Origin: Bacteroidales bacterium
Lineage (GTDB): Bacteria; Bacteroidota; Bacteroidia; Bacteroidales; JAAYJT01
Direction: 5' to 3'
Assembly (NCBI GenBank): GCA_014860575.1
Contig: JACZJK010000031.1
Location: 1 to 64,000, forward strand
DNA length: 64,000 nt
Shown here: one piece after another, positions 1 to 64,000 of the stretch
How positions within the stretch are numbered: the stretch's first letter is position 1
Layout of the letters: every line of letters starts with the position of its first letter
The notes under the pieces: model-generated
What the model was told of the DNA's origin: nothing
What the model saw: the letters and a program-made list of their open reading frames with translations, nothing else
Database searches by the model: none
Translations under genes and position numbers: made by a program

Positions 1-75
1 ATTTCGGCGAGAGGCCTGGATCATTTACTTTTCACTTTTAACATTTGATTTAGCTGCTAATCAGTTTTTTTCGCC

Positions 76-83
76 TAGCTTTG
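76..83 (+). promoter_or_regulatory. -7 promoter box for cheBR-like gene
   Basis: TAGCTTTG matches the Bacteroidota -7 consensus TAnnTTTG. It predicts transcription starting near position 87, which excludes the in-frame ATG at 85 and supports translation from ATG 127 with a leader of about 40 nt. No clear -33 element was seen. Confidence 0.5.
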
Positions 84-126
84 TATGCTACTCGCAGCGG
101 GAAATTTTATATTTCAAAATCCGATC

Positions 127-3111
127 ATGGCAAAATCAAAACCACTTCAGCCGACCAGCAAATCTCAAAAAAAAGCTGGAGCCTCAACAGTAAAGCCAAC
201 TGGTTCCAACCCTGAATTATTTCCTATTGTTGGCATTGGAGCCTCGGCCGGAGGGCTGGAAGCGCTGGAACAATTTCTTGAAAACATTCCTGATAACAGC
301 GGTCTGGCGTATGTTGTCATTCAACATCTGGATCCAACACAGAAAGGTATGCTGCCGGAGTTGCTACAGCGGGTTTCAAGAATGAAAGTACATCAGGCAA
401 AAGACCGCATGGTGGTGAGGCCAAACTGCGTGTACGTAATACCGCCAAATAAGAGCATGTCCATCTTAAAAGGAGTTCTTTACCTGTTTGAGCCGCAGGA
501 AGTCAGAGGATTGCGTCTTCCGGTTGATTTCTTCCTGCGATCGCTTGCCACCGACCGCAAAGAGAATAGTGTTGGGGTTATACTTTCTGGTATGGGTTCT
601 GATGGAAGCGAAGGGTTGCGTGCCATAAAAGAAAATAACGGAATTGTGATGGTGCAGGATCCGGCCACATCAAAATTCGACAGCATGCCCCGTAATGCAA
701 TTAAGTCGGTTATGGTGGATATTGTAGCCCCCGCTGACGAGTTACCTCAAAAACTCATGCTGTTTTTGAAACAAATGCCATTGCTGGATGCTAATTATAA
801 CCCGGAGTCTAAAGACAATAGTGCACTTGATAAAATCATTATTTTATTGCGAGACCAAACCGGTAATGATTTCTCGTTGTATAAAAAAAACACACTTTAT
901 CGCCGTATTGAACGGCGGATGGGTGTTCACAAAATTGATAAAATAGCTAACTATATAACCTTCCTGCAGGAAAACCCCAGGGAAGTAGAAATTCTTTTTA
1001 AGGAATTACTGATTGGTGTAACTAATTTTTTTCGCGATCCTGCCGTTTGGGAAAAACTATGCAATGTTATTTTGCAGGAAATCATTGCCAATGCGCCGGC
1101 AGGCACAAATTTGAGAGCGTGGTCAGTAGGTTGTTCCACCGGTGAGGAAGCGTATACATTGGCCATTATTTTTAAGGAAGCGCTTGAAAAAACAACTACA
1201 AAAAGTAATGTATCATTACAGATTTTTGCAACTGATCTCGATCATGAAGCTGTTGAAATTGCCAGGAGGGGACTATATCCTGTAAATATCGCTTCCGATG
1301 TTTCACCTGAGCGCCTGAGCCGTTTCTTTGTCAAAACCGATAATGGTTATCGTGTAAGCACTGAAATAAGGGAAATGATCGTGTTTGCACAACATAACAC
1401 TATCATGCATCCACCATTCACAAAAATTGACATCCTTTCATGCCGCAATTTGTTGATTTATATGGATGCCGACTTGCAGAAGAAGATTTTGAAGTTGTTT
1501 TATTTCAGCTTGAACAACAACGGGATCATGCTTCTGGGAAGTTCAGAATCACTTGGCTCAAACATCAACCTGTTTAAAACCCTTGATGGTAAACATAGAA
1601 TTTACAAGCGCTCAGGTGATTCGCATGTGTCTGAATTATTTAATTTTCCCTCATCATTCTCGCAAAAAAAACCCAAAAAAACCAATACTCGACCAACTCT
1701 TGTCCCATCCGAGAATATCCAATCACTTGCCGACCAGGTTTTATTACAGCAATTTTCGCCTCCTGGTGTTCTGGTAAACGAAGCCGGTGATATTATTTAT
1801 ATTAGCGGGCGTACCGGGAAATACCTGGAACCGGCAGTAGGGAAAGCCAACTTTAACATATTTTCTATGTTAAGGGAGGGTTTGCGCAACGAATTCCCTG
1901 TTGCCTTCCATCAGGCCATCAGGAAAAAAGAACCTGTTGTGTTACGTAATCTTAAAGTTGGCGTAAATGGTGGCTCACAAACGGTGAACATCACTATTCG
2001 ATCCATTGATAAGCCGGAGCCATTATCAGGTACTGTGATGATTGTTTTTAATAATGTGCCCGATAAAACTAATCTCAGGCCAATTGCAAAGCAGGGGAAG
2101 AACGAGAAAAAAAGTTCAAAAGAGGTGGAATTGGAAATGGAGTTGCAACATACCCGCGAAGAAATGCAGAGCTCTGTGGAAGAAATGCAGGCTTCGCAGG
2201 AAGAACTAAAATCTGCCAACGAGGAATTGCAATCTTCAAATGAGGAACTACAATCCACAAACGAAGAGCTTACCAGTTCAAAAGAAGAAATGCAAAGCCT
2301 GAACGAAGAACTTCAAACTGTAAATGCGGAACTTCAGGCCAAGATTGATGAATTTACGCGGGTTGACAATGATATGAAAAACCTGCTGAACAGTACCGAT
2401 ATCGCCACGCTGTTCCTTGATAAAGATTTGAGCATCCGTCGTTACACCCTGCAGGCGACCAGGATTTTTAAATTTATTAAGAGCGATATCGGGCGTCCGT
2501 TCACCGATCAGGCTTCCGATCTTATTTATCCCGAAATGGTTGACGATGCGCACGAAGTATTAAGAACCCTTGTGTATAAGGAAAGACAGATTCCAGGTAA
2601 GAACGGGCAATGGTTCTCAGTCCGCATTATGCCTTACCGCACTTTCGACGATCGAATAGACGGGCTGGTTATTACTTTTATCAACATCACCGAACTCAAA
2701 CACTCAGAGGAAAAATTAAACGAGTCAGAACAGATTCAGCGTTTGCTTTTCGATTCAGACAAAGACATCATTATTAAATTGTCAGCCAAGTGGAAGGTGC
2801 TGGAATACAATGAGGAAGCCCGTAGATTTTTCGGAGTAAAAAGAGCCGAAGCTATGGGCAAAAACTTTTTGGAAATGTTTATATCAGAGCCAAACCGGAA
2901 AAAGACAGAAAAAGAACTGAAAGAGATAATGAATGAATTGCAGGATAGCAGAATGAATTTACAGATGAAAGTCTCCGGGAGTGAAACACCTGTCGTTGAG
3001 TGGACAGCCAGTATATTAGTGAATACTGAAAGCCAGGCAACAGGAATAATTTTGAAGGCGGAAGGAGGAAGTCAGGAATCTTCAGACGTCGCACTAAGTG
3101 AAAATCAATAA
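127..3111 (+). CDS. CheB-CheR fusion sensor with coiled coil and PAS domains
   Basis: Numbering from ATG 127 (994 aa), the protein starts with a CheB methylesterase domain (about 30-215). Its catalytic triad is visible as Ser40 in GASAGG, His67 in IQHLDP and Asp159 in GMGSDGSEG. A CheR methyltransferase follows (about 225-490) with the SAM-binding GCSTGEEAYTLA and SCRNLLIYMD motifs. Next are a Glu-rich coiled coil (about 665-755, repeated EELQS/NEEL heptads) and two PAS domains (about 755-870 and 880-980). CheB and CheR remove and add methyl groups on chemoreceptor glutamates, but no MCP, CheA or CheW gene is nearby. This fused form is common as an orphan regulator, so a role in two-component signalling rather than motility is inferred. 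There is no receiver domain and no kinase domain at the C-terminus. The next gene, also a PAS protein, starts 10 nt downstream and is probably co-transcribed. Confidence 0.9.
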   Translation: MAKSKPLQPTSKSQKKAGASTVKPTGSNPELFPIVGIGASAGGLEALEQFLENIPDNSGLAYVVIQHLDPTQKGMLPELLQRVSRMKVHQAKDRMVVRPNCVYVIPPNKSMSILKGVLYLFEPQEVRGLRLPVDFFLRSLATDRKENSVGVILSGMGSDGSEGLRAIKENNGIVMVQDPATSKFDSMPRNAIKSVMVDIVAPADELPQKLMLFLKQMPLLDANYNPESKDNSALDKIIILLRDQTGNDFSLYKKNTLYRRIERRMGVHKIDKIANYITFLQENPREVEILFKELLIGVTNFFRDPAVWEKLCNVILQEIIANAPAGTNLRAWSVGCSTGEEAYTLAIIFKEALEKTTTKSNVSLQIFATDLDHEAVEIARRGLYPVNIASDVSPERLSRFFVKTDNGYRVSTEIREMIVFAQHNTIMHPPFTKIDILSCRNLLIYMDADLQKKILKLFYFSLNNNGIMLLGSSESLGSNINLFKTLDGKHRIYKRSGDSHVSELFNFPSSFSQKKPKKTNTRPTLVPSENIQSLADQVLLQQFSPPGVLVNEAGDIIYISGRTGKYLEPAVGKANFNIFSMLREGLRNEFPVAFHQAIRKKEPVVLRNLKVGVNGGSQTVNITIRSIDKPEPLSGTVMIVFNNVPDKTNLRPIAKQGKNEKKSSKEVELEMELQHTREEMQSSVEEMQASQEELKSANEELQSSNEELQSTNEELTSSKEEMQSLNEELQTVNAELQAKIDEFTRVDNDMKNLLNSTDIATLFLDKDLSIRRYTLQATRIFKFIKSDIGRPFTDQASDLIYPEMVDDAHEVLRTLVYKERQIPGKNGQWFSVRIMPYRTFDDRIDGLVITFINITELKHSEEKLNESEQIQRLLFDSDKDIIIKLSAKWKVLEYNEEARRFFGVKRAEAMGKNFLEMFISEPNRKKTEKELKEIMNELQDSRMNLQMKVSGSETPVVEWTASILVNTESQATGIILKAEGGSQESSDVALSENQ

Positions 3112-3121
3112 TAACAAACCT

Positions 3122-3673
3122 ATGAACACGGAAGAACATGATTTTACAGATGCACGGTCGCTGCGCATTAAAGCGGAACAAAAGCTAAAAGAAAAACAAA
3201 ATATAGCCGACCAGCATGCTTTGGAAACCGACTCGAAAAAACTGCTGCACGAACTGCAGGTTCATCAGATTGAACTGGAAATGCAGAATGAAGAGTTGAG
3301 CATGGCTTATGAAACGGCTGAAGCAGCATTGAAAAAATACACGATGCTGTATGATTTGGCCCCACTGGGTTATCTGACACTGGAAAGTAACGGTACGATT
3401 GCAGAACTGAACTTTACCGCTGCCGAAATGCTGGGCGAGCGACGGTTTGGTCTGGTTGGCAGTAACTTTAAACTATACATTTCCGATGGATACAAGGCAG
3501 TCTTCAATAATTTCCTGAACAGTGTTTTTACAAGTAATGAAAAGCAGTCCTGCGAGGTAATGCTTGGTTATGATAATAATCCGTTAGGCCATGTTTATAT
3601 GGAAGGCGTCGTTTCCGGCGATGAACAGAATTGCCTGCTTTCAGTGGTTGATATTTCCAAATTCGGGAAATAA
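3122..3673 (+). CDS. Small PAS-domain protein
   Basis: 183 aa from ATG 3122; a GTG at 3098 would overlap the upstream gene by 14 nt and is the alternative start. The N-terminal 70 residues form a coiled coil with the motif ELQVHQIELEMQNEEL, typical of the linker preceding PAS domains in Bacteroidota and proteobacterial sensor kinases. One PAS domain follows (about 75-180: YDLAPLGYLTLESNGTIAELN), with no output domain. It sits directly behind the CheB-CheR-PAS gene and may be a ligand-sensing partner, or the split-off sensor half of a larger kinase. No membrane segment or signal peptide is present. Function is inferred only from the domain. Confidence 0.8.
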   Translation: MNTEEHDFTDARSLRIKAEQKLKEKQNIADQHALETDSKKLLHELQVHQIELEMQNEELSMAYETAEAALKKYTMLYDLAPLGYLTLESNGTIAELNFTAAEMLGERRFGLVGSNFKLYISDGYKAVFNNFLNSVFTSNEKQSCEVMLGYDNNPLGHVYMEGVVSGDEQNCLLSVVDISKFGK

Positions 3674-4042
3674 TTGGTTTTTTTGATCCTGCACTAATCA
3701 ACACAAACACAGCTAAAAACATTTATCTGTGGCTGCTGGCGCAATTTAATACTGAACTGAAGGTTTTAGTTGGTGAGATTTCAATGAAGTAGTCTCAGAA
3801 TAAATTGAAAATATTGCAAAATGAGCTTAAGATGGGGGACGTTTTAAAACTTCTGAATTTGCTATTTTTTGTCATTCTTCTCCGCCGCGGCGGAGAAGAA
3901 TCTAATCTACAATCAAATAAAGATCCTTCACTTCCTGCCCGACTACGTCATTCAGGCGGGCGTTCAGGATGACAAGATTCAATTCAACCTTAATACAGCC
4001 CGATCTCCTATATTTTAACCGGATACTAATGAATTCAATAAT
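3674..4042. other. Intergenic region, no gene seen
   Basis: No open frame with coding character was recognised. It contains the 28-bp palindrome at 3874-3901. Around 3920-3985 (gacgtcattcaggcgggcg, gttcaggatgacaagattc) it resembles the dispersed intergenic strings common in Bacteroidota genomes. Confidence 0.4.
3874..3901. repeat. Perfect 28-bp palindrome
   Basis: The left arm ATTCTTCTCCGCCG is followed immediately by its exact reverse complement CGGCGGAGAAGAAT, with no loop bases. It lies about 200 nt after the PAS gene and lacks a T-tract. It could form a hairpin at the mRNA end or be part of a dispersed repeat; a standard terminator is less likely. Confidence 0.7.
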
Positions 4043-4186
4043 TGAGTCCACTCTGAAAAGTCAATCTGCCCCTAAATCCCCTAAAGGGGACTTTTACAAA
4101 TTGCTGATTTTTAGCGTTTCCCCTTTAGGGGTCAGGGGTTAAAAACGATAAAAATCAGCAATTTGTGACTTTTCGGAGTGGACTCA
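4043..4186. mobile_element. 144-bp inverted-repeat element, copy 1 (MITE-like)
   Basis: The ends TGAGTCCACTCTGAAAAGTC and GACTTTTCGGAGTGGACTCA are inverted repeats of 20 bp with one mismatch. Inside are two more nested inverted pairs: CCCCTAAAGGGGA with TCCCCTTTAGGGG, and ACAAATTGCTGATTTTTA with TAAAAATCAGCAATTTGT. It is flanked by ATAAT on both sides (4038-4042 and 4187-4191), a possible target-site duplication. It carries no open frame. It ends 32 nt before the NlpC/P60 gene, so it may carry or interrupt that gene's promoter. The same 144 bp recurs at 5865-6008 and 31863-32006. Confidence 0.8.
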
Positions 4187-4218
4187 ATAATTTAATGTCT
4201 GAAAAAAGAATCGTTTAA

Positions 4219-4731
4219 ATGTTTATAAAACTCCTATCCGTTACTTTCATTTCACTGTTTGCAAACTGTATACAACCGCAGCCTGAAACACAATTGGCGG
4301 AATTGGATCGCGAGCCAATAATTGCTTCTGAAATTAACAGGTCAGAACTGGTTGCGTTCGCAAAAAGCTATCTCGGTACAACGTATCAATATGCCAGCGC
4401 TGACCCCATGAAAGGATTTGATTGCTCGGGCTTTGTTTATTTTGTTTTTAAACACTTCAATATTGATATGCCTCGCAGTTCGAAGGAATATACTTCCCTG
4501 CAACCCAAACTGAAACCTGAAGAATTCAAAGCAGGCGATGTTCTTGTGTTTTATGGTTTTAACGACAATACACAAATCGGGCATGTTGGCATAATTTGCG
4601 AAGCTGATGGAATGAATTCAAAATTTATTCATTCCTCTTCGGGGATTGTCAAAGGTATTATCATCAGTAATTTGGGATCCGAATTATACACCAGGCGCTT
4701 TTATAAATGCGTTGATGTGATAAGTCTTTAA
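4219..4731 (+). CDS. NlpC/P60 family cell-wall peptidase
   Basis: 170 aa with a hydrophobic N-terminus ending in FANC17, a possible but atypical lipobox, so export to the periplasm or lipid anchoring is likely. The NlpC/P60 domain (about 42-160) shows all catalytic elements: Cys69 in FDCSGF, His122 in IGHVGII and His138 in FIHSS. These enzymes cleave peptidoglycan stem peptides, usually between D-Glu and the diamino acid. At 170 aa it is a single-domain enzyme with no SH3 targeting domain. It stands alone, behind a MITE-like element and before a strong hairpin that starts at its own stop codon. Confidence 0.88.
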   Translation: MFIKLLSVTFISLFANCIQPQPETQLAELDREPIIASEINRSELVAFAKSYLGTTYQYASADPMKGFDCSGFVYFVFKHFNIDMPRSSKEYTSLQPKLKPEEFKAGDVLVFYGFNDNTQIGHVGIICEADGMNSKFIHSSSGIVKGIIISNLGSELYTRRFYKCVDVISL

Positions 4732-4784
4732 CCGCAAAGTCGCTAAGGCGCAATTAATAATTAGCGTCTTAGCGACTTCGCGGT
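4731..4784. terminator. Bidirectional hairpin between convergent genes
   Basis: The 21-nt arms (accgcaaagtcgctaaggcgc and gcgtcttagcgacttcgcggt) pair with two G-T mismatches around a 12-nt AT loop, followed by aaaattt. It lies between the convergent NlpC/P60 and lipoprotein genes and can serve both. Similar gctaaggcgcaaag strings are frequent dispersed repeats in the phylum. Confidence 0.65.
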
Positions 4785-4808
4785 AAAATTTCAGACTTTT
4801 AGAAGATG

Positions 4809-5618
4809 TTAATTTGATCCAATATTTCCCTGGCAGATGATATTTGGGAAAGTCATTGAGTTCTGATATACGTTGATATGGCCATCATACTCCATCCAAT
4901 TCCCATAAGTCATTTGAATTCCACTATCAAGTTGCCGGATGTTTGTGTAACTCATGCCGGTTGTTCCGTTAACACTGCTTAGAATATTCACTACCGGGCC
5001 GCCACCAATGGTGGAAGTTGAACTTAGATTAATGCTTGCAGGGTAGGTTTCACCTGCGATAGTTCCAATCAGCGTGATGGTTACCAGGGTATTTCCATTT
5101 ACCCTTTCTTCAAACAACGCATTACCTGATACCCCGAATGATTCCATTGGAGATAAGGTATATGTTTTTTTGGTAGCTGTAAGCACATTGCCACCTATAT
5201 CACCCTGTGCAAGAATTACATTGGGTTCACTACTACTTTTCGCAACCCTGATAAAGCCATCGTATGCTATAAGCTCATCATAAGTCATTAATGTAACTTT
5301 CGTTGAACTTGAACCGTTATCAACAACAGGATCAAGAGTTACAACTACAAGTCCGCCTTCAACCGCGGAATTCATACGCAGTTCAGCAGGGTGTGAACCA
5401 TCAGGAGAGCCAAACAACTCAATTTTTATGGTTGTGCTTGATTTGCTCGTTTCTATAAAAGTAGCTTTACCCGTTACGCCGAGCACATCCTGCACCATAA
5501 GATCAAACTCAGTTTCTCTGTTCGGGGTATCATCTTTCTTGCACCCTACGGAAAATAATACAACAGCTGCAAGAACCAGCACACTTAGCGCGGGAAATTC
5601 ACTTCTTACTTTATACAT
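4809..5618 (-). CDS. Lipoprotein with two CHRD-like repeats
   Basis: 269 aa from ATG 5618. The longer open frame reaches 5666, but the regulon-type promoter at 5678-5745 places the transcription start near 5674, and the lipoprotein signal begins at 5618 (hydrophobic stretch ending FSVGC, then KKDD). The mature part holds two similar units (about 33-140 and 148-268). Each has the pattern G.A.F...TL.TI.L.G...G..YPA.I followed by YDG.I.V....N.I.QGNIG, which resembles the CHRD domain. The repeats suggest gene-internal duplication. CHRD-like lipoproteins are surface or periplasmic proteins of unknown role. It is the first member of the seven-promoter regulon in this window. Confidence 0.7.
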   Translation of the reverse strand: MYKVRSEFPALSVLVLAAVVLFSVGCKKDDTPNRETEFDLMVQDVLGVTGKATFIETSKSSTTIKIELFGSPDGSHPAELRMNSAVEGGLVVVTLDPVVDNGSSSTKVTLMTYDELIAYDGFIRVAKSSSEPNVILAQGDIGGNVLTATKKTYTLSPMESFGVSGNALFEERVNGNTLVTITLIGTIAGETYPASINLSSTSTIGGGPVVNILSSVNGTTGMSYTNIRQLDSGIQMTYGNWMEYDGHINVYQNSMTFPNIICQGNIGSN

Positions 5619-5677
5619 TTTGAATGTTATTAATTTCCCGCTACTGGCGGGGCAGTTGCAACACAATTATTACTCTA

Positions 5678-5745
5678 CAAAGTTCCAGTCTTTAAAAGCA
5701 AAATGTGTTACATAATTTCATCTAAGAATTACAACATTCACACAT
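5678..5745 (-). promoter_or_regulatory. Stress-regulon promoter, copy 1
   Basis: On the minus strand: ATGTGTGAAT (5745-5736), 2 nt, TGTAAT (5733-5728), 15 nt, TGTAAC (5712-5707), 21 nt, then GAACTTTG (5685-5678) as a degenerate -7 box. Spacings are identical to six other promoters in the window. It drives the CHRD-like lipoprotein gene with a leader of about 56 nt. Confidence 0.75.
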
Positions 5746-5760
5746 TGGCAGGGGGCACAA

Positions 5761-5864
5761 GAGCCAAGACCCAAATTCTAGGTACCAAGTCTCAAGCCCA
5801 AAGAAGTAGAATACTCCATTAACTAATCAACTAAAGATGAAGTCCAAAGCCCAAAATCCAAAGT
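5761..5864. repeat. Low-complexity ccaagtc/ccaaagcc repeat tract
   Basis: Short degenerate units such as ccaagtctcaagcccaaag and aagtccaaagcccaaaatcc. Similar strings occur at 22973-23045, 46185-46235 and 53540-53600. It is non-coding and lies just before MITE copy 2. Confidence 0.6.
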
Positions 5865-6008
5865 TGAGTCCATTCTGAAAAGTCAATCTGCCCCTAAATC
5901 CCCTAAAGGGGACTTTTACAAATTGCTGATTTTTAGCGTTTCCCCTTTAGGGGTCAGGGGTTAAAAACGATAAAAATCAGCAATTTGTAACTTTTTAGAG
6001 TGGACTCA
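5865..6008. mobile_element. 144-bp inverted-repeat element, copy 2
   Basis: Same length and structure as the copy at 4043-4186, with a few substitutions in the ends (ccattctgaaaag on the left, ctttttagagtgg on the right). It is flanked by AAGT on both sides (5861-5864 and 6009-6012), consistent with a 4-bp target duplication. It is non-coding, inserted in a repeat-rich spacer upstream of the CHRD-like lipoprotein gene. Confidence 0.8.
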
Positions 6009-6212
6009 AAGTTCAAATTCAAAATAACTTTGGTTTGTAGATTTACGAATCTTAAATCTGGAATTTTGATTTATTAACTCTATCATTCCATTACTCCAAC
6101 CAATTAGCCAATTGACTTTTAAACCATTTACACATTGCATTACTCCATTAATCCATCACTCCATCACTGTATAACTGTATCACTGCATCACAACAGAAAA
6201 GCATCACAGCAC
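6009..6212. repeat. Low-complexity spacer, ccattactcc and ctgtatcactgc strings
   Basis: Contains tagatttacgaatcttaaatctgg, runs of ccattactcc/catcactcc and ctgtataactgtatcactgcatcac. These match in reverse orientation the spacer at 46046-46190. No gene seen. Confidence 0.55.
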
Positions 6213-6398
6213 CTACACATTGATATTCTTCAGATAGTCAATTACACCAAACTCCATCAGAAGCCATGCGATCACAACAATAACCACCACCACATTGAGA
6301 ATGGATTTTATTTTCCGGTCCATCGGAATGAAACTATTGACCAGCCAGAGCGCCACGCCTGCAACGATCAATACAATGAAAACTGTTAAAAGTGACAT
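6213..6398 (-). CDS. 61-aa two-TM membrane miniprotein
   Basis: Two hydrophobic helices (about 3-21 and 32-50) are separated by a short basic loop PMDRKIKS, with a conserved-looking C-terminus LLMEFGVIDYLKNINV. The pattern resembles the small Thivi_2564-type membrane protein family. Such miniproteins are frequent in stress-responsive clusters, but their function is unknown. The start is firm because the regulon promoter's -7 box is only about 23 nt upstream, leaving a leader near 19 nt. It appears monocistronic. Confidence 0.75.
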   Translation of the reverse strand: MSLLTVFIVLIVAGVALWLVNSFIPMDRKIKSILNVVVVIVVIAWLLMEFGVIDYLKNINV

Positions 6399-6420
6399 AA
6401 TTAAGGTTTAAGATTAACCG

Positions 6421-6488
6421 CAAAGGTAATTTGCTTAAATTTTAAATGTGTTACAAAACTATTGGAAAGAGTTACATGATTCACGCAT
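6421..6488 (-). promoter_or_regulatory. Stress-regulon promoter, copy 2
   Basis: Minus strand: ATGCGTGAAT (6488-6479), N2, TGTAAC (6476-6471), N15, TGTAAC (6455-6450), N21, TACCTTTG (6428-6421). The -7 box is a perfect TAnnTTTG. It drives the 61-aa membrane protein gene. Confidence 0.8.
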
Positions 6489-6664
6489 GAAACTTATAGC
6501 CTGAATAATTTCACACCGCCAGGACGCCAGGACGCAAAGATTTGATTTGAAAGAGAATAAGAGATGTTGATTGCAACAATTAACATTATTACTTTTTCCA
6601 CTAAGTGACTTATTCCGTAGGCCTTAGCGGTTTGACACGAAGATTTGTGAATAAAACAGGCTAT

Positions 6665-6767
6665 AAATGAAGCTTGTTCTAAGAACCGGAATTTCATCCT
6701 TCATCAAGTCTATGCGCTGCAACAGGTAAATATTAGGTTCAATACCATCAAGGTCAATATCAAAAAT
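6665..6767 (-). pseudogene. Remnant of a second cbpM-like gene
   Basis: Reading minus from 6767, the translation includes FDIDLDGIEPNIYLLQRID and LMKDEIPVLRTSFIYS. This aligns over about 34 residues with the C-terminus of the intact CbpM at 10752-11042 (YDLDINLAGIETITHLLQRI, EILQDEISVLRNRLRFYE). The N-terminal helix-turn-helix part is missing and no start codon exists. The open frame runs on to a stop near 6626. It lies just after the glycosyltransferase gene and upstream of promoter copy 2, as the intact cbpM lies just upstream of promoter copy 3. Confidence 0.7.
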
Positions 6768-6772
6768 GCCAT

Positions 6773-9226
6773 CTAAGTCTTCCCTTGACAATCATAGATA
6801 CTTACTGTATGTCCCGCTGTGATTGAGGCTTCAGAATAAGTGGATTTCTTATGGTTACTTTGGGTCGCGTTATCTGAGTTCTTATACCCTTCCATTGTTA
6901 ATCGCGCCATAAGATAGCTAACTGTTGACTCAGCACCCTGGTTAAGGTTCACATTGTTTTCTTCCAAACCATCGTAACAACCTCCGGTGCAGGGATTGTA
7001 GATAATCTGGTGCAGGTGATTCTTTCCTAAAAACCAGTTAAATGCTGTATCCATTTTTTCGCGGTATGCTTCATCCATAAAAACATCGTAAAATTTACCC
7101 AGCGTCATTATTGTGTAGGCAACGTCAATGGGCTGTTCACCAAAACGACCTGCTTTACCTCCTTTTTGTAACCAGTCTTTGTTTGAGATCACTTCTATGC
7201 CGTCTTCGTGAAAGGTTTGCGATAACAGGAAATTAAACGATGCAATGGCAATGACTTTATAAATTGGTTCTTTGGTCAATAACCACGCGTACAGCATGGC
7301 TTCGGGCAGTATGCTGTTGGCATAGGTAAGGTAACTCTCGAACCATCTCCAATGTTCTTTTGATTCATGTCTGAACATTTGCACCAAACGGTCGGCCAAC
7401 TTTTTCAGAAGAGCAAGGTTTTTCGGACACTTAAAGGCATAATTATCATAGTATAAACCCTTGATTGCAAAAGCCATAGCACGTGTAGAATTTACCGTAT
7501 CAATATGTATAAGCGATCTTTTCAGAATTGCTTTGGCTTCAGATATTATTCCATCAGGTATTATGTCAAACAATGAGATTAAATACCCTAAGGCCCAAAT
7601 AGCCCTGCCGTTAGAGTCATCTAAATTGGTGGAACTGTTTTGATCAGTAAATTGGGTGTCTTTGTCAACATAGTTAAGAAAGTCACCTGAAGGTTGAAGG
7701 CAACGTTTGATAAAGCCGAGGTATATACTTATGCTATCCAGGCTTTCTTTATGTGCTGTCAATTTGAAGTTCATACACGTGGCCACCAATGCCCTTGCGT
7801 TATCATCGAGCGTATAGCCCGACTCTATATCAGGTTGGTTTATTTTCGAAAACTGGATAATTCCGGTTTCTGTTGTCATATGTTTCAGATGCGCCATATT
7901 GATAACCGGAAGGTTATACTGTATAGCAATCACACCAAAACTCATTTCTTCGAACAAAATGGCATGAGCCACGGCTGAATTTTCCCAGGCTGTTGATACT
8001 ATTTTCTGCAATGAATTTACACTGAGATGTTTTCGTAATGGTTCATCGTTGAGCAACCGACTAACAGCAATTGCTAATTGTTGTGCATTGTGAAAATCGA
8101 AGATAATGCCCATGTCTTGAGTTAAAACTTCCCTGGCATGTGGAATGGGTGTTGAAATAATTGGGCATGCGCAACTCATAGCGTAAGCAAAAGTGCCGCT
8201 TACAGCCTGGTTCGGATCGTTGGCGGTAAACAGATAAATGTCAGTCAACTGTAAGTATTCCAACAAAACGGGCAGTGCCAGATATTTGTTAATGAATGTC
8301 ACATGGTTGTTAAGTCCGTACTCTTTTACCTTTTGTTCCAGACTGTCACGATATGTTTCCCCGTCATTTTTTACAACTTCAGGGTGAGTTTTTCCAAGCA
8401 CAAGAAACATCACTTCAGGACAATCTTTAACAATAGCCGGTAATGCTTCAATAGTAGTTTCAATACCCTTACCAGAACTCAACAATCCAAATGTTGCAAG
8501 GACTTTCCGGTTCTTAAACCCATATTTTTGCTTCAATAAATCTTTACTCAAATGTGGCACTAAATGGGTACCATGAGCGATTACATTTATTTTCTTAGGA
8601 TCAACACCATAATCGTACGTTAAAATCTCAGCAGAATTATGAGTCATTACAATGATTGATTCGCAGGCTGTGGTAATTGCTTTGATTTTTGATTTAAGTT
8701 CTTCGCCAGGATTGGGAAGTACTGTGTGAAATGCTATCAAAACCGGCTTTGAAATCTCGTATAAGAATTTTAAAAATGCTTTTTCTTGTTTTCTGAACAA
8801 ACCAAACTCATGCTGGATCAGAACCATTTCAATGCAACTGTCGTTATTAATATTTGATGCCAATTTTTTATAATCATTGACAGATGAAGTATCAAGTGTA
8901 AATTTAACCTCATCGGGATATTGATACTTGACATCGCCGTTTTCCAACGCACAAATTCTAATAGTTAACGAGTCGCTGAATTTATTATCAAGCGACTTTT
9001 TTAAATCCTGTGAATAGGTTGCAATGCCACACTCACGCGGCGGATAGGAGGCGATAATCAGGATTTCGGCTAAATTGCGATCGGGAGAAGGAGCAGAATA
9101 TTTGTGGCTTTTTTTTGGATCAATATTCAGATAGGCTCTATTAACAGGCTCAAACAGATCATTTGATTTGCTTTCATCCACATAGTATTGGTTGAAATCT
9201 TTTTTATTTTTCATCTTTAACGGCAT
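6773..9226 (-). CDS. GT4 glycosyltransferase fused to an alpha/alpha-toroid domain
   Basis: 817 aa. After a polar tail, the GT4 (GT-B fold) part spans about 50-430. It has a glycogen-synthase-like start (ASYPPRECGIATYSQDLKKSL), an acceptor-side IQHEFGLF, a nucleotide-side GLLSSGKGIETTIEALP and a donor-binding SGTFAYAMSCACPIISTPIPHAREVL. From about 450 to 790 lies a helical domain (TLDDNARALVATC, STNLDDSNGRAIWALGYL, LPEAMLYAWL, AESTVSYLMARL) resembling six-hairpin toroid glycosidase-like domains. The sugar and linkage cannot be read from sequence. It is the last gene of a leftward set with a GH130 enzyme, overlapping it by 23 nt (start ATG 9226; ATG 9214 is an alternative). The pairing suggests synthesis and turnover of a mannose-containing glycoside or surface glycan. 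Confidence 0.8.
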   Translation of the reverse strand: MPLKMKNKKDFNQYYVDESKSNDLFEPVNRAYLNIDPKKSHKYSAPSPDRNLAEILIIASYPPRECGIATYSQDLKKSLDNKFSDSLTIRICALENGDVKYQYPDEVKFTLDTSSVNDYKKLASNINNDSCIEMVLIQHEFGLFRKQEKAFLKFLYEISKPVLIAFHTVLPNPGEELKSKIKAITTACESIIVMTHNSAEILTYDYGVDPKKINVIAHGTHLVPHLSKDLLKQKYGFKNRKVLATFGLLSSGKGIETTIEALPAIVKDCPEVMFLVLGKTHPEVVKNDGETYRDSLEQKVKEYGLNNHVTFINKYLALPVLLEYLQLTDIYLFTANDPNQAVSGTFAYAMSCACPIISTPIPHAREVLTQDMGIIFDFHNAQQLAIAVSRLLNDEPLRKHLSVNSLQKIVSTAWENSAVAHAILFEEMSFGVIAIQYNLPVINMAHLKHMTTETGIIQFSKINQPDIESGYTLDDNARALVATCMNFKLTAHKESLDSISIYLGFIKRCLQPSGDFLNYVDKDTQFTDQNSSTNLDDSNGRAIWALGYLISLFDIIPDGIISEAKAILKRSLIHIDTVNSTRAMAFAIKGLYYDNYAFKCPKNLALLKKLADRLVQMFRHESKEHWRWFESYLTYANSILPEAMLYAWLLTKEPIYKVIAIASFNFLLSQTFHEDGIEVISNKDWLQKGGKAGRFGEQPIDVAYTIMTLGKFYDVFMDEAYREKMDTAFNWFLGKNHLHQIIYNPCTGGCYDGLEENNVNLNQGAESTVSYLMARLTMEGYKNSDNATQSNHKKSTYSEASITAGHTVSIYDCQGKT

Positions 9227-10250
9227 AAGTTAACAATTCTGCTAATAATGCCGATAGGCTCACTGAGGCTGTAGCAATTACAGAATCGGCTGCACCATAA
9301 TAAATGAATAGTGTATCTTCAAATAAGGCACTGCCAGTAGGAAATACCACGTTATTAACTTCTCCTCTTCGTTCCCATTCGAATTCTGGTGAGAAGAGCG
9401 CATACGGTAATCTTGCGATTACTTTTGCGGGATTATTTAAATCTAGTAGCGCTGCAGCGCAGGCTGAGTAAACAATTCCATGATCAGTTTCTTCTGCACC
9501 ATGGTATATTAAAAGCCAGCCGTATTCTGTTTCAATTGGAGGACACCCACTGCCGATATAGCTGCTTTCATGCTGAAAAACAGGATCGAGAATTATATGA
9601 TCCTCAAGCTTGAGGAAGTATTTCTGCCAAAAAGCTTGATTTAAATCTTTTAAATTATCTATTGAAACGATTTGAATGCCCGGTCTGATCCGATGCAGGA
9701 AAACCAACTTACCTTTAACCCTTCGCGGGAAGAAAACCACGTTTTTATCCCAAAGCATGATCTTTTTTTCAGGGTCAGATTCCTGAAAGTAAAACTTTTG
9801 GTTCCGGTAATACCTTTCATTTACCTTTCCTGCGGTTTCTGCAAGAAATACGAACTCAGCATAAGAAATTGGAGGGACTATGATTCCGTGCTTTTTGAAC
9901 TTCTTTAAATTTTTCGAAGTTGCCAAAGCCCCGCGGGCATTTAACCCATCATAAGCCGTATAGGACATAAAATACAAATCATCAATTTTAACAATACGGG
10001 GATCCTCAACACCCTGCGTTTCGTAATCGAATTCCGGAATCATAATAGGCTTTTCCCACCGTTCTGCTACCGTCAAAGGGCCTGCAAGCCGGCAATAACC
10101 AATGGTGGAATAATTGCCTTTCTGAACAGCCCTGTAAAATATGTGAACGCTGTCACCTTCGCGTATTGCTGCCGGATTCAGTACGCCATCGTTTTCAAAT
10201 TCAAAATCGGTTTTTGAAATTAGGATACCATGTTTTTCGACTTCTATCAT
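9204..10250 (-). CDS. GH130 family glycoside phosphorylase/hydrolase
   Basis: 348 aa, the usual length for GH130. The five-bladed beta-propeller signature is visible: VLNPAAIREGDSVHIFYRAV near 23-42, GVEDPRIVKIDDLYFMSYTAYDG near 82-105, and GSGCPPIETEYGWLLIYHG near 235-255. Known family members are beta-1,4- or beta-1,2-mannoside phosphorylases and beta-1,2-mannosidases. Which one this is cannot be decided here. No signal peptide is present, so it acts in the cytoplasm. It overlaps the downstream GT4 gene, so the two are translationally coupled, and it follows the acidic protein gene by about 80 nt. The operon probably starts at regulon promoter copy 3. Confidence 0.85.
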   Translation of the reverse strand: MIEVEKHGILISKTDFEFENDGVLNPAAIREGDSVHIFYRAVQKGNYSTIGYCRLAGPLTVAERWEKPIMIPEFDYETQGVEDPRIVKIDDLYFMSYTAYDGLNARGALATSKNLKKFKKHGIIVPPISYAEFVFLAETAGKVNERYYRNQKFYFQESDPEKKIMLWDKNVVFFPRRVKGKLVFLHRIRPGIQIVSIDNLKDLNQAFWQKYFLKLEDHIILDPVFQHESSYIGSGCPPIETEYGWLLIYHGAEETDHGIVYSACAAALLDLNNPAKVIARLPYALFSPEFEWERRGEVNNVVFPTGSALFEDTLFIYYGAADSVIATASVSLSALLAELLTYAVKDEK

Positions 10251-10332
10251 AATAGCTAATTTTAAGAATTATATAGAGTAATGTTCAGCGCTTCTTCCGT
10301 TTTGAGTTAAACGGCTAATTTGATCCGATCCA

Positions 10333-10662
10333 TTACCCGTGGTTCTCATCCAGATCGTTATGAGCGTCTCCACCTAAACTGTAATAGTTGTTCTCTTCAT
10401 CTTCACTTCCAATATCTTCCATGTCGTCATCCAATTCTGATCCGGGAACATCTAAATCTCCACCAGGTAATAATTCATCCAAATTTTCTTTTTCTGAACC
10501 TTTGGTTTTGAGTATATCTTCAGGATTTATATCTTCCTCCTCCAGGTAGTTACTGTATATATCATCAGTTGCTGGATAGCTTGGGTATCCGGGCAAATTG
10601 CTTTCATCGCTTTTTAATTCTGTGTCTGACAAATTTGGGGTATTATTTTTTTTCTGCACCAT
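10333..10662 (-). CDS. Acidic low-complexity protein of unknown function
   Basis: 109 aa, very rich in Asp, Glu, Asn and Ser (DLDVPGSELDDDMEDIGSED). It contains a Tyr/Pro-rich patch (LPGYPSYPATDDIYSNYLEEEDI) and a C-terminal YYSLGGDAHNDLDENHG. There is no signal peptide, TM helix or recognised domain, and it is predicted largely disordered. The start is supported by promoter copy 3, which leaves a leader of about 17 nt. Small acidic disordered proteins of this type occur in Bacteroidota stress clusters, but a function cannot be assigned. It heads the GH130-GT4 set. Confidence 0.7.
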   Translation of the reverse strand: MVQKKNNTPNLSDTELKSDESNLPGYPSYPATDDIYSNYLEEEDINPEDILKTKGSEKENLDELLPGGDLDVPGSELDDDMEDIGSEDEENNYYSLGGDAHNDLDENHG

Positions 10663-10682
10663 GATAATTGAATTTAGAGAAG

Positions 10683-10750
10683 CGAAATTAAGCTCCTTAA
10701 AATTGATTTGTATTACATGAAACTAACAAAGGGTTACATAATTCACACAT
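10683..10750 (-). promoter_or_regulatory. Stress-regulon promoter, copy 3
   Basis: Minus strand: ATGTGTGAAT (10750-10741), N2, TGTAAC (10738-10733), N15, TGTAAT (10717-10712), N21, TAATTTCG (10690-10683). It starts 1 nt after the cbpM stop codon, so the upstream cluster and the acidic protein/GH130/GT4 set are directly abutting units. Confidence 0.8.
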
Positions 10751-10751
10751 G

Positions 10752-11042
10752 CTACTCATAGAAACGAAGTCTGTTTCTGAGTACCGAAATTTCATCCTGC
10801 AATATTTCTATGCGCTGCAACAAGTGTGTAATGGTCTCAATTCCAGCAAGGTTAATGTCCAAATCATAATAAAAGCCCATACATTTCTCAAGTTGTCGAA
10901 GCTGGTCCGCGTCTACGTACCCTGATTCTTCAACTGTAATGATTTCTATCAATCCTGATTGCTCCAATGAGCTGATGAACGAAACCTCAATATCGTGCTT
11001 AGCACAAAGTTCATTAACAGTTATTAAACATTTTGTTTGCAT
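10752..11042 (-). CDS. cbpM: CbpM-like chaperone modulator
   Basis: 96 aa, small MerR-like helix-turn-helix protein (ITVNELCAKHDIEVSFISSLEQSGLI), followed by the coiled LLQRIEILQDEISVLRNRLRFYE C-terminus. In E. coli, CbpM binds the J-domain of CbpA and inhibits its co-chaperone and DNA-binding activity. Its gene follows the cbpA-like dnaJ gene by 17 nt, the usual arrangement. A truncated relative of this gene is left at 6665-6767. Confidence 0.85.
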   Translation of the reverse strand: MQTKCLITVNELCAKHDIEVSFISSLEQSGLIEIITVEESGYVDADQLRQLEKCMGFYYDLDINLAGIETITHLLQRIEILQDEISVLRNRLRFYE

Positions 11043-11059
11043 GGCTTTTCTTTTGAAGA

Positions 11060-11944
11060 TTACGAGCTAGCCAATTCAGTAAATAATGCTTTTTGTTTCT
11101 CTGTTAAATTCGTTGGAGTTTTGATATTCCAGGTTATGAATAAATCTCCAAATTGCCCTTCTTGCTTATAAACTGGAAACCCTTTATTTTTTAACTTTAT
11201 TTTACTTCCATTCTGAGCCCCGGCAGGCACTTTAACTTTCACTTGTCCGTTTAAAGTGTCAATAGTGGTTTCGCCACCCAATACCGCAGTGAACAAATCC
11301 AGCTCGGCCATACCGTAAAGATCATTACCCAAGCGTTTGATTTTTTGATGATTGGCAATGGAGAAGGTAATATATAAATCGCCATTCGGCCCTCCGTTTA
11401 TTCCCTGACCACCATGTCCGGCGATTTTAATTGTTTGTCCGTTTTCAATTCCTGCAGGGATAGTAATTCTTATTTGCTTTCCGTTTACTGTTAAAGTCTG
11501 CTTGTGGGTTCTATAAGCATCAATAAGGTTAAGTTGCAACTCTGCGTTATAATCTTCTCCCCTGTATTTAATCTGTCTGCTTCCACTCTTGCTTGCTGAC
11601 CGACCAAACATAGATTCAAAAAAATCAGAGAAATCATGTTCAGCGTATGCTCCTGAATACCCGGTTCTATGCGGACTTGATGATTTGGTCTCGTACTGTT
11701 GTGCCTTTTCATATTCTTCAGCATGTTTCCAATCCTTTCCGTACTGATCATATTTCCTGCGTTTTTCAGGATCACTCAATACTTCATTGGCTTCATTGAT
11801 TTGCTGAAAATTCCTTTTCGCATCTTTATCATTTGGGTTTAAGTCGGGATGATACTTACGGGCTAATTTTCTGTATGCATTTTTGATGTCCTTAACAGTA
11901 GCAACTTTGTCAATCTCCAAAATTTTATAATAGTCAATGAACAT
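11060..11944 (-). CDS. cbpA: CbpA-type DnaJ co-chaperone
   Basis: 294 aa. The J-domain occupies about 1-70 with the HPD motif at residues 32-34, the site that stimulates DnaK ATPase. A Gly/Ser/Phe-rich linker (about 85-135) follows, then two DnaJ C-terminal substrate-binding domains (about 130-290: DYNAELQLNLIDAYRTHKQTL, GLGGETT-like VLGGETTIDTL). The zinc-finger repeats of true DnaJ are absent, which places it in the CbpA class. It is paired with cbpM downstream and lies behind a universal stress protein and a 52-aa basic protein, suggesting a stationary-phase or stress chaperone. Confidence 0.9.
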   Translation of the reverse strand: MFIDYYKILEIDKVATVKDIKNAYRKLARKYHPDLNPNDKDAKRNFQQINEANEVLSDPEKRRKYDQYGKDWKHAEEYEKAQQYETKSSSPHRTGYSGAYAEHDFSDFFESMFGRSASKSGSRQIKYRGEDYNAELQLNLIDAYRTHKQTLTVNGKQIRITIPAGIENGQTIKIAGHGGQGINGGPNGDLYITFSIANHQKIKRLGNDLYGMAELDLFTAVLGGETTIDTLNGQVKVKVPAGAQNGSKIKLKNKGFPVYKQEGQFGDLFITWNIKTPTNLTEKQKALFTELASS

Positions 11945-12022
11945 ATTGAATCTATTTGATTGATGATTGCTTCACCCCATTGCATCCGGTTGTGATACAG
12001 GATTTTTAAACCTGTAATAGTT

Positions 12023-12181
12023 TTAATTTAAGCCTGAACCTTTAGGTTTGAAAGGAATCGCGTATTTGCTATCTGCACGTTTATCTTCCCGTTTAGCCTC
12101 TTTTGCAGCCCTCTTTTCTTTCAGGGTTTTTGCGGGGGCTTTCATACCTGATTTTTCTTTTCCTTCTCTTTCTTTTGCCAT
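12023..12181 (-). CDS. 52-aa basic protein (KAPAKTLKEKR type)
   Basis: Start ATG at 12181, stop TAA at 12023-12025. The product begins MAKEREGKEKSGMKAPAKTL, continues KEKRAAKEAKREDKRADSKY and ends AIPFKPKGSGLN. It is extremely Lys/Arg/Glu-rich, without hydrophobic core, so probably unstructured or nucleic-acid-binding. Similar short KxAPAKxLKEKRA proteins are common in Bacteroidota, without known function. It begins 18 nt after the universal stress protein gene and precedes dnaJ by 78 nt, in the same direction. Confidence 0.72.
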   Translation of the reverse strand: MAKEREGKEKSGMKAPAKTLKEKRAAKEAKREDKRADSKYAIPFKPKGSGLN

Positions 12182-12199
12182 TGTGTGTTGTTTTAATAA

Positions 12200-12688
12200 T
12201 TAATCATGATTCCTGGTAGGGACAACGAGCAGCGGGACCTCTGTAAGTTGAAGCACCTTTTCAGTAACGCTGCCCACCAGTATCTTTTCCAGCCATTTTT
12301 GGCTATGCGATCCCATAACAATGATATCTGCATGTAAGTCATTGGCTGCCTTTAGAATTGATTCAGCAAAATCACCTACTTCAATGATGGTTTCTATGTC
12401 TTCACTGCCAAGGTGTTGTTTTATTTTATTAAGATATTGTAAAGTTGCATCTTCCAGCGCTTCGTCAATGTTCAATTGAAGTTGGCCAATGTCAGAGTAA
12501 CCGGTAAATCCCATTATCGGCGAATATGCCGTTGAAGAATAAAAAACAGGGTCGCCAATAACATGCAATAGAAAAACCCTGGCATTATTCATTGATTTGG
12601 CCATTGCATAACCTACTTCAGCTACTTTTTGTGCGGTTGGATCATAATCAATCGCGATGAGTACTTTGTCTAACTTTTGTGTTTTCAT
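12200..12688 (-). CDS. Universal stress protein (UspA family)
   Basis: 162 aa, single Usp domain. The N-terminal strand KVLIAIDYDPTAQKVAEVGYAMA and the C-terminal ATP-binding motif IIVMGSHSQKWLEKILVGSVTEKVL match the family. The G-x2-G-x9-G[ST]-type loop is slightly changed (GSHSQ rather than GxHG), so ATP binding is likely but not certain. These cytoplasmic proteins accumulate on growth arrest. It lies 38 nt after the hydrolase gene within the same-strand stress cluster. Confidence 0.9.
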   Translation of the reverse strand: MKTQKLDKVLIAIDYDPTAQKVAEVGYAMAKSMNNARVFLLHVIGDPVFYSSTAYSPIMGFTGYSDIGQLQLNIDEALEDATLQYLNKIKQHLGSEDIETIIEVGDFAESILKAANDLHADIIVMGSHSQKWLEKILVGSVTEKVLQLTEVPLLVVPTRNHD

Positions 12689-12726
12689 GAATTTTATCCT
12701 TTACATTTTAGTTTACTGAAAGTGGG

Positions 12727-13569
12727 TCAAATCTTTGCAAATTTTATTAACTCTGAATTAAATTTCCGGGTTTCCTCAAGAAACAAGCTATGGCCGCTTT
12801 TCTCAAAAGCAATGAGTTGTGAGTTTTTAATCATAGCCTTCATTTGCTCCCCCAGATCAAACGAGCATATTTTGTCCTTTTTGCCATGCATGATCAAAGT
12901 TGGGATTTTTATTTTTGCCAGATCTTCTCTCAGATCGGTGTCGCGCAATGCAATCAGGCATTGAGCCGTTGCATGCGAAGAAGCGCTTAAACAAATCCCG
13001 TTCAGCCAACTGCCAATCCCTTCATTCAATGAAGTTTCAGTAGCTGAAAATATTTTTGCGAAATCGGCTAAAAGCTTTGGCCGGTCCTTGTAGTTCAATT
13101 CAATGAGTTCATCTACTGCACTCTTCGGAAGGTTATATGGAAAATCATCACGCTGTGTCCAGATGGGTGCAGCAGCTCCAAATAAGGCCAGTTTCGTAAC
13201 ATGAGCTCCATCATCTACTGATGCATAACGAATGGCAACTGCTCCACCCATTGAAAAGCCACCCATCACTGCATCTTCTATTTCCAGTTTGTTTAAGATG
13301 TTTTTTAAGTCCAAAGCATGCACACCATAATCATAAGCTCCAAATGGTTTGTCGGATTTTCCAAAACCTCTGAGCGTAATGCCAATTACACGAAAGTTAT
13401 TATTTACCAGATCGTTGTATTGATATTCAAACATCTCATCACTTAACGGCCATCCGTGTATCAGCACAATGGGCCTTCCCTTGCCTGCATCCGTAATATG
13501 AAGGCGCACATTGGGTTCTGATTCAATATACTCAGCCCTGGCAACAACAGCCTTTTTTTCTTTATTCAT
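12727..13569 (-). CDS. Alpha/beta hydrolase (haloperoxidase/esterase-like)
   Basis: 280 aa, one alpha/beta-hydrolase domain. The oxyanion-region HGWPLSDEMFEYQ near 39 and the nucleophile elbow GFSMGG with Ser106 are clear. A catalytic Asp is likely in MHGKKDKICSFD and the His in KSGHSLFLE. The family includes non-haem chloroperoxidases and arylesterases; substrate unknown. There is no signal peptide. It sits between the hibernation factor and universal stress protein genes, 38-99 nt apart, so it probably belongs to the same stress transcription unit. Confidence 0.85.
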   Translation of the reverse strand: MNKEKKAVVARAEYIESEPNVRLHITDAGKGRPIVLIHGWPLSDEMFEYQYNDLVNNNFRVIGITLRGFGKSDKPFGAYDYGVHALDLKNILNKLEIEDAVMGGFSMGGAVAIRYASVDDGAHVTKLALFGAAAPIWTQRDDFPYNLPKSAVDELIELNYKDRPKLLADFAKIFSATETSLNEGIGSWLNGICLSASSHATAQCLIALRDTDLREDLAKIKIPTLIMHGKKDKICSFDLGEQMKAMIKNSQLIAFEKSGHSLFLEETRKFNSELIKFAKI

Positions 13570-13621
13570 TTGTTCGTTAATTTAACTTATTTATTAATAA
13601 ATCTCGCCAAGAAGCTATGAA

Positions 13622-13662
13622 AGTTTAGAAGGTTTAGAGTTTAGGATGTTTAGAAAGACAAC
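13622..13662. repeat. Degenerate gtttagaag/tttaggatg repeat
   Basis: Units agtttagaaggtttagagtt and taggatgtttagaaag are the reverse complement type of the ctctaaac/catcctaaac string at 50585-50645. It is non-coding, between the hydrolase and hibernation-factor genes. Confidence 0.5.
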
Positions 13663-13668
13663 TCAATT

Positions 13669-13983
13669 TTAATAATTTCTCAATCGCCCAAGCATGGTAC
13701 TAAGGGAGGTTTTCATTTTATCCACTGCGCCTTTTACTGCCTTCTCATAAGTATCTGCCTGCTCAGAAACAGCAAGCGGCTGCAGGCCTTCAAGGCGGGC
13801 TTCAAGCAAACATCGTTTGTCTTCATGTCCGTCCTTACTGCCATCTTCATCTGAAAGATGAACTTCCACACGGCTGATCTGGTTATCGAACCTTTTCAGA
13901 GGTTCAGATATTAATTCCATTAGCGAATTTCTGAGTTCTTCGCTGGCAGTTGCATTGTTGTCTGTATTAATTTGAATTTTCAT
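13669..13983 (-). CDS. Ribosome hibernation factor, HPF/RaiA family
   Basis: 104 aa, the length of short HPF. The S30AE/HPF fold shows as MKIQINTDNN, then a helix ending in RFDNQISRVEVHLSDEDGSK, CLLEARLEGLQPLAVSEQADTYEKAVKGAVDKM and a basic C-terminal LGRLRNY. Family members bind the decoding centre of the 30S subunit and silence ribosomes in stationary phase. It lies 87 nt downstream of the GGQ-containing eRF1-like gene. Linking a ribosome silencer and a release-factor-like protein is a notable context. Confidence 0.85.
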   Translation of the reverse strand: MKIQINTDNNATASEELRNSLMELISEPLKRFDNQISRVEVHLSDEDGSKDGHEDKRCLLEARLEGLQPLAVSEQADTYEKAVKGAVDKMKTSLSTMLGRLRNY

Positions 13984-14070
13984 AAGCTATTTTTTTGTGA
14001 TGCTGTAATACAGTTATGCAGTGATACTGTGTTTGTTGTTTTGTTTCCGTTATCAGGATTTTCGATTTTC

Positions 14071-15225
14071 TCAATATCGAAACATAGCTGCTAGACCGGT
14101 TTCAGAAGGCATACTTTCAGGTGGAAGAACCATGACCAGGCCACCCATTTTTGTAACCAGTTCACCCATATCGTCGAGCAGGTCGTCAACTCTAGGGTTA
14201 TCCATATCTTTTTTCTGGGTATTGCCAGTGATCAGGTTTGTTATCCTCACTGCAATTATCCGGTCAGCTTCAACCAGCAGTGTATCAACCCTACCTTCCA
14301 CAGCTGCGACAGCTACTTCTTTGTAATCATCACTTCCTTTACCATTTGCGCGCGCCTGCTCAAATCTTTCGGCCAGGCTCTTAAGTTTTAAAGAATAAAC
14401 CGGTTCAAATGCCTCCCAGGCCAGTTCAACCAGTTTGTCAGTTGAAACAGATGTTGGATTAATCATGATGCCATCGGGAAGAACCAACGGATTTTTGTTT
14501 ACTTTTTGAAACAGACTGTGGTGTTCGGGTAAAGCAGCAAGCACCAGAGGCCAGCCGGTTGGCTTCGAAATGTGTTCCGCAACAGCCTCAGCAACAACAC
14601 GAAAAAACCGTTCAGCATCTTTTTCTGTTTCATCACTTTGGCCTCCATGGCCATGATGCATGCTTGTACTATCTCCTCCGGCGCCTCCATAAGATGCAAC
14701 AGTTGTATGTTTCTCAGTCAACTCATCTCCAAGTGCTTCGGTTATGGTTTTTGGAACCCCAGGTGAGACATTAATCTCAACAAGAGAGTGGCGATTTCCT
14801 TCATAAAGCCGGATTTCGTGCAGGCTTAAGCCCAAAACGTGATAGTTATCAGAGGATTGCAAATATTTTTGTAAGGGTTTGGTATGGAAGCTATCGGCTA
14901 CAACTGCCAACTCTTCAACAGCAATCGGAAGCCTTATGGCCTTAAAAAGTTCGTCGGCGCTTAAAACAGCAAGTCCTTCAGAAGTGTGATTCCAAAAATC
15001 TTTGTCATCCATAAGCTCTTCGAACGGCCCAAGATGTTTTTGGGCTTCATCGGCCGAATACTTTCGCAGCAAGGATTCTTCCATTTGCTTGACAAGATTT
15101 TTAAATCTTATCGGATCCTGAAGATTGTCGGGATGGCTCTTGTGAGTAGTCATGTAAAGCGAGAGACAAGGCGCCCGGTCTATTAGCAGGAGCTCCTTAA
15201 GTAATTCTTTAGTAAGTGAATCCAT
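14071..15225 (-). CDS. Bacterial eRF1-like protein (baeRF class) with GGQ motif
   Basis: 384 aa. The N-terminal half (about 1-125) resembles the bacterial archaeo-eukaryotic release factor families (LYMTTHKSHPDNLQDPIRFKNLV). It continues with a domain carrying LSLHEIRLYEG and ends with a third domain around 300-380. Residues 191-196 read HGHGGQ, followed by SDETEKDAERFFRVV. This resembles the HGRGGQSALRFxR stretch of eRF1, where GGQ positions water for peptidyl-tRNA hydrolysis. Such proteins are proposed to act in ribosome rescue or quality control. That role is inferred here, and no stop-codon recognition motif was identified. Neighbours (HPF, Usp, DnaJ) fit a ribosome-stress setting. Confidence 0.75.
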   Translation of the reverse strand: MDSLTKELLKELLLIDRAPCLSLYMTTHKSHPDNLQDPIRFKNLVKQMEESLLRKYSADEAQKHLGPFEELMDDKDFWNHTSEGLAVLSADELFKAIRLPIAVEELAVVADSFHTKPLQKYLQSSDNYHVLGLSLHEIRLYEGNRHSLVEINVSPGVPKTITEALGDELTEKHTTVASYGGAGGDSTSMHHGHGGQSDETEKDAERFFRVVAEAVAEHISKPTGWPLVLAALPEHHSLFQKVNKNPLVLPDGIMINPTSVSTDKLVELAWEAFEPVYSLKLKSLAERFEQARANGKGSDDYKEVAVAAVEGRVDTLLVEADRIIAVRITNLITGNTQKKDMDNPRVDDLLDDMGELVTKMGGLVMVLPPESMPSETGLAAMFRY

Positions 15226-15341
15226 ATTTCTTTGTTAAGGTGATTGATTGATTAAAACCCGGTATATAATTTTGATAGTAGCTAAAGTCACAAATTATTT
15301 ATCACAATAAGTAGTAAGCGTAAAGCCTGGTAAAATTCAAC

Positions 15342-15369
15342 AAGCCTATTCCAGATGTTCTATAGGCTT
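15342..15369. terminator. Possible hairpin after the M48 gene
   Basis: AAGCCTAT and ATAGGCTT form a perfect 8-bp stem around a 12-nt loop, embedded in a longer imperfect repeat (ttcaaca ... tgttgaa). It is about 30 nt after the M48 stop. No strong T-tract, so read-through into the downstream cluster is possible. Confidence 0.35.
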
Positions 15370-15400
15370 CAAACCGGTAACCTGTTGAACCAATTAAAAT

Positions 15401-16204
15401 TTACTTAGCTGGTTTGTAATATTTTAAAGCTTCGGGCATAAACTGATTCAATTTCTTCATCCTTGTTTCATCGGATGGGTGCGTGCTAAGAAACTCTGGT
15501 GGGCTTCCGCCACCGGCCTGCGACATTCGTTGCCAGAAAGGAATTGCCTCCCGTGGATCGTAACCAGCCATGGCTGCATAAATCAACCCATACTTGTCAG
15601 CTTCGGTTTCCTGCTGCCTCGACCAGGGTAACATAGCCCCAACTGTACTCCCAATTCCATATGAAAGCAAAAACAAATCCTTTGTTTGCTGAGGTTGTTG
15701 CGATAATGCAACCTCAAGGGCTACACCGCCCAATTGCTGCACCAAACCCTGGCTCATTCTTTCGCTGCCGTGTTTGGCAATGGAATGAGCTATTTCATGA
15801 CCCATTACAATTGCCAGCCCGTTTTCGTTTTGAGTTAATGGCAAAAGGCCGGTATAAACAACAACTTTTCCTCCCGGCATACACCATGCATTAGCCTCTT
15901 TGTTTTCAACGGTGTTAAACTCCCAGTTATACCCCTCCACTACCGCTGATTTTCCTTCGCTGTTGTAGTACCTGGTTATTGCATTTGAAATTCTTTCTCC
16001 AACTCGGCGTACCATTGCAGCATCTTTATTGCCGGAACTTAATACATTGCTTTCATCAAGGAAGTCATTGTAATGGGTCACAGCTAAAACCTGCAATTCG
16101 GATTCATTCACCAGGCTTAATTGCTTGCGTCCGGTTACCATATTTAAAACGCATCCGGTCAAAAGACCGGTGATCAGTATTAAAGGCAAAAACTTTTTCA
16201 TCAT
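15401..16204 (-). CDS. M48 family metallopeptidase, lipoprotein
   Basis: 267 aa from ATG 16204 (ATG 16201 adjacent). The open frame extends to 16336, but that lies upstream of the predicted transcription start, and the signal MMKKFLPLILITGLLTGC with a good lipobox begins here. The M48 domain holds the zinc motif HEIAH in GHEIAHSIAKHGSERM and a downstream Glu in RQQETEADKYGL. It resembles LoiP/YggG-type periplasmic proteases that degrade damaged envelope proteins. The leader predicted from promoter copy 4 is about 126 nt, the longest in the regulon. Confidence 0.88.
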   Translation of the reverse strand: MMKKFLPLILITGLLTGCVLNMVTGRKQLSLVNESELQVLAVTHYNDFLDESNVLSSGNKDAAMVRRVGERISNAITRYYNSEGKSAVVEGYNWEFNTVENKEANAWCMPGGKVVVYTGLLPLTQNENGLAIVMGHEIAHSIAKHGSERMSQGLVQQLGGVALEVALSQQPQQTKDLFLLSYGIGSTVGAMLPWSRQQETEADKYGLIYAAMAGYDPREAIPFWQRMSQAGGGSPPEFLSTHPSDETRMKKLNQFMPEALKYYKPAK

Positions 16205-16333
16205 TGTAGGAGTTAAAGTGCTTATTGATTTATTTTTGAACAACGATTCCACGTAAACTTCTTTTACTTTCTTCCGAAAGCTGACAAGACATAAAATCTT
16301 GCTTAAAGCGCAATTAAACGTAGTGGTACTGCG

Positions 16334-16401
16334 CAAAGGTAAATTCTGTTAATTAATAAATTGTTACACAACTTTTTAATAGTGTTACATAATTCACACA
16401 T
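16334..16401 (-). promoter_or_regulatory. Stress-regulon promoter, copy 4 (divergent region)
   Basis: Minus strand: ATGTGTGAAT (16401-16392), N2, TGTAAC (16389-16384), N15, TGTAAC (16368-16363), N21, TACCTTTG (16341-16334). It drives the M48 gene leftward. The rightward L,D-transpeptidase promoter (16418-16425) starts 17 nt beyond the upstream motif, so a factor bound here could affect both directions. Confidence 0.8.
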
Positions 16402-16417
16402 TTATAGATAAAAGAAT

Positions 16418-16425
16418 TATCTTTG
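16418..16425 (+). promoter_or_regulatory. -7 box giving a near-leaderless transcript
   Basis: TATCTTTG ends 7 nt before ATG 16432, so transcription should begin within about 3 nt of the start codon. The same geometry is seen before the cytochrome c peroxidase gene. Confidence 0.55.
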
Positions 16426-16431
16426 CCAGCA

Positions 16432-17160
16432 ATGGTTAAAAAATCCCTGCTTTTCTTACTGCTGTTTTTCCCGGCAACATTCTTAAGACCTGATGCAATT
16501 GCTGACGATCATAAAGTGATCACATACGGGCTTATTGATAAGCTTTTGCTAACACAGGAAGGTAATGATGTTGCGCTTCCTGCATTTGATCTGCTTCACT
16601 TAGCCCTTTCAGGATACGATTTGCTTAAACAGGATAACTTTATCAATCGGCCTGAAGTAATAACGATTATTGATTTTAGTCTTCCATCTACCAGCGAACG
16701 CCTATGGGTTATTGATCTTGATCAGGCAAAAGTTTTGTTTCATTCTCTCGTTTCGCATGGCCGCAACTCAGGTGAACTAATGGCAGAAAATTTTTCAAAC
16801 ACTCCGGGCTCCTTTACCAGCAGTCCGGGATTCTATACTACTGGTGAGACTTATTTTGGACAACATGGTTTGTCACTCAAGCTTAACGGCCTCGAAAAAG
16901 GAATCAACGATAAAGCACGCGAACGCGCTATTGTCATACATGGTGCTGATTATGTTACACCAGACTTTATCAGTAAACATGGCAGGCTTGGCCGCAGTCA
17001 CGGTTGCCCCGCCGTTCCAACTCAATTGAGTAAGGAAATTATTGAAACCATTAAAGATGGTTCCTGCCTTTTTATTTATGTGCCGAAAGATAGTTACACT
17101 TCTAAATCACAGATAATCAGTAAAATTGCAAGCATTAAATTGGATACCCAGCATCTCTGA
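16432..17160 (+). CDS. Murein L,D-transpeptidase catalytic-domain protein (YkuD_2 type)
   Basis: 242 aa from ATG 16432, not the upstream in-frame TTG at 16423, which lies inside the promoter. A signal peptide (KKSLLFLLLFFPATFL) exports it. The catalytic domain (about 65-220) shows LWVIDLDQAKVLFHSLVSHGRNSGE, the His of AIVIHGADYV and the active Cys in GRLGRSHGCPAVP, the signature of PF13645. These enzymes probably act on peptidoglycan cross-links, though most family members are uncharacterised. It diverges from the M48 gene and its 3' end overlaps the convergent second L,D-transpeptidase by 26 nt. Confidence 0.85.
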   Translation: MVKKSLLFLLLFFPATFLRPDAIADDHKVITYGLIDKLLLTQEGNDVALPAFDLLHLALSGYDLLKQDNFINRPEVITIIDFSLPSTSERLWVIDLDQAKVLFHSLVSHGRNSGELMAENFSNTPGSFTSSPGFYTTGETYFGQHGLSLKLNGLEKGINDKARERAIVIHGADYVTPDFISKHGRLGRSHGCPAVPTQLSKEIIETIKDGSCLFIYVPKDSYTSKSQIISKIASIKLDTQHL

Positions 17161-18805
17161 TTCCTTCCGGTTTCTGGTTTAAAGCCTTTAACAATAATTC
17201 GTCCCTTTCATAAAGATCTTTTCTAAACTGCACCCGTCCTTCTCCATCCGTCCATGCTGTCAGGTAAATTACTACCACATCAACCGGCGTTTTAAGAACC
17301 ACTTTTTTCTCCTTTTTTTGTTGCATGGCCTTGCGGATCACTTCCGGCGTCCATTCAGGCATATCTGATAGCAGCAACAAGGCAAGATCATAGGGTGATT
17401 CCGCCCTTATGCATCCAGAACTAACAGCTCTATCGTCTTTGGTAAATACTCCTTTTGAGGGTGTATCATGTATATATACATCGTAAGAGTTAGGGAACAT
17501 GAATTTCACGCGGCCCAGGGAATTCTGAGGCCCTGGATTTTGCTGAACCATATAGGGGAAATTATCAACTGATATTTTTGACCAATTAATGTCATTGTAA
17601 GCTATTTGCGAACCATCAAACCTCAACAGTATCATGTCTTTCTGCTTGAGATACCCGGGGCCTTTTAATAATTGCGGAATTACATCTTCTTTCAATATGG
17701 TTGAAGGAACTGTCCATGTAGGGCTAAAAACCAGGTAGGTCATTTTTGCACCAAACACTGGTGTTTTCCGGTAATTTGTTCCAACAATTGCCCTCATTGA
17801 AAGAAGGGTATCTGTGCGATCAATAAAATCAAGCCTTTGATTGGCAATGTTTACTATGATATATTTCTCCGTCAATTGTACGGGCAGCCATCTGAACCTT
17901 TCCATATTGACTTTCAACTGGCCAACGAGCTTACCGGGGTCGCTGTTTATGGCAGCCATTGTACCATCGCCTATTACACCATCAGCATTTAAGCCCCAGT
18001 CGGACTGCAACAATTTAATCTGGTTAACAAATTCCTCATCATAATTCAGGGAAATGCTATCAGTCAACGAATATCTCAGCATTATCATCCTTTGCCTGAG
18101 CATAGGAATGACTATGCCAGAGTCGCCGGGATGAATGGTTTCAAGTATCCGGATTTCCGGCCATACTTGCTTGTTTAACCCAAGGAAAAAATCCAGTTCT
18201 TTATGCATCATCCAATACGAACTGTACCGTGGTGCAAGCGAATCCAATGAATGTGCAATGTCATTCTTCAATAATGCTTGTTCCAATTTCTGGTCAATTC
18301 TGTGTTCAGCAGCTTTGCGCTCCATATTCCAGTTGACACCCTCTTTTGAAGGGTCAACCTTGCCATAATATAGTTGTGATCCCAAAATAATGAAGGCATC
18401 TGTGAGCAGGACATCCACATGCATCATCTCTTCGGTGGACATGGGTACAATAGACCGGGCTTGTTCAACTAACTTCTCTATTAGCACCAAATGATAATCC
18501 AGTGGCTCAAGTCCATGCTTGTCAACCTGCCGGATATAATTCAGCAGATCATAGCCATTTTGGGTTAAAGTATTATTCCTGATCCATGCAGGTTGAAACA
18601 TTCTGCCCAGGTAGAAGTGGTTCAGCAGCTCACCTGAATAAAGATATTCTTCCTGGATTGTATATCGCGAATCAATTGTTTTGTCACCAATGAAAAGCCT
18701 GATAGACTGGTTGAGATCACCACCTGCTGATGCAAATGCCGAGGTTGTTATAAATAACAAAAAAACGATTTTCTTAATCACCTGAATTTTCAACTTTGTT
18801 TTCAA
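17135..18805 (-). CDS. YcbB-type L,D-transpeptidase
   Basis: 556 aa with a signal peptide (KIVFLLFITTSAFASAGG). The N-terminal scaffold domain (about 40-240) is followed by a peptidoglycan-binding repeat (IKLLQSDWGLNADGVIGDGTMAAIN, about 262-290). A YkuD catalytic domain follows (about 312-480) with IHDTPSKGVFTKDDRAVSSGCIR. The His and Cys of the HxxS/SxGC[IV]R signature are intact. It forms 3-3 peptidoglycan cross-links, which support the wall under envelope stress. It overlaps the histidine kinase gene upstream by 4 nt (coupled translation) and converges with the other L,D-transpeptidase. Confidence 0.9.
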   Translation of the reverse strand: MKTKLKIQVIKKIVFLLFITTSAFASAGGDLNQSIRLFIGDKTIDSRYTIQEEYLYSGELLNHFYLGRMFQPAWIRNNTLTQNGYDLLNYIRQVDKHGLEPLDYHLVLIEKLVEQARSIVPMSTEEMMHVDVLLTDAFIILGSQLYYGKVDPSKEGVNWNMERKAAEHRIDQKLEQALLKNDIAHSLDSLAPRYSSYWMMHKELDFFLGLNKQVWPEIRILETIHPGDSGIVIPMLRQRMIMLRYSLTDSISLNYDEEFVNQIKLLQSDWGLNADGVIGDGTMAAINSDPGKLVGQLKVNMERFRWLPVQLTEKYIIVNIANQRLDFIDRTDTLLSMRAIVGTNYRKTPVFGAKMTYLVFSPTWTVPSTILKEDVIPQLLKGPGYLKQKDMILLRFDGSQIAYNDINWSKISVDNFPYMVQQNPGPQNSLGRVKFMFPNSYDVYIHDTPSKGVFTKDDRAVSSGCIRAESPYDLALLLLSDMPEWTPEVIRKAMQQKKEKKVVLKTPVDVVVIYLTAWTDGEGRVQFRKDLYERDELLLKALNQKPEGIRDAGYPI

Positions 18806-19734
18806 TTATTTTGTGAAATTTGAATGTCTGTTTTATTAATTCTTGCCTTTGGCAGGTTGAATTTAAATTCGCTCCCAACTGATCCGGCCTTTTCAACCCA
18901 AATTTTCCCGCCATGCATTTCAACAAACTCCTTGCACAGTAACAGCCCCAGACCAACACCAGTTTCACTATTGGTGCCGGGCATGGAGTGAATCTTTTTA
19001 GGATCAAACAGGCTTTTTCTGTCTGCCGCGGAAATCCCAATGCCATTATCTTTTACTGAAATCTGAATTAACTGCTTGCTTTCCGTTGCACTCACAGTTA
19101 TTATACCGTCATTAGGTGTGAACTTGATCGCATTGCTAATAAGGTTCCTGATAACTGTTTTAATCATTTGAAGGTCTGCCTTGACAATAAGATTTTCCGA
19201 GACTTTCCGGCACAGGGTAATTCTTTTTTGCATGCTTGCAAATTTGAATCCCTTTAGCTCCCCGCTTATCACTTCATGCAAATTAATCATTACGGGGCGA
19301 AAGCAATTCTCTTTATTTTGCGAGATGGTCCATGTTAAGAGGTCATCAAGAAGATGTAAGGTTCGGTTTGCTGAATCAGTAGCTATGTCAACATACCTTT
19401 CAATGTCCTTTATATTCCTGCGCGTTAGTTTGAGCTTCAATAAATCCAGTGCACACATTATTGAACTGAAAGGGCCACGTAAGTCGTGCGATATGAGTGC
19501 GATGAACTTATTTCTTGTTGAAACAATCTGAGAAATCTCATTTTCCCTTACTTCGGCAAGCGCTTCCAGCTTATCTATTTGCTCTTTCATTTCTTTCAAT
19601 TTCGACATGAAAGAAGTCTCCTTTACCTCATCATCAAAAGCGATATCCGTTTTAGATAAATTGGTTTTATTACCATTAATTGAAGTAGAAGGATAATTGA
19701 TTGTATTGGAAAGAACCTGGGTAGAAAAATTCAT
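18802..19734 (-). CDS. Soluble sensor histidine kinase
   Basis: 310 aa without TM helices. A short N-terminal region and coiled coil (about 40-72) precede the HisKA domain with the phospho-acceptor His83 in LISHDLRGPFSSI. The ATPase domain has N-box NLISNAIKFTPNDG, G1 KDNGIGIS and G2 GVGLGLLLCKEF. No sensory domain is recognised, so input must come through a partner or the N-terminus. It is translationally coupled (4-nt overlap) to the YcbB-type L,D-transpeptidase, hinting at control of cell-wall remodelling. No response regulator gene is adjacent. Confidence 0.88.
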   Translation of the reverse strand: MNFSTQVLSNTINYPSTSINGNKTNLSKTDIAFDDEVKETSFMSKLKEMKEQIDKLEALAEVRENEISQIVSTRNKFIALISHDLRGPFSSIMCALDLLKLKLTRRNIKDIERYVDIATDSANRTLHLLDDLLTWTISQNKENCFRPVMINLHEVISGELKGFKFASMQKRITLCRKVSENLIVKADLQMIKTVIRNLISNAIKFTPNDGIITVSATESKQLIQISVKDNGIGISAADRKSLFDPKKIHSMPGTNSETGVGLGLLLCKEFVEMHGGKIWVEKAGSVGSEFKFNLPKARINKTDIQISQNN

Positions 19735-19931
19735 GATTTTGATGGTTATTTAGTTAGTATTTCAGCTCTATCCTAAGCAGGATGCTTTGTAATTCAAAAA
19801 ATCCAAAACACCCTAAAAGCTAATCGAATGATAGTGCTATTTTCATTTTATTTTCAAACAAGAACTGATAGCTGTAGCAACTGTATATGATTTAACATCA
19901 TTACATTCAAAATTTCGCAAGCACTAATGCT

Positions 19932-20354
19932 TTAATAAAGTTCGTTGTATTCCGTAGCCATTGCATTGGCTGCAACGGTAATTAGTAGAACGGTCTCTTC
20001 AGTTGATGCCAGCAGGAACTTAGTGTTTTCAGTGAGTGTAAGCAAATGCCCTTTATTGAGCGATCGGTTTTGTTTTCGGGTTTTTAACATCAAACTTCCT
20101 TCAATGATTTGTAAGGTAATTGGGTCATCCGATCTGTTTGATGTAATTTCCGTTCCTTCAGGCATGGCGGCCAGCACAATTTGCTTAACCGGACTTTTCA
20201 ATAATACCGTAGAACAAAGCTCTCCCTTTTCCCATGAATTGCTGATTTTTAACATCTTTACCAATGCAGGCAAATCATATGGTATCATAGAAGTCCGTAA
20301 GGACTCCTCACCCTGATGAAATGATGCATTGGATTGATGTTTCTCGCTTTTCAT
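19932..20354 (-). CDS. Cupin-like protein
   Basis: 140 aa. A double-stranded beta-helix pattern is visible in IVLAAMPEGTEITSNRSDDPITLQIIEGSLMLKT and LNKGHLLTLTENTKFLLASTEETVLLITV, typical of small cupins. Metal-binding His residues of the canonical motif are largely missing, so it may bind a ligand or no metal. No signal peptide. It stands alone among stress genes, 79 nt after the 50-aa membrane protein gene. Function unknown. Confidence 0.65.
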   Translation of the reverse strand: MKSEKHQSNASFHQGEESLRTSMIPYDLPALVKMLKISNSWEKGELCSTVLLKSPVKQIVLAAMPEGTEITSNRSDDPITLQIIEGSLMLKTRKQNRSLNKGHLLTLTENTKFLLASTEETVLLITVAANAMATEYNELY

Positions 20355-20433
20355 AATTGTAAAAAGATGTTCTCTTCAGCATGAATAATTCAGCATTATT
20401 CCAATTGCAGAAGTACCTAATGCTGCATTGGGG

Positions 20434-20586
20434 TCAGACTCTTCTTCCCTGAACAAGCCTTAATATAATGGCAATGACGGCAATAACAAGAAGAACGTGT
20501 ATGATACCTCCGGCGCTAAAGCCAAGAAAGCCAATTGCCCAAAGAATAATTAACACAACTGCGACGATGTAAAGTAGATTTCCCAT
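20434..20586 (-). CDS. 50-aa membrane protein, lmo0937 family
   Basis: Start ATG 20586, stop TGA 20434-20436. The product MGNLLYIVAVVLIILWAIGF continues LGFSAGGIIHVLLVIAVIAI and ends ILRLVQGRRV. Two hydrophobic helices flank the FSAGG turn, which is the signature of the lmo0937-type miniprotein family. Its function is not known, but it is commonly found next to CsbD/YtxH-type stress genes. It lies 51 nt downstream of the 107-aa membrane protein gene and has no promoter of its own that could be seen, so it probably shares regulon promoter copy 5. Confidence 0.8.
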   Translation of the reverse strand: MGNLLYIVAVVLIILWAIGFLGFSAGGIIHVLLVIAVIAIILRLVQGRRV

Positions 20587-20637
20587 AATTTTAATTTTAA
20601 AATGTGTGAATAAATTGATACCAATACTGGCAACCTC

Positions 20638-20961
20638 CTAAAGCAACAGGATCAGAAGCAAAATAATAATTATTGATGCGGCAACGGTTATGATATATCC
20701 TCCGGCGCCAAGCTCTTTTAGTTCTTTTTTAATGCTGCGAACCTCTTTGCGTAATTCTCTCTTTTCTGATGGGCTCATCACCGATTTATCCATGGCTTTT
20801 ATTTCGTCAAGCCTGGCCAGCAGGGAGTATACCGCATCTGACGTAGTATTATCGGTAGTCACATCATGAGTTGAACTGCTTTCCGGCACTGCTTTTAATT
20901 GCATAGAACCTATAGCTAACAACCCCAGCACTGCCATTGAATAAAACAATAACTTTTTCAT
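20638..20961 (-). CDS. 107-aa membrane-anchored stress-type protein
   Basis: Start ATG 20961. The longer frame to 21006 would begin upstream of the predicted transcription start. An N-terminal signal or anchor (MKKLLFYSMAVLGLLAIGSM) is followed by a Ser/Thr-rich stretch. A charged helix comes next (MSPSEKRELRKEVRSIKKEL), then a C-terminal TM helix of Ile/Leu (about 88-107). This layout, with an EKRELRKEVRxIKKEL helix, recurs in small Bacteroidota proteins of unknown function. It is first gene of a two-gene operon with the lmo0937-type miniprotein. Confidence 0.75.
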   Translation of the reverse strand: MKKLLFYSMAVLGLLAIGSMQLKAVPESSSTHDVTTDNTTSDAVYSLLARLDEIKAMDKSVMSPSEKRELRKEVRSIKKELKELGAGGYIITVAASIIIILLLILLL

Positions 20962-20993
20962 CTTAACTGATTGTTTTAAAGATTTACCAGCAA

Positions 20994-21061
20994 CAAAGAT
21001 ATTCACTACACATACTGAAAGTATTACACAATTTCATCATAACCTTACATAATTCACAGTT
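20994..21061 (-). promoter_or_regulatory. Stress-regulon promoter, copy 5
   Basis: Minus strand: AACTGTGAAT (21061-21052), N2, TGTAAG (21049-21044), N15, TGTAAT (21028-21023), N21, TATCTTTG (21001-20994). It drives the 107-aa and 50-aa membrane protein genes with a leader near 29 nt. Confidence 0.8.
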
Positions 21062-21120
21062 ATTTAATGGCAATAAAACCTTGCCAGTTTATCGAAATGA
21101 TTAAGACACAAGACCCTGCA

Positions 21121-22950
21121 TCATTGAAATATCACAACCTCAGGTTTTCCGATCACAAAATCAGTAAACCCAAAATCGGTTGTCCTGAATGAATTAATTC
21201 TCAAAATATCATTGCCGATACCGGGGATGGAAGGATAAAAGGCCAGGGAAACATGAAAAGTATTGATAACCAGGTGAACATTTTTAATCAGAACACCCAC
21301 ACCAATTTGCGAATAGACTTTGCTCTTTTTAAATGCTTTTGTTTCATCGGCAAGTATGCCAAGTGAGAGTGATAAAAAGGGTCCAAAATTAAACCCGACC
21401 AAATCCCATGGAGCGTAAGATTGCGTTTGTAGAGTTAATAACAGGCGTTTGGTTCCCGAAATGCCCATGCTGTTAAAACCGGTCAGGCCGTATCCATCAT
21501 TAAGTGTTAATCCATCGTTGGCAAAACGGTTTACCCCAATTGTTAGCTCTGGTTTTACAAAATGCCTGAACCGCCATTTTCCAACTTCAATCAGGTTTGT
21601 GAAAAAACTGAGACTTGCTGATAGAGCACCCTGTTCAAAATTTGAAGCATGATAGAAAGTACCGTATTCAGCATCTATGCTCAGGTAACCTCTTGAATAG
21701 TAATTTCCTAATGTAAAACGCGTTCCAATATAGGGTCTTTTTTGATTGTTTCTTAGCTGAAATCCACCAATAAGGCTAATAATTCTCCCAACCGGGACAT
21801 CTTCAGTCAAGCCAAAATTAAAAATATACTTATCCTGAACATAGCGCCTGGCCGCCAGGGTAATTCCTGCAAGGAATAAGTCTTCGTTGGCAAAAACCGG
21901 CTCATCATTTTCAACCACATAGGAATTTTCAAGAAAGTGATTTCTCTGGTATCTTATCGTGGTTATTAAGTTGGTAGTGCGGTCAATTTCTGAGCGTCCC
22001 CTGAAGATTGGTGTAGCTTTCCCCGCCCAATAATCCATGGTGTTAAACCTGATCGTATGCTTCCCGGGTATCGTATCATTTGTCGGGTAGAAGTCCTGCT
22101 GAAATTGTTGCGACAGATATACTCCTGCTCCCCAGCGCGCAAAAGACGAGAAAAACGGCCTGTCAACTTTGAAACTTACATCATAATCCTTGTTTTCTTC
22201 ACTCCTGAAGATAAGGGCTGAGCTTATATAGGTGTTATGGAAATTCGGGATATAATAGCCATGATTGTGAGCATACGCATTGTTTGAAGTGTTCCAGGTA
22301 AACTGGTTCTGAAATTTATGGCCAAAGCCGACAAAATTATCTTCAGTCAATCCAACGGTTGCACGGCCGGCATTGTATGATCCATTCGGGATGATGCTCC
22401 AGGTATCAAGCACCCGGATGTGAATGTCAACCATATCGGAGTTCTCAGAACTGCTGCTTACATAAAATGAAACATCGCTCACAAAAGTGTTTTTACGCAC
22501 AAGGCGTTCTGATTCTCTTACAAGCAATGAGTCGAAAACCTGATTCTCGGCAATAAGCAGCAGGTTTCGAATTACATGCTGGTGGGTTTTTATGTGAAGT
22601 TTATTTCCAGTTTTTGAAATGAAACTTTCTGATGCTATTATGGTATCGCCAATTGAATTGCCAAACGGATCAAGCGTAACGATATGTATTTTTCTGATGG
22701 TTTTACCCTCAAAATAGCTGTAAGGGATTTGTTCTGCATGCAATGGCAGTCTGCTTTTCTTCGAACTTTTGGTTACCGGCTTGAAAAACAGGCGGTACAT
22801 GAGCCGCGTAAACCCACTTCGTTCTGAGTAGGTTTCAATATTTGAATAAAGTTTGATGGAATCGTTTTTGTCATTATCCTTCTGTGCTGCCGATGAAAAA
22901 CTCATTGACAACAGAACAATCACGAGTATGTATTTTATATTTAACCACAT
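21121..22950 (-). CDS. Omp85-like outer-membrane protein with POTRA domain
   Basis: 609 aa from ATG 22950 (the two codons before it start with TTG). Signal peptide LVIVLLSMSFSSAAQ. A POTRA-like region (about 75-180) shows IRKIHIVTLDPFG, LLIAENQVFDSLLVRESERLVRKNTFVSDVSFYV and VDIHIRVLDTWSI. Residues 190-609 form a beta-barrel with alternating aromatic strands and end in phenylalanine-x (VVIFQ). BamA/TamA relatives insert or assemble outer-membrane proteins. This short single-POTRA form is probably not the essential BamA, and its substrate is unknown. It precedes the Mla genes region but is separated from mlaD by a repeat-rich spacer. Confidence 0.75.
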   Translation of the reverse strand: MWLNIKYILVIVLLSMSFSSAAQKDNDKNDSIKLYSNIETYSERSGFTRLMYRLFFKPVTKSSKKSRLPLHAEQIPYSYFEGKTIRKIHIVTLDPFGNSIGDTIIASESFISKTGNKLHIKTHQHVIRNLLLIAENQVFDSLLVRESERLVRKNTFVSDVSFYVSSSSENSDMVDIHIRVLDTWSIIPNGSYNAGRATVGLTEDNFVGFGHKFQNQFTWNTSNNAYAHNHGYYIPNFHNTYISSALIFRSEENKDYDVSFKVDRPFFSSFARWGAGVYLSQQFQQDFYPTNDTIPGKHTIRFNTMDYWAGKATPIFRGRSEIDRTTNLITTIRYQRNHFLENSYVVENDEPVFANEDLFLAGITLAARRYVQDKYIFNFGLTEDVPVGRIISLIGGFQLRNNQKRPYIGTRFTLGNYYSRGYLSIDAEYGTFYHASNFEQGALSASLSFFTNLIEVGKWRFRHFVKPELTIGVNRFANDGLTLNDGYGLTGFNSMGISGTKRLLLTLQTQSYAPWDLVGFNFGPFLSLSLGILADETKAFKKSKVYSQIGVGVLIKNVHLVINTFHVSLAFYPSIPGIGNDILRINSFRTTDFGFTDFVIGKPEVVIFQ

Positions 22951-22969
22951 GAGCAAGTATCAAGTCTCA

Positions 22970-23161
22970 GATTCAAAGAACAAAATTCAAAGTCCCAAGT
23001 TCAAAGTCTAAAATTCAAAGTCCCAAGTCCCAAGTTTAAAGCCCAATGAAGCTACAGCATCACATGTTTACTCCAGTACTCCAGGCTTCGACAAGCTCAG
23101 TCACCGGAACCCAATACTGCATCACTGTATTATTGCAGTACTGCAGCACAATAATACAGCA
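22970..23161. repeat. Repeat-rich spacer with hairpin
   Basis: Contains aaattcaaagtcccaagttc-type low-complexity units (22985-23045), the string ggcttcgacaagctcagtc (23084-23103) known as a widely dispersed intergenic repeat, and an 11-bp perfect inverted repeat CTGTATTATTG/CAATAATACAG (23125-23159). The hairpin sits right after the mlaD stop codon and could act in 3'-end formation. Confidence 0.55.
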
Positions 23162-24121
23162 TCACTCCGGCAGTTCCAATTCAATTTCCTTCTCCGGATT
23201 TTTGTCATCCTGAAGTTTCTCAAGCGCTTCCCGTTCGGCTTTCTTTCTGAAATACCTTCTAAACAAGAAGCTATTCTTAAGCGCCTCCATATTTTCATCC
23301 AGTCCTTTTGTACTGCTTTCAAGGTTCGTAATGGTTTTATTAATGTTTACAGCAATTAATGTATCCTGAATTAACATACCCAATGCACCTTCGCCGCTAT
23401 TAATTTTTGTCATGATCTCTCCAAGTTCCTGCGAAGCAATTTCAGTTTTGCCTGCAGTGACTTTCAGACTCTCCATAAATGCAAATACATTGTCCTTGGT
23501 TATCTCGATAGTTTGATCCAAGCCTTCAGAACTCTTTTTAAAGTTCGCTATTGTCTGGTCAATATTCTTAGCGGTAGCAGTATCCTGAAGCAATAAGCCG
23601 AGCGTTCCTTCACCCTTGTTTATACCAATCATGATTTCGGCAAGTTGTTTAGTGATAACCTCCACATTACCTGATGTTACCGCCAAACTTGCAATAATGG
23701 CATCAGTTTCAATTGGTTCTTTTGAAGTAAGCTCCTGTCCTTCAGCAACTATTGGCGCATCAGAGCTACCTTGTGTAATGATTAACAAACGGTCGCCAAT
23801 AAGCCCTTCCGAACCAATGGCAACTTCCGAATCGGCTTTTATGAACTGCTGAATTTCGCGTCTTACTATCATGTCAACCCTTACAGTTGAATCATTAATG
23901 ATACTGATGTTGTTTACGGTTCCAACATTGATACCCGAGAAGCGGACATTGTTACCCACCTGCAAGCCACTGACGTTGTAAAAAGTAGCGGTAACATTAA
24001 ATACCGGGTTAAAAAGATTTTGCTGCTTACCGATTATAAAAATGGCCAGCACAAAGAGCGCTATTCCGCCGATGACAAAAAGCCCAAGTCGGACTTTATA
24101 TTGTTGTGTATGTGATTTCAT
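23162..24121 (-). CDS. mlaD: MlaD/MCE-domain lipid transport protein
   Basis: 319 aa with one N-terminal TM helix (LGLFVIGGIALFVLAIFIIG). The MCE domain (about 38-120) reads VTATFYNVSGLQVGNNVRFSGINVGTVNNISI and GSEGLIGDRLLIITQGS. A long helical C-terminus with two repeats (TKQLAEIMIGINKGEGTLGLLLQD and SQELGEIMTKINSGEGALGMLIQD) ends in a charged tail. MlaD forms the periplasmic ring that carries phospholipids from the inner-membrane ABC transporter. It is 39 nt downstream of the ATPase gene. MlaB and MlaC are not present here. Confidence 0.9.
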   Translation of the reverse strand: MKSHTQQYKVRLGLFVIGGIALFVLAIFIIGKQQNLFNPVFNVTATFYNVSGLQVGNNVRFSGINVGTVNNISIINDSTVRVDMIVRREIQQFIKADSEVAIGSEGLIGDRLLIITQGSSDAPIVAEGQELTSKEPIETDAIIASLAVTSGNVEVITKQLAEIMIGINKGEGTLGLLLQDTATAKNIDQTIANFKKSSEGLDQTIEITKDNVFAFMESLKVTAGKTEIASQELGEIMTKINSGEGALGMLIQDTLIAVNINKTITNLESSTKGLDENMEALKNSFLFRRYFRKKAEREALEKLQDDKNPEKEIELELPE

Positions 24122-24160
24122 GACAATCCTATATCTTTTATGTTATTTCTGATTAATCTG

Positions 24161-24946
24161 TTATCCTTTGAAGAAAGCCTGAATGAGCTGATCTTTCGAC
24201 TTGGTAAAATGCTCTAATGTACCTTCCTCATAAACCTCTCCACTTTCCAACATCACAATTCTGTCTGCTGTAGTTTGGGCACATCTTATATCATGTGTAA
24301 TAATCATTGATGAGGTTTTATATTTTTTCTGAATTTCATTGATCAATGCGCTTATCTCATCTGAAGTAACAGGATCGAGCCCGGTTGTGGGTTCGTCGTA
24401 AAGCATGATCATCGGGTCCACTACAAGTGTACGAGCCAGGCTAATTCGTTTACGCATGCCACCAGATAGTTCGGAGGGCATTTTATTCAATGCATCAGCC
24501 AGGCCTACATTTTTCAGGGCTTCATCTATTTTTTCATTGATTTCTTTTTCACGAAGATTTTTTTTAAGCCTTTTCAATGGAAACTCAAGATTTTGCTTTA
24601 CCGACATTGAATCATACAATGCGCCACTTTGAAAAAGAAAACCAATTTTCGTCTTCAATTCGTTCATTTCTTTACGGCTCAATGTATTTATATCGTTACC
24701 AAATACACTGATTACACCACTGTCAGACCTCAACAACCCAACAATACACTTTATCAGAACCGATTTGCCTGTGCCTGATTTGCCAAGCACCACCAGGTTT
24801 TCGCCCTGGTTAAGCTTCAACGAAACATCTTTCAATATTTCCAGGTTACCAAAAGTTTTCCTCAGGTTGCTGATTTCGATGACCGGGCTGCCATTGTTGG
24901 AAGCTACTTCCAGGTTCATCAAAACATCTGTTTTATCAGTACTCAT
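24161..24946 (-). CDS. mlaF: MlaF-like ABC transporter ATPase
   Basis: 261 aa. Walker A GKSGTGKSVLIK (about 56-67), Q-loop FLFQSGALYDSMSV, signature LSGGMRKRISLARTL, Walker B MIMLYDEPTTGLDP and H-loop ITHD are all intact. The insert and the LSGGMRKR signature are typical of the Mla/TrcAM family rather than of sugar or export ATPases. It energises phospholipid exchange between outer and inner membranes. It overlaps the permease gene by 4 nt. Confidence 0.92.
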   Translation of the reverse strand: MSTDKTDVLMNLEVASNNGSPVIEISNLRKTFGNLEILKDVSLKLNQGENLVVLGKSGTGKSVLIKCIVGLLRSDSGVISVFGNDINTLSRKEMNELKTKIGFLFQSGALYDSMSVKQNLEFPLKRLKKNLREKEINEKIDEALKNVGLADALNKMPSELSGGMRKRISLARTLVVDPMIMLYDEPTTGLDPVTSDEISALINEIQKKYKTSSMIITHDIRCAQTTADRIVMLESGEVYEEGTLEHFTKSKDQLIQAFFKG

Positions 24947-25818
24947 ATCACGAACATATCAGTTATTTGAACAGCAAGAAGGTCAACCACAATTACCAGC
25001 AGCGATGCTACTACCACAGCTTTATTTGCTGCTACACCCACGCTTTCAGTTCCACGGCCGGCGTTAAATCCCTGGTAGGTTCCTACCAGACCAATTACTG
25101 CCCCGAAGAAAAATGTTTTAATAATAGCAGGGATCAGGTCATTAAAATCAACTGCGCTGAATGCCTGCGACATAAACAACACAAAAGGTACATCGCCCCT
25201 GATATTAGCGCCAGCCCAGCTTCCAATTATGCCAAGTGCATCAGCATAAAGAACTAGAATAGGGATCATCAGCGTTGCTGCCCACACCCTTGTTACAACA
25301 AGGTAGCGCATGGGGTTGGTAGAAGAAACCTCCATAGCATCAATTTGCTCACTTACCTTCATTGAGCCTAATTCAGCGCCCATGCCCGAGCCGATTTTCC
25401 CGGCGCAGATCAGGCCTGTAATCACCGGTCCCATTTCCCTGATAAGCGAAACCGCAACCATACCGGGAAGCATACTAACTGCACCGAAATCCAGCAGTAC
25501 CGGCCTGGACTGAATGGTAAGTACCAAACCCATAATAGCCCCTGTAATTGAAATGAGCGGCAAGGTTTTATATCCAATCTGAAAACATTGACGGAAAAAC
25601 TCCCGGAACTCAAAATCCCTGCTAAAGGTTTCTTTAAACGCAAGTGAAATAAACAGGAAAACATCCGCAGACTTAGTTAAAAAGTTGCCCGCATCTTCGC
25701 TGCCAGCAAGGGTTTTCTCGCTGATTTTCGTAATGGTATTTGTGGTTGCCTTTAATGTTTTTGCAGTTGCATTACGAATCGTAGGAATTACCTTTGGTAC
25801 ATGGATAATCTTTCTCAT
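24943..25818 (-). CDS. mlaE: MlaE-like ABC transporter permease
   Basis: 291 aa. The MlaE permease domain (about 75-285) has the conserved VSLIREMGPVITGLICAGKIGSGMGAELGSMKVSEQIDAME with the EQIDAM core, and VGTYQGFNAGRGTESVGVAANKAVV near the end. An N-terminal extension of about 60 residues (KTLKATTNTITKISEKTLAG) precedes it. It forms the membrane part of the phospholipid transporter with the two following genes. Order permease-ATPase-MCE is the usual operon order. Confidence 0.92.
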   Translation of the reverse strand: MRKIIHVPKVIPTIRNATAKTLKATTNTITKISEKTLAGSEDAGNFLTKSADVFLFISLAFKETFSRDFEFREFFRQCFQIGYKTLPLISITGAIMGLVLTIQSRPVLLDFGAVSMLPGMVAVSLIREMGPVITGLICAGKIGSGMGAELGSMKVSEQIDAMEVSSTNPMRYLVVTRVWAATLMIPILVLYADALGIIGSWAGANIRGDVPFVLFMSQAFSAVDFNDLIPAIIKTFFFGAVIGLVGTYQGFNAGRGTESVGVAANKAVVVASLLVIVVDLLAVQITDMFVI

Positions 25819-25933
25819 TTTATGACGCTTGATTTCATTGTTCAGAAAGTTGGCTTAGAGTTTAAAATCTTTCAATGCTCTAAAGCACAATAAGCATTGC
25901 AGCTATATCCGACTGATTTGCTTTTCAAATTCT

Positions 25934-27043
25934 TTAATGTGTTCGTATTTTTTTAAATCTCCTAAATAAAGGTTCTATCTTTATCAGTGGTGGCATTGTA
26001 TCACCAAGCAGGAATCCCCAGGGTTTTAGTGGTTCAATATTGTCAAGAGCCAGTTTTATAATGGCAAGCAAGGGGATGGCAAGGAACATACCCGACAATC
26101 CCCATAATTCGTACCCTAAAATAATTATTATTATTGAGAAAAGCGCATTGAGCTTAACCCTTGAAGCAACAATCTTGGGAACAATATAGAAATTATCAAG
26201 GAGCTGGATAATCCAGTGTAAAACAAAAACATAAAATACATAAACTGGTGATTTGGTTACTAAAGCAAATGCCATGAACAGCAACATTGCAACAAATGGC
26301 CCGATGTATCGGATTATATTCAGTAAGCCCCCTACAACAGCAAGAAGGATTGCGAATTGAATGCCCAGCACCAGAAACCCGATTAAATATAAAATCAGTA
26401 TAAGTATAAATTCCATAAAAAGTCCAACAAGATAGCTCTGAATCACATTCTTTGATTGTGTAATCATTTCGTTCAACTGACTATGCTGGCTTGTGTTAAA
26501 AAGTTTGTGAATAAAGTCAATAATAAGGGGTTGGTACAACAGGATCAAAAAAATGTAAACCGGAACCAGAAACAACACTATAAACCACCCGCTAACAGTA
26601 ACTATCGTTTTTCCCAGTGAGTCCATGCTGGAATTGACAATATTTGTTTTCGTTTCCGCTATCCAGATATGAAATTTCTGTGGGTTAATATCGAAATAAC
26701 CAGATGCCCATACTATCGTATCATTGAGTAACTCAGTAAATTTATCAATCAGTAAAGGCCAGGATTCACTAAACCGGCTTACCTGGCTGAATAACAAGAC
26801 ACTTAAAACGGAGAGAACAACGATAGTTATGAGTAAGGTTATTGAAATAGCAATCACCCTGTTGATTTTTAGCCGGATAAAGAAATTAACCACCGGGTGA
26901 AGTAGCACGGCTATGATGACTGAGAAAATAATAGGGAGTACTATTCCCCTGGTTATGTACAAAATTATAAACAGGGTAACAATACCCATAAACGATACAC
27001 TTGCCTTTGCAAATATGGACAAGTAGTTTTTACTATCCGTCAT
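25934..27043 (-). CDS. AI-2E family permease
   Basis: 369 aa with about eight TM helices and the family pattern RGIVLPIIFSVIIAVLLHPVVNFF, FLVPVYIFLILLYQPLI and VGGLLNIIRYIGPFVAMLLFMAFAL, then LLDNFYIVPKIVASRVKLNALFSIIIIILGYELWG. Family members have been linked to AI-2 export or Na+/H+ exchange; which applies is unclear. It overlaps the preceding 133-aa gene by 11 nt and is the last gene of the YtxH-holin set behind regulon promoter copy 6. Confidence 0.88.
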   Translation of the reverse strand: MTDSKNYLSIFAKASVSFMGIVTLFIILYITRGIVLPIIFSVIIAVLLHPVVNFFIRLKINRVIAISITLLITIVVLSVLSVLLFSQVSRFSESWPLLIDKFTELLNDTIVWASGYFDINPQKFHIWIAETKTNIVNSSMDSLGKTIVTVSGWFIVLFLVPVYIFLILLYQPLIIDFIHKLFNTSQHSQLNEMITQSKNVIQSYLVGLFMEFILILILYLIGFLVLGIQFAILLAVVGGLLNIIRYIGPFVAMLLFMAFALVTKSPVYVFYVFVLHWIIQLLDNFYIVPKIVASRVKLNALFSIIIIILGYELWGLSGMFLAIPLLAIIKLALDNIEPLKPWGFLLGDTMPPLIKIEPLFRRFKKIRTH

Positions 27044-27434
27044 AGTTTACCTGATTTGCCTTTTTTCTTTTGAAGATGCGTTGTGCTATAAAATTGCCAA
27101 ATGTCCTTATTCTGTTAGTGTTTCGGCCTACAATATTGGTAACCCCAAATTGTAAAGCAGTACCCAGGAGTTTTCTGAACAGATTTGAAGAGGCTCCAAC
27201 AAAAACACTTCTGGATAGGGAACCCACTGCTACACCTGCAATAGCCCCTAATACACCATCAAACTTTAGAGAAGATGCCCCCTCCCTGAATGTATCCTTA
27301 AGGAGGTTGATTGGCTTCAGACCTTCGACTACACCAAAGAATTCATCCCAAAGTAAATGTTCCTTATACTCTTGCTCAGCTTTCAATATCGCTATGGTAG
27401 CGTCAAGCTCGCCAATGGAAGTTATTGTTTCCAT
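27033..27434 (-). CDS. 133-aa protein of unknown function
   Basis: No recognised family. An N-terminal helix (ITSIGELDATIAILKAEQEYKEHLLWDEFFGVVEGLKPINL) is followed by a Gly/Ala/Ser-rich stretch (VLGAIAGVAVGSLSRSVFVGASSNLFRKLLGTALQFGV) that may be a weak membrane segment, and by a basic C-terminus. It lies between the holin-like gene (6 nt gap) and the AI-2E gene (11-nt overlap). In related Bacteroidota, similar proteins follow holin-X genes, so a membrane-associated role is inferred. Confidence 0.65.
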   Translation of the reverse strand: METITSIGELDATIAILKAEQEYKEHLLWDEFFGVVEGLKPINLLKDTFREGASSLKFDGVLGAIAGVAVGSLSRSVFVGASSNLFRKLLGTALQFGVTNIVGRNTNRIRTFGNFIAQRIFKRKKANQVNYDG

Positions 27435-27440
27435 ATGGGT

Positions 27441-27782
27441 TTAATTAAATAGGTTTTTGACTAAGCATTGAAGAAAGTATTTCTTGAGTCCTTTATGGAA
27501 AACGAAATGCAACGCTAACGCAATGATCCCATAGAATCCGGAAACTATGAAAAATCCGTAATAAATATTCTCCAGTGCCTCGCCTATCAGCAGAGCAAGA
27601 CCCAGACTAATAAACAAAATGCAGGTAGAAACTAAAACAAGTACTATGGTATGAGGTATCCAGGTAGAAACAACGTCAGTAATTTCCTTCACTGCCTGAA
27701 GTTTGGCTAATTTTATGCTTGTTTTGCTATAATCTATAGCTCTTTCAAGCAATGTTTCAAACCGGTTAGCATCATCTTCCAT
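27441..27782 (-). CDS. Holin-X-like membrane protein
   Basis: 113 aa with two central TM helices (HTIVLVLVSTCILFISLGLALLIG and YGFFIVSGFYGIIALALHFVF) and an amphipathic N-terminus (ERAIDYSKTSIKLAKLQAVKEITDVVSTWI). This is the pattern of the phage-holin/Actinobacterial holin X type (PF07332) often found behind YtxH. No phage genes are nearby, so it is a cellular membrane-stress protein rather than a lysis holin. The gap to YtxH is 61 nt. Confidence 0.75.
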   Translation of the reverse strand: MEDDANRFETLLERAIDYSKTSIKLAKLQAVKEITDVVSTWIPHTIVLVLVSTCILFISLGLALLIGEALENIYYGFFIVSGFYGIIALALHFVFHKGLKKYFLQCLVKNLFN

Positions 27783-27843
27783 AGTTTTGTTTTATAAAGT
27801 ACAGATTTTAAAAGTTGGTAACTCCACTTTTAGCTTTTTCGGC

Positions 27844-28080
27844 TTATTTATGAGCCTTCCTGGCAAACTCCGATGCACCACTTCTGACTTCATTATACTT
27901 ATCGGAAATATCATCAACGGTTTCATTGAATTTGTTTTTCAATTCATCGGTGAAGTCTGTCCCCATTTTGATATATTTTTTGCGGGTATCCGAACCTTTT
28001 GCCGGAGCTAAAAGTATTCCTAACAATGCACCGCCGGCCAGGCCAGCTAAAACGCCTAATAACACTTTTCCTGAACTCAT
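27844..28080 (-). CDS. YtxH-domain protein
   Basis: 78 aa. The YtxH signature is clear: GKVLLGVLAGLAGGALLGILLAPAKGSDTRKKY at residues 4-36, followed by an amphipathic helix (DFTDELKNKFNETVDDISDKYNE). YtxH proteins are small membrane-associated general-stress proteins of unknown mechanism. It is first gene behind regulon promoter copy 6 and leads a set of four (YtxH, holin-X, 133-aa protein, AI-2E permease). Confidence 0.85.
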   Translation of the reverse strand: MSSGKVLLGVLAGLAGGALLGILLAPAKGSDTRKKYIKMGTDFTDELKNKFNETVDDISDKYNEVRSGASEFARKAHK

Positions 28081-28113
28081 AAATTTAATTTTTAGATGTA
28101 ATTATTGATTTCA

Positions 28114-28181
28114 CAAAGGTATTTCATTGAAAACATGGATATCTTACACAACTTTTGCAAAATGTTACATCATTCACACAT
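28114..28181 (-). promoter_or_regulatory. Stress-regulon promoter, copy 6
   Basis: Minus strand: ATGTGTGAAT (28181-28172), N2, TGTAAC (28169-28164), N15, TGTAAG (28148-28143), N21, TACCTTTG (28121-28114). It drives ytxH with a leader of about 30 nt. Confidence 0.82.
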
Positions 28182-28316
28182 TGCCTGAAAAAGACTTCTC
28201 AAAAGCGAAATTTATTCGTTTCAGATAAAAGCCTTTCAGAGAAAACTTGGCAACAAGCATTTGGCAAAGAGCCTATCTGCATCACTCAAATACTGATTTA
28301 CATAAAACCAAGTGCA

Positions 28317-28349
28317 TAAAATAAAAACCCACTTCATTACGAAGCGGGT
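28317..28349 (-). terminator. Intrinsic terminator of the porin gene
   Basis: On the minus strand ACCCGCTTC-gtaat-GAAGTGGGT forms a stem with one G-T pair, followed by TTTTTATTTT. It lies about 50 nt after the porin stop codon at 28397. Confidence 0.75.
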
Positions 28350-28396
28350 CCTTGTTAATGTTGCCGATGTATTCAGGCATCAGCCGTCATTATTTC

Positions 28397-29089
28397 TTAA
28401 AACAGGTACGAAACCCCAATATATCCTGCGTAGGTTCTCATTCGGTTCTTATCAAGCACATAGTAATCCTGGGTGCTCGCGTTCTTTGAATTATCGCTGA
28501 TATCAATAAGACCCATCACACCGCGGAAACCAATACCCATCCGAAGTGTACTGGCACTGTTAAGCCCAAAATCTAAGCCGGCGCCATAAGCAATACCAAG
28601 GTCACCTTTTCTAACGGCCAATACAGCTTCACCAGTTGCTGAACCATTTCCGCCTGACGCAGTAAGCTCGCTTCCAACACTAAAACCAATCTGTGGGCCT
28701 GCAACAACAGTAAAGTTAAAAGGCTGTGTTTTACCTGTGTTCAAAGATAGAAGCAACGGAATGTTCACATAGCGTAATAAAATTTCGCGTTCAACATCTT
28801 CTTCCTTGTATTTCTGTGCAATAGCGGAATAAATAATCTCGCCTTGGACTCCGACATGCTCAGAGAAATGGTACCCAAGAAGTATCCCACCACCATAACC
28901 CATTGTTAGTTTGCCCTTAATTGTGCCACCATCAGAAGTCTTAATGTTTAAGGCAGAGAATGTTGGCATAAACCTAAGGCCTACTTCACCTGTCTGTGCT
29001 TTGGTATTTATGGGGCCTGCAAATAATAAAGCTGTAACAGACACATACAATACCCATCTTATACTTAATTTTTTCATTTTGTTTATCAT
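28397..29089 (-). CDS. PorT/OmpX-like outer-membrane beta-barrel protein
   Basis: 230 aa (start 29089; ATG 29077 is an equally good alternative). Signal peptide WVLYVSVTALLFAGPINTKAQ. The rest forms an eight-strand barrel of the PF13568 type: GEVGLRFMPTFSALNIK, GYGGGILLGYHFSEHVGVQGEIIYSAIAQKY, NIPLLLSLNTGKTQPFNFTVVAGPQIGFSV and YAGYIGVSYLF with a terminal Phe. The role of these small barrels is mostly unknown. Behind regulon promoter copy 7 it may report or buffer outer-membrane stress. It has its own terminator, so it is monocistronic. Confidence 0.85.
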   Translation of the reverse strand: MINKMKKLSIRWVLYVSVTALLFAGPINTKAQTGEVGLRFMPTFSALNIKTSDGGTIKGKLTMGYGGGILLGYHFSEHVGVQGEIIYSAIAQKYKEEDVEREILLRYVNIPLLLSLNTGKTQPFNFTVVAGPQIGFSVGSELTASGGNGSATGEAVLAVRKGDLGIAYGAGLDFGLNSASTLRMGIGFRGVMGLIDISDNSKNASTQDYYVLDKNRMRTYAGYIGVSYLF

Positions 29090-29113
29090 TTTAGTTTTTC
29101 TTCAAACAATGTG

Positions 29114-29181
29114 CAAAGGTCATGTAATAAAATGCCTGATGCATTACATAATTATGGCAAATGATTACATGATTAACAGGT
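29114..29181 (-). promoter_or_regulatory. Stress-regulon promoter, copy 7
   Basis: Minus strand: ACCTGTTAAT (29181-29172), N2, TGTAAT (29169-29164), N15, TGTAAT (29148-29143), N21, GACCTTTG (29121-29114). This is the most diverged copy but has the same spacing throughout. It drives the porin gene. Confidence 0.7.
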
Positions 29182-29268
29182 TGCTGACAAGTTTGCTGAA
29201 TTGCAGTTCTGCAACGAATCTCATCAAACTTTGACTGGCTTCAGCAATCAAAGGAAGGTTAAAGGAGA

Positions 29269-29889
29269 TTAATCCATCCTGAGTGGTTGAAATTTGAAAC
29301 CATTTCTTGTAAAATGCTCTAAAATTTGAGGCAATGCCGTCAACATGGTTTTCGCACTCTTTTGCTGGTCGTGCATTACAATGATAGATCCTGGTTTTGC
29401 TGAGTTCAAAACATTATTTATACATTGTTGGGCGCTCGTTGCCGGATCAAAATCACCACTTAAAACACTCCACATGATTATCTTGTAATTCTTTGACAGT
29501 AATCTTGCCTGTTGTCGTGTAATGCGCCCGTAAGGAGGGCGGAAGAGCTTTGATTCAAGCTGTTCAGCACATTTCTGAACATTGATGAGATATGCATCGG
29601 CTGGTGTTTTCCATCCATTCAGGTGGTTGAAGGTGTGATTGCCTACCGCATGGCCTTCCTCAATGATCCTTTTGAAAATCTCAGGGTGTTTTCTAACATT
29701 GTCGCCAACACAGAAAAAAGTAGCCTTAGCCTTGAACCGATCAAGTATTGCCAATGTTTTATCAGTTACACCGGCAACGGGGCCATCATCGAAAGTCAAA
29801 TACAATACCTTTTCCTTTTCAGGGATTTCCCAGATCAAACCGGGAGGCATCAGGTAGCGTATAAGTCTTGGTGAGGTGGTCAGGTACAT
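29269..29889 (-). CDS. Polysaccharide deacetylase (NodB domain)
   Basis: 206 aa. All five NodB motifs are visible: TFDDGP with Asp34/Asp35, HTFNH with metal ligands His85 and His89, RPPYGR near 117-122, WSVLSGDFDP and IIVMHDQ. It removes acetyl groups from GlcNAc- or MurNAc-containing polymers such as peptidoglycan or surface glycans. No signal peptide is evident, although these enzymes usually act outside the cytoplasm; an upstream start was not found. It stands alone between the porin and gpmI genes. Confidence 0.9.
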   Translation of the reverse strand: MYLTTSPRLIRYLMPPGLIWEIPEKEKVLYLTFDDGPVAGVTDKTLAILDRFKAKATFFCVGDNVRKHPEIFKRIIEEGHAVGNHTFNHLNGWKTPADAYLINVQKCAEQLESKLFRPPYGRITRQQARLLSKNYKIIMWSVLSGDFDPATSAQQCINNVLNSAKPGSIIVMHDQQKSAKTMLTALPQILEHFTRNGFKFQPLRMD

Positions 29890-29924
29890 TTTCTTTGTGA
29901 TGCAGAATTAATGCGTTTAGGAGT

Positions 29925-30060
29925 TCGACGTTCGGCGTCCGGCGTTTGAGGTTCCAGGTTTATGGTTCAAAGTTGCAGGTTCAAGGTTTCGGGTTCAAAG
30001 TGCCGGGCAACACTATTCGTGAAAATCAGCCAAATCAGCGTCATTAGCGTTCCATTAAAT
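29925..30060. repeat. Low-complexity ggttcaaagttgcaggttc tract
   Basis: Units such as gttcgacgttcggcgtccgg and ggttcaaagttgcaggttca followed by gtgaaaatcagccaaatcag, a string dispersed in many Bacteroidota. No gene is present between 29890 and 30163. Confidence 0.5.
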
Positions 30061-30103
30061 CAAAAAACGTAATTCGTAAATCAAAAAACGTCAATTCAAA
30101 TCC

Positions 30104-30111
30104 TACCTTTG
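30104..30111 (+). promoter_or_regulatory. -7 box of gpmI
   Basis: TACCTTTG, a perfect TAnnTTTG, with predicted transcription start near 30115 and a 49-nt leader. Confidence 0.55.
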
Positions 30112-30163
30112 CACCCTCAAATACTGAAAATTTTGCAAACACGAAATTAAACATAAAATCACC

Positions 30164-31801
30164 ATGACAAAAACTGATAAAAATCTCAACCTTAAAAAGC
30201 TGAACAATTTTCATGGCCGCAAAGGACCGCTGCTGCTGATCATCATGGACGGTGTTGGCATTGGCAAAGACTATCCCGGAAATGCAGTTCGCATGGCAAA
30301 CACACCCACCCTGGATAAACTTTTTGGCTCAAAACTCTATACCGAACTCAAAGCACACGGCACAGCAGTAGGCTTGCCCAGCGATGATGATATGGGCAAT
30401 AGCGAGGTCGGCCACAATGCCATTGGCGCGGGGCGCACAGTACCACAAGGCGCCAAACGTGTGAACCATGCGCTGGATTCGTGTGAGATTTTCAAGACTG
30501 ATGTTTGGAAAAGTATTATCGAAAAAGACAATAGCAACGGAACCGTTCACTTTATCGGACTGCTTTCCGATGGCAATGTACATTCACATGTAAAACACCT
30601 TTTTGCTATGCTTAGACAATGTAAAAATGAAGGTGTGAGAAAAGTCAGGGTTCACATGCTAGCCGATGGCCGCGATGTGGAAGGCAAAAGCGTTTTGAAA
30701 TATATTGATGCGCTGGAAGAGGTTCTCAATGAAATCAATGATTATGGTTTTGATTACAAAATCGCTTCCGGAGGTGGCCGTATGAATGTGACTATGGATC
30801 GTTACAACGCCGACTGGAATATCGTAAAACGCGGCTGGGAAGCACATGTTCTTGGCAAAGCACGCAAGTTTGGTTCGGCAAAGGAAGCCATTGAAACTTA
30901 TTATGCTGAAGATGAAAGCATCATTGACCAATACCTCGACTCCTTTGTGATCGCAGATAAAGAAGGAAAACCAGTGGGGACAATTGAAGACGGCGACGCC
31001 GTAGTATTTTTCAACTTCCGGGGCGATCGTGCCATTGAACTTACCCGCGCTTTTGAAGAGAAAGATTTCAGTGAGTTCGACCGCGAACGTGTTCCCAATG
31101 TATATTATGCCGGCATGATGCAATACGACGGCGATCTGCTGATTCCCAAAAATTACCTGGTGTTCCCACCCGAAATTAATAATACCATCAGCGAATACCT
31201 TTGTGCCGAAGGTGTGACTTCTTTTGCCATTTCCGAAACCCAGAAATTCGGCCACGTTACTTATTTCTGGAATGGCAACCGCTCGGGCTATATTGATCAA
31301 AAGCTTGAAACTTATATTGAGATCCCATCCGATAGGATTGAGTTTGACAAAGCCCCGAAAATGAAGGCCTATGAGATCACCGAAAAAACCATTGAACTGC
31401 TGAAAAGCGGCAAATTCCGTTTTGGCCGGTTGAACTTCCCCAATGGAGATATGGTTGGACATTCAGGGAAGGTTAAAGCCGCCATTATCGCAGTTGAAGC
31501 CGTGGATGAATGTGTTGCAAAACTACTCACAGTGGTTGAAGAACTTGGCGGCATCGCCATTGTTACCGCCGACCACGGCAATTCCGACGAAATGTACACA
31601 GAAAAAAATGGCATCAGAACGCCAAAAACAGCTCACACCCTCAACCCTGTTCCTTTTATTATTGTTGACCCGGCTTACAATTATGAATACACAATGCAAG
31701 CACCAAACAATGCCGGCCTGTCCAACATTGCCGCAACGATTTTGAATTTACTAGGATATGAGAAACCTGAAAGTTATGATGATTCACTGATCAGGTTTTG
31801 A
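30164..31801 (+). CDS. gpmI: 2,3-bisphosphoglycerate-independent phosphoglycerate mutase
   Basis: 545 aa, full length for the family. The N-terminal metal site IIMDGVGIG (Asp29) and the phosphoserine motif MGNSEVGHNAIGAGR (Ser80) are intact. Also present are the transferase-domain HMLADGRD, ASGGGRMNVTMDRYNADW and the C-terminal metal ligands in GDMVGHSG and VTADHGNSDEM. It interconverts 3- and 2-phosphoglycerate in glycolysis and gluconeogenesis, using two Mn2+ ions and a phosphoserine intermediate. It is a single gene with its own -7 box. The region downstream holds MITE copy 3. Confidence 0.97.
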   Translation: MTKTDKNLNLKKLNNFHGRKGPLLLIIMDGVGIGKDYPGNAVRMANTPTLDKLFGSKLYTELKAHGTAVGLPSDDDMGNSEVGHNAIGAGRTVPQGAKRVNHALDSCEIFKTDVWKSIIEKDNSNGTVHFIGLLSDGNVHSHVKHLFAMLRQCKNEGVRKVRVHMLADGRDVEGKSVLKYIDALEEVLNEINDYGFDYKIASGGGRMNVTMDRYNADWNIVKRGWEAHVLGKARKFGSAKEAIETYYAEDESIIDQYLDSFVIADKEGKPVGTIEDGDAVVFFNFRGDRAIELTRAFEEKDFSEFDRERVPNVYYAGMMQYDGDLLIPKNYLVFPPEINNTISEYLCAEGVTSFAISETQKFGHVTYFWNGNRSGYIDQKLETYIEIPSDRIEFDKAPKMKAYEITEKTIELLKSGKFRFGRLNFPNGDMVGHSGKVKAAIIAVEAVDECVAKLLTVVEELGGIAIVTADHGNSDEMYTEKNGIRTPKTAHTLNPVPFIIVDPAYNYEYTMQAPNNAGLSNIAATILNLLGYEKPESYDDSLIRF

Positions 31802-31862
31802 TTTCTTTGGTTCGCAAGCCTGTCAGGGTTCGCTAATGAAGGCAATCTTGATATTTTAATGT

Positions 31863-32006
31863 TGAGTCCACTCCGAAAAGTCAATCTGCCCCTAAATCCC
31901 CTAAAGGGGACTTCCACAAATTGCTGATTTTTAGCGTTTCCCCTTTAGGGGTCAGGGGCTAAAAACGATAAAAATCAGCAATTTGTAACTTTTCGGAGCA
32001 GACTCA
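31863..32006. mobile_element. 144-bp inverted-repeat element, copy 3, at a stop codon
   Basis: Same 144-bp structure as copies at 4043 and 5865, with tgagtccactccgaaaag on the left and cttttcggagcagactca on the right (two mismatches). ATGT flanks both sides (31859-31862 and 32007-32010). The last three bases (32004-32006, tca) are the TGA stop codon of the leftward DUF4199 gene. It lies between the convergent gpmI and DUF4199 genes. Confidence 0.82.
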
Positions 32007-32492
32007 ATGTTTAGATTTTGAACGAATAAAAATCATTGCTATCGCGGTGGTAACAATGCCCATAACTAAAGCACCAATAGCTCCTTGTTTCGCATAGTTC
32101 GCGTAGTTGAAATTTGCCTGGGCTTCTTCTGTCGAGCTGTAATACCCTATTTCAACTGAGCGTTTTATCACGTTTGGAAAATATTCCGGTGTGATGAAAT
32201 ACGAAGTAATCCATTGAGCTAACGGACTCAGCAAAGCTATAATTATTGACAAGATTATGCCTGAAATTAAGCCTTGCTTGTAGGATATTTGTCCGTTGTA
32301 AAAATTCTTCTTTTTGTCTTTCAGCGCTAATACCATAACTACTATTGCCGGGATTGCGAACAAATTGGTCAGATAAATATGATAGTCAATATAAGTGCTG
32401 TGTAGTCCGCATAGTTTTTCCAGCAGCATCCATAGCAATCCCACCACAGTAAAAATGATCGCCCATTTGATTTCGATTTTAAGGTTTCCCAT
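32004..32492 (-). CDS. DUF4199 membrane protein
   Basis: 162 aa with four TM segments (IKWAIIFTVVGLLWMLLEK, LTNLFAIPAIVVMVLALKDKKK, GLISGIILSIIIALLSPLAQWI, GAIGALVMGIVTTAIAMIF). The KKNFYNGQISYKQGLISG and the STEEAQANFNYANY stretches are typical of DUF4199, a Bacteroidota family of unknown function. The stop codon comes from MITE copy 3. Removing the element plus one ATGT copy restores CAT TAA at the same place, so the protein is unchanged. It overlaps the upstream DUF1801 gene by 14 nt. Confidence 0.82.
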   Translation of the reverse strand: MGNLKIEIKWAIIFTVVGLLWMLLEKLCGLHSTYIDYHIYLTNLFAIPAIVVMVLALKDKKKNFYNGQISYKQGLISGIILSIIIALLSPLAQWITSYFITPEYFPNVIKRSVEIGYYSSTEEAQANFNYANYAKQGAIGALVMGIVTTAIAMIFIRSKSKH

Positions 32493-32907
32493 ATTTCGAT
32501 TGCATAAAGTTAATAGTCTCCGAAATTAATTTTTTCAGTTCATTCTGGTCTATGTCAGAAAGCTTTTTGACATAAATACAGGCTTTGCCCATTTTAAATT
32601 TCCCGAGATTTGCTAATAGATGTTCGTGTTTCGGGCTACCAGAATAAACGTAAAGTGAAATGGCTGCTTTGCGTGGCGAAAAGCCAACAAGCGGCCAATC
32701 CCCTTCTTGCCGGCTTCGTTCAGATCTGTAGTGATAGCTTCCAAACCCAATAATAGACGGTCCCCACATCTTTGGTTCGAACCCTGTTGCATCTTGCATC
32801 AACTTCAAAAGCTCAAAACTGTCTTTACGTTTTTGCACTGTATCGGCAAACGCATTGATAAATTCGTGAACGTCTGCCTCGGTTTGTTTTGTTTTTATTT
32901 CTGCCAT
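32479..32907 (-). CDS. DUF1801 protein
   Basis: 142 aa. The family pattern is visible in EPKMWGPSIIGFGSYHYRSERSRQEGDWPLVGFSPRKAAISLYVYSG and KFKMGKACIYVKKLSDIDQNELKKLI. DUF1801 is a small cytoplasmic alpha/beta domain with no known activity. It overlaps DUF4199, so they are a coupled pair. A second, shorter family member lies at 38855-39217. Confidence 0.85.
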   Translation of the reverse strand: MAEIKTKQTEADVHEFINAFADTVQKRKDSFELLKLMQDATGFEPKMWGPSIIGFGSYHYRSERSRQEGDWPLVGFSPRKAAISLYVYSGSPKHEHLLANLGKFKMGKACIYVKKLSDIDQNELKKLISETINFMQSKYGKP

Positions 32908-32928
32908 GATTGTTTAATTTTTAAAAGC

Positions 32929-33073
32929 TCACCCCTTCTCCACAATCCCAATCTCCTCTTCCGTCAACCCATAAAACTGGTAAACCAATTGGTCGAGTTG
33001 GTTTTGTAGATTGGTAGTATTTCAAAATCGCATTATTCAGCGCTTTTCGTGGTTTGAGTGCATTCAGTATCAT
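32929..33073 (-). pseudogene. Collapsed type IIG-like DNA methyltransferase gene
   Basis: From ATG 33073 the minus strand reads MILNALKPRKALNNAILKYY, resembling the start of Bacteroidota class I SAM-dependent DNA methyltransferase/type IIG proteins (LxPRKALNKAFLKV). In another frame, down to a stop at 32929-32931, it reads NLQNQLDQLVYQFYGLTEEE then IGIVEKG. That matches the usual C-terminal tail (LVYxLYGLTEEEIxIVEG) of the same class. The roughly 3-kb interior appears deleted with a frameshift at the junction near 33018. The similarity is recalled from the family and needs a search. Confidence 0.55.
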
Positions 33074-33498
33074 GAAACGGCTTGTTTTCTGAGGGACTAA
33101 ATTAGTTTATTTTCTATAATTCCAGGCGCAATGCTTGGTGATCAGATGTTTTGATTACATCCGGGTCCAAATATAAAAAGAAAGCTGGTGAAGTCTGTGG
33201 ATTTGGCTTTCAAACCCTGTCATGGTGTCGATCTGGAAAATTCCCGGCATAGTTTCTGACAATCAGTATAACGAAGGTTCCAGTAAATGTAAAATTTAAC
33301 ATTTCGTTAACGCTAAACAAGCATTTGGTAAGTAAACACAAGTGCAAATATGGTGTTCATACCTAATGGACATTCATGAATTCACGATTGTAATTTGCCG
33401 GTTTCAAGTCTAATCTTATTCCAACCTGCAATATTCACTGAAATAATAAATTCTATTTTTTTACAATTCAGCGTTTAAAAACCAAAAATCAAATTACT
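33074..33498. other. Intergenic region before the GLUG/T9SS gene
   Basis: About 425 nt, AT-rich, with no gene seen. A -7-like string TAATTTGC near 33391 could start a leader of about 100 nt for the downstream secreted protein gene. Confidence 0.35.
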
Positions 33499-36400
33499 AT
33501 GAAAATTTTTACAAACAGGTACATTGTTGCGGTACTCGCTATTGCCCTTAGCTTACCCATGACAATGTACGCACAGTTTGGTGGCGGAACCGGAACCATA
33601 GGTGATCCCTACCTTGTTGCTACGCCCACACATTTGAATAATGTGCGAACCCAGTTAGGTTCGTACTTTATTCAAACTGCCAACATTGACCTGAATGTTT
33701 CCCCTTATAACACCGGTGACGGTTGGGAACCTATAGGTAAAAGTTCTGCAAAGTTCACCGGAAATTATAACGGACAAGGTTATACTATTTCAAATGTATT
33801 CATTAACCGGAGTTTAAGTGATGATATCGGGTTATTTGGTTACATCAGCGCAACGGCTGTAATCAGCCGCTCTGGAGTTGTTGATGTGAACGTAACTGGC
33901 CGATACTACGTTGGTGCTTTGGTAGGAAATAACGAAGGTACTGTTAACCTGTGTTACTCAACTGGGATTGTTGAAGCGTTTCAGAGTGCTGGTGGACTTG
34001 TGGGCTACAACAATGGAAATGGTAGTAATACCGGGGCTATCTCCAATAGTTATTCGCAGATTTATGCACGGGCTTCATCTTCGAGAGCAGGAGGCCTGGC
34101 AGCATGGAATTATTATGGGACCATCACAAATTGTTATGCCGCGGGAGGCGTTTCTGCTCCCAGTAATTCAGGTGGGTTACTTGGATCAGTATCTGTTGGA
34201 ACTGTTACCAATAGTTATTGGAATTCCGAGACTTCAGCTCAGGTTTCCAGTGCCGCTGGCAGTGGACTAACAATGGCTCAAATGCAGCAGGCATCTTCAT
34301 TTACAGGCTGGGATTTCGGAAGTATTTGGGCAATTAATTCCGGCTCTTCCTATCCTTACCTTCAGAGCAGCCAGCAAACGCCGGCACCAGGCCCGAACCC
34401 TTTTGAGGTCAGCAGTATTCAGGATCTTGACAATATCAGGAACTTCATGCATGGCCACTATATCCTGACAAAGAATCTCGACTTTAACGAAGATAGCAGC
34501 TATGATCCGATTGGCGGCTGGGAAGCTTTCAAAACTTCTGTAACCACAGGGGAGGGCTTTACTCCCATAGGTGTTACGGGAAACCGGTTTAACGGATTGC
34601 TTGATGGAAATGGTTATTCGATCCGTAACTTGTATATTAACAGGCCAACTGCCGATGAAGTAGGATTGATAGGTTATAGCAACGGTGCGGGTGAAGTAAG
34701 GAACCTGGGTGTGATAGACGTAAATATTAGCGGCGAGTATTATGTAGGCGCCATTGTTGGATATAGTCATGGTACCGTCTCAACTAGCTATTCAACAGGT
34801 ATTGTTGAAGCGTTTCAAACTGCCGGCGGGCTTGTAGGTATTAATAACGGGCTTGCTGCTACCGATCCCGGCCTTATCAAGAACAGCTACTCTCAGGCCT
34901 ATGCTCAAGCAAGTTCATCAAGAGCCGGTGGACTTTCAGGCTGGAATTATTATGGCGAAATAATTAATAGCTATGCTACCGGTGGTGTTTCATCTCCCAG
35001 TAACACCGGAGGACTGGTCGGAACTTCATCTTCAGGTTCTACCACCAATAGTTATTGGAATTCTGAAACCTCTGCCCAGGTAGGCAGTAACGGTGGGGAT
35101 GGTTTAACAATGGCTCAGATGAAGCAAGCCTCATCCTTTTCAGGCTGGGATTTCGCTAATATATGGGCAATAAATCCTGGTTCATCCTATCCATACCTGC
35201 AGGAAAATACGCAGGTACCGCCTCCAGCCCCTATTCCTTTTGAAGTAAGCAGTATTCAGGACCTTGACAATATTCGCAACCTCATGCATGGCCATTATAT
35301 ACTCACTAAAGATCTCGATTTCAATGATGATGGCAGTTATGATCCGGTTGGTGGTTGGGAAGCCTTCAAAACATCTGTAACTACTGGTTTAGGCTTCGCT
35401 CCCATAGGCGTAACAGGAAACCGTTTCAATGGCTTGCTTGATGGCGATGGTTATTCAATTAGTAACTTGTATATTAACAGGCCAACCGCTGATGATATTG
35501 CATTGATCGGTTATAGCAACGGCGCTGGTGAGGTAAGGAACCTGGGTGTGACAGACGTGAATATTACAGGCAGGTACTATGTAGGTGCCATCAAGGGCTA
35601 CAGTCATGGAACCATTGCAACAAGTTATTCAACCGGCGAGGTGATGGCAGTTCAAACTGCCGGTGGTTTGGTCGGGATCAACAATGGGCTTGGTGCTACC
35701 GACCCCGGATTGATTATCAATTGCTATTCGCTGGCTAATGCCCATGCGAGTTCAACCCGTGCCGGGGGCTTATCAGCATGGAATTATTATGGAGAAATTA
35801 TCAACAGCTATGCAGCCGGTGCTGTTTCATCCCCAAGCGAAGCAGGAGGATTGGTCGGTACAACTTCAGCAGGTACCTCATTAAATAGCTATTGGAACCT
35901 TGAAACTGCTGCAGTAAATTCCAGCACTGAGGGTGCGTCACTCACGATCTGGGAAATGAAACTTGAATTAGCATTCTCCGGGTGGGATTTTGATAATATC
36001 TGGTCAATTGTTGAAAAGGCATCTTATCCCTATCTTATAAATAATACACAATCACCTTTACCTGGTCCACTGCCAGTTGAGATACACACTATTCAGGACT
36101 TGGATAATATCAGAAATAACCTGAAAGCTCATTACATCCTAATGAATGATTTGGATTTTGACGATGACAACAGCTACGAACAATTAGGTAACTGGGAAGA
36201 TTTTAAAACCGATATGACCACTGGAACCGGATTCCTACCAATTGGCAGCACTGCCAGTCCATTTCATGGATTTTTTGACGGTAATGGGTTCGTGATCGAA
36301 AACCTGTTTATAAACAGGCCTGCAACAAGCAACATTGGCTTGTTTGGGCTTACCTCTCCCGCCGGCAGGATATCACGAACAAGCATTCTTGATGCTGATA

Positions 36401-37437
36401 TTACCGGTGGCAGGTATGTGGGGGCTGTGGCTGGTTATAACAATGGAACTATCCTCACAAGTTATTCTACAGGCTCAGTTACAAACACCGTTTCAGGAGA
36501 TGCAGGCGGGATTGCAGGTATCAACGATGGGTTAGGTACATCTATCGGTTTAATAACAGATTGTTACAGCAGGGCCAGCATTACAGGTTTGGCAAGGGTA
36601 GGTGGCTTAGTGGGATGGAATTATTATGCTGATATTATAAACTCATATTCAACGGGAGCAGTATCAGGTACTTCGTCGGTTGGCGGTCTTACAGGCTCCT
36701 CTTCTTCAGCCACAACTTCAAACAGCTACTGGGACACACAAACATCCGGCAGGCTTACAAGTGATGGGGGGCTTGGCAGAACCACTGCAGAAATGACCTC
36801 ACCGTATGACGCCAACACTTTTAATACCTGGAACTTCATTCATTTATGGGCTGAGGATGCTGCTTACAGCGATAACGATGGCTATCCATTCTTTGGCTTC
36901 CCGTTCGAATACAACTCACCAAATCTCGTGATCGAAGATGGAAACTCTGCATGCTTCGACTCAGAAGATAAGGTTGTTCTTGCCGGAGGCGGAACCAATT
37001 TCCTTCTTGAAAGCGGAGCCAGCCTTGAGCTTGCGGCAGTAAATAGTATAATCCTAAAAGATGGTTTCAGGGCTCATGCAGGTTCGTACGGGCATTTCTT
37101 TATTGACCCGAATGGCGACTTCTGCAACCCTCCAAACCTACTTTCAATTGAGGATGAGTCATTTATCGAGCCCATTCATGAAGTTGCTGAAGGTAAATCA
37201 ACCAATCTTTACCCAAATCCAACATCAGGCAATTTCACCCTGAATCTGATCGGCTTTGATAATGAGGTTCCCACCATAGTTGAGATTTTCGGAACCATGG
37301 GCGAAAGAGTTTTCACCGACAATTTGAGCGGCAAAACCAATCTTCATTTCAATCTTGAAGACAGGCCCAATGGAATGTACATCGTTCGTGTTCTCAATGG
37401 CGATGATGTTAGCGTTCAGAAAATCATCAAACGATAA
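33499..37437 (+). CDS. Secreted GLUG-repeat protein with T9SS sorting domain
   Basis: 1312 aa. A signal peptide (VAVLAIALSLPMTMYAQ) is followed by four large tandem units of about 270-290 residues. Each opens with VSSIQDLDNIRN...HYILTKDLDFN or an equivalent and contains several GLUG motifs (GGLVGINNG, AGGLSGWNYYG, GGLVGTSSSG) predicted to form a beta-helix. Units 2 and 3 are nearly identical, showing recent duplication. Around 1180-1250 lies a coathanger-type segment (LASGASLELAAVNSIILKDGF-like) before the C-terminal type A sorting domain (LYPNPTSGNFTLNL ... VQKIIKR), which directs secretion across the outer membrane by T9SS and surface attachment. A role in adhesion or matrix is inferred. 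A strong terminator follows. Confidence 0.92.
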   Translation: MKIFTNRYIVAVLAIALSLPMTMYAQFGGGTGTIGDPYLVATPTHLNNVRTQLGSYFIQTANIDLNVSPYNTGDGWEPIGKSSAKFTGNYNGQGYTISNVFINRSLSDDIGLFGYISATAVISRSGVVDVNVTGRYYVGALVGNNEGTVNLCYSTGIVEAFQSAGGLVGYNNGNGSNTGAISNSYSQIYARASSSRAGGLAAWNYYGTITNCYAAGGVSAPSNSGGLLGSVSVGTVTNSYWNSETSAQVSSAAGSGLTMAQMQQASSFTGWDFGSIWAINSGSSYPYLQSSQQTPAPGPNPFEVSSIQDLDNIRNFMHGHYILTKNLDFNEDSSYDPIGGWEAFKTSVTTGEGFTPIGVTGNRFNGLLDGNGYSIRNLYINRPTADEVGLIGYSNGAGEVRNLGVIDVNISGEYYVGAIVGYSHGTVSTSYSTGIVEAFQTAGGLVGINNGLAATDPGLIKNSYSQAYAQASSSRAGGLSGWNYYGEIINSYATGGVSSPSNTGGLVGTSSSGSTTNSYWNSETSAQVGSNGGDGLTMAQMKQASSFSGWDFANIWAINPGSSYPYLQENTQVPPPAPIPFEVSSIQDLDNIRNLMHGHYILTKDLDFNDDGSYDPVGGWEAFKTSVTTGLGFAPIGVTGNRFNGLLDGDGYSISNLYINRPTADDIALIGYSNGAGEVRNLGVTDVNITGRYYVGAIKGYSHGTIATSYSTGEVMAVQTAGGLVGINNGLGATDPGLIINCYSLANAHASSTRAGGLSAWNYYGEIINSYAAGAVSSPSEAGGLVGTTSAGTSLNSYWNLETAAVNSSTEGASLTIWEMKLELAFSGWDFDNIWSIVEKASYPYLINNTQSPLPGPLPVEIHTIQDLDNIRNNLKAHYILMNDLDFDDDNSYEQLGNWEDFKTDMTTGTGFLPIGSTASPFHGFFDGNGFVIENLFINRPATSNIGLFGLTSPAGRISRTSILDADITGGRYVGAVAGYNNGTILTSYSTGSVTNTVSGDAGGIAGINDGLGTSIGLITDCYSRASITGLARVGGLVGWNYYADIINSYSTGAVSGTSSVGGLTGSSSSATTSNSYWDTQTSGRLTSDGGLGRTTAEMTSPYDANTFNTWNFIHLWAEDAAYSDNDGYPFFGFPFEYNSPNLVIEDGNSACFDSEDKVVLAGGGTNFLLESGASLELAAVNSIILKDGFRAHAGSYGHFFIDPNGDFCNPPNLLSIEDESFIEPIHEVAEGKSTNLYPNPTSGNFTLNLIGFDNEVPTIVEIFGTMGERVFTDNLSGKTNLHFNLEDRPNGMYIVRVLNGDDVSVQKIIKR

Positions 37438-37459
37438 ATTATAAGCTGTAAATTATATA

Positions 37460-37493
37460 AAGCCTGGCAGGTTGCGACCCGCCAGGCTTTTTT
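37460..37493 (+). terminator. Intrinsic terminator of the GLUG/T9SS gene
   Basis: AGCCTGGCAGGT-tgcg-ACCCGCCAGGCT forms a 12-bp stem with one mismatch, followed by six T. It is 23 nt after the stop codon and lies between convergent genes. Confidence 0.88.
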
Positions 37494-37517
37494 GTTGTGT
37501 TCAAAATTTCGTGAAAA

Positions 37518-38609
37518 TCACGCAGTTGTTTCTGAGCGATTAATGGCTGCGCGAAAATCAGTCATCAGCTCGTGGAAAATCTCTTTTACTGTTGATATTT
37601 TATTTGCCAGGTAAGCATTGCTGCCGGCAAAAGCATAACCGCTTTTCATGTTGCCTTTATAAGCGTTGAAAAGGGCAGCCATGATGCAGTACGGAGTAGT
37701 TGACACATCGCAGGTTCTGATGCAATGGTAGGGGCATTTAACTGGTTTTTTTTCTCCCTGGTTTACCTTGGCAATAAAATCGTTGTGAATAGCCCGGCCT
37801 GGCATGCCAACAGGGCTTTTTATGATTTCCATGTCACTTTCAACGGCATCAATATAAGTTTGTTTAAAATTTGGTGAAGCGTCGCACTCCACGGTAGTTA
37901 CAAACCTGGTTCCCAGTTGAACGCCCTTGGCGCCTTTTTGCATGATGTTGTAAATATCCTGACCGGTATAAATGCCACCGGCGGCTATTACAGGTATTTC
38001 TTTCTGATATTTCTCTTCAAAAAACCTTACTTCTTTTACAACTTCCGGCACCAGTTCCTCGAGGGTGAAATGCGAATTATCAATGTTTTCTTTCTTGAAA
38101 CCCAAATGACCGCCTGCTTTTGGGCCTTCAACCACAAATGCATCGGGCAGATAATTGAAGGCCGTTTTCCATTTCTCGCAGATGAGTTTGGCCGCCCTGC
38201 CTGATGAAACAATAGGCACTAATTTGGTAAGACTGTCGGATTTGAGAAATTCGGGCAATTGAAGAGGCAATCCGGCGCCTGAGAAAATGATATCGGCTTT
38301 CTCAGCTATGGCGGTGCGAACCAGTTCGGCGAAATTTGACATGGCCACCATGATGTTCACACCAATGACCCCTTGTGTTTTTTCTTTTGCCTTTCTGATC
38401 TCTTGCTTTAAACCTTCGATGTTGGCTTCCACAAAATCAAGTGCGGGATTCCGGTGCACAAGTCCAAGGCCTGCGGCAGAAATAACTCCCACTCCCCCTT
38501 CGTTTGCAACGGCTACAGCCAGGCCCGACATTGAAACACCAACACCCATACCGCCCTGGATAATTGGGATGGGGATGCTTAATCCACCTATTTTGAGTTC
38601 ACGCATCAT
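37518..38609 (-). CDS. Nitronate monooxygenase-like flavin oxidoreductase
   Basis: 363 aa (start 38609; ATG 38606 is adjacent). The NMO/2-nitropropane dioxygenase barrel shows IPIIQGGMGVGVSMSGLAVAVANEGGVGVISAAG at the start, GVIGVNIMVAMSNF, VVEGPKAGGHLGF and IPVIAAGGIYTGQDIYNIMQKGAKGVQLGTRFV for FMN binding. A Cys-rich C-terminal segment (CPYHCIRTCDVSTTPYC) is unusual for simple NMOs and resembles a group of anaerobe enzymes of unclear substrate. Cytoplasmic. A -7 box TACCTTTG lies 30 nt upstream. Confidence 0.85.
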   Translation of the reverse strand: MMRELKIGGLSIPIPIIQGGMGVGVSMSGLAVAVANEGGVGVISAAGLGLVHRNPALDFVEANIEGLKQEIRKAKEKTQGVIGVNIMVAMSNFAELVRTAIAEKADIIFSGAGLPLQLPEFLKSDSLTKLVPIVSSGRAAKLICEKWKTAFNYLPDAFVVEGPKAGGHLGFKKENIDNSHFTLEELVPEVVKEVRFFEEKYQKEIPVIAAGGIYTGQDIYNIMQKGAKGVQLGTRFVTTVECDASPNFKQTYIDAVESDMEIIKSPVGMPGRAIHNDFIAKVNQGEKKPVKCPYHCIRTCDVSTTPYCIMAALFNAYKGNMKSGYAFAGSNAYLANKISTVKEIFHELMTDFRAAINRSETTA

Positions 38610-38638
38610 TCTAATTGTATGGTTGATTTATAATCCGG

Positions 38639-38646
38639 CAAAGGTA
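38639..38646 (-). promoter_or_regulatory. -7 box of the nitronate monooxygenase-like gene
   Basis: On the minus strand TACCTTTG, predicting a transcript start near 38635 and a leader of about 27 nt. Confidence 0.5.
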
Positions 38647-38854
38647 ATTAAACTTATTGGTTATCAGTATTTTTTACAAATCACTAAAGCCACGGTTGAC
38701 AGCAGGATTCTATAAATTTCAGCTACATTTTGGAATGCTGACTGCCTTTTTGCCCGCTATAAAAAAGCAAACTCAGAAGGAAACTGAATTTTGAATATGA
38801 AATTTTGAATCTTGAATCTTTATGATGAAATCCGAAATCGAAAATCTCCTCTGT

Positions 38855-39217
38855 TTATCCTGACCGTTTTTTTGACTTTGTCTTGTTTTCCTCCACCCTG
38901 AAAGCAACAATTTGCCGGATTAAATCAAAAGGAATGGGCTTATCAAAAGGAAACTGCACCGAGCCTTTGCCTTGCTTATATGTTGAAAGCTCCTTTTTAA
39001 ATTCAGCATGTCCCGAAGGTGTTGCATAAAACCCGATATGGTTTCTAAAAGCTGCAAAATAAACAAGCGGTCTCCCATTGATTTTGTACGATGGCATTTG
39101 ATATGCCAGGCTCTCAATGGCTTCAGGAGCGCATTCTATGATAATGGTTCGAATCTGATTTAAAAGCATCTGCACTTCTTCCGGGAAGGTCATGATGTAT
39201 TCGGCAACCGTTTCCAT
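38855..39217 (-). CDS. DUF1801 (YdhG-like) protein
   Basis: 120 aa. Typical layout: TVAEYIMTFPEEVQMLLNQIRTIIIECAPEAIESLAYQMPSYKINGRPLVYFAAFRNHIGFYATPSG and KGSVQFPFDKPIPFDLIRQIVAFRVEEN. This is the short DUF1801 form with the YxMPxY core seen in YdhG-like proteins; activity unknown. It lies 28 nt downstream of the PIG-L lipoprotein gene, in the same direction. The upstream spacer of 38610-38854 belongs to the next gene; no further gene was seen there. Confidence 0.88.
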   Translation of the reverse strand: METVAEYIMTFPEEVQMLLNQIRTIIIECAPEAIESLAYQMPSYKINGRPLVYFAAFRNHIGFYATPSGHAEFKKELSTYKQGKGSVQFPFDKPIPFDLIRQIVAFRVEENKTKSKKRSG

Positions 39218-39245
39218 AAACTAATTTTTTAACACATGATGGATT

Positions 39246-40082
39246 TTATCTTTTTAGCAATGTATAATACTCTTTGCTGAAGGCATTTATATGGCTTTGT
39301 TTATTTTCCTCATCGTACACGAGGGAAAATTTTCTTAAAATCTTTATCTGTGACTGATAACAAAGTCCCGCCTCATTTTTAGCTTCCCAGTAAGGCCTGA
39401 TATCCAGGGCAAAATCAGGATCCGGGAGCCCATCGCTTCCGGTCAGTTTCTTAGCCCATTCATATCCCGGAGATTTTGCAACGAAGAAGCTTTCAAGCTT
39501 ATCAGAAAGAGTAAGTTGCAGTAAATGCTTTGGCCGGAATTCCGGATTGTCCTTATTCTCAAGAAATAAATCTTCGGTCAGTTGTGCTGATATCCTGTGC
39601 TCGGGATGTCCGTAACCGCCAATTTCTGTATCGTAAGTCACGAGTACATCCGGTTTGAAGTCATTGATTTTGTTTTGGATAATGCGCTTTATGCTATCTT
39701 CCTGATCGTACCAGAATAGAATTTTATCTTCCATAATGTCATCCCAGGTATTGTTTACCAGGCCTGCAACATCCACTTTTTCAATCCCTAACCGGGCTGC
39801 TGAACAATTCAATTCCTGCCCACGGGCTTCGTTGTGCCCGCAGAGGGTTAGCAAATGGATTGATGCACCCTGTTCTTTAAGAAACATGATTAACCCTCCC
39901 ACTACAATTTCATCGTCGGCATGGGGGAAAATCAATAATACTCTCGAGGTGTCTGTTAAGTCCATTTCCAGGGTTGGAACACTATGGTCCTGGTATGACT
40001 CAATTTGCTGGTAATCTATTTTTTCCTGATTGCTGCAACCCAACAGGGCTGCCATGAAAAGCACAATGATAAATGGTTTCAT
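39246..40082 (-). CDS. PIG-L/LmbE family deacetylase, lipoprotein
   Basis: 278 aa with a lipoprotein signal (FIIVLFMAALLGCSNQ; lipid on Cys16). The deacetylase domain (about 47-190) holds the metal site PHADDE, and the second ligand motif in GGYGHPEH. These zinc enzymes deacetylate GlcNAc-containing substrates such as mycothiol precursors or glycans. Here the lipoprotein anchor places it in the periplasm or on the surface, so a glycan substrate is more likely. It probably shares a transcript with the DUF1801 gene. Confidence 0.88.
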   Translation of the reverse strand: MKPFIIVLFMAALLGCSNQEKIDYQQIESYQDHSVPTLEMDLTDTSRVLLIFPHADDEIVVGGLIMFLKEQGASIHLLTLCGHNEARGQELNCSAARLGIEKVDVAGLVNNTWDDIMEDKILFWYDQEDSIKRIIQNKINDFKPDVLVTYDTEIGGYGHPEHRISAQLTEDLFLENKDNPEFRPKHLLQLTLSDKLESFFVAKSPGYEWAKKLTGSDGLPDPDFALDIRPYWEAKNEAGLCYQSQIKILRKFSLVYDEENKQSHINAFSKEYYTLLKR

Positions 40083-40234
40083 AAGGTTGGTTTAAGGTTT
40101 TTGAAAGGTGAGAAGCCTTAGCCCTTTAATAACCTAAACTGAAAGCAATTATTATATTTTGGGATTAACTGACTGTATAACAGCTATCCGGATGCTGGCG
40201 CGGTTCGGCAATCCCATGAATCATTTTTATGTTT

Positions 40235-40284
40235 CAAAAAAATCAGGGTCTAAATCCCTGCCTCAGGCAGAGATTAAAACCCTG
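40235..40284 (-). terminator. Intrinsic terminator of the blaI-blaR1 operon
   Basis: Reading minus, an imperfect 20-bp stem from CAGGGTTTTAATCTCTGCCT to AGGCAGGGATTTAGACCCTG is followed by ATTTTTTTG. It lies 58 nt after the blaR1 stop codon. Confidence 0.8.
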
Positions 40285-40341
40285 TGAAAAAGCCGGCGGA
40301 TCAATGTACCGGGATTAAGAAATTTTCAGATTTGATCCAGG

Positions 40342-42072
40342 TCAGTTTAAATCTTCTTCATGCTCTTCAATGGCTTCGTCGAGTTCAACGTTCAATTCTT
40401 TCAATGATTTGCTGAGTTCTTCTATGATCTTTTCAATTTCAATCGGATGCAGACTTTCGTTCAGTATTGGTCCCAGGTCCTGAAGTAGCTTTCCAGCTTC
40501 TTCCATTGATATGGACGCTTCTTTTAATGCTTTGGAGATTTCACTGTTTATTTCCGTCCAGTCAATATTTTCCATTTCCTGCATTGCTTTCCTCATCTCT
40601 TCTCTCGCTTGTTGCATTTCCTCTTTATCCATCTGCTCCATGGCCTTGCGAATTTCTTCGCGGGCGGTTTCCATCTCCCTTCTAAATTCTTCGGATTGAA
40701 TCTTTTCTACCTCCTGCCTCGCAATTTCCATTGCCTCGGCAACCTCAGCTCTCATTTTCCGCATTTCTTCCTGGAATTCTTCCGAATTGAAATGTTCCAT
40801 CACTTCGAGCTTCGCCACTGAGACGGCTAGCCGTGCTTCCTCAATTACCCTCTGAATATCCCTCCTGTCCTCTTCACTCAGATCCTTCCACAACACTGTA
40901 GTTCCATCCTGTAAGCAAATGTTTTCAGGTTCTTTCCTGATAACGGTGTCGGGAACCGGTTCTGTAAAAGGATTGGCGTTGGAGGCTAAAGAGATATTAT
41001 TTTCTGTAATTAGATCGGAATTTGTTGGGGTCACAGTGATAAAGGCTGGATTGATCCAGGCCAGCGATACAACTGCTGAAATAACAAGCAGCAGTGCCGC
41101 GATTTTTTGTCCGGAATTGATTTTTCGTGTTTTCATGTTCATTATGTTTTTAATACGTGTGAATAATTGGTGCTTACCTGAAACAGCCGCCATAGCAGGC
41201 TGCAAAATAGCACTGAGTTTTTCGGTTTCCATCGAAAGCAGGGCTTCAGCATATACCCTTGGTTTGCCGGTGGTTTTCACAACCCACTCATCAACGCAGT
41301 TCTCTCTTTCATTACGCAATTGATTAGAAACCCACCATACTGCCGGATGAAAAAACAATAGTGTTTCAAGGATATTCTGCAACATGTTAACATAGTGGTC
41401 AAGGCGTTTGATATGTTTGAATTCATGCAAAAGAATGGCCTCAATCTGAGCCGGTGTTAAGCCTGAAAAGAAAGACAGAGGTAACAATATCACCGGTTTG
41501 ATGAACCCTGCCACACAGGGAACGCTGATGCGCGAAGAGATAAATAGTTGTACATTTAGCCTAAGCCCTGATTTGTAGATCAAGTCTGAAACTCTATCAA
41601 CCCATTTTTCGGGCAAAGGATAAGAATAACGGTTTTTGTAAACGAAAAGCCTGATATAACCAGCCAAACCGCTCAATGAAAACAGGATTATGCCTGCGAG
41701 ATAGATTAGGAAGATCATTGGTGTGAAAGCATCAAACTTTTCAAGGAATACCGGGTAATTTTTCGGAACCGCAAAAAATGAAGTGCTGCCCTGGTGAGTT
41801 AACCAGACCACATCCTCAAAGCCAAGCGAAACAAGCTGCTGCGCTCTTGAAAAAACCACCCACTGACTGAATAATGTGTAACCAAAAGTTAGCGGCATTG
41901 CCAGCAGCGCAATCAGGACAAGGTTATGCCGGGTTACTGGAGATGAATGCCTGAGAAACCTCAGTAGCAACATCATTAATGCAGCAATCAAAGCAAACTG
42001 CCACAGGGAGTGTAACAAGGCCCATCCAAGTGCATTTACAGCAGGGTGGTACAGATGTTCTGTGATGTTCAT
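40342..42072 (-). CDS. BlaR1/MecR1-type M56 membrane metallopeptidase
   Basis: 576 aa. N-terminal TM helices (ALIAALMMLLLRFL, VLIALLAMPLTFGYTLF, FLIYLAGIILFSLSGLAGYIRLF) surround a cytosolic gluzincin domain with LLHEFKHIKRLDHYVNM (HEXXH). A further TM helix is at about 305-325. The C-terminus (about 390-576) is not a penicillin-binding sensor but a long charged coiled coil with repeated EEMRKAM/REEIRKAMEQM units. Signal sensing on the outer side thus differs from true BlaR1. On activation the protease would cleave the co-encoded BlaI repressor. The start overlaps blaI by 4 nt (ATGA). Confidence 0.88.
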   Translation of the reverse strand: MNITEHLYHPAVNALGWALLHSLWQFALIAALMMLLLRFLRHSSPVTRHNLVLIALLAMPLTFGYTLFSQWVVFSRAQQLVSLGFEDVVWLTHQGSTSFFAVPKNYPVFLEKFDAFTPMIFLIYLAGIILFSLSGLAGYIRLFVYKNRYSYPLPEKWVDRVSDLIYKSGLRLNVQLFISSRISVPCVAGFIKPVILLPLSFFSGLTPAQIEAILLHEFKHIKRLDHYVNMLQNILETLLFFHPAVWWVSNQLRNERENCVDEWVVKTTGKPRVYAEALLSMETEKLSAILQPAMAAVSGKHQLFTRIKNIMNMKTRKINSGQKIAALLLVISAVVSLAWINPAFITVTPTNSDLITENNISLASNANPFTEPVPDTVIRKEPENICLQDGTTVLWKDLSEEDRRDIQRVIEEARLAVSVAKLEVMEHFNSEEFQEEMRKMRAEVAEAMEIARQEVEKIQSEEFRREMETAREEIRKAMEQMDKEEMQQAREEMRKAMQEMENIDWTEINSEISKALKEASISMEEAGKLLQDLGPILNESLHPIEIEKIIEELSKSLKELNVELDEAIEEHEEDLN

Positions 42073-42455
42073 GGCTCCGGGACTTGAAGTTGATTTAAAT
42101 AATCACGGATTTCACCGATCTCTTTTTCTGTCAAACTCTTCTGCGACAAAGCCCCGATCACCATCCGGCTTGCCGATCCACTGAAAAGGTTTTGAATCAT
42201 TTTATTCAGCATATCTCCCTCTATATCTTCGCGTTTAAAAGCCGGGTTGTATAAATGTGATCGCTGCGAAGTGTCACGCTGAAGCAAGCCTTTATCTGTC
42301 ATGATCTGCATGATCTTCAATGTAGTGGTGTAGCCAATATCACGGTTGGATTCGATAATCTCATGAACCTCACGGACAGTGGCCGGGCCTTTTTCCCAGA
42401 GTATTTGAAGGATTTCAAGTTCGCTTTCGGTAGGTCTGTGCTTTTTAGAATTCAT
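42069..42455 (-). CDS. BlaI/MecI-family transcriptional repressor
   Basis: 128 aa. The winged-helix domain (about 8-75) is typical: PTESELEILQILWEKGPATVREVHEII, YTTTLKIMQIMTDKGLLQRDTSQRSHLYNPAF. The C-terminal dimerisation part (LNKMIQNLFSGSASRMVIGALSQKSL) follows. It represses its own operon until cleaved by the M56 partner. Two operator copies sit immediately upstream, overlapping the promoter. Confidence 0.93.
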   Translation of the reverse strand: MNSKKHRPTESELEILQILWEKGPATVREVHEIIESNRDIGYTTTLKIMQIMTDKGLLQRDTSQRSHLYNPAFKREDIEGDMLNKMIQNLFSGSASRMVIGALSQKSLTEKEIGEIRDYLNQLQVPEP

Positions 42456-42457
42456 AG

Positions 42458-42499
42458 TACGAAGTTTTTCGTAGCAAAGATAGTACGAAAAACTTCGTA
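42458..42499 (-). promoter_or_regulatory. BlaI operator pair around the -7 box
   Basis: TACGAAGTTTTTCGTA at 42458-42473 and its exact reverse complement TACGAAAAACTTCGTA at 42484-42499 are two dyads, each with perfect 6-bp arms TACGAA/TTCGTA. Between them, on the minus strand, TATCTTTG (42481-42474) is the -7 box. Transcription should start near 42470, inside the proximal operator, 15 nt before the blaI ATG. This is a clear autorepression arrangement. Confidence 0.85.
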
Positions 42500-42681
42500 T
42501 TCAATTATTTTTTGCATTTTTTAAGAAAAATTTTCTGAATGCCTTGTAGGAAAGAGAAGTAAGATCGCGGGAATTGTACTGTTTTCAATAAATTATTTTG
42601 AAGAATTGCGAGGGAACTCAGGGATTATTAGTTATATAAGCTTGGCTTACTATGGAGTCACTATTGTTCCTGTATCACTTC

Positions 42682-43428
42682 TTACAAGTTTACAATCCAG
42701 CCTAACTTGACCAACAATGTGTTGTTAGTAAATAGCTGTCCGTTTTCGGATCTCAGATCGAAGCCAAACTGCAGTTTTTGCGAGGGTTTGATCATATAGC
42801 CGATATTGAATACCAGCCTGTTTTCAAAGCCAACTGTAGAATCCTGATAATCGAATAAAACTTCCTCAGATGCGAGAAGGAAAAATTCACCCGGATCAAG
42901 TGCCTGCCCCTGAAGCGGAACCTCAAGGCTAAAGCGGTATCTGAGCCTGAGTTTAAAGGATTCTTCCTGATAAAAGGTTTGATCGCTTCGCAAACGATGT
43001 CCAATAGTTAAATTGCGTGGGCGGGAAATAGTCGAGAATTGCTGTATAATCCGGTGCGAACCAGGATCATTGGGTTCAAAACCATATTGATAACCCAGCG
43101 ATACCCGGTTGTAAGGATTTAGCCTTTTAGTAAGGAAAAGTTGAAAATCCGTTCCATCGAAGTTACTGACCCAGATTGGCGAATCATTCACATCCCGCTC
43201 CACAAAATAGTGAAACGCTTCTATTTTCGTGTTCAGGAAATAATCCTCGTTCAGTTTGAAGTTAATAGCTAAGTCAGGCGAAAAAGCCGAGGATTTTACG
43301 AATTTTTGTGCAGGAATAACCGATGGCAAAAGGAATAAAATAAGGAACAGTAGGAGTTGATTTATTTTAAAATGAGGTGGTGGCAACTTTTCCGCTCCAC
43401 TAACAGCCAGTGATTTTGATCTTTGCAT
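42682..43428 (-). CDS. DUF2490 outer-membrane protein
   Basis: 248 aa. A long polar N-tail precedes the signal segment (INQLLLFLILFLLPSVIPAQ); a start further inside is possible but no Met lies closer to it. The rest is a beta-barrel of DUF2490 type: LAINFKLNEDYFLNTKIEAFHYFV, RVSLGYQYGFEPN, RNLTIGHRLRSDQTFYQEESFKLRLRYRFSLEVPLQG and the C-terminal VKLGWIVNL. Function of this Bacteroidota porin-like family is unknown. It lies 54 nt downstream of the PepSY-like gene, in the same direction. Confidence 0.82.
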   Translation of the reverse strand: MQRSKSLAVSGAEKLPPPHFKINQLLLFLILFLLPSVIPAQKFVKSSAFSPDLAINFKLNEDYFLNTKIEAFHYFVERDVNDSPIWVSNFDGTDFQLFLTKRLNPYNRVSLGYQYGFEPNDPGSHRIIQQFSTISRPRNLTIGHRLRSDQTFYQEESFKLRLRYRFSLEVPLQGQALDPGEFFLLASEEVLFDYQDSTVGFENRLVFNIGYMIKPSQKLQFGFDLRSENGQLFTNNTLLVKLGWIVNL

Positions 43429-43482
43429 TAGTTGTTTCAGATAATTAAGGGCTTTTCAGGTGAAACAGCAGATACTTGAATT

Positions 43483-44061
43483 TTAGAAGTCGAAATTAAA
43501 GTTAGGAGATAAATAAATTTCGCGCTGCATGATCAATTCTCCCTCACTGCTGAATAGCATCTCCCAGAGTTTATTTTCTTCATGGGTGACACCATGAAAC
43601 TCAATCTCATATCTGATGGTAATTCCTTCTTCTTCGTTTTCATCAATGAAATCTTCAAGATCATCTTCGTCCCCAGTTGCTTGTTCCTGAATTTTCTGGA
43701 TCTTGTATGTTTGAAAATGATCATCGAAATACGAAAGAATAACTAAGCTGGTTGATTTGGGCATTTCGGATAGTTCTATCTTTTTTTCAACATCCACAAT
43801 CAGCCCTGAGGTGTCAAACTTCACACTATAATCATGGCTCTCCCACCTGAACTTTGCTTCATAGCTATTTACTGCTGGGGTGGTTTCAAAGTACCATTTT
43901 GCTGTCCTGATATCCTCAAATGCATCTTTCAACCACTTCCTGGCTCTTTTTGGCACATCCTTTTCAGATATTCTCTTTTCCTGTTCATACTTCACCTGAC
44001 CCATCATTGTTAAACTCAGGGTCATAAGCATCAGGAATAGAATCAGTCTTTTCGTTTTCAT
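43483..44061 (-). CDS. Secreted PepSY-like protein of unknown function
   Basis: 192 aa with signal peptide (LILFLMLMTLSLTMMGQ). The mature part has PepSY-like elements (EKDVPKRARKWLKDAFEDIRTAKWYFE ... YEAKFRWESHDYSVKFDTSGLIVDVEKKIE and a second EEGITIRYEIEFHG ... KLWEMLFSSEGELI), separated by a very acidic linker (ATGDEDDLEDFIDENEEE). PepSY-like secreted proteins are common in Bacteroidota; they may bind or inhibit peptidases. A -7 box TAATTTTG lies at 44081-44088 on the minus strand, 20 nt before the start. Confidence 0.65.
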   Translation of the reverse strand: MKTKRLILFLMLMTLSLTMMGQVKYEQEKRISEKDVPKRARKWLKDAFEDIRTAKWYFETTPAVNSYEAKFRWESHDYSVKFDTSGLIVDVEKKIELSEMPKSTSLVILSYFDDHFQTYKIQKIQEQATGDEDDLEDFIDENEEEGITIRYEIEFHGVTHEENKLWEMLFSSEGELIMQREIYLSPNFNFDF

Positions 44062-44305
44062 ATGATTATTTTAAACACACCAAAATTAGCTTTTTAGTTT
44101 TAGTAATCATTAAACAGGAGTTTGATTGCATCAGATCTGAGTCCTCAGAGTATTTTTTAAAAACAAATTACCCTAAACAGCATTATTGATAGCATAGAAG
44201 GTAAGCCGGGTATGCGTTGTCTCTAATGTTTATGAATTTATTTTCTGAACATTGAAACACCCTAAAATGTTATCAAAGCAACTCTTCCAATGCTAAAAAA
44301 ATCTC

Positions 44306-44791
44306 ATGCAAGAACCTAAAATTCTTTACGACCGGCTTGATAAGCGCATTACCTCATGGATGTCAAAATATGGCCTTGTGCTGTTGCGACTGAGTATCGG
44401 GATTGTTTTCTTCTGGTTCGGGATCCTGAAGTTCTTTTCCGGCCTCAGTCCGGCACAGGACCTCGCTATCCGCACTGTTGATGTATTGGCATTTGGTCTG
44501 ATCCCGGGAAGCATCTCTATTCATATTCTCGCTGTATGGGAAGTGCTTATCGGAATAGGCTTGCTCACCGGTATTTACATGCGCGTTACCCTTTTCCTGC
44601 TCTTTCTGCAAATGATCGGAACCATGTCACCGGTTTTTCTTTTCCCCGCCGAAGTGTTTACAAGAATTCCGTATGCTCCCACTCTCGAAGGGCAATATAT
44701 AATTAAAAACCTCGTGATCATTAGCGCAGGCTTTGTGCTGGGGGCTACCGTAAGCAAGGAGAAACCCAGGATTGTGGAAGCAAAAAAATGA
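44306..44791 (+). CDS. DoxX-like membrane protein
   Basis: 161 aa with four TM helices (GLVLLRLSIGIVFFWFGILKFFSG, ILAVWEVLIGIGLLTGIY, VTLFLLFLQMIGTMSPVFLFP, NLVIISAGFVLGATV). The RLSIGIVFFWFGILKF start and the central WEVLIGIGLLTGI are typical of the DoxX/DoxD family, membrane proteins linked to redox balance and thiosulfate or quinone metabolism. The substrate is unknown here. The next gene is a di-haem cytochrome c peroxidase in the same direction, 93 nt downstream. Confidence 0.82.
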   Translation: MQEPKILYDRLDKRITSWMSKYGLVLLRLSIGIVFFWFGILKFFSGLSPAQDLAIRTVDVLAFGLIPGSISIHILAVWEVLIGIGLLTGIYMRVTLFLLFLQMIGTMSPVFLFPAEVFTRIPYAPTLEGQYIIKNLVIISAGFVLGATVSKEKPRIVEAKK

Positions 44792-44870
44792 TGTGACCTG
44801 TATTGAACTCCTTACAGTGAAATACAACCTGAAGTCATCAGTCAAAGCCATGGGTCTCACAAAGATTCGT

Positions 44871-44878
44871 TAACTTTG
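44871..44878 (+). promoter_or_regulatory. -7 box giving a near-leaderless transcript
   Basis: TAACTTTG ends 7 nt before ATG 44885, the same geometry as at 16418-16432. The transcript should start 2-4 nt before the start codon. Confidence 0.5.
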
Positions 44879-44884
44879 CTCATC

Positions 44885-46045
44885 ATGAATCACAACAAAA
44901 TATTCCTCTTCCTGGCTTCGCTCATTTTCCTGTTGCTATTTGCTCTGTGCGGCAAGGATAACGATGATCCTGTTTACGACCCAACACCTTACGAGATTGA
45001 AATTCCCAGGTTTTTCCCTAACAAACTTAACATTCCTGATGATAATCCAATGACGGTTGAAGGTGTGGAACTTGGCCGCTATCTCTTTTACGATGGCCGT
45101 CTCTCGGGTCGGACCCATGCCGATTCGCTGATGAGTTGCGGCACCTGCCATATTCAATCGCGGTCTTTTGTTTGCGGCATTGAACATCCGAAATTTACCG
45201 GTGGAAAAACTTTCGGCTTGACCGGTATTCCGACTCCGCACAATATGATGCCACTCATCAATAAGGTTTTCAACCACAACGGTTATCTCTGGAATGGTTT
45301 GATCCACGAAAGCAATAGCGATACTTCACGAAGACAGCTCGAAGACCTGGTGTGGATGGGCGTTGTAGCCCCACATGAAATGCACGGCGACACCAACCGT
45401 ACCGTTGCATTAATCCAAAGCATTCCGGGTTACCCTGAACTCTTTTTCAAGGCTTTCGGTTCGGAAACTGTAACTATGGTAAACATTGGCAAGGCTATTG
45501 CCCAGTTTATGCGAACACTGATTTCGGCAAACTCAAAGTTTGATCGCTATTTGCGTGGCGAGGAACAGTTAAGCCAGGATGAACTCAGCGGTTATGAGCT
45601 TTTTATGACCGAAGAAGGCGCTGATTGTTTTCATTGCCATGGGGGTAGCGGTGTGCCGCTTTTTACCACGAATCTTTATTACAACAACGGTAAAGACACC
45701 GTTTTTGATGATCCCCGCGATCGCTACTCCATCACAGGCGATCCGAATGACAAGGGCGCTTACCGGGCTCCTACCCTGAGAAACATCGAACTAACAGCGC
45801 CTTACATGCACGATGGCCGGTTCGCAACACTTGAGGAAGTAATTGATTTTTACTCTCATGATGTGAAACTTTCCCCTTATGTGCACCCGCTTATGCACCA
45901 TGTTAACAACGGTGGCGTTCAACTTACACCAAAGAAAAAACAGGATTTGCTTGCTTTTATCAGAACCCTGCGAGACGACGAGTTTCTTACCAATCCCGCT
46001 TTTTCTAAACCTGCAACCTTCCCTGATGGTTCGCAACAAGAATAG
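44885..46045 (+). CDS. Di-haem cytochrome c peroxidase (MauG/CcpA family), lipoprotein
   Basis: 386 aa from ATG 44885; the in-frame TTG at 44876 lies inside the -7 box. The N-terminus IFLFLASLIFLLLFALCGKD looks like a lipoprotein signal with Cys22. Two haem c sites are visible: CGTCH at 85-89 in the N-terminal domain and CFHCH at about 252-256 in the second domain. The distal ligand regions HNMMPLINKVFNHNGYLWNG and YMHDGRFATLEEVIDFY are also conserved. It reduces hydrogen peroxide in the periplasm with electrons from a cytochrome or quinol, or oxidises other substrates as MauG relatives do. Confidence 0.92.
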   Translation: MNHNKIFLFLASLIFLLLFALCGKDNDDPVYDPTPYEIEIPRFFPNKLNIPDDNPMTVEGVELGRYLFYDGRLSGRTHADSLMSCGTCHIQSRSFVCGIEHPKFTGGKTFGLTGIPTPHNMMPLINKVFNHNGYLWNGLIHESNSDTSRRQLEDLVWMGVVAPHEMHGDTNRTVALIQSIPGYPELFFKAFGSETVTMVNIGKAIAQFMRTLISANSKFDRYLRGEEQLSQDELSGYELFMTEEGADCFHCHGGSGVPLFTTNLYYNNGKDTVFDDPRDRYSITGDPNDKGAYRAPTLRNIELTAPYMHDGRFATLEEVIDFYSHDVKLSPYVHPLMHHVNNGGVQLTPKKKQDLLAFIRTLRDDEFLTNPAFSKPATFPDGSQQE

Positions 46046-46238
46046 TGATGCTGTAATACAGTGTAGCAGTTTAGCAGTATGGCATAATGAAGTAGTGGAG
46101 TGATGGAGTAATGAAGGGATGGATTAATAGTTCAAAATTCCAGATTTAAGATTCGTAAATCTCAAATGACAGCTAATTTGAAGTTGAATCTTAGACTTTG
46201 AGCTTTGAACTTTGGATTTTGGATTTTGGGCTTGGAGT
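46046..46238. repeat. Repeat-rich spacer
   Basis: Contains tgatgctgtaatacag (46046-46061, also at 13998-14013), runs of gtagtggagtgatggagtaa, and gattcgtaaatct plus ttgaactttggattttgg strings. It is the reverse-complement counterpart of the spacer at 6009-6200. No gene. Confidence 0.55.
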
Positions 46239-47069
46239 TTAAACAGCTTTTGGTTCGAACCAAACCGGTTTTCTTTCAAGCTGCTCGACATCCCTGAGGA
46301 CTTCGCGGATGTAACGAAACAACTTTCCTCCGTGCGAACCATCTACGGCACGGTGGTCAATGGCAGTACCAAGCCAAAGCACACGACGCGGAACAACTTG
46401 CCCCTCAACTACCCAGGGCCTCATGTTTACACCGCCGAGGATCATCACAAACGAAACATTGGATATTGGAAAAAGCGCTGGAAAACCGGCATCAAGGCCA
46501 AGGCTGCCGATATTTGAGATCATAAACGAGCCGAAGCTGCTGGCCGAAAGCCCCCAGGCAGGAATGGAGATGCCCATGTCAATGGACAGAACTTTCAGAA
46601 ACCTGAAAATCCAGCCGCGGAAAGGCCAGGGAATACCTGCCAGGATTCCCTTCATCTTCATGGTTTTGTTTTCTGTTCCTTTTCGCGAATCGCGGATATT
46701 TTCCATAAGCAAATCGGCAAGTTCAGCAAGGGTCAAAGTATCTGCATCGGTCACCTTAATGGAACTCATCTGCTGATCGCGCAACAACACGCTGATGCTT
46801 GCATCAATGGTTGGTCGTGGGATGACTTTTCCGCGGCTGACATAAACGTTCAGCTCAGGGACATCTTGCTTTAAAGCCCTGGCAATGATAAGTGTAAATA
46901 CGTGTGTAAGGGTGATACGAAGGCCCTCTTTGCGCTTGCGGTTGATATAATCCTCAATTTCTGTTACATCAATCTCAACCGAACCAAGGATTTTGGCATC
47001 GGTAGGTTTTTTGTAAACGCTTGCGGCTACGCGGCGCCAGTTATTGTTCAATTCGTTAGTTTGTTGCAT
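46239..47069 (-). CDS. Stand-alone 2-oxoacid dehydrogenase E2 acyltransferase domain
   Basis: 276 aa. Only the catalytic CoA-acyltransferase domain is present: KILGSVEIDVTEIEDYI, LTHVFTLIIARALKQDVPELNVYV, SSFGSFMISNIGSLGLDAGFPALFP and the active-site TAIDHRAVDGSHGGKLF (canonical DHRxxDG, His and Asp intact). No lipoyl or E1-binding domain precedes it, and no E1 or E3 genes are nearby. It is therefore unlikely to serve a regular dehydrogenase complex; a free acyltransferase role is inferred, substrate unknown. Confidence 0.85.
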   Translation of the reverse strand: MQQTNELNNNWRRVAASVYKKPTDAKILGSVEIDVTEIEDYINRKRKEGLRITLTHVFTLIIARALKQDVPELNVYVSRGKVIPRPTIDASISVLLRDQQMSSIKVTDADTLTLAELADLLMENIRDSRKGTENKTMKMKGILAGIPWPFRGWIFRFLKVLSIDMGISIPAWGLSASSFGSFMISNIGSLGLDAGFPALFPISNVSFVMILGGVNMRPWVVEGQVVPRRVLWLGTAIDHRAVDGSHGGKLFRYIREVLRDVEQLERKPVWFEPKAV

Positions 47070-47108
47070 GCAGGACTGGGTGATAAATATTTGTCAAAAA
47101 TAAGGTTT

Positions 47109-47951
47109 TCAGAGCAAACACAAATCATGCACTTCTTCCATGACTTTATCCTGTTTTCTGGGATCAAGGTGAAGCAGGTCGAGAAGGTGTGGTTTTTGGC
47201 AAAGTTCACTGCATAACAATACTCCCGCTTCAAGCAGTATTTGTTTTTGTTTAGCGGCAAGTCCGGTTATTACTGTAATGGGTAATAATCCTGCTTTTTC
47301 AATCATTTCTTTTAGGCTGTCCTTATGAGGGAAATCCCAACCCACAAGTTTGAGCCCAGCACAAATACCGTATTCTTCCGCATCACCCGAAAAACGTGTA
47401 TTGGTGACCACCCATCCCTCAAAATCAATATTTTCATTTCGCTGATCCGATCGCCATACACTTTCAATATCATTGAACCGCGACCGGATATACAAAGGAA
47501 CATGCACATTGCAGATTTTTCCTTGCGTATTATGGTATTTGCACTCAACCATCACTATAACGTTATCCTTCTGAGCGACTACATCAACTTCATGTCTGAC
47601 ACATTTTCCCCGAATCGTTTTGCTGACTTCCACGGCATAACCCTGTTTTATGAAAACCTCAGCAACCAGGCGTTCGAAAGGAAATCCTGTTGGCCCAAGT
47701 TCCATAATTGCTCTCTTGAGGCTGTAACGGGCCGCATTGGATCTCACTCTTTTGCGGAGTATCTGAAAAGCCATGTCGTATATTTGCCTGGTCGTAATGC
47801 CGTCACGCATATATGAATACACTTCAGTGACTATGGCATCCACCAGCGCCTGCGGCGCTCCTGACCGATGCAGGGAATTCCTCAACTTTTCTTCTGAGAA
47901 GTCCTGCTCTTCGCCGGAAGCTTTGATAATTTTAAACTTCTTGTTGCTCAT
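47109..47951 (-). CDS. ATP-cone plus Mrr-like endonuclease fusion
   Basis: 280 aa. The N-terminal ATP-cone (about 5-88: IIKASGEEQDFSEEKLRNSLHRSGAP ... RKRVRSNAARYSLKRAI) is the nucleotide-sensing module of ribonucleotide reductases and NrdR. A PD-(D/E)xK nuclease domain (about 90-190) follows with FERLVAEVFIKQGY, the catalytic HEVDVVAQKDNVIVMVECKYHNTQGK (D...E-x-K) and EGWVVTNTRFSGDAEEYG. A helical C-terminus ends the protein. This fusion suggests a nuclease gated by ATP/dATP level, perhaps in DNA quality control or defence; that is inference. It is divergent from the next gene, with promoter boxes 48025-48032 and 48076-48083. Confidence 0.82.
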   Translation of the reverse strand: MSNKKFKIIKASGEEQDFSEEKLRNSLHRSGAPQALVDAIVTEVYSYMRDGITTRQIYDMAFQILRKRVRSNAARYSLKRAIMELGPTGFPFERLVAEVFIKQGYAVEVSKTIRGKCVRHEVDVVAQKDNVIVMVECKYHNTQGKICNVHVPLYIRSRFNDIESVWRSDQRNENIDFEGWVVTNTRFSGDAEEYGICAGLKLVGWDFPHKDSLKEMIEKAGLLPITVITGLAAKQKQILLEAGVLLCSELCQKPHLLDLLHLDPRKQDKVMEEVHDLCLL

Positions 47952-48024
47952 TAGTTACAGGTAATTGTGGGGATTTATCTTGATGAACACAACAAAACGG
48001 GACTAAACTACACGGATCAGGATG

Positions 48025-48083
48025 CAAATTTATCGAAATTTAGCACGTTCAGGATTATGAAAAGCGGTGTTTGTTTAGCTTTG
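48025..48083. promoter_or_regulatory. Divergent -7 boxes
   Basis: Minus-strand TAAATTTG (48032-48025) points to the ATP-cone nuclease gene with a leader of about 70 nt. Plus-strand TAGCTTTG (48076-48083) points to the 299-aa repeat gene with a leader of about 22 nt. Confidence 0.45.
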
Positions 48084-48108
48084 CAGAAAATGAGTAAATA
48101 AAACTACT

Positions 48109-49008
48109 ATGCCTCAACGGAAATCAATCGCCCTTTACCGAAAGAACCTCCTTGCAATGCCTGGCAATAAAAGACAACATGAAGCCTGGCTTTATAGCCA
48201 CAGTGAGTTTAATGCAAAAGGAAACCTGACCGAACAGTCAGTTTACACGCAGGATGGTGCTCTTGTTGAGCGAATTATCAATGAGTATGATGCAAACGAC
48301 TTTTTGATCAACGAAAAATACATGGCCGATGCTAATGAAACTTCGGAAGAGAAATCATTTGAACGCGATGAAAAAGGTTTGATATTAAGGGAGTTTAAAC
48401 ACTATATTGATGATTCCGTTGATACAACCACCTACCAATATGACAACCAGTATCGTATTATCAGTAAAGTTACTGTAAACGATGAAGGGGAAATTGAGCA
48501 AAAAGTATTCAATGAATACAGGGATGATTTTTTGGTAAAAACACAGATCTTCGATGGTGAAAACAAGCTGTTGCAACTCGACGAATTCAAATACGACGAA
48601 AAAGGAAACTCCGTTGAACATAGAAAAGTTGACAACGAAAGCGGTACAAACGCTTTTATTGTAACCAGCTATAACAGTCTTGGACGCAAAAAGGAAGAAA
48701 TCACCTACGATGAAGACGGCGATATAATCAGCGAAACCTCCTATGCTGAAGATGAAAAAGGCCGGCTGCTCAACATTATAGAAGAGAGCAGCGAAAAAGA
48801 TGTCGCTATTAAATTTACCTATGATGAGCAGGACAATATCATCCAACAGGAAGAAATCAGCAACCAGGGCAAACAACTGGTTTCAGTGAAAAGGGAATTT
48901 GATAAGGAAAACAACCTGATCCGAAGCGAAGTATATATTGATGGCCAGGGTCAGACCCTGCCACAGCATTATGAAGTAAACGTTGAATATACATTCTACG
49001 AAGATTAA
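48109..49008 (+). CDS. Acidic YD-like repeat protein of unknown function
   Basis: 299 aa, no signal peptide. The chain consists of about twelve units of 20-24 residues around the pattern YD(e)xDnIixex.y(d) (YDANDFLINEKYMADA, YDNQYRIISKVTVNDEGEIEQ, YDEKGNSVEHRKV, YDEDGDIISETSY, YDEQDNIIQQEEI). The units resemble YD/MORN-like beta repeats, but it lacks the secretion signal and toxin domain of Rhs proteins. It is very acidic. The absence of export signals is odd for this kind of repeat. No function assigned. Confidence 0.75.
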   Translation: MPQRKSIALYRKNLLAMPGNKRQHEAWLYSHSEFNAKGNLTEQSVYTQDGALVERIINEYDANDFLINEKYMADANETSEEKSFERDEKGLILREFKHYIDDSVDTTTYQYDNQYRIISKVTVNDEGEIEQKVFNEYRDDFLVKTQIFDGENKLLQLDEFKYDEKGNSVEHRKVDNESGTNAFIVTSYNSLGRKKEEITYDEDGDIISETSYAEDEKGRLLNIIEESSEKDVAIKFTYDEQDNIIQQEEISNQGKQLVSVKREFDKENNLIRSEVYIDGQGQTLPQHYEVNVEYTFYED

Positions 49009-49121
49009 ACATTTCAAAATTCAATTGTTATTCCTCTCCCAAAGTTATAGGAATTATTATTCATGATGCTACATTCGTCAATCGTCATTCTACATTCGTA
49101 AATCTAAAATCTCAAACACTC

Positions 49122-50453
49122 CTACCCCACTACCACCTTTTTCCTCCAGTTCCCTTTCAGGTAATAAATCCATGAGAACCCGGCTCCAATTGCCCAGCCC
49201 AGCGGGATAGCCCACCAGATTCCGGCAACTCCCATTTGGCGCGATAGCCACCATGAAGCAGGGATTCGAATCACCCAAAGAGCAAACAGGGTGATAAACA
49301 TTGGAATGAGTGTAGCCCCGGCGCCGCGCAGCAAACCGCCTATCACAAACATGGCAGAAAAAACAACATAAAAGGAGCAAACGATCAGTAAATATTCCGC
49401 GCCAATGTCTATTACAACCGGATCGGAAGTAAACATACCCATAAGCTGGTGGCGGAAAAGAATGACTACCAGTGTGACTATTAATGAAACAAAAGAAGAC
49501 ATTTTTAAAGTGGCTACCAGGCCGGCGTAAACACGTTCAGGCTTTTTGGCGCCGAGGTTCTGACCCACATAAGTTGACAATGCAGCGCCAAAATTCATTG
49601 ATGCCAGCGCGGCAAGTGAATCAATCCGCAACGCTACGCTGTATGCGGCTACCGTATCGGTTCCAAAATCATTTACGATCCTGAACAAGGCCAGCATCCC
49701 CAGCGAGACAAAGGTTTGCTGCAAGCCGGAAGGAAGGCCTATATGAAGACTTTTCTTAAAAATCAACCAGTCGAACTCAAGTTTCCGCCATGAAAGGTTA
49801 AAGACAGCGTGGGTCCGGTTCAAATAAATGATGGCCGAGATGAATGCACCCCCTTGCGAAATAATGGTAGCATAGGCAGCACCGGCAATTCCCCATTTAA
49901 AAACCACGATAAAGAGAAGATCAAGGGCAATATTGGTGATGGTGGCAATCACCAAAAAATACAATGGGGTTTTTGAATCGCCCAAACCTCGCAAAATAGC
50001 GCTGGTAGCGCTGAATCCAAAAAACAGTATGATCCCGCCCATGTAAACATTAAAATACAACAAGGCTTGTGGTAACACATCCTCAGGGAGTCGTATAAGC
50101 TGAAAAATTGCTTTACTGAAAATTATACCTAATGCCGTGATCACAATAGAAGAAAAAAACAAAAACACCCACATTGTATCAATGGCACGGCGCACATTGT
50201 TTATGTCCTTCGCCCCAAAGTACTGCGCTATAATAATGGTTGAGCCCGATGCAATGCCGATTACAAATGAGATGAGCATAAAAAGCAAAGGGAATGAGGC
50301 GCCAACGGCTGCCAATGCTTCTTTTCCGAGGAAATTCCCTACGATAATGCTATCCACTACGTTGTAAAGTTGCTGGAATACATTGCCAATGAGCATTGGC
50401 GTGGCAAATTGCAAAATGAGAGCGGAAGGTTTTCCTTCAGTTAAATCTTTCAT
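49122..50453 (-). CDS. MATE family efflux transporter
   Basis: 443 aa with twelve TM helices in two six-helix halves. The MATE pattern PMLIGNVFQQLYNVVDSIIVGNFLGKEALAAVGASFPLLF, and its equivalent in the second half GLQQTFVSLGMLALFRIVNDFG, are intact. It exports cationic drugs or metabolites in exchange for Na+ or H+. It is a single gene, divergent from the carotenoid operon across a 270-nt spacer. Confidence 0.93.
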   Translation of the reverse strand: MKDLTEGKPSALILQFATPMLIGNVFQQLYNVVDSIIVGNFLGKEALAAVGASFPLLFMLISFVIGIASGSTIIIAQYFGAKDINNVRRAIDTMWVFLFFSSIVITALGIIFSKAIFQLIRLPEDVLPQALLYFNVYMGGIILFFGFSATSAILRGLGDSKTPLYFLVIATITNIALDLLFIVVFKWGIAGAAYATIISQGGAFISAIIYLNRTHAVFNLSWRKLEFDWLIFKKSLHIGLPSGLQQTFVSLGMLALFRIVNDFGTDTVAAYSVALRIDSLAALASMNFGAALSTYVGQNLGAKKPERVYAGLVATLKMSSFVSLIVTLVVILFRHQLMGMFTSDPVVIDIGAEYLLIVCSFYVVFSAMFVIGGLLRGAGATLIPMFITLFALWVIRIPASWWLSRQMGVAGIWWAIPLGWAIGAGFSWIYYLKGNWRKKVVVG

Positions 50454-50579
50454 TCAATCGGTAGCTAGGCTGAGTTTCTTAGAAACAAAATTATACGGAA
50501 ATTGTTACACGTCCATAATTTATAATTCACTGCCTTTAAATATACCCGGCAAACCATGAAACTGACGCGGGTGAAGGAA

Positions 50580-50645
50580 TAAGATAAAATTAACTCTAAA
50601 CTCTCTAAACATCCTAAACACTCTAAACTCTCTAAACACTTCCTA
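50580..50645. repeat. ctctaaac/catcctaaac tandem string
   Basis: Degenerate units aactctctaaacatcctaaa and cactctaaactctctaaac. The same family occurs in reverse at 13622-13662. Non-coding spacer between the MATE and carotenoid genes. Confidence 0.55.
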
Positions 50646-50725
50646 AACAAATTCAGGCTTTCCAGTGTTTAGCATTTCTACTGATCTGTTGAACAAAAAC
50701 AAATTATATTCTTACCCGCCTAGCC

Positions 50726-52198
50726 ATGACCCCAAAAGCCATCATTATCGGTTCAGGTATTGCAGGGCTTGCCGCTGCCGTGCGTTTGTCAATTAAAGGC
50801 TATTCCGTTGATGTGTTCGAAACCAATGCTTATCCCGGCGGAAAGCTTACACAGTTTACTCAGGGCAATTACCGCTTTGATGCCGGCCCCTCGTTATTTA
50901 CGATGCCTCAATACATGGATGAACTTTTCATTGCTGCCGGCAAGGATCCAAGCAAATATTTCAATTACAGGCGCAAAGATGAATCGTGCCGGTATTTCTG
51001 GGATGATGGAACAAGGCTTACAGCATGGGCAGAACAGGAAAAGTTTGCTGCCGAAGTTGAGGAAAAATTAAGCGTAAAAGCAGACGTTGTGATCAAAAAG
51101 CTTAATAAAAGTAGGCTGATGTACGAACTCGCAGGCCGGACTTTCCTTGAAAAACCACTGAACCGCTTTTCGACCTGGATAAACAAGGATATAATCAAGC
51201 CCCTCTTCAATCTGCACAAGCTGGGTCTGTTCAGCACCATGCACCAGGATAATGCTGAAATTCTTGGTGATCCAAAACTTGTGCAGATGTTCGACCGCTA
51301 TGCAACTTATAATGGTTCGGACCCTTACCGGGCGCCGGGTGTTCTCAATATAATTCCGCATTTTGAACACGGAATCGGAACTTTTCATCCGGTCAACGGC
51401 ATGCATGATATTACGGAAAGCCTTTTTAGGCTTGCAAAAGATCTGGGTGTTGTTTTTCATTTCAACGAGAAGGTTGAAGAAATCATCGTTGAAAATAATC
51501 GTGTAACCGGTGTTCGAACAAATACACAAACCATTTTAGCTGAGTTGGTGGTTTCTAACATGGACGTAGCTCCAACCTATCGCAGGCTATTGGCTCAGCA
51601 ACAAGCGCCTGAGCGAATCCTGAAGCAGGAAAGGTCAAGTTCTGCATTGATTTTCTTTTGGGGAATCAGGAAAACATTCGCTGAATTGGGCTTGCACAAT
51701 ATCTTTTTCAGCAAAGATTACAAAAAGGAATTTGCAGACATTTTTAAAGGCAGGGTTCCTGCCGATGATCCAACTGTTTATGTGAACATCACTTCAAAAG
51801 ACGTTCGTGCCGATGCACCGGCTGGCTGCGAAAACTGGTTCGTAATGGTGAACGTTCCTGAAGATAAAGGGCACGAATGGCACACGCTGATACCGCTATA
51901 CCGTTCTGAAATATTCCGGAAATTGAACCAGATATTGAAAGTTGATTTGCAGGAATTTATTGAAAATGAGAGTACGCTTACTCCGCATGATATTGAAATT
52001 AAGACTTCCTCGTTAGGAGGATCGCTTTACGGAACAAACTCAAATAACCGTTTTGCTGCATTTTTAAGGCATGCCAATAAAAGCAGTCGCATTGGCGGCT
52101 TGTATTTTTGTGGCGGAAGTGTGCACCCAGGTGGCGGGATTCCATTATGTTTGTTATCGGCTAAAATTGTTTCAGAAATCTGTCCGCAACCGTCATGA
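50726..52198 (+). CDS. CrtI-type carotenoid desaturase (phytoene desaturase or CrtD)
   Basis: 490 aa. The FAD-binding Rossmann motif IIIGSGIAGLAAAVRLSIKGYSVDVFE is at residues 5-31, followed by PGGKLTQFTQGNYRFDAGPSLFTMP, typical of the CrtI family. The C-terminal GLYFCGGSVHPGGGIPLCLLSAKIV motif is intact. It introduces double bonds into phytoene, or acts later as hydroxycarotenoid 3,4-desaturase (CrtD). The adjacent hydratase gene cruF favours the CrtD role. It overlaps cruF by 4 nt (ATGA). No phytoene synthase (crtB) is in the window. Confidence 0.88.
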   Translation: MTPKAIIIGSGIAGLAAAVRLSIKGYSVDVFETNAYPGGKLTQFTQGNYRFDAGPSLFTMPQYMDELFIAAGKDPSKYFNYRRKDESCRYFWDDGTRLTAWAEQEKFAAEVEEKLSVKADVVIKKLNKSRLMYELAGRTFLEKPLNRFSTWINKDIIKPLFNLHKLGLFSTMHQDNAEILGDPKLVQMFDRYATYNGSDPYRAPGVLNIIPHFEHGIGTFHPVNGMHDITESLFRLAKDLGVVFHFNEKVEEIIVENNRVTGVRTNTQTILAELVVSNMDVAPTYRRLLAQQQAPERILKQERSSSALIFFWGIRKTFAELGLHNIFFSKDYKKEFADIFKGRVPADDPTVYVNITSKDVRADAPAGCENWFVMVNVPEDKGHEWHTLIPLYRSEIFRKLNQILKVDLQEFIENESTLTPHDIEIKTSSLGGSLYGTNSNNRFAAFLRHANKSSRIGGLYFCGGSVHPGGGIPLCLLSAKIVSEICPQPS

Positions 52199-52845
52199 AA
52201 TTTCTTCAAAACCGATTCCAGCTTAGCCTGTTTCTTCTTATAGTTATTTATACTGTAGGTATAGTAACTGTTTTGCTCGGCAATGCTGATGATCTGATGA
52301 AACTTACGCCATTCAACCTGTTGTTTGCATCCGGTATTTTGTTGTACAATGCCGAAGGGATCAGCCGCAGGTACATTGCATGGTTTGCAGTTATCGCCGT
52401 TTCCGGATATGTGATTGAACTAATCGGAATCATTACAGGAATTATTTTCGGCGAGTATGCATATGGCTCAGGATTAGGGCTCAAACTATTTGATGTACCC
52501 CTGATCATTGGCCTGAACTGGGCAATCCTTGTATTTGCAACCGCAGCGCTCGTGCAACAGTTTTCATGGCCCTTATGGCTGAAAGCAGCAGTTGCAGCTA
52601 CGCTGATGGTTGCCTATGACTTATTTCTCGAACCCGTTGCCATCCACTTTGATTTCTGGACCTGGGCCGGAGGTTCGATACCTCTGCAAAACTATGCAGC
52701 ATGGTGGCTCATTGCTTTCCTGATGCTACTGGGCACATTCAAGTTTGTGGCTAACCTTAAGAACCGCCTGGCGGCTTATGTAATTGCAATACAAACGCTG
52801 TTTTTTATCATTCTGATCCTGAACCAGGATCTATCAATCGGTTGA
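52195..52845 (+). CDS. cruF: Carotenoid 1',2'-hydratase (CruF-like)
   Basis: 216 aa with about seven TM helices (LSLFLLIVIYTVGIVTVLLG, YIAWFAVIAVSGYVIELIGIITG, VPLIIGLNWAILVFATAALV, WLIAFLMLLGTFKFV, YVIAIQTLFFIILILN). The acidic/aromatic loop AYDLFLEPVAIHFDFWTWAGGSIPLQNYAAWW and IELIGIITGIIFGEYAYG are typical of the carotenoid biosynthesis (CruF/DUF422) family. It adds water to the 1,2 double bond of carotenoids, on the way to myxol- or saproxanthin-type products. It lies between desaturase and cyclase genes. Confidence 0.88.
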   Translation: MKFLQNRFQLSLFLLIVIYTVGIVTVLLGNADDLMKLTPFNLLFASGILLYNAEGISRRYIAWFAVIAVSGYVIELIGIITGIIFGEYAYGSGLGLKLFDVPLIIGLNWAILVFATAALVQQFSWPLWLKAAVAATLMVAYDLFLEPVAIHFDFWTWAGGSIPLQNYAAWWLIAFLMLLGTFKFVANLKNRLAAYVIAIQTLFFIILILNQDLSIG

Positions 52846-52862
52846 AATAATTCCAGCCAACT

Positions 52863-53573
52863 ATGGACAGATTATATCTTTACATCAATATCTTCACCAT
52901 CGCTGCTCCTTTGCTGTTGAGTTTCGACAAAAAGGTAGCATTCTACAAAGATTGGAAATACCTGTTCCCGGCCATTCTTATTATGGCTGTAGTTTTCATT
53001 GGCAAAGATGCCATTTTTGCTTCGCTTGGAATTTGGGGTTTTAATGATGAATACCTCATTGGAGTGCGCATGCTCGGACTGCCGATTGAAGAGTGGATGT
53101 TTTTCATCACTGTGCCATATGCCTGCGTTTTCATTTATGCCTGCCTGGTTGCTTACCTGAAGGTTGACCCGCTTAAAAACATTCACCGGCCTTTTCTTTT
53201 CATCCTTAGCATCACATTGCTACTTGTTGGCATCATCTATTTCAACAGGCTTTATACTTCCATCATTTTCATTGCCACAGCCTTGCTGATTCTGTATAAT
53301 CTTTATCGGCGTCAACCCTGGCTGAGTATGTTCCTGCTCTCCTATTTTGTCTCCATTATCCCGTTTTTCCTGGTCAATGGAATTTTGACAGGCAGTTTTA
53401 TTGAAAGCCCGGTGGTTTGGTACGACCCGTCTCAGAACCTGGGAATCCGCCTGTTCACGATCCCAATCGAAGACACAATTTACAATCTGATGATGCTGAT
53501 GATGACGGTGCAGTTGATGGAAGCATTTAAAGGCATTAATTCAAAATTCAAAATTCAAAGCCCTAAGCTCTAA
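52863..53573 (+). CDS. Lycopene cyclase (CrtYcd type), repeat-derived C-terminus
   Basis: 236 aa with two copies of the three-helix lycopene cyclase domain. Each repeat has the PIEEWMFFITVP (about 75-86) or PIEDTIYNLMM (about 200-210) signature. It closes the ends of lycopene to beta-ionone rings. The first 222 residues end in MEAFKGI. The remaining tail NSKFKIQSPKL is encoded by the low-complexity string ttcaaaattcaaaattcaaa (53537-53556), so a dispersed repeat seems to have replaced the original 3' end. The gap to cruF is 17 nt; the three genes form an operon. Confidence 0.88.
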   Translation: MDRLYLYINIFTIAAPLLLSFDKKVAFYKDWKYLFPAILIMAVVFIGKDAIFASLGIWGFNDEYLIGVRMLGLPIEEWMFFITVPYACVFIYACLVAYLKVDPLKNIHRPFLFILSITLLLVGIIYFNRLYTSIIFIATALLILYNLYRRQPWLSMFLLSYFVSIIPFFLVNGILTGSFIESPVVWYDPSQNLGIRLFTIPIEDTIYNLMMLMMTVQLMEAFKGINSKFKIQSPKL

Positions 53574-53600
53574 GCCCCAAGCTCAAAGTTCAAAATTCAA
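53534..53600. repeat. ttcaaaattc repeat overlapping a gene end
   Basis: Degenerate units attcaaaattcaaagccc and ctaagctctaagccccaagc, then aaagttcaaaattcaag. The first 40 nt are inside the lycopene cyclase frame. Same family as the strings at 5761-5864 and 22985-23045. Confidence 0.6.
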
Positions 53601-53696
53601 GACTGAGCCACATTTCGGATTTTCTTCCTTTCTCACGGTTTGTGTATTTTTGGCGAAAATTCTGCCTGATGGAAGTTTATAAATCCTAAGAAAACG

Positions 53697-54998
53697 ATGA
53701 CCAAAAACAACTTCACTCCTACTCAGTACAAACTAAAATCTATTGCATCAGGAAAAGTATTTGACGATAGCGGCTGGCTGCTTGAAGCGCCCGGCGAAGA
53801 AACTCCGTCGCTTATAAGAGCTGAATACGAAAACCCCCAGCTCCATCTGCTGGATGAAAATTATGGCCTGTACAAATTCGCCTCATGGTTGCCCGTAAAG
53901 AGACTGCTCATGGGCTCATCAGCGCCTGTAACCTATAAAAGTGAAGGACTTGCCAATGTATTAGGCCTGAAAAACCTCTATATAACTTTCAGCGGTTACT
54001 GGCCCGAGCGCGGCGCTATGATGAAAACATGCTCCTTTAAAGAAACCGAGGCTTTTTCGGTTTGTGGTCGCATGAACGATGCAGAAAAAAAAGTGCTGGT
54101 TGTTGCATCTGCTGGCAATACCGCCCGTTCGTTTGCCCGTGTTTGTTCTGATAATAACATACCGCTGTTGTTGTGCATGCCCGAAGACAATATCGGAAGC
54201 ATGTGGTTCGACAGCCCGATCAGCGACAATGTAAAACTCATTGTTACCAGCCGGGGCAGCGATTATTTTGATGCCATCCATCTTGCGAACCTTGCCTGCT
54301 GCAGTCCATATTTTATTGCTGAGGGCGGCGCAAAAAATATTGCCCGCCGCGATGGAATGGGAACAACGGTTTTATCCGCAGCTACCAAAATCGGAAGTAT
54401 TCCTGAGTACTATTTCCAGGCTATTGGCAGCGGCACAGGAGCAATAGCAGCATGGGAAGCTAACCTACGATTAATTAATGATGGCCGCTTTGGTACTGTG
54501 ATGATGAAGCTCATGGTTTCGCAAAACGAACCCTTCCTCCCGATTTATGATGCCTGGAAAGCCGGTTCACGCCATATATTGCCGCTTAATGACAACCTGG
54601 CCCGCAAGCAGGCAGCACAGATCAACGCCAAAGTACTGAGCAACCGCAAACCTCCATACGGCATTGCGGGTGGTTTATATAATGCACTCACAGAGAGCGG
54701 TGGCAACGTGCTCAAAGCATCGAATAAGGAAGCTGCCAAAGCGGCTTCGCTTTTTCTGCAAACCGAAGGCATTGATATCCACCCCGCTGCAGCTGTTGCA
54801 ACCGCCTCTCTCATTAAAGAAAAAATTGAGAACCGATTGCCGGCAGAAGCGTTGATTATGCTCAATATCACGGGCGGTGGCGAAGAACGCTTCAAACAAG
54901 ATAAAACATTGTCTTATTTGGAACCTTCAATGCATTTTGAACTGGGATTTTCAGAAAAAGAGGTAGTGGATACCATCAATAAGTTGTTCGGGTTCTGA
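53697..54998 (+). CDS. Cysteate synthase-like PLP enzyme (threonine synthase fold)
   Basis: 433 aa. The fold-type II PLP pattern is visible: the phosphopyridoxal-lysine in GAMMKTCSFKETEAFSV, the phosphate cradle in VVASAGNTARSFARVCSDNN, and the QAIGSGTGAIAAWEAN glycine loop. The overall type matches proteins annotated as cysteate synthase rather than threonine synthase. Cysteate synthase makes L-cysteate from O-phosphoserine and sulfite. In Bacteroidota, cysteate is the head-group precursor of sulfonolipids (capnine). Neither downstream gene is a cysteate acyltransferase, so the pathway role is inferred. A -7-like box TATTTTTG is at 53645-53652. Confidence 0.78.
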   Translation: MTKNNFTPTQYKLKSIASGKVFDDSGWLLEAPGEETPSLIRAEYENPQLHLLDENYGLYKFASWLPVKRLLMGSSAPVTYKSEGLANVLGLKNLYITFSGYWPERGAMMKTCSFKETEAFSVCGRMNDAEKKVLVVASAGNTARSFARVCSDNNIPLLLCMPEDNIGSMWFDSPISDNVKLIVTSRGSDYFDAIHLANLACCSPYFIAEGGAKNIARRDGMGTTVLSAATKIGSIPEYYFQAIGSGTGAIAAWEANLRLINDGRFGTVMMKLMVSQNEPFLPIYDAWKAGSRHILPLNDNLARKQAAQINAKVLSNRKPPYGIAGGLYNALTESGGNVLKASNKEAAKAASLFLQTEGIDIHPAAAVATASLIKEKIENRLPAEALIMLNITGGGEERFKQDKTLSYLEPSMHFELGFSEKEVVDTINKLFGF

Positions 54999-55392
54999 AA
55001 TGCCTGTTGATCTAATAACTGAAATTGTAAAGTTCTTTTACAAGCCGCGAACTTTAAATATTTAGACAGATTTCACCCCTAACAGCCCGGAAACAATTAC
55101 TACTGTTCCAACATCAACGTTTTCAAGCGGATGTTTCACAAAATCCTACGGCTATTTCTCGCATTTTATTCATGCATAGAATTCTTATTGGCGTATTAAC
55201 TCAAAGGCCAACTGAATTAATCCTTACTTTAGCAAGCTCGTTTTCAGAGTTTAAATACAAATTCTGCACATCCCTGATACAGCTCTGATCAAGAGTATTT
55301 TTAGCACTGGTACTCATGCGGCCTCAGTTTCCTGAAACCCGCTCTCCTGCTTGACAGGCAGAGCAAGTTTTGGATTATACCACATAATAATT
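54999..55392. other. Spacer without recognised gene
   Basis: 394 nt, no open frame with coding character. An upstream in-frame TTG at 55351 is not a likely start for the next gene. A short inverted repeat (ctgcttgacaggcag, about 55347-55362) is present. Confidence 0.4.
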
Positions 55393-58300
55393 ATGACACA
55401 AAAAAAGGACATACAGGAAAGGACTAAAATCAGCAAAAAAAAGCCATCCAATGAGGACTTTGGCGCCGGTTTGGTTTTAGGTGAGCAAACTGAATGTCAG
55501 AAACTCAGGGATGAATCAGACATTACTGAAAGCAATTACCGTGAAATTTTAAATTCAACCAATGAAGCCATTTTTATAATTGATGCTGGCACTGGTTTGA
55601 TCACAAATGTGAATGAATCCATGCTGCTTCTTTTCGGTTATGATAGCAATGAAGAAGTATTCAAAGGTAATATTGGCGACTTAAGCGCCAACACAGGTTC
55701 CTTTACCGAAAAGGTGGCCCAGGCCCATGTAAAAAACGCCATTTATGAAGGCCCTCAGGTTTTTGATTGGCTCGCGAAAAAGAAGAACGGCGAAAGTTTT
55801 TGGGTAGAAGTTTCTTTGAAAAAAGCTGAAATCGGAGGGAAAGGCAGGGTAGTGGCCGTTGTGAGAGATATCACGGCAAGAAAACATGCTGAGGAAGAAC
55901 TTCTGAAAAGCCATGAAACACAGCAGATGTTGCGTACTATCCTTGATACTATTCAAGTAAGGGTGTTCTGGAAAGACAGGAATTCTGTTTACCTGGGCTG
56001 CAATAAACCATTTGCCATAGATGCCGGTTATAACGACCCAAATGAAATCATTGGCAAGACAGATTTCGATACATGTTGGTCAGCACAAGCCAAACTTTAT
56101 CGCGCAGATGACCTGAAAGTTATTGAAAATAATCAAGCAAAACTGAATTTTGAAGAACCACAAACTTCACCGGATGGTAGCATCATCTTTATAAGAACCA
56201 ATAAAACACCCCTGGTAAATACCGATGGAGAAGTAATTGGAATATTGGGCACTTTCGAGGACATTACTGAAAAAAAACTTACTGATGAACTTATTCGAAG
56301 CAACGAAATTCGTTATCGTTCACTTATCGAAAACGCTCCTGATAGCATCGTGCTATTGAATGAGGACTCCAGGTTCACCTATGTGAGCCCATCTGTTACC
56401 CGTACGCTGGGTTATACCATTGACGATGCAAAGGATCTTCACCCGGATGACATTACTCACCCGGATGATCTGCCGGCTGTTCATACAGCCATGGGTGAGC
56501 TTCTTACACAGCCCGGGAAAACGATGTGCATACAATACCGGCTTTTGCATAAAAATGGTACATGGAGATGGTTGGAAAGCACCATTACGAACCTGTTTCA
56601 CAATCCTGTTATCGAATCCCTGGTTTTCAATTTCCGGGATATAACCAAGCAGGTGGAAGGTGAGGAAGAGAGGCAAAGGTATGTGCTTGCACTCGAGGAA
56701 AGCGAAAAAAAATACAAGACCTTGTTCGAGAGTGCTAACGATGCAATATTCCTGATGACCGAAGATGTTTTTATAGATTGCAATTCAAGGACTGAAGAGT
56801 TGTTTCGCTGCAGCCGCAATGAAATTATCGGATGCAAACCTTATGAATTCTCTCCTGAAAAACAGCCGGATGGAAAGGATTCTAAAGCTAAAGCCTTAAA
56901 GTACATACAGCAGGCGCTTGCTGACAAACCTCAGTTTTTTGAATGGCAGCACAAAACTACCGATGGCAGCTTGTTTTATGCCGAAGTGGCGCTGAATCAT
57001 GTCATTCTTGAAGGAACCTCAATGCTGCAAGCCATCGTAAGAGATATCTCTGACCGCAAACGGGCTGAGCATATAACAAAAATGCAATACCGGATCGCAA
57101 ACGCAATGGTTACCGCCAGGAATTTAGGCGATCTTTTTGAAATTGTCAGAACTGAGCTGGGGTCCATCATTGAGGCAAACAATTTTTATATCGTATTTTA
57201 TGATGAAACCACCGGATTACTGACTTCACCCTTTGGAAAAGACGAAAAAGAGAATACTCCGCACTGGCCTGCAGAAAAATCACTTACAGGCAAGGTAATC
57301 AAGGAAATGAAATCATTACTGATTGGCAGAACGGCAATTCTCAAACATGCTGAAGACGGGGAGATCATCCTTCATGGCACTTGTGCTGAATCATGGCTTG
57401 GTGTACCACTAAGTATTGCAAACATCGCAAAAGGGGCAATTGTGGTTCAAAGTTATCATGACCCAAACGCATACAACCAGGCAAGTATCGAGCTCATGGA
57501 ACTTATAGCAAACCAATTGAGTGTGTATATTGATAAAATCAATCAGGAGAAAGAACTGTTGGCAGCCAAGGTAAAAGCCGAAGAAAGCGATCATTTGAAA
57601 ACATCATTTCTTAACAACATGAGTCATGAAATCAGGACTCCCCTGAATGGAATTCTCGGTTTCACGAATTTGCTTACCGACACTGGAATTTCTCACGAAG
57701 AGCGTGAATATTACGCCCGCATCATCAACCAAAGCAGCAATCAACTTCTTTCCATCATTGACGATATCATTAATATTTCCACTATCGAAGCCGGCCAGGA
57801 AAAGTTAAATGAAGCAGAGACAGATGTTAATGGACTCATGAAATTCCTTTACGACCAGTTTGCAAACAAGGTAGATAGTGAACACGTGTTGCTGAATTAT
57901 CATTCGCATGTTGACCCGCAAGCGGCAATTGTTTTTACTGATAAAACCAAGCTTATACAAATACTTTCGAACCTGATAGGGAATGCGATAAAGTTTACCG
58001 AGAAAGGAATGATTGAATTTCAATGCCAGGTAAGGGAAGGAAAGCTGCTTTTTTACGTTGAAGACAGCGGTATTGGCATTGATCCAAAATATCACGAATT
58101 GATCTTTGAACGCTTCAGACAGGCTGCTACCGACCGTAGCCGCGAATACGGCGGTAATGGACTGGGTTTGGCTATTTCAAAGGCCTATGTCAATTTGTTG
58201 GGTGGCGAAATCCGGGTAGAATCAACTCCCGGACAAGGAGCGCGATTCTCATTCACCATTGCATATAAGCCTGTAAAACCAATGGTTCAGAAAAAAGAAA

Positions 58301-58698
58301 CCATTACAGGTTCTGTTCAGAACCTGAAAAAGGCAACTACCATTTTATACGCTGAGGATGAATACAGCAATTTCATCCTGGTAGATATCTTACTAAAATA
58401 CAGCAATTTTGAAGTTATGCATGTTACCACCGGCAGAGGTGCTGTTGAAGCATGCCGTAAGAACCCAGCCATTGACCTGGTATTGATGGATTTGAAAATG
58501 CCGGATTTGAATGGTTTTGAAGCCACACGCATCATTAAAAAAGAAAGACCCGGCCTGCCAGTGATTGCGCTGACTGCCTATGCCCTTGGCGGTGACAGGG
58601 AAAAAGCAATAGAGGCTGGCTGCGATGATTACATCTCCAAGCCGTTGAAGAAAGAAACGCTGATGCAATCCATAATGAAATTATTACAAAATGCATAA
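55393..58698 (+). CDS. Hybrid sensor histidine kinase with multiple PAS, GAF and receiver domains
   Basis: 1101 aa from ATG 55393. Four PAS domains follow each other (about 55-175, 185-300, 305-425, 440-560), with PAC endings such as RDITARKHAEEEL and DISDRKRAEH. A GAF domain (about 565-720: NNFYIVFYDETTGLLTSPFG, GVPLSIANIAKGAIVVQSYHD) precedes HisKA with the phospho-acceptor His in NNMSHEIRTPLNGILGF. An HATPase domain (NLIGNAIKFTEKG, DSGIGIDPKY, GGNGLGLAISKAYV) and a C-terminal receiver (YAEDE, LVLMDLKMPDLNG with the acceptor Asp, ISKPLKKE) complete it. There are no TM helices, so it senses a cytoplasmic or diffusible signal. Its GAF domain closely resembles one in the next gene. Confidence 0.92.
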   Translation: MTQKKDIQERTKISKKKPSNEDFGAGLVLGEQTECQKLRDESDITESNYREILNSTNEAIFIIDAGTGLITNVNESMLLLFGYDSNEEVFKGNIGDLSANTGSFTEKVAQAHVKNAIYEGPQVFDWLAKKKNGESFWVEVSLKKAEIGGKGRVVAVVRDITARKHAEEELLKSHETQQMLRTILDTIQVRVFWKDRNSVYLGCNKPFAIDAGYNDPNEIIGKTDFDTCWSAQAKLYRADDLKVIENNQAKLNFEEPQTSPDGSIIFIRTNKTPLVNTDGEVIGILGTFEDITEKKLTDELIRSNEIRYRSLIENAPDSIVLLNEDSRFTYVSPSVTRTLGYTIDDAKDLHPDDITHPDDLPAVHTAMGELLTQPGKTMCIQYRLLHKNGTWRWLESTITNLFHNPVIESLVFNFRDITKQVEGEEERQRYVLALEESEKKYKTLFESANDAIFLMTEDVFIDCNSRTEELFRCSRNEIIGCKPYEFSPEKQPDGKDSKAKALKYIQQALADKPQFFEWQHKTTDGSLFYAEVALNHVILEGTSMLQAIVRDISDRKRAEHITKMQYRIANAMVTARNLGDLFEIVRTELGSIIEANNFYIVFYDETTGLLTSPFGKDEKENTPHWPAEKSLTGKVIKEMKSLLIGRTAILKHAEDGEIILHGTCAESWLGVPLSIANIAKGAIVVQSYHDPNAYNQASIELMELIANQLSVYIDKINQEKELLAAKVKAEESDHLKTSFLNNMSHEIRTPLNGILGFTNLLTDTGISHEEREYYARIINQSSNQLLSIIDDIINISTIEAGQEKLNEAETDVNGLMKFLYDQFANKVDSEHVLLNYHSHVDPQAAIVFTDKTKLIQILSNLIGNAIKFTEKGMIEFQCQVREGKLLFYVEDSGIGIDPKYHELIFERFRQAATDRSREYGGNGLGLAISKAYVNLLGGEIRVESTPGQGARFSFTIAYKPVKPMVQKKETITGSVQNLKKATTILYAEDEYSNFILVDILLKYSNFEVMHVTTGRGAVEACRKNPAIDLVLMDLKMPDLNGFEATRIIKKERPGLPVIALTAYALGGDREKAIEAGCDDYISKPLKKETLMQSIMKLLQNA

Positions 58699-58905
58699 GC
58701 ATAAAACTAAAAACAAGGAATCCAGGTAAGCTGTGGCCAAATCATAGTGAGATATCTGGTCCCCGAAAACGAAGTAAAGATTATAATTCAATGATAAATC
58801 ATTTAGATTGTTCATTCAGTGCATGCTTCAGGCATACTCAGCGCCGCTTGACTATGATTTATCAGATTTTAAAAACAATTTTTGATTATTTTAATGCATT
58901 CAGAT
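58699..58905. other. Spacer between the two large sensors
   Basis: 207 nt without recognised gene; no clear promoter or terminator was seen. Confidence 0.35.
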
Positions 58906-61900
58906 ATGGAAAGATCCGAATCAATATACAATCCTTTAGATATCAACTCAGGCATCCAGGAATTAAACTCTGGTTTATTACAGAGCATAACCCGTATTAT
59001 ACGGTTTCAAGCAAAAACGAGCCAGGAATTTCTTGATCATGCCCTAACCGAAATCATTGTTTTAAGCAGGAGCAAGATCGGTTACATTTTTCATCACAAT
59101 AAAAGCCGGAAAGAATTCGTGTTGAATTCATGCTCGAAAGAGTTCATGAAAGAGTTTGACATCACCAGGTCCAATGCACATCGCACGCCCGATGAAATTG
59201 GGATTTGGGGTGAGGCGGTTCGGCAACGCAAAACAGTCATCATGAATGATTTTTCAGGACTAGATCAATCAAAGCAAGATCATTCCATCGCTCAAACCTC
59301 ATTGAAAAAATTTATGACAATCCCGGTTTTTGATGGTGAAGAGATTGTTGGTGTTGTTGGTGTTGCAAACAAAGAAACTGATTACAGCCCAAATGATGTA
59401 ATGCAGTTGCAATCGCTCCTTGAACCTGTATGGAAAATGCTTGAGCATAAACAAACGCTTGAAAGGGAAGAGCATCTGAAAAATGTATTGCTGGGTGTAC
59501 GCAATATGAACCAATTGATCATACAGGAAAATGAACCGGGGGAACTCATACAAAAAGCATGTGAAAACCTTACCAATACTGTAGGCTATTTCACTGCATG
59601 GATCGCACTTATTGATCAGAACAAAAATGTTCCGTTAACAGCATCAGCAGGTCGTGACAGTAGCAAGGCGGATTTCACAAAATATCTTAAAAGTGGTATA
59701 ATTCCGGAATGCATGACCACTGCCCTTGATTGCAATGGTGTAATTGACATGTCCGATCGCCTGGAAGCTTGTTCAACCTGCCCTTTTTATAAACATTATG
59801 GCATAAGAACCGGATTAAGTACCGCTATCAGCTATGGCGAAACAACCTACGGCGTTCTCACCGTTACAATCCCCAGCGAATTTTCAAAACTTACTGAAAG
59901 CCATGAACTGCTGTTGGAAGTTGCCGAAGACATTGGCTTTGCATTGAATAAAATAGAACTTGCTAACGCTAAGAAGAAATCAGAGAGCGAACTTGTTGAA
60001 AGGGTGAAAGAATTAAGCTGTCTCTCGGCAATCAGTTTGGCGCTGCAATCCGGATTCGATGAAAAAGAAGTAATCGGAAGTATACTGCGCCATCTTATCT
60101 ATGCAATGCAATTTCCTGAAGTTGCTGTATTAGCTATTGATATCTGGCAACGCAATTATACGACCCATGAAACAGATATAACCTACGCTCATGGCCTGCA
60201 TTCGAATATTATTGTTAAAGACATTGTGGCTGGAAAACTATCGGTTTATTATACTGATCCCGGCAAGCCGCTTCTTGCTGAAGAGCAACAACTGATTGAC
60301 CATGTTGCCATGCTTCTGGGAATCTGGCTTGAGCGCCAGGAAGCAATGCAAGGCCAAAAAGAACATGCTGAAAATTTGCGCATCACCCTGAATTCAATAG
60401 GTGATGCAGTGATCTCAACTGATATTGATGGAAATGTGGCCAACATGAACCCAGTAGCTGAAATGCTTACAGGTTGGATCCTACAGGAAGCCAAAGGCAA
60501 ACCAGCAACAGAAATTTTCAACATCGAAAATGTGACCACCCAGGAAAAAGCCGAGAATCCGATTTTTCAGGTTTTAAAAACAGGTGAAACTGTTGGCCTG
60601 GCCAATCACACCAAGCTCATCTCAAAAAACGGCCTGGAGTACCAGATTGCCGACAGCGCAGCGCCTATCAGGGATGTGCATGGCAATACAACAGGTGTTG
60701 TTGTGATTTTCAGGGATGTAACCCAAGCTTATCAAATGCGCGAACGGCTTAAGGAAAATGAAAAAAAGTACAGGACCCTGATTGAAACCTCGCTTGATGC
60801 CGTATTTATTAACCAGGACAACTGCATCACTTATGTGAACCCGGCAGCACTGAAACTGCTGGGCGCCGAAACCCCGGAACAGATATTAGGCAAATCGCCA
60901 TTCGAGATTTTCCATCCCGATTTCCATGAAACGATCCACCACAGGATCCGTGAAATGCTGGAAGAAGAAAAACCAGTGGCCTATATTGAGGAAAAGATCG
61001 TTCGTTTGGATGGGCATACAGTTGATGTTGAGGTAGGAGCCTCCCCTTTTCATATTGATGGAAAGCCGGCAATCCAGGTAGTGTTAAGAGATATTACAGA
61101 AAAAAAGGCTGCCGGGCTGGCCCTCAGGGAGAATGAAGCTTTGATAAGGGCTATCATTGACAATCTGCCCGTTGGTGTTGCTGTCAATTCTGTTGACCCG
61201 ACAGTGAATTTCTCATATATGAACAGCAATTTTGCTAAAATTTACCGCACAACGCCAGAAGCGCTACTCAAGCCTGACGCCTTCTGGGAAGCAGTTTATG
61301 AAGATGCAGAATTCAGGAAAAAAATAAAACAACAGTTACTGGAAGACGTTGCCAGCGGTGATCCTGAGCGTTTGCACTGGGAGGATATCCCTATTACCCG
61401 GAAAGGCCAGGGCACCACATACATCAATGCCAGAAATAATCCGGTTCCCGCAAAGCCGTTAATGGTTTCAACAGTTTGGGATGTTACCGATCGAAAAACC
61501 ACTGAAGACAAACTCAGGTCGGGTGACCGGATTTTCAATCATGCGCTGGATATGCTATGCATTGCAGGGTTCGATGGCTACTTTAAAGTGCTCAATCCCT
61601 CATGGTCGAGAGTCTTAGGCTGGAGCCAGGAGGAAATGCTGGCTAAACCCTGGATTGATTTTGTCCATCCCGATGACATTGATGCAACCAAAAATATTGG
61701 GTCAACTATAGTTAACGGAAAAGAAGTTTACCAGTTCGAGAATCGCTATATCTGTAAAGATGGTTCTGTAAAGTGGTTGTCGTGGAACTCATATCCCGAA
61801 AATGAAGATGAAATCATGTATGGTGTTGCCCGCGATGTAACGGATTATAAAACAATGGAGAAGGAATTGAAGGAGCGGGAAGAAATGTTCCGCTTAATCG

Positions 61901-64000
61901 CAAGCAACTCCATTGATGCGATCTGGCAGATGGATCTCAAGCTCAGGTTCACCTACATGAGTCCATCGTGTTATGGTATGACAGGATACACACAGGAGGA
62001 GATGGTCGGAAAACCTTTATATAAATTTGCCACCTGGAAGGCATTTGCAAAAATGGGGCGCGCTGCCATAAGCACCATCGCTAATTTTCCACAGCAGTCA
62101 AAAGTGCTCATTGAATCCACTTTACTAAAGAAAAATGGTGAAGAATTACCTGTTGAGATTATTGGGAAATTGCTCACAGATGAAAAAGGAAAACTGATAG
62201 GATTGCAAGGCTCAACACGCGATATCAGCGGACGTAAAATAGCCGAACTTAAACTTCGCCAACTCTCCAGGGCTGTTGAACAAAGCCCGGCGAGTATTGT
62301 AATTACCGACCTCCATGGCAGCATTGAATATGTAAACCCAAAGTTTACTGATATTACCGGTTACACGGCTCAAGAGGCATTAGGAAATAACCCGAGAATA
62401 TTGAAATCAGGATTGGCATCTAAAGAGATGTACCATGATTTGTGGAAAACCATCACCAGCGGCAATACCTGGAGAGGTGAGTTCCATAACAGGAAGAAGA
62501 ACGGGAAACTGTACTGGGAGATGGCTTCAATATCCCCAATTTTGAATGAAAAGGGTGAAGTAACACATTTTATAGGTATTAAAGAAGATATTACAGAACG
62601 CAAACGCCAGGAAGAAAAACTTAAGCAAAACGAAGAAAAGCACCGCTCACTTATTGAACAAATGCTTGAAGGATTGCTGGTGGTCAGCGTTGAAGGTTGG
62701 ATACAATTTGCGAACCCAGCGTTTTGCAACATACTCGGTTATGATGAATCAGAACTCATCGGCAAAAACGCACACAAAATACTGCTGAATGATGAAAGCC
62801 GGAAATTCATCATTGAGAAAGAACAAAACCGACGAAAAGGAATATCTGAGCAATACGAATTAAACATGCACACCAAATCGGGTGAAGAAGTATTCTTGCT
62901 GATGAGTTCAACGCCTGTTAAGAATGCTAAGGGTGAAGTAATTGGCTCTATGTCAACCTGCATTGATATTACAGAACGCAAAAAGGTTGTGGATGTGCTT
63001 AAAAACCGCGAACAATTTTTGCAAAAGATCTTCGACATCTTACCCATCGGGCTTTGGTTCGCCGATGAAAAAGGAACGTTGCTCAAGGGAAATGCTGCCG
63101 GGGTAAAAATCTGGGGCGGAGAACCCAGGGTTGGAATAAAAGATTATGGTGTATTCAAAGCCAGAAGACTGCCTTCACGTGAGGAAATAAAACCCTCAGA
63201 ATGGGCGTTGGCAAAAGCTGTTGCTGAAGGCATTACTACCGAAGAGGAACTACTCGAAATTGATACATTCGACGGCCGAAAGAAAATTATCCTCAATTAT
63301 GCCGCCCCGATCCTAATTGATGGCAACGTACAAGGTGCTATTGTTTTGAACCGGGATATTACAGAAAGATTCAAATACGACCTGATCCAAAAAATCCAGT
63401 ACAACATGGCCCAGGCTATGGTGGTTTCAAAAAACCTGTCGGAATTGTATGCGATCACAAGAGAAGAACTCAGTGTTTTATTTGATACTTCCAACTTCTT
63501 TATTGCTTTTTACGATGACAAAACCGGGTTGTTATCCTCGCCTTTTGACATGACTGAGGACGATCACATCCAAAACTGGCCTGCTGAGAAATCCCTTACA
63601 GGAATTGTGATTAAGAAAGGTAAAGCGTTGTTGCTGACGAAGGAGGAAATAGGCCAGATGGTGCGGGATGGCATCATCAACCTTATTGGCCAACGCTCTG
63701 AAATATGGATGGGCGTGCCAATAAAAACCAGCAAACAGGTTATCGGGGCTATCGTGGTGCAGAGTTTTACCGATCCCGGCGCTTATGATAAATCTTCATT
63801 GAAAGTACTTGAGAGTATCGCCAATCAATTAAGCGTATATATAGAGCACAAAAGGGCCCAGGAAAATCTCAGCAACAGCGAAGAGATGTTCACACTCATC
63901 GCAGAGAACACTGCCGACAATATAACGGTAATGGACCTGGACCTAAATATCACTTATACCAGTCCATCCGTTTTTCTCATGCGCGGTTATACTCAAGAGG
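58906..64000 (+). CDS. Giant multi-GAF/PAS sensor protein, 3' end outside the window
   Basis: At least 1698 aa; the frame is open from ATG 58906 to the window end without stop. It opens MERSESIYNPLDINSGIQEL. GAF-like domains occupy about 40-185, 195-345 (with CSTCPFYKHYGI, a possible Cys cluster) and 370-495. PAS domains then follow from about 500 (ITLNSIGDAVISTDIDGNVA, IFRDVTQAYQM; TSLDAVFINQDNCITYVNPA, VLRDITEKKA), continuing through at least seven more PAS/PAC units. Near 1490-1650 is a GAF domain very like that of the preceding gene (FFIAFYDDKTGLLSSPF, NWPAEKSLTG, AIVVQSFTDPGAYD). Another PAS begins at the window end (VMDLDLNITYTSPSVFLM). A histidine kinase output beyond 64000 is expected but not seen. 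Confidence 0.85.
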   Translation, partial: MERSESIYNPLDINSGIQELNSGLLQSITRIIRFQAKTSQEFLDHALTEIIVLSRSKIGYIFHHNKSRKEFVLNSCSKEFMKEFDITRSNAHRTPDEIGIWGEAVRQRKTVIMNDFSGLDQSKQDHSIAQTSLKKFMTIPVFDGEEIVGVVGVANKETDYSPNDVMQLQSLLEPVWKMLEHKQTLEREEHLKNVLLGVRNMNQLIIQENEPGELIQKACENLTNTVGYFTAWIALIDQNKNVPLTASAGRDSSKADFTKYLKSGIIPECMTTALDCNGVIDMSDRLEACSTCPFYKHYGIRTGLSTAISYGETTYGVLTVTIPSEFSKLTESHELLLEVAEDIGFALNKIELANAKKKSESELVERVKELSCLSAISLALQSGFDEKEVIGSILRHLIYAMQFPEVAVLAIDIWQRNYTTHETDITYAHGLHSNIIVKDIVAGKLSVYYTDPGKPLLAEEQQLIDHVAMLLGIWLERQEAMQGQKEHAENLRITLNSIGDAVISTDIDGNVANMNPVAEMLTGWILQEAKGKPATEIFNIENVTTQEKAENPIFQVLKTGETVGLANHTKLISKNGLEYQIADSAAPIRDVHGNTTGVVVIFRDVTQAYQMRERLKENEKKYRTLIETSLDAVFINQDNCITYVNPAALKLLGAETPEQILGKSPFEIFHPDFHETIHHRIREMLEEEKPVAYIEEKIVRLDGHTVDVEVGASPFHIDGKPAIQVVLRDITEKKAAGLALRENEALIRAIIDNLPVGVAVNSVDPTVNFSYMNSNFAKIYRTTPEALLKPDAFWEAVYEDAEFRKKIKQQLLEDVASGDPERLHWEDIPITRKGQGTTYINARNNPVPAKPLMVSTVWDVTDRKTTEDKLRSGDRIFNHALDMLCIAGFDGYFKVLNPSWSRVLGWSQEEMLAKPWIDFVHPDDIDATKNIGSTIVNGKEVYQFENRYICKDGSVKWLSWNSYPENEDEIMYGVARDVTDYKTMEKELKEREEMFRLIASNSIDAIWQMDLKLRFTYMSPSCYGMTGYTQEEMVGKPLYKFATWKAFAKMGRAAISTIANFPQQSKVLIESTLLKKNGEELPVEIIGKLLTDEKGKLIGLQGSTRDISGRKIAELKLRQLSRAVEQSPASIVITDLHGSIEYVNPKFTDITGYTAQEALGNNPRILKSGLASKEMYHDLWKTITSGNTWRGEFHNRKKNGKLYWEMASISPILNEKGEVTHFIGIKEDITERKRQEEKLKQNEEKHRSLIEQMLEGLLVVSVEGWIQFANPAFCNILGYDESELIGKNAHKILLNDESRKFIIEKEQNRRKGISEQYELNMHTKSGEEVFLLMSSTPVKNAKGEVIGSMSTCIDITERKKVVDVLKNREQFLQKIFDILPIGLWFADEKGTLLKGNAAGVKIWGGEPRVGIKDYGVFKARRLPSREEIKPSEWALAKAVAEGITTEEELLEIDTFDGRKKIILNYAAPILIDGNVQGAIVLNRDITERFKYDLIQKIQYNMAQAMVVSKNLSELYAITREELSVLFDTSNFFIAFYDDKTGLLSSPFDMTEDDHIQNWPAEKSLTGIVIKKGKALLLTKEEIGQMVRDGIINLIGQRSEIWMGVPIKTSKQVIGAIVVQSFTDPGAYDKSSLKVLESIANQLSVYIEHKRAQENLSNSEEMFTLIAENTADNITVMDLDLNITYTSPSVFLMRGYTQE

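Follow-up and report, generated by a model that had tools for sequence, protein, structure and literature searches.

Seven promoters that share one motif with invariant spacing lie on the minus strand between positions 5678 and 29181 of the analysed stretch of Bacteroidales DNA (64,000 nucleotides; the window hereafter). The original prediction took them to be an undescribed stress regulon confined to this 24-kb island and served by a dimeric activator, for example a response regulator. Do these promoters form a regulon, how far does it extend, and which protein operates it?

All seven 68-bp sites, each composed of an operator and a −7 box, were found on the minus strand as predicted: site 1 at 5678–5745 (E = 6.3e-13 in the genome scan R1; cross-validated score, 38.6), site 2 at 6421–6488 (6.5e-15; 49.5), site 3 at 10683–10750 (2.2e-11; 37.1), site 4 at 16334–16401 (1.3e-13; 51.7), site 5 at 20994–21061 (1.1e-11; 40.4), site 6 at 28114–28181 (3.5e-14; 47.2) and site 7 at 29114–29181 (6.1e-13; 44.8). 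The repeat pair TGTAAn-N15-TGTAAn is exact in all of them, the two starts being 21 bp apart. The upstream element ATGTGTGAAT, proposed for every copy, is exact in four sites, but ATGCGTGAAT, AACTGTGAAT and ACCTGTTAAT occupy its place in the other three. Likewise, the −7 box TAnnTTTG, which is that of Bacteroidota promoters, is exact in four sites, while three carry GAACTTTG, TAATTTCG and GACCTTTG. The distance to this box is indeed fixed in all seven sites; however, it is 27 bp from the start of the second TGTAA to the start of the box, and not 29 bp, and the formula given with the latter figure itself yields 27. When a matrix was constructed from seven sites outside the window, the seven top scores on both strands of the window were exactly these sites (37.1–51.7), against 10.1 for the eighth-best score and 11.0 for the best in 20 Markov-1 random windows, so the motif exceeds chance. 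The site set A1 was chosen by eye (14 of 46 pattern matches, with the flanks read for 16). Only 2 of 140 sites scoring above 30 in the loci of 20 genomes fell within ORFs of at least 100 aa; the matrix cut-offs of 30, 25 and 15 were fixed once the scores were known.

The genes behind the sites, all on the minus strand, are of stress-related kinds, in agreement with the predicted character of the targets. Site 1 precedes a gene for a probable lipoprotein of 269 aa without a Pfam family (4809–5618), and site 2 one for a Thivi_2564-family membrane protein of 61 aa (6213–6398). A putative operon for an acidic 109-aa protein, a GH130 protein and a glycosyltransferase (6773–10662) follows site 3. 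Site 4 is followed by genes for an M48 protease and then baeRF-family, S30AE, hydrolase, Usp, DnaJ and MerR_2/CbpM-like proteins, probably on a single transcript (10752–16204). Behind site 5 are genes for a small membrane protein of 107 aa and a DUF5670/lmo0937-family protein (20434–20961); behind site 6, a probable operon for YtxH, holin-like, 133-aa and AI-2E-family proteins (25934–28080); and behind site 7, a gene for an outer-membrane beta-barrel protein (28397–29089). The regulon targets include YtxH, kaiC-kaiB, OmpA-type, chaperone and lipoprotein genes.

The confinement to the island was not borne out, because 13 of the 20 sites in the whole genome lie outside it: eight sites are on the contig of the window and 12 on four other contigs, with a clear break in the scan between the last of them (E = 1.5e-5) and the next candidate (0.07). 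Within the order, 70 of the 295 genomes also carry the motif, as do 33 of 395 genomes across the phylum. The seven promoters in the window belong to a wider set of about 20, and this network is common to many Bacteroidota.

No ORF family is shared more widely among the loci selected by the motif than that of a protein of about 180 residues belonging to the AraC family, with 21 copies spread over 13 of 21 genomes. In this genome its gene lies outside the window (contig C64:9523-10062), and two further paralogues exist. HTH_18 matches the genome's own copy with 64.0 bits (cut-off, 33.6), and AraC-type structures match the C-terminal double helix-turn-helix with Z up to 13.7. The predicted structure (pLDDT 92 overall) has a separate N-terminal domain, whose predicted order of elements fits a ferredoxin-like beta-alpha-beta-beta-alpha-beta fold. 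HMA proteins come first among its structural matches (Z 6.6–7.6), and other ferredoxin-like domains reach 6.7; the domain is predicted to be HMA-like. Pfam HMA gave no match in this domain, and the CxxC metal loop of HMA domains is absent from the own copy, which has SxxC; at this position, 68 of 80 homologues carry SxxC, 11 carry CxxC and one carries NxxC.

Sites were found at many copies of this gene, including that of this genome, either 50 nt before the start or with the site end 60 nt past the stop codon. Among 80 loci that were retrieved solely through the regulator's protein sequence, a spacing of 21 was shown by 123 TGTAA pairs, and every other spacing from 10 to 45 occurred at most 19 times. 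In 23 of these loci, the exact pair starts 4 nt past the regulator stop, and other offsets occur at most once each. By matrix, an operator across the stop codon in exact register was found in this genome and in 32 of the 80 named loci. Because the TGTGA columns contribute to the score that defines this class, the codon statistics of the class partly follow from its definition; two of the named loci, L262 and L322, probably duplicate the records G139:C4 and G065:C15. In the Flavobacteriaceae copies L298 and L316, TATAA-like words replace TGTAA after the stop. In these loci, which were chosen without the motif, a Bacteroidota-type −7 box, [TC]AnnTTT[GA], lies at the fixed offset of 27 in 48 of 69 operators, and the operator alignment columns contain no separate conserved −33 box. 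The set A3 covers 69 of the 80 loci, 11 being omitted for start or frame trouble.

We consider it probable that the seven sites are operators and core promoters of one 20-promoter regulon whose most likely regulator is the small AraC-family protein, which would work as an activator of class II. The original prediction was right to see direct repeats separated by two helical turns, of which the proximal one lies at the −33 region, and a dimeric activator holds as the simplest reading of this layout. A dimer of the regulator would bind a pair of direct half-sites, AAT-nn-TGTAA(C), at the distance of 21 bp. The half-site nearer to the promoter would stand in for the −33 element, and therefore the protein would bring RNA polymerase, carrying its ordinary sigma factor, to the −7 box that starts 27 bp beyond, possibly upon a stress signal. 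In this way, it would drive genes for the envelope, chaperones, ribosome hibernation, KaiC-KaiB and signalling, to which several lineages add a regulator gene. Since one operator is often built over the regulator's stop codon (..TG-TGA-AT..), regulator, operator and downstream target would make up a cassette. The same protein might instead bind and repress, its proximal half-site blocking the −33 region, and the overlap with this region is compatible with either sign. Repression nevertheless appears unlikely: the half-site keeps a fixed distance of 27 bp to a good −7 box, a conserved −33 box of its own is missing between them, and class II activators usually have this layout.

Slightly less likely still is that some other, unlinked DNA-binding protein regulates these promoters and that the AraC gene is merely a frequent target or neighbour. 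A site before a gene is what a target shows, and the motif-rich genomes G108, G048, G006, G151 and G241 have no close AraC homologue in the assembly. Yet the motif occurs in 52 of 55 genomes with a close homologue (E 1e-76, a cut-off picked with the scores already known, and with query rows, A2, taken from motif-bearing loci of 13 genomes that are all within the 52) and in only 18 of 240 genomes without one. With a split at E 1e-35, the corresponding numbers are 64 of 128 and 6 of 167. A Fisher p for this co-occurrence is no true probability, because the genomes are related. A close homologue is present in 33 of the 35 genomes having at least five sites. The site numbers per genome in the order survey were obtained with stricter filters, and no more than 17 candidates were scored in any genome. 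Six of the 18 exceptions (G006, G024, G048, G141, G151 and G241) have no homologue even at 1e-20, and G108, with 14 sites, has a distant one only; these assemblies are, however, drafts of 80 to 660 contigs. Conversely, three genomes with a close homologue (G086, G160 and G192) lack a site at E 1e-4; in G086, a site at 2.5e-4 adjoins the regulator gene. When the ORFs of eight loci, on short contigs of six genomes with sites and no close homologue, were inspected by eye, no alternative shared DNA-binding protein stood out. Moreover, the AraC gene is constant while the other genes behind the sites differ from locus to locus, and the operator has the AraC geometry, namely, 21-bp direct repeats adjoining −35. 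These points favour the linked AraC-family protein.

LytTR sites are likewise direct repeats about 21 bp apart, and this family was tried first because of that spacing. Although the genome has nine LytTR genes, and the islands often contain hybrid kinases and proteins made up of a receiver only, binding by a LytTR or other response regulator is very improbable, and the LytTR candidate was dropped: a search of 57 loci selected by the motif in 27 genomes found no LytTR domain at E 1e-3, 13 matches from full-length queries disappear with a domain-only query, and no receiver domain was found in the linked AraC-family protein. An alternative sigma factor was also rejected, as the −7 box is ordinary and the repeats seem to extend further upstream than a −35 element would. 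As a cognate sensor, the window's histidine kinase (18802–19734) was discarded, its position being the sole link.

To our knowledge, little has been learnt about how Bacteroidota organise a broad response to stress in the absence of SigB and RpoS, and a literature search listed no paper on this subject. The papers listed included none on this regulon either, which agrees with its having been predicted as undescribed. In the main text of a paper on networks of Bacteroides thetaiotaomicron (PMC12596196), the terms AraC, general stress, YtxH, TGTAA and hibernation have no occurrences, and one passage concerns a SigH-1 promoter motif. The present analysis provides an operator with 20 target promoters from a single genome, as well as a candidate regulator and homologues in the cultivated Emticicia, Lacihabitans, Ancylomarina, Pontibacter, Flavobacterium and Niastella (complete or draft genomes); therefore, the question of stress coordination is directly testable. 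The operator spanning the stop codon is an easy signature, which pairs regulator with site from sequence alone. As a broader idea, which we offer tentatively and rate somewhat short of an even chance, much of the phylum may run a general-stress regulon through an AraC activator with a metallochaperone-like domain and no alternative sigma factor. The stop-codon operator might then be kept by selection at the DNA level (last codon GTG, CTG or ATG, with ..TGTGA constant), as a portable regulator-plus-switch cassette that gains different targets in each lineage.

Three known systems can be compared with this one. The AraC/XylS activators AraC, MarA, SoxS, ToxT and Rns resemble the candidate in the double helix-turn-helix domain, and their two direct half-sites, 21 bp apart and reaching the −35 region, resemble the operators here; in contrast, where those proteins have a cupin or ligand pocket, the candidate's N-terminus is predicted to be HMA-like, the regulon is phylum-wide and of stress type, and an operator lies over the regulator's own stop codon. 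The HMA copper chaperones GolB, CopZ, Atx1 and TTHA1718 resemble the predicted residues 1–63 of the candidate (Z 7.0–7.5) and share the place of the metal loop, but the candidate has SxxC in place of their CxxC at this putative metal site. SigB and RpoS govern general stress regulons, and similar kinds of targets are found here (YtxH, CsbD, Usp, DnaJ with a CbpM-like protein, a hibernation factor and OmpA-type proteins); unlike those regulons, however, this putative stress response would use an ordinary −7 box and an activator, and no alternative sigma factor.

All seven sites of the original prediction were found on the minus strand between window positions 5678 and 29181, and each of them has two perfect TGTAA words at a spacing of 21 bp. 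The upstream ATGTGTGAAT element and the TAnnTTTG −7 box, which had been claimed for every site, are each exact in four and inexact in three. The distance from the repeats to the −7 box is indeed constant in all seven, with the second TGTAA starting 27 bp upstream of the box, not 29. The geometry was also counted free of motif selection, in 80 loci that are the best matches listed for the candidate regulator protein: 123 TGTAA pairs have a spacing of 21, against at most 19 for each other spacing from 10 to 45, and a [TC]AnnTTT[GA] box lies at offset 27 in 48 of 69 operators and at offset 26 in 5 (in the reversed-flank control, no offset has more than 1). Across 161 distinct operators from a broader collection, part of it motif-selected, conservation in the box columns is A 92%, T 99%, T 100%, T 90% and G 73%.

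The literal pattern TGTAA-N16-TGTAA occurs 46 times in the whole genome, versus 21 times for the reversed pattern. Fourteen matches with the fuller operator, chosen by eye (flanks were read for 16), were aligned, and the sequence-only model made from this alignment was used for the genome-wide scan that the original prediction had proposed. This search of 4.4 Mb recovered 20 sites down to E 1.5e-5, followed by a sharp break (the 21st site has E 0.07). Contrary to the original prediction, the regulon is not confined to the 24-kb island: one more site lies elsewhere on the window's own contig, C31, and others occur on contigs C64, C43, C13 and C56. A matrix of seven non-window sites ranked the window sites first (37.1–51.7; eighth match, 10.1), and its best score among 20 Markov-1 random windows was 11.0. 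Of 140 sites in the loci of 20 genomes, all but 2 are outside ORFs of at least 100 aa, and an ORF begins no more than 150 nt downstream of 105 of them.

Operon extents given here are those suggested by gene order. In the window, the sites precede genes for a 269-aa lipoprotein; a Thivi_2564-type membrane protein; an acidic protein with GH130 and GT genes; an M48 protease with downstream baeRF-family, S30AE, hydrolase, Usp, DnaJ and CbpM-like genes; a small membrane protein with DUF5670; YtxH with a holin-like protein; and a beta-barrel protein. The island also contains a histidine kinase gene without a receiver domain (18802–19734), and farther along the window lies a gene for a 1101-aa multi-PAS/GAF hybrid kinase (55393–58698). 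Elsewhere, seven sites on C64 precede genes for a CheB domain, YunG, an OmpA glycine-zipper with a beta-barrel, a 155-aa lipoprotein (322 nt from its site), an ice-binding protein, a 108-aa protein and a PAS hybrid kinase; three on C43, a P-type cation ATPase, DUF6799 and a 200-aa protein; one on C13, DUF5661; and one on C56, a heavy-metal-binding domain. The site at C31:104951 is followed by kaiC, two kaiB genes (Pfam KaiB scores of 91 and 88 bits) and the gene of a PAS protein, consecutively (C31:105091–108313); in this lineage they may form a Kai operon of a clock-like or stress type. The putative label "stress regulon" is drawn from the kinds of target genes.

The proposed scan of related Bacteroidota gave matches at E 1e-4 or better in 70 of the 295 genomes from the order and in 33 of the 395 from the phylum, this genome being included in both counts. 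Multi-site islands recur, as in G256 (15 sites scoring >30 within about 59 kb). Over genomes and named loci, the families recurring within 400 nt behind a site are a 112-aa family, at best weakly cupin-like (the commonest, 20 sources), a lipoprotein family (17), the AraC family itself (16), a 61- to 91-aa family (14), the 155-aa lipoprotein (10), YtxH (9), OmpA glycine-zipper (6) and kaiC (3). In G048, a site is followed after 60 nt by the gene of a 61-aa CsbD protein (Pfam, 57 bits); two further small proteins, CsbD-like by eye, had no Pfam match.

The candidate regulator is the ORF family shared most widely among motif-selected loci of 21 genomes: 21 copies (172–207 aa as called) occur in 13 of these genomes, and the copy of this genome (C64:9523–10062) matches HTH_18 at 64 bits. 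The motif occurs in 52 of the 55 genomes whose homologue reaches E 1e-76 or better, the 13 genomes behind the query included, versus 18 of the 240 others (Fisher p 1.7e-38, which is not an independent-trials probability). At looser cut-offs it is present in 54 of 76 (1e-60), 61 of 111 (1e-45) and 64 of 128 (1e-35); close homologues thus predict the motif well and distant ones less. A close homologue occurs in 33 of the 35 genomes with at least five sites (exceptions, G048 and G108), and 6 of the 18 genomes with the motif but no close homologue have none even at 1e-20, so that some motif-rich drafts lack a detectable regulator. In G241, where no homologue was detected, two divergent sites lie next to a 149-aa ORF resembling a hybrid kinase remnant (C38, locus L235, about 9882–10590), possibly a decaying regulon.

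The candidate regulator gene itself carries an operator. The C64 copy ends in CTG-TGA, its TGA forming bases 6–8 of an operator scoring 61.5, whose promoter is directed toward the hybrid kinase gene. Copies in L114, L158, L160, L162 and L165 show this register too, and the paralogue on C56 has a degenerate version of it (22.1); a third paralogue lies on C10. At other copies (L110, L113, L114, L151), a site lies 50–51 nt upstream of the start. In the 80 named loci, which are the best matches listed for the regulator protein and were chosen by it alone, an exact repeat pair starts 4 nt past the stop in 23 (other offsets, at most 1 each) and none follows the stop in 46; by the matrix, 32 have the operator in exact register. 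Ten copies lie directly upstream of a PAS hybrid kinase, and the genes downstream vary between loci. By hand count, 11 of the 36 other copies have a site >25 elsewhere within 300 nt past the stop; the four Balneolota copies have none. The codon statistics are partly built into the class definition. Of the 32 copies with a stop-spanning operator, 31 have NTG as their final codon (V 15, M 10, L 6) and 30 have TGA as their stop; among the 36 others, both numbers are 11. Four analyses read together place a site, several of them weak, beside the homologue in 12 of the 16 near genomes in which a homologue was placed (G000, G001, G002, G004, G009, G014, G027, G028, G031, G032, G035, G040), and list none there in G007, G023, G033 and G034. 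In the regulator tree, whose bootstrap is not fully settled, most kinase-operon copies group in a single clade (14 rows, support 100/98), the stop-spanning copies are scattered yet more clustered than shuffled labels, and the C64 copy pairs with a Bacteroidales MAG (100/90). Together with the named records, this pairing points to a Bacteroidales origin of the window. In two Flavobacteriaceae loci (L298, L316), TATAA-like words stand right after the regulator stop, where other lineages show TGTAA, and may represent a natural specificity variant. A second AraC-HMA gene close behind the first in L264, L298, L306, L313 and L316 suggests a regulator cascade.

The layout and general AraC biology indicate probable class II activation: an AraC dimer would bind two direct half-sites separated by one AraC period, of which the promoter-proximal one would stand in for the −33 element upstream of an ordinary −7 box. 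Among the open-licence PMC papers listed in full-text searches (in one case 20 of 1,680 loose matches), none deals with a regulon or regulator of this kind. The AlphaFold model from 69 homologues (pLDDT 92.2, pTM 0.84) predicts an AraC domain preceded by an N-terminal beta-alpha-beta-beta-alpha-beta domain, and its structural alignment reaches Z 13.7 with AraC-type domains. Residues 1–63 of the model align with HMA proteins at Z 6.6–7.6 and with other ferredoxin-like domains at up to 6.7, values that, by the tool's own caution, may reflect just a common arrangement of elements. By Foldseek alone, GolB and TTHA1718 were matched at E 0.48–0.51 (probability 0.94 and 0.89). HMA proteins carry a CxxC loop, whereas the 80 regulator homologues among the matches listed mostly carry SxxC (68; CxxC 11, NxxC 1).
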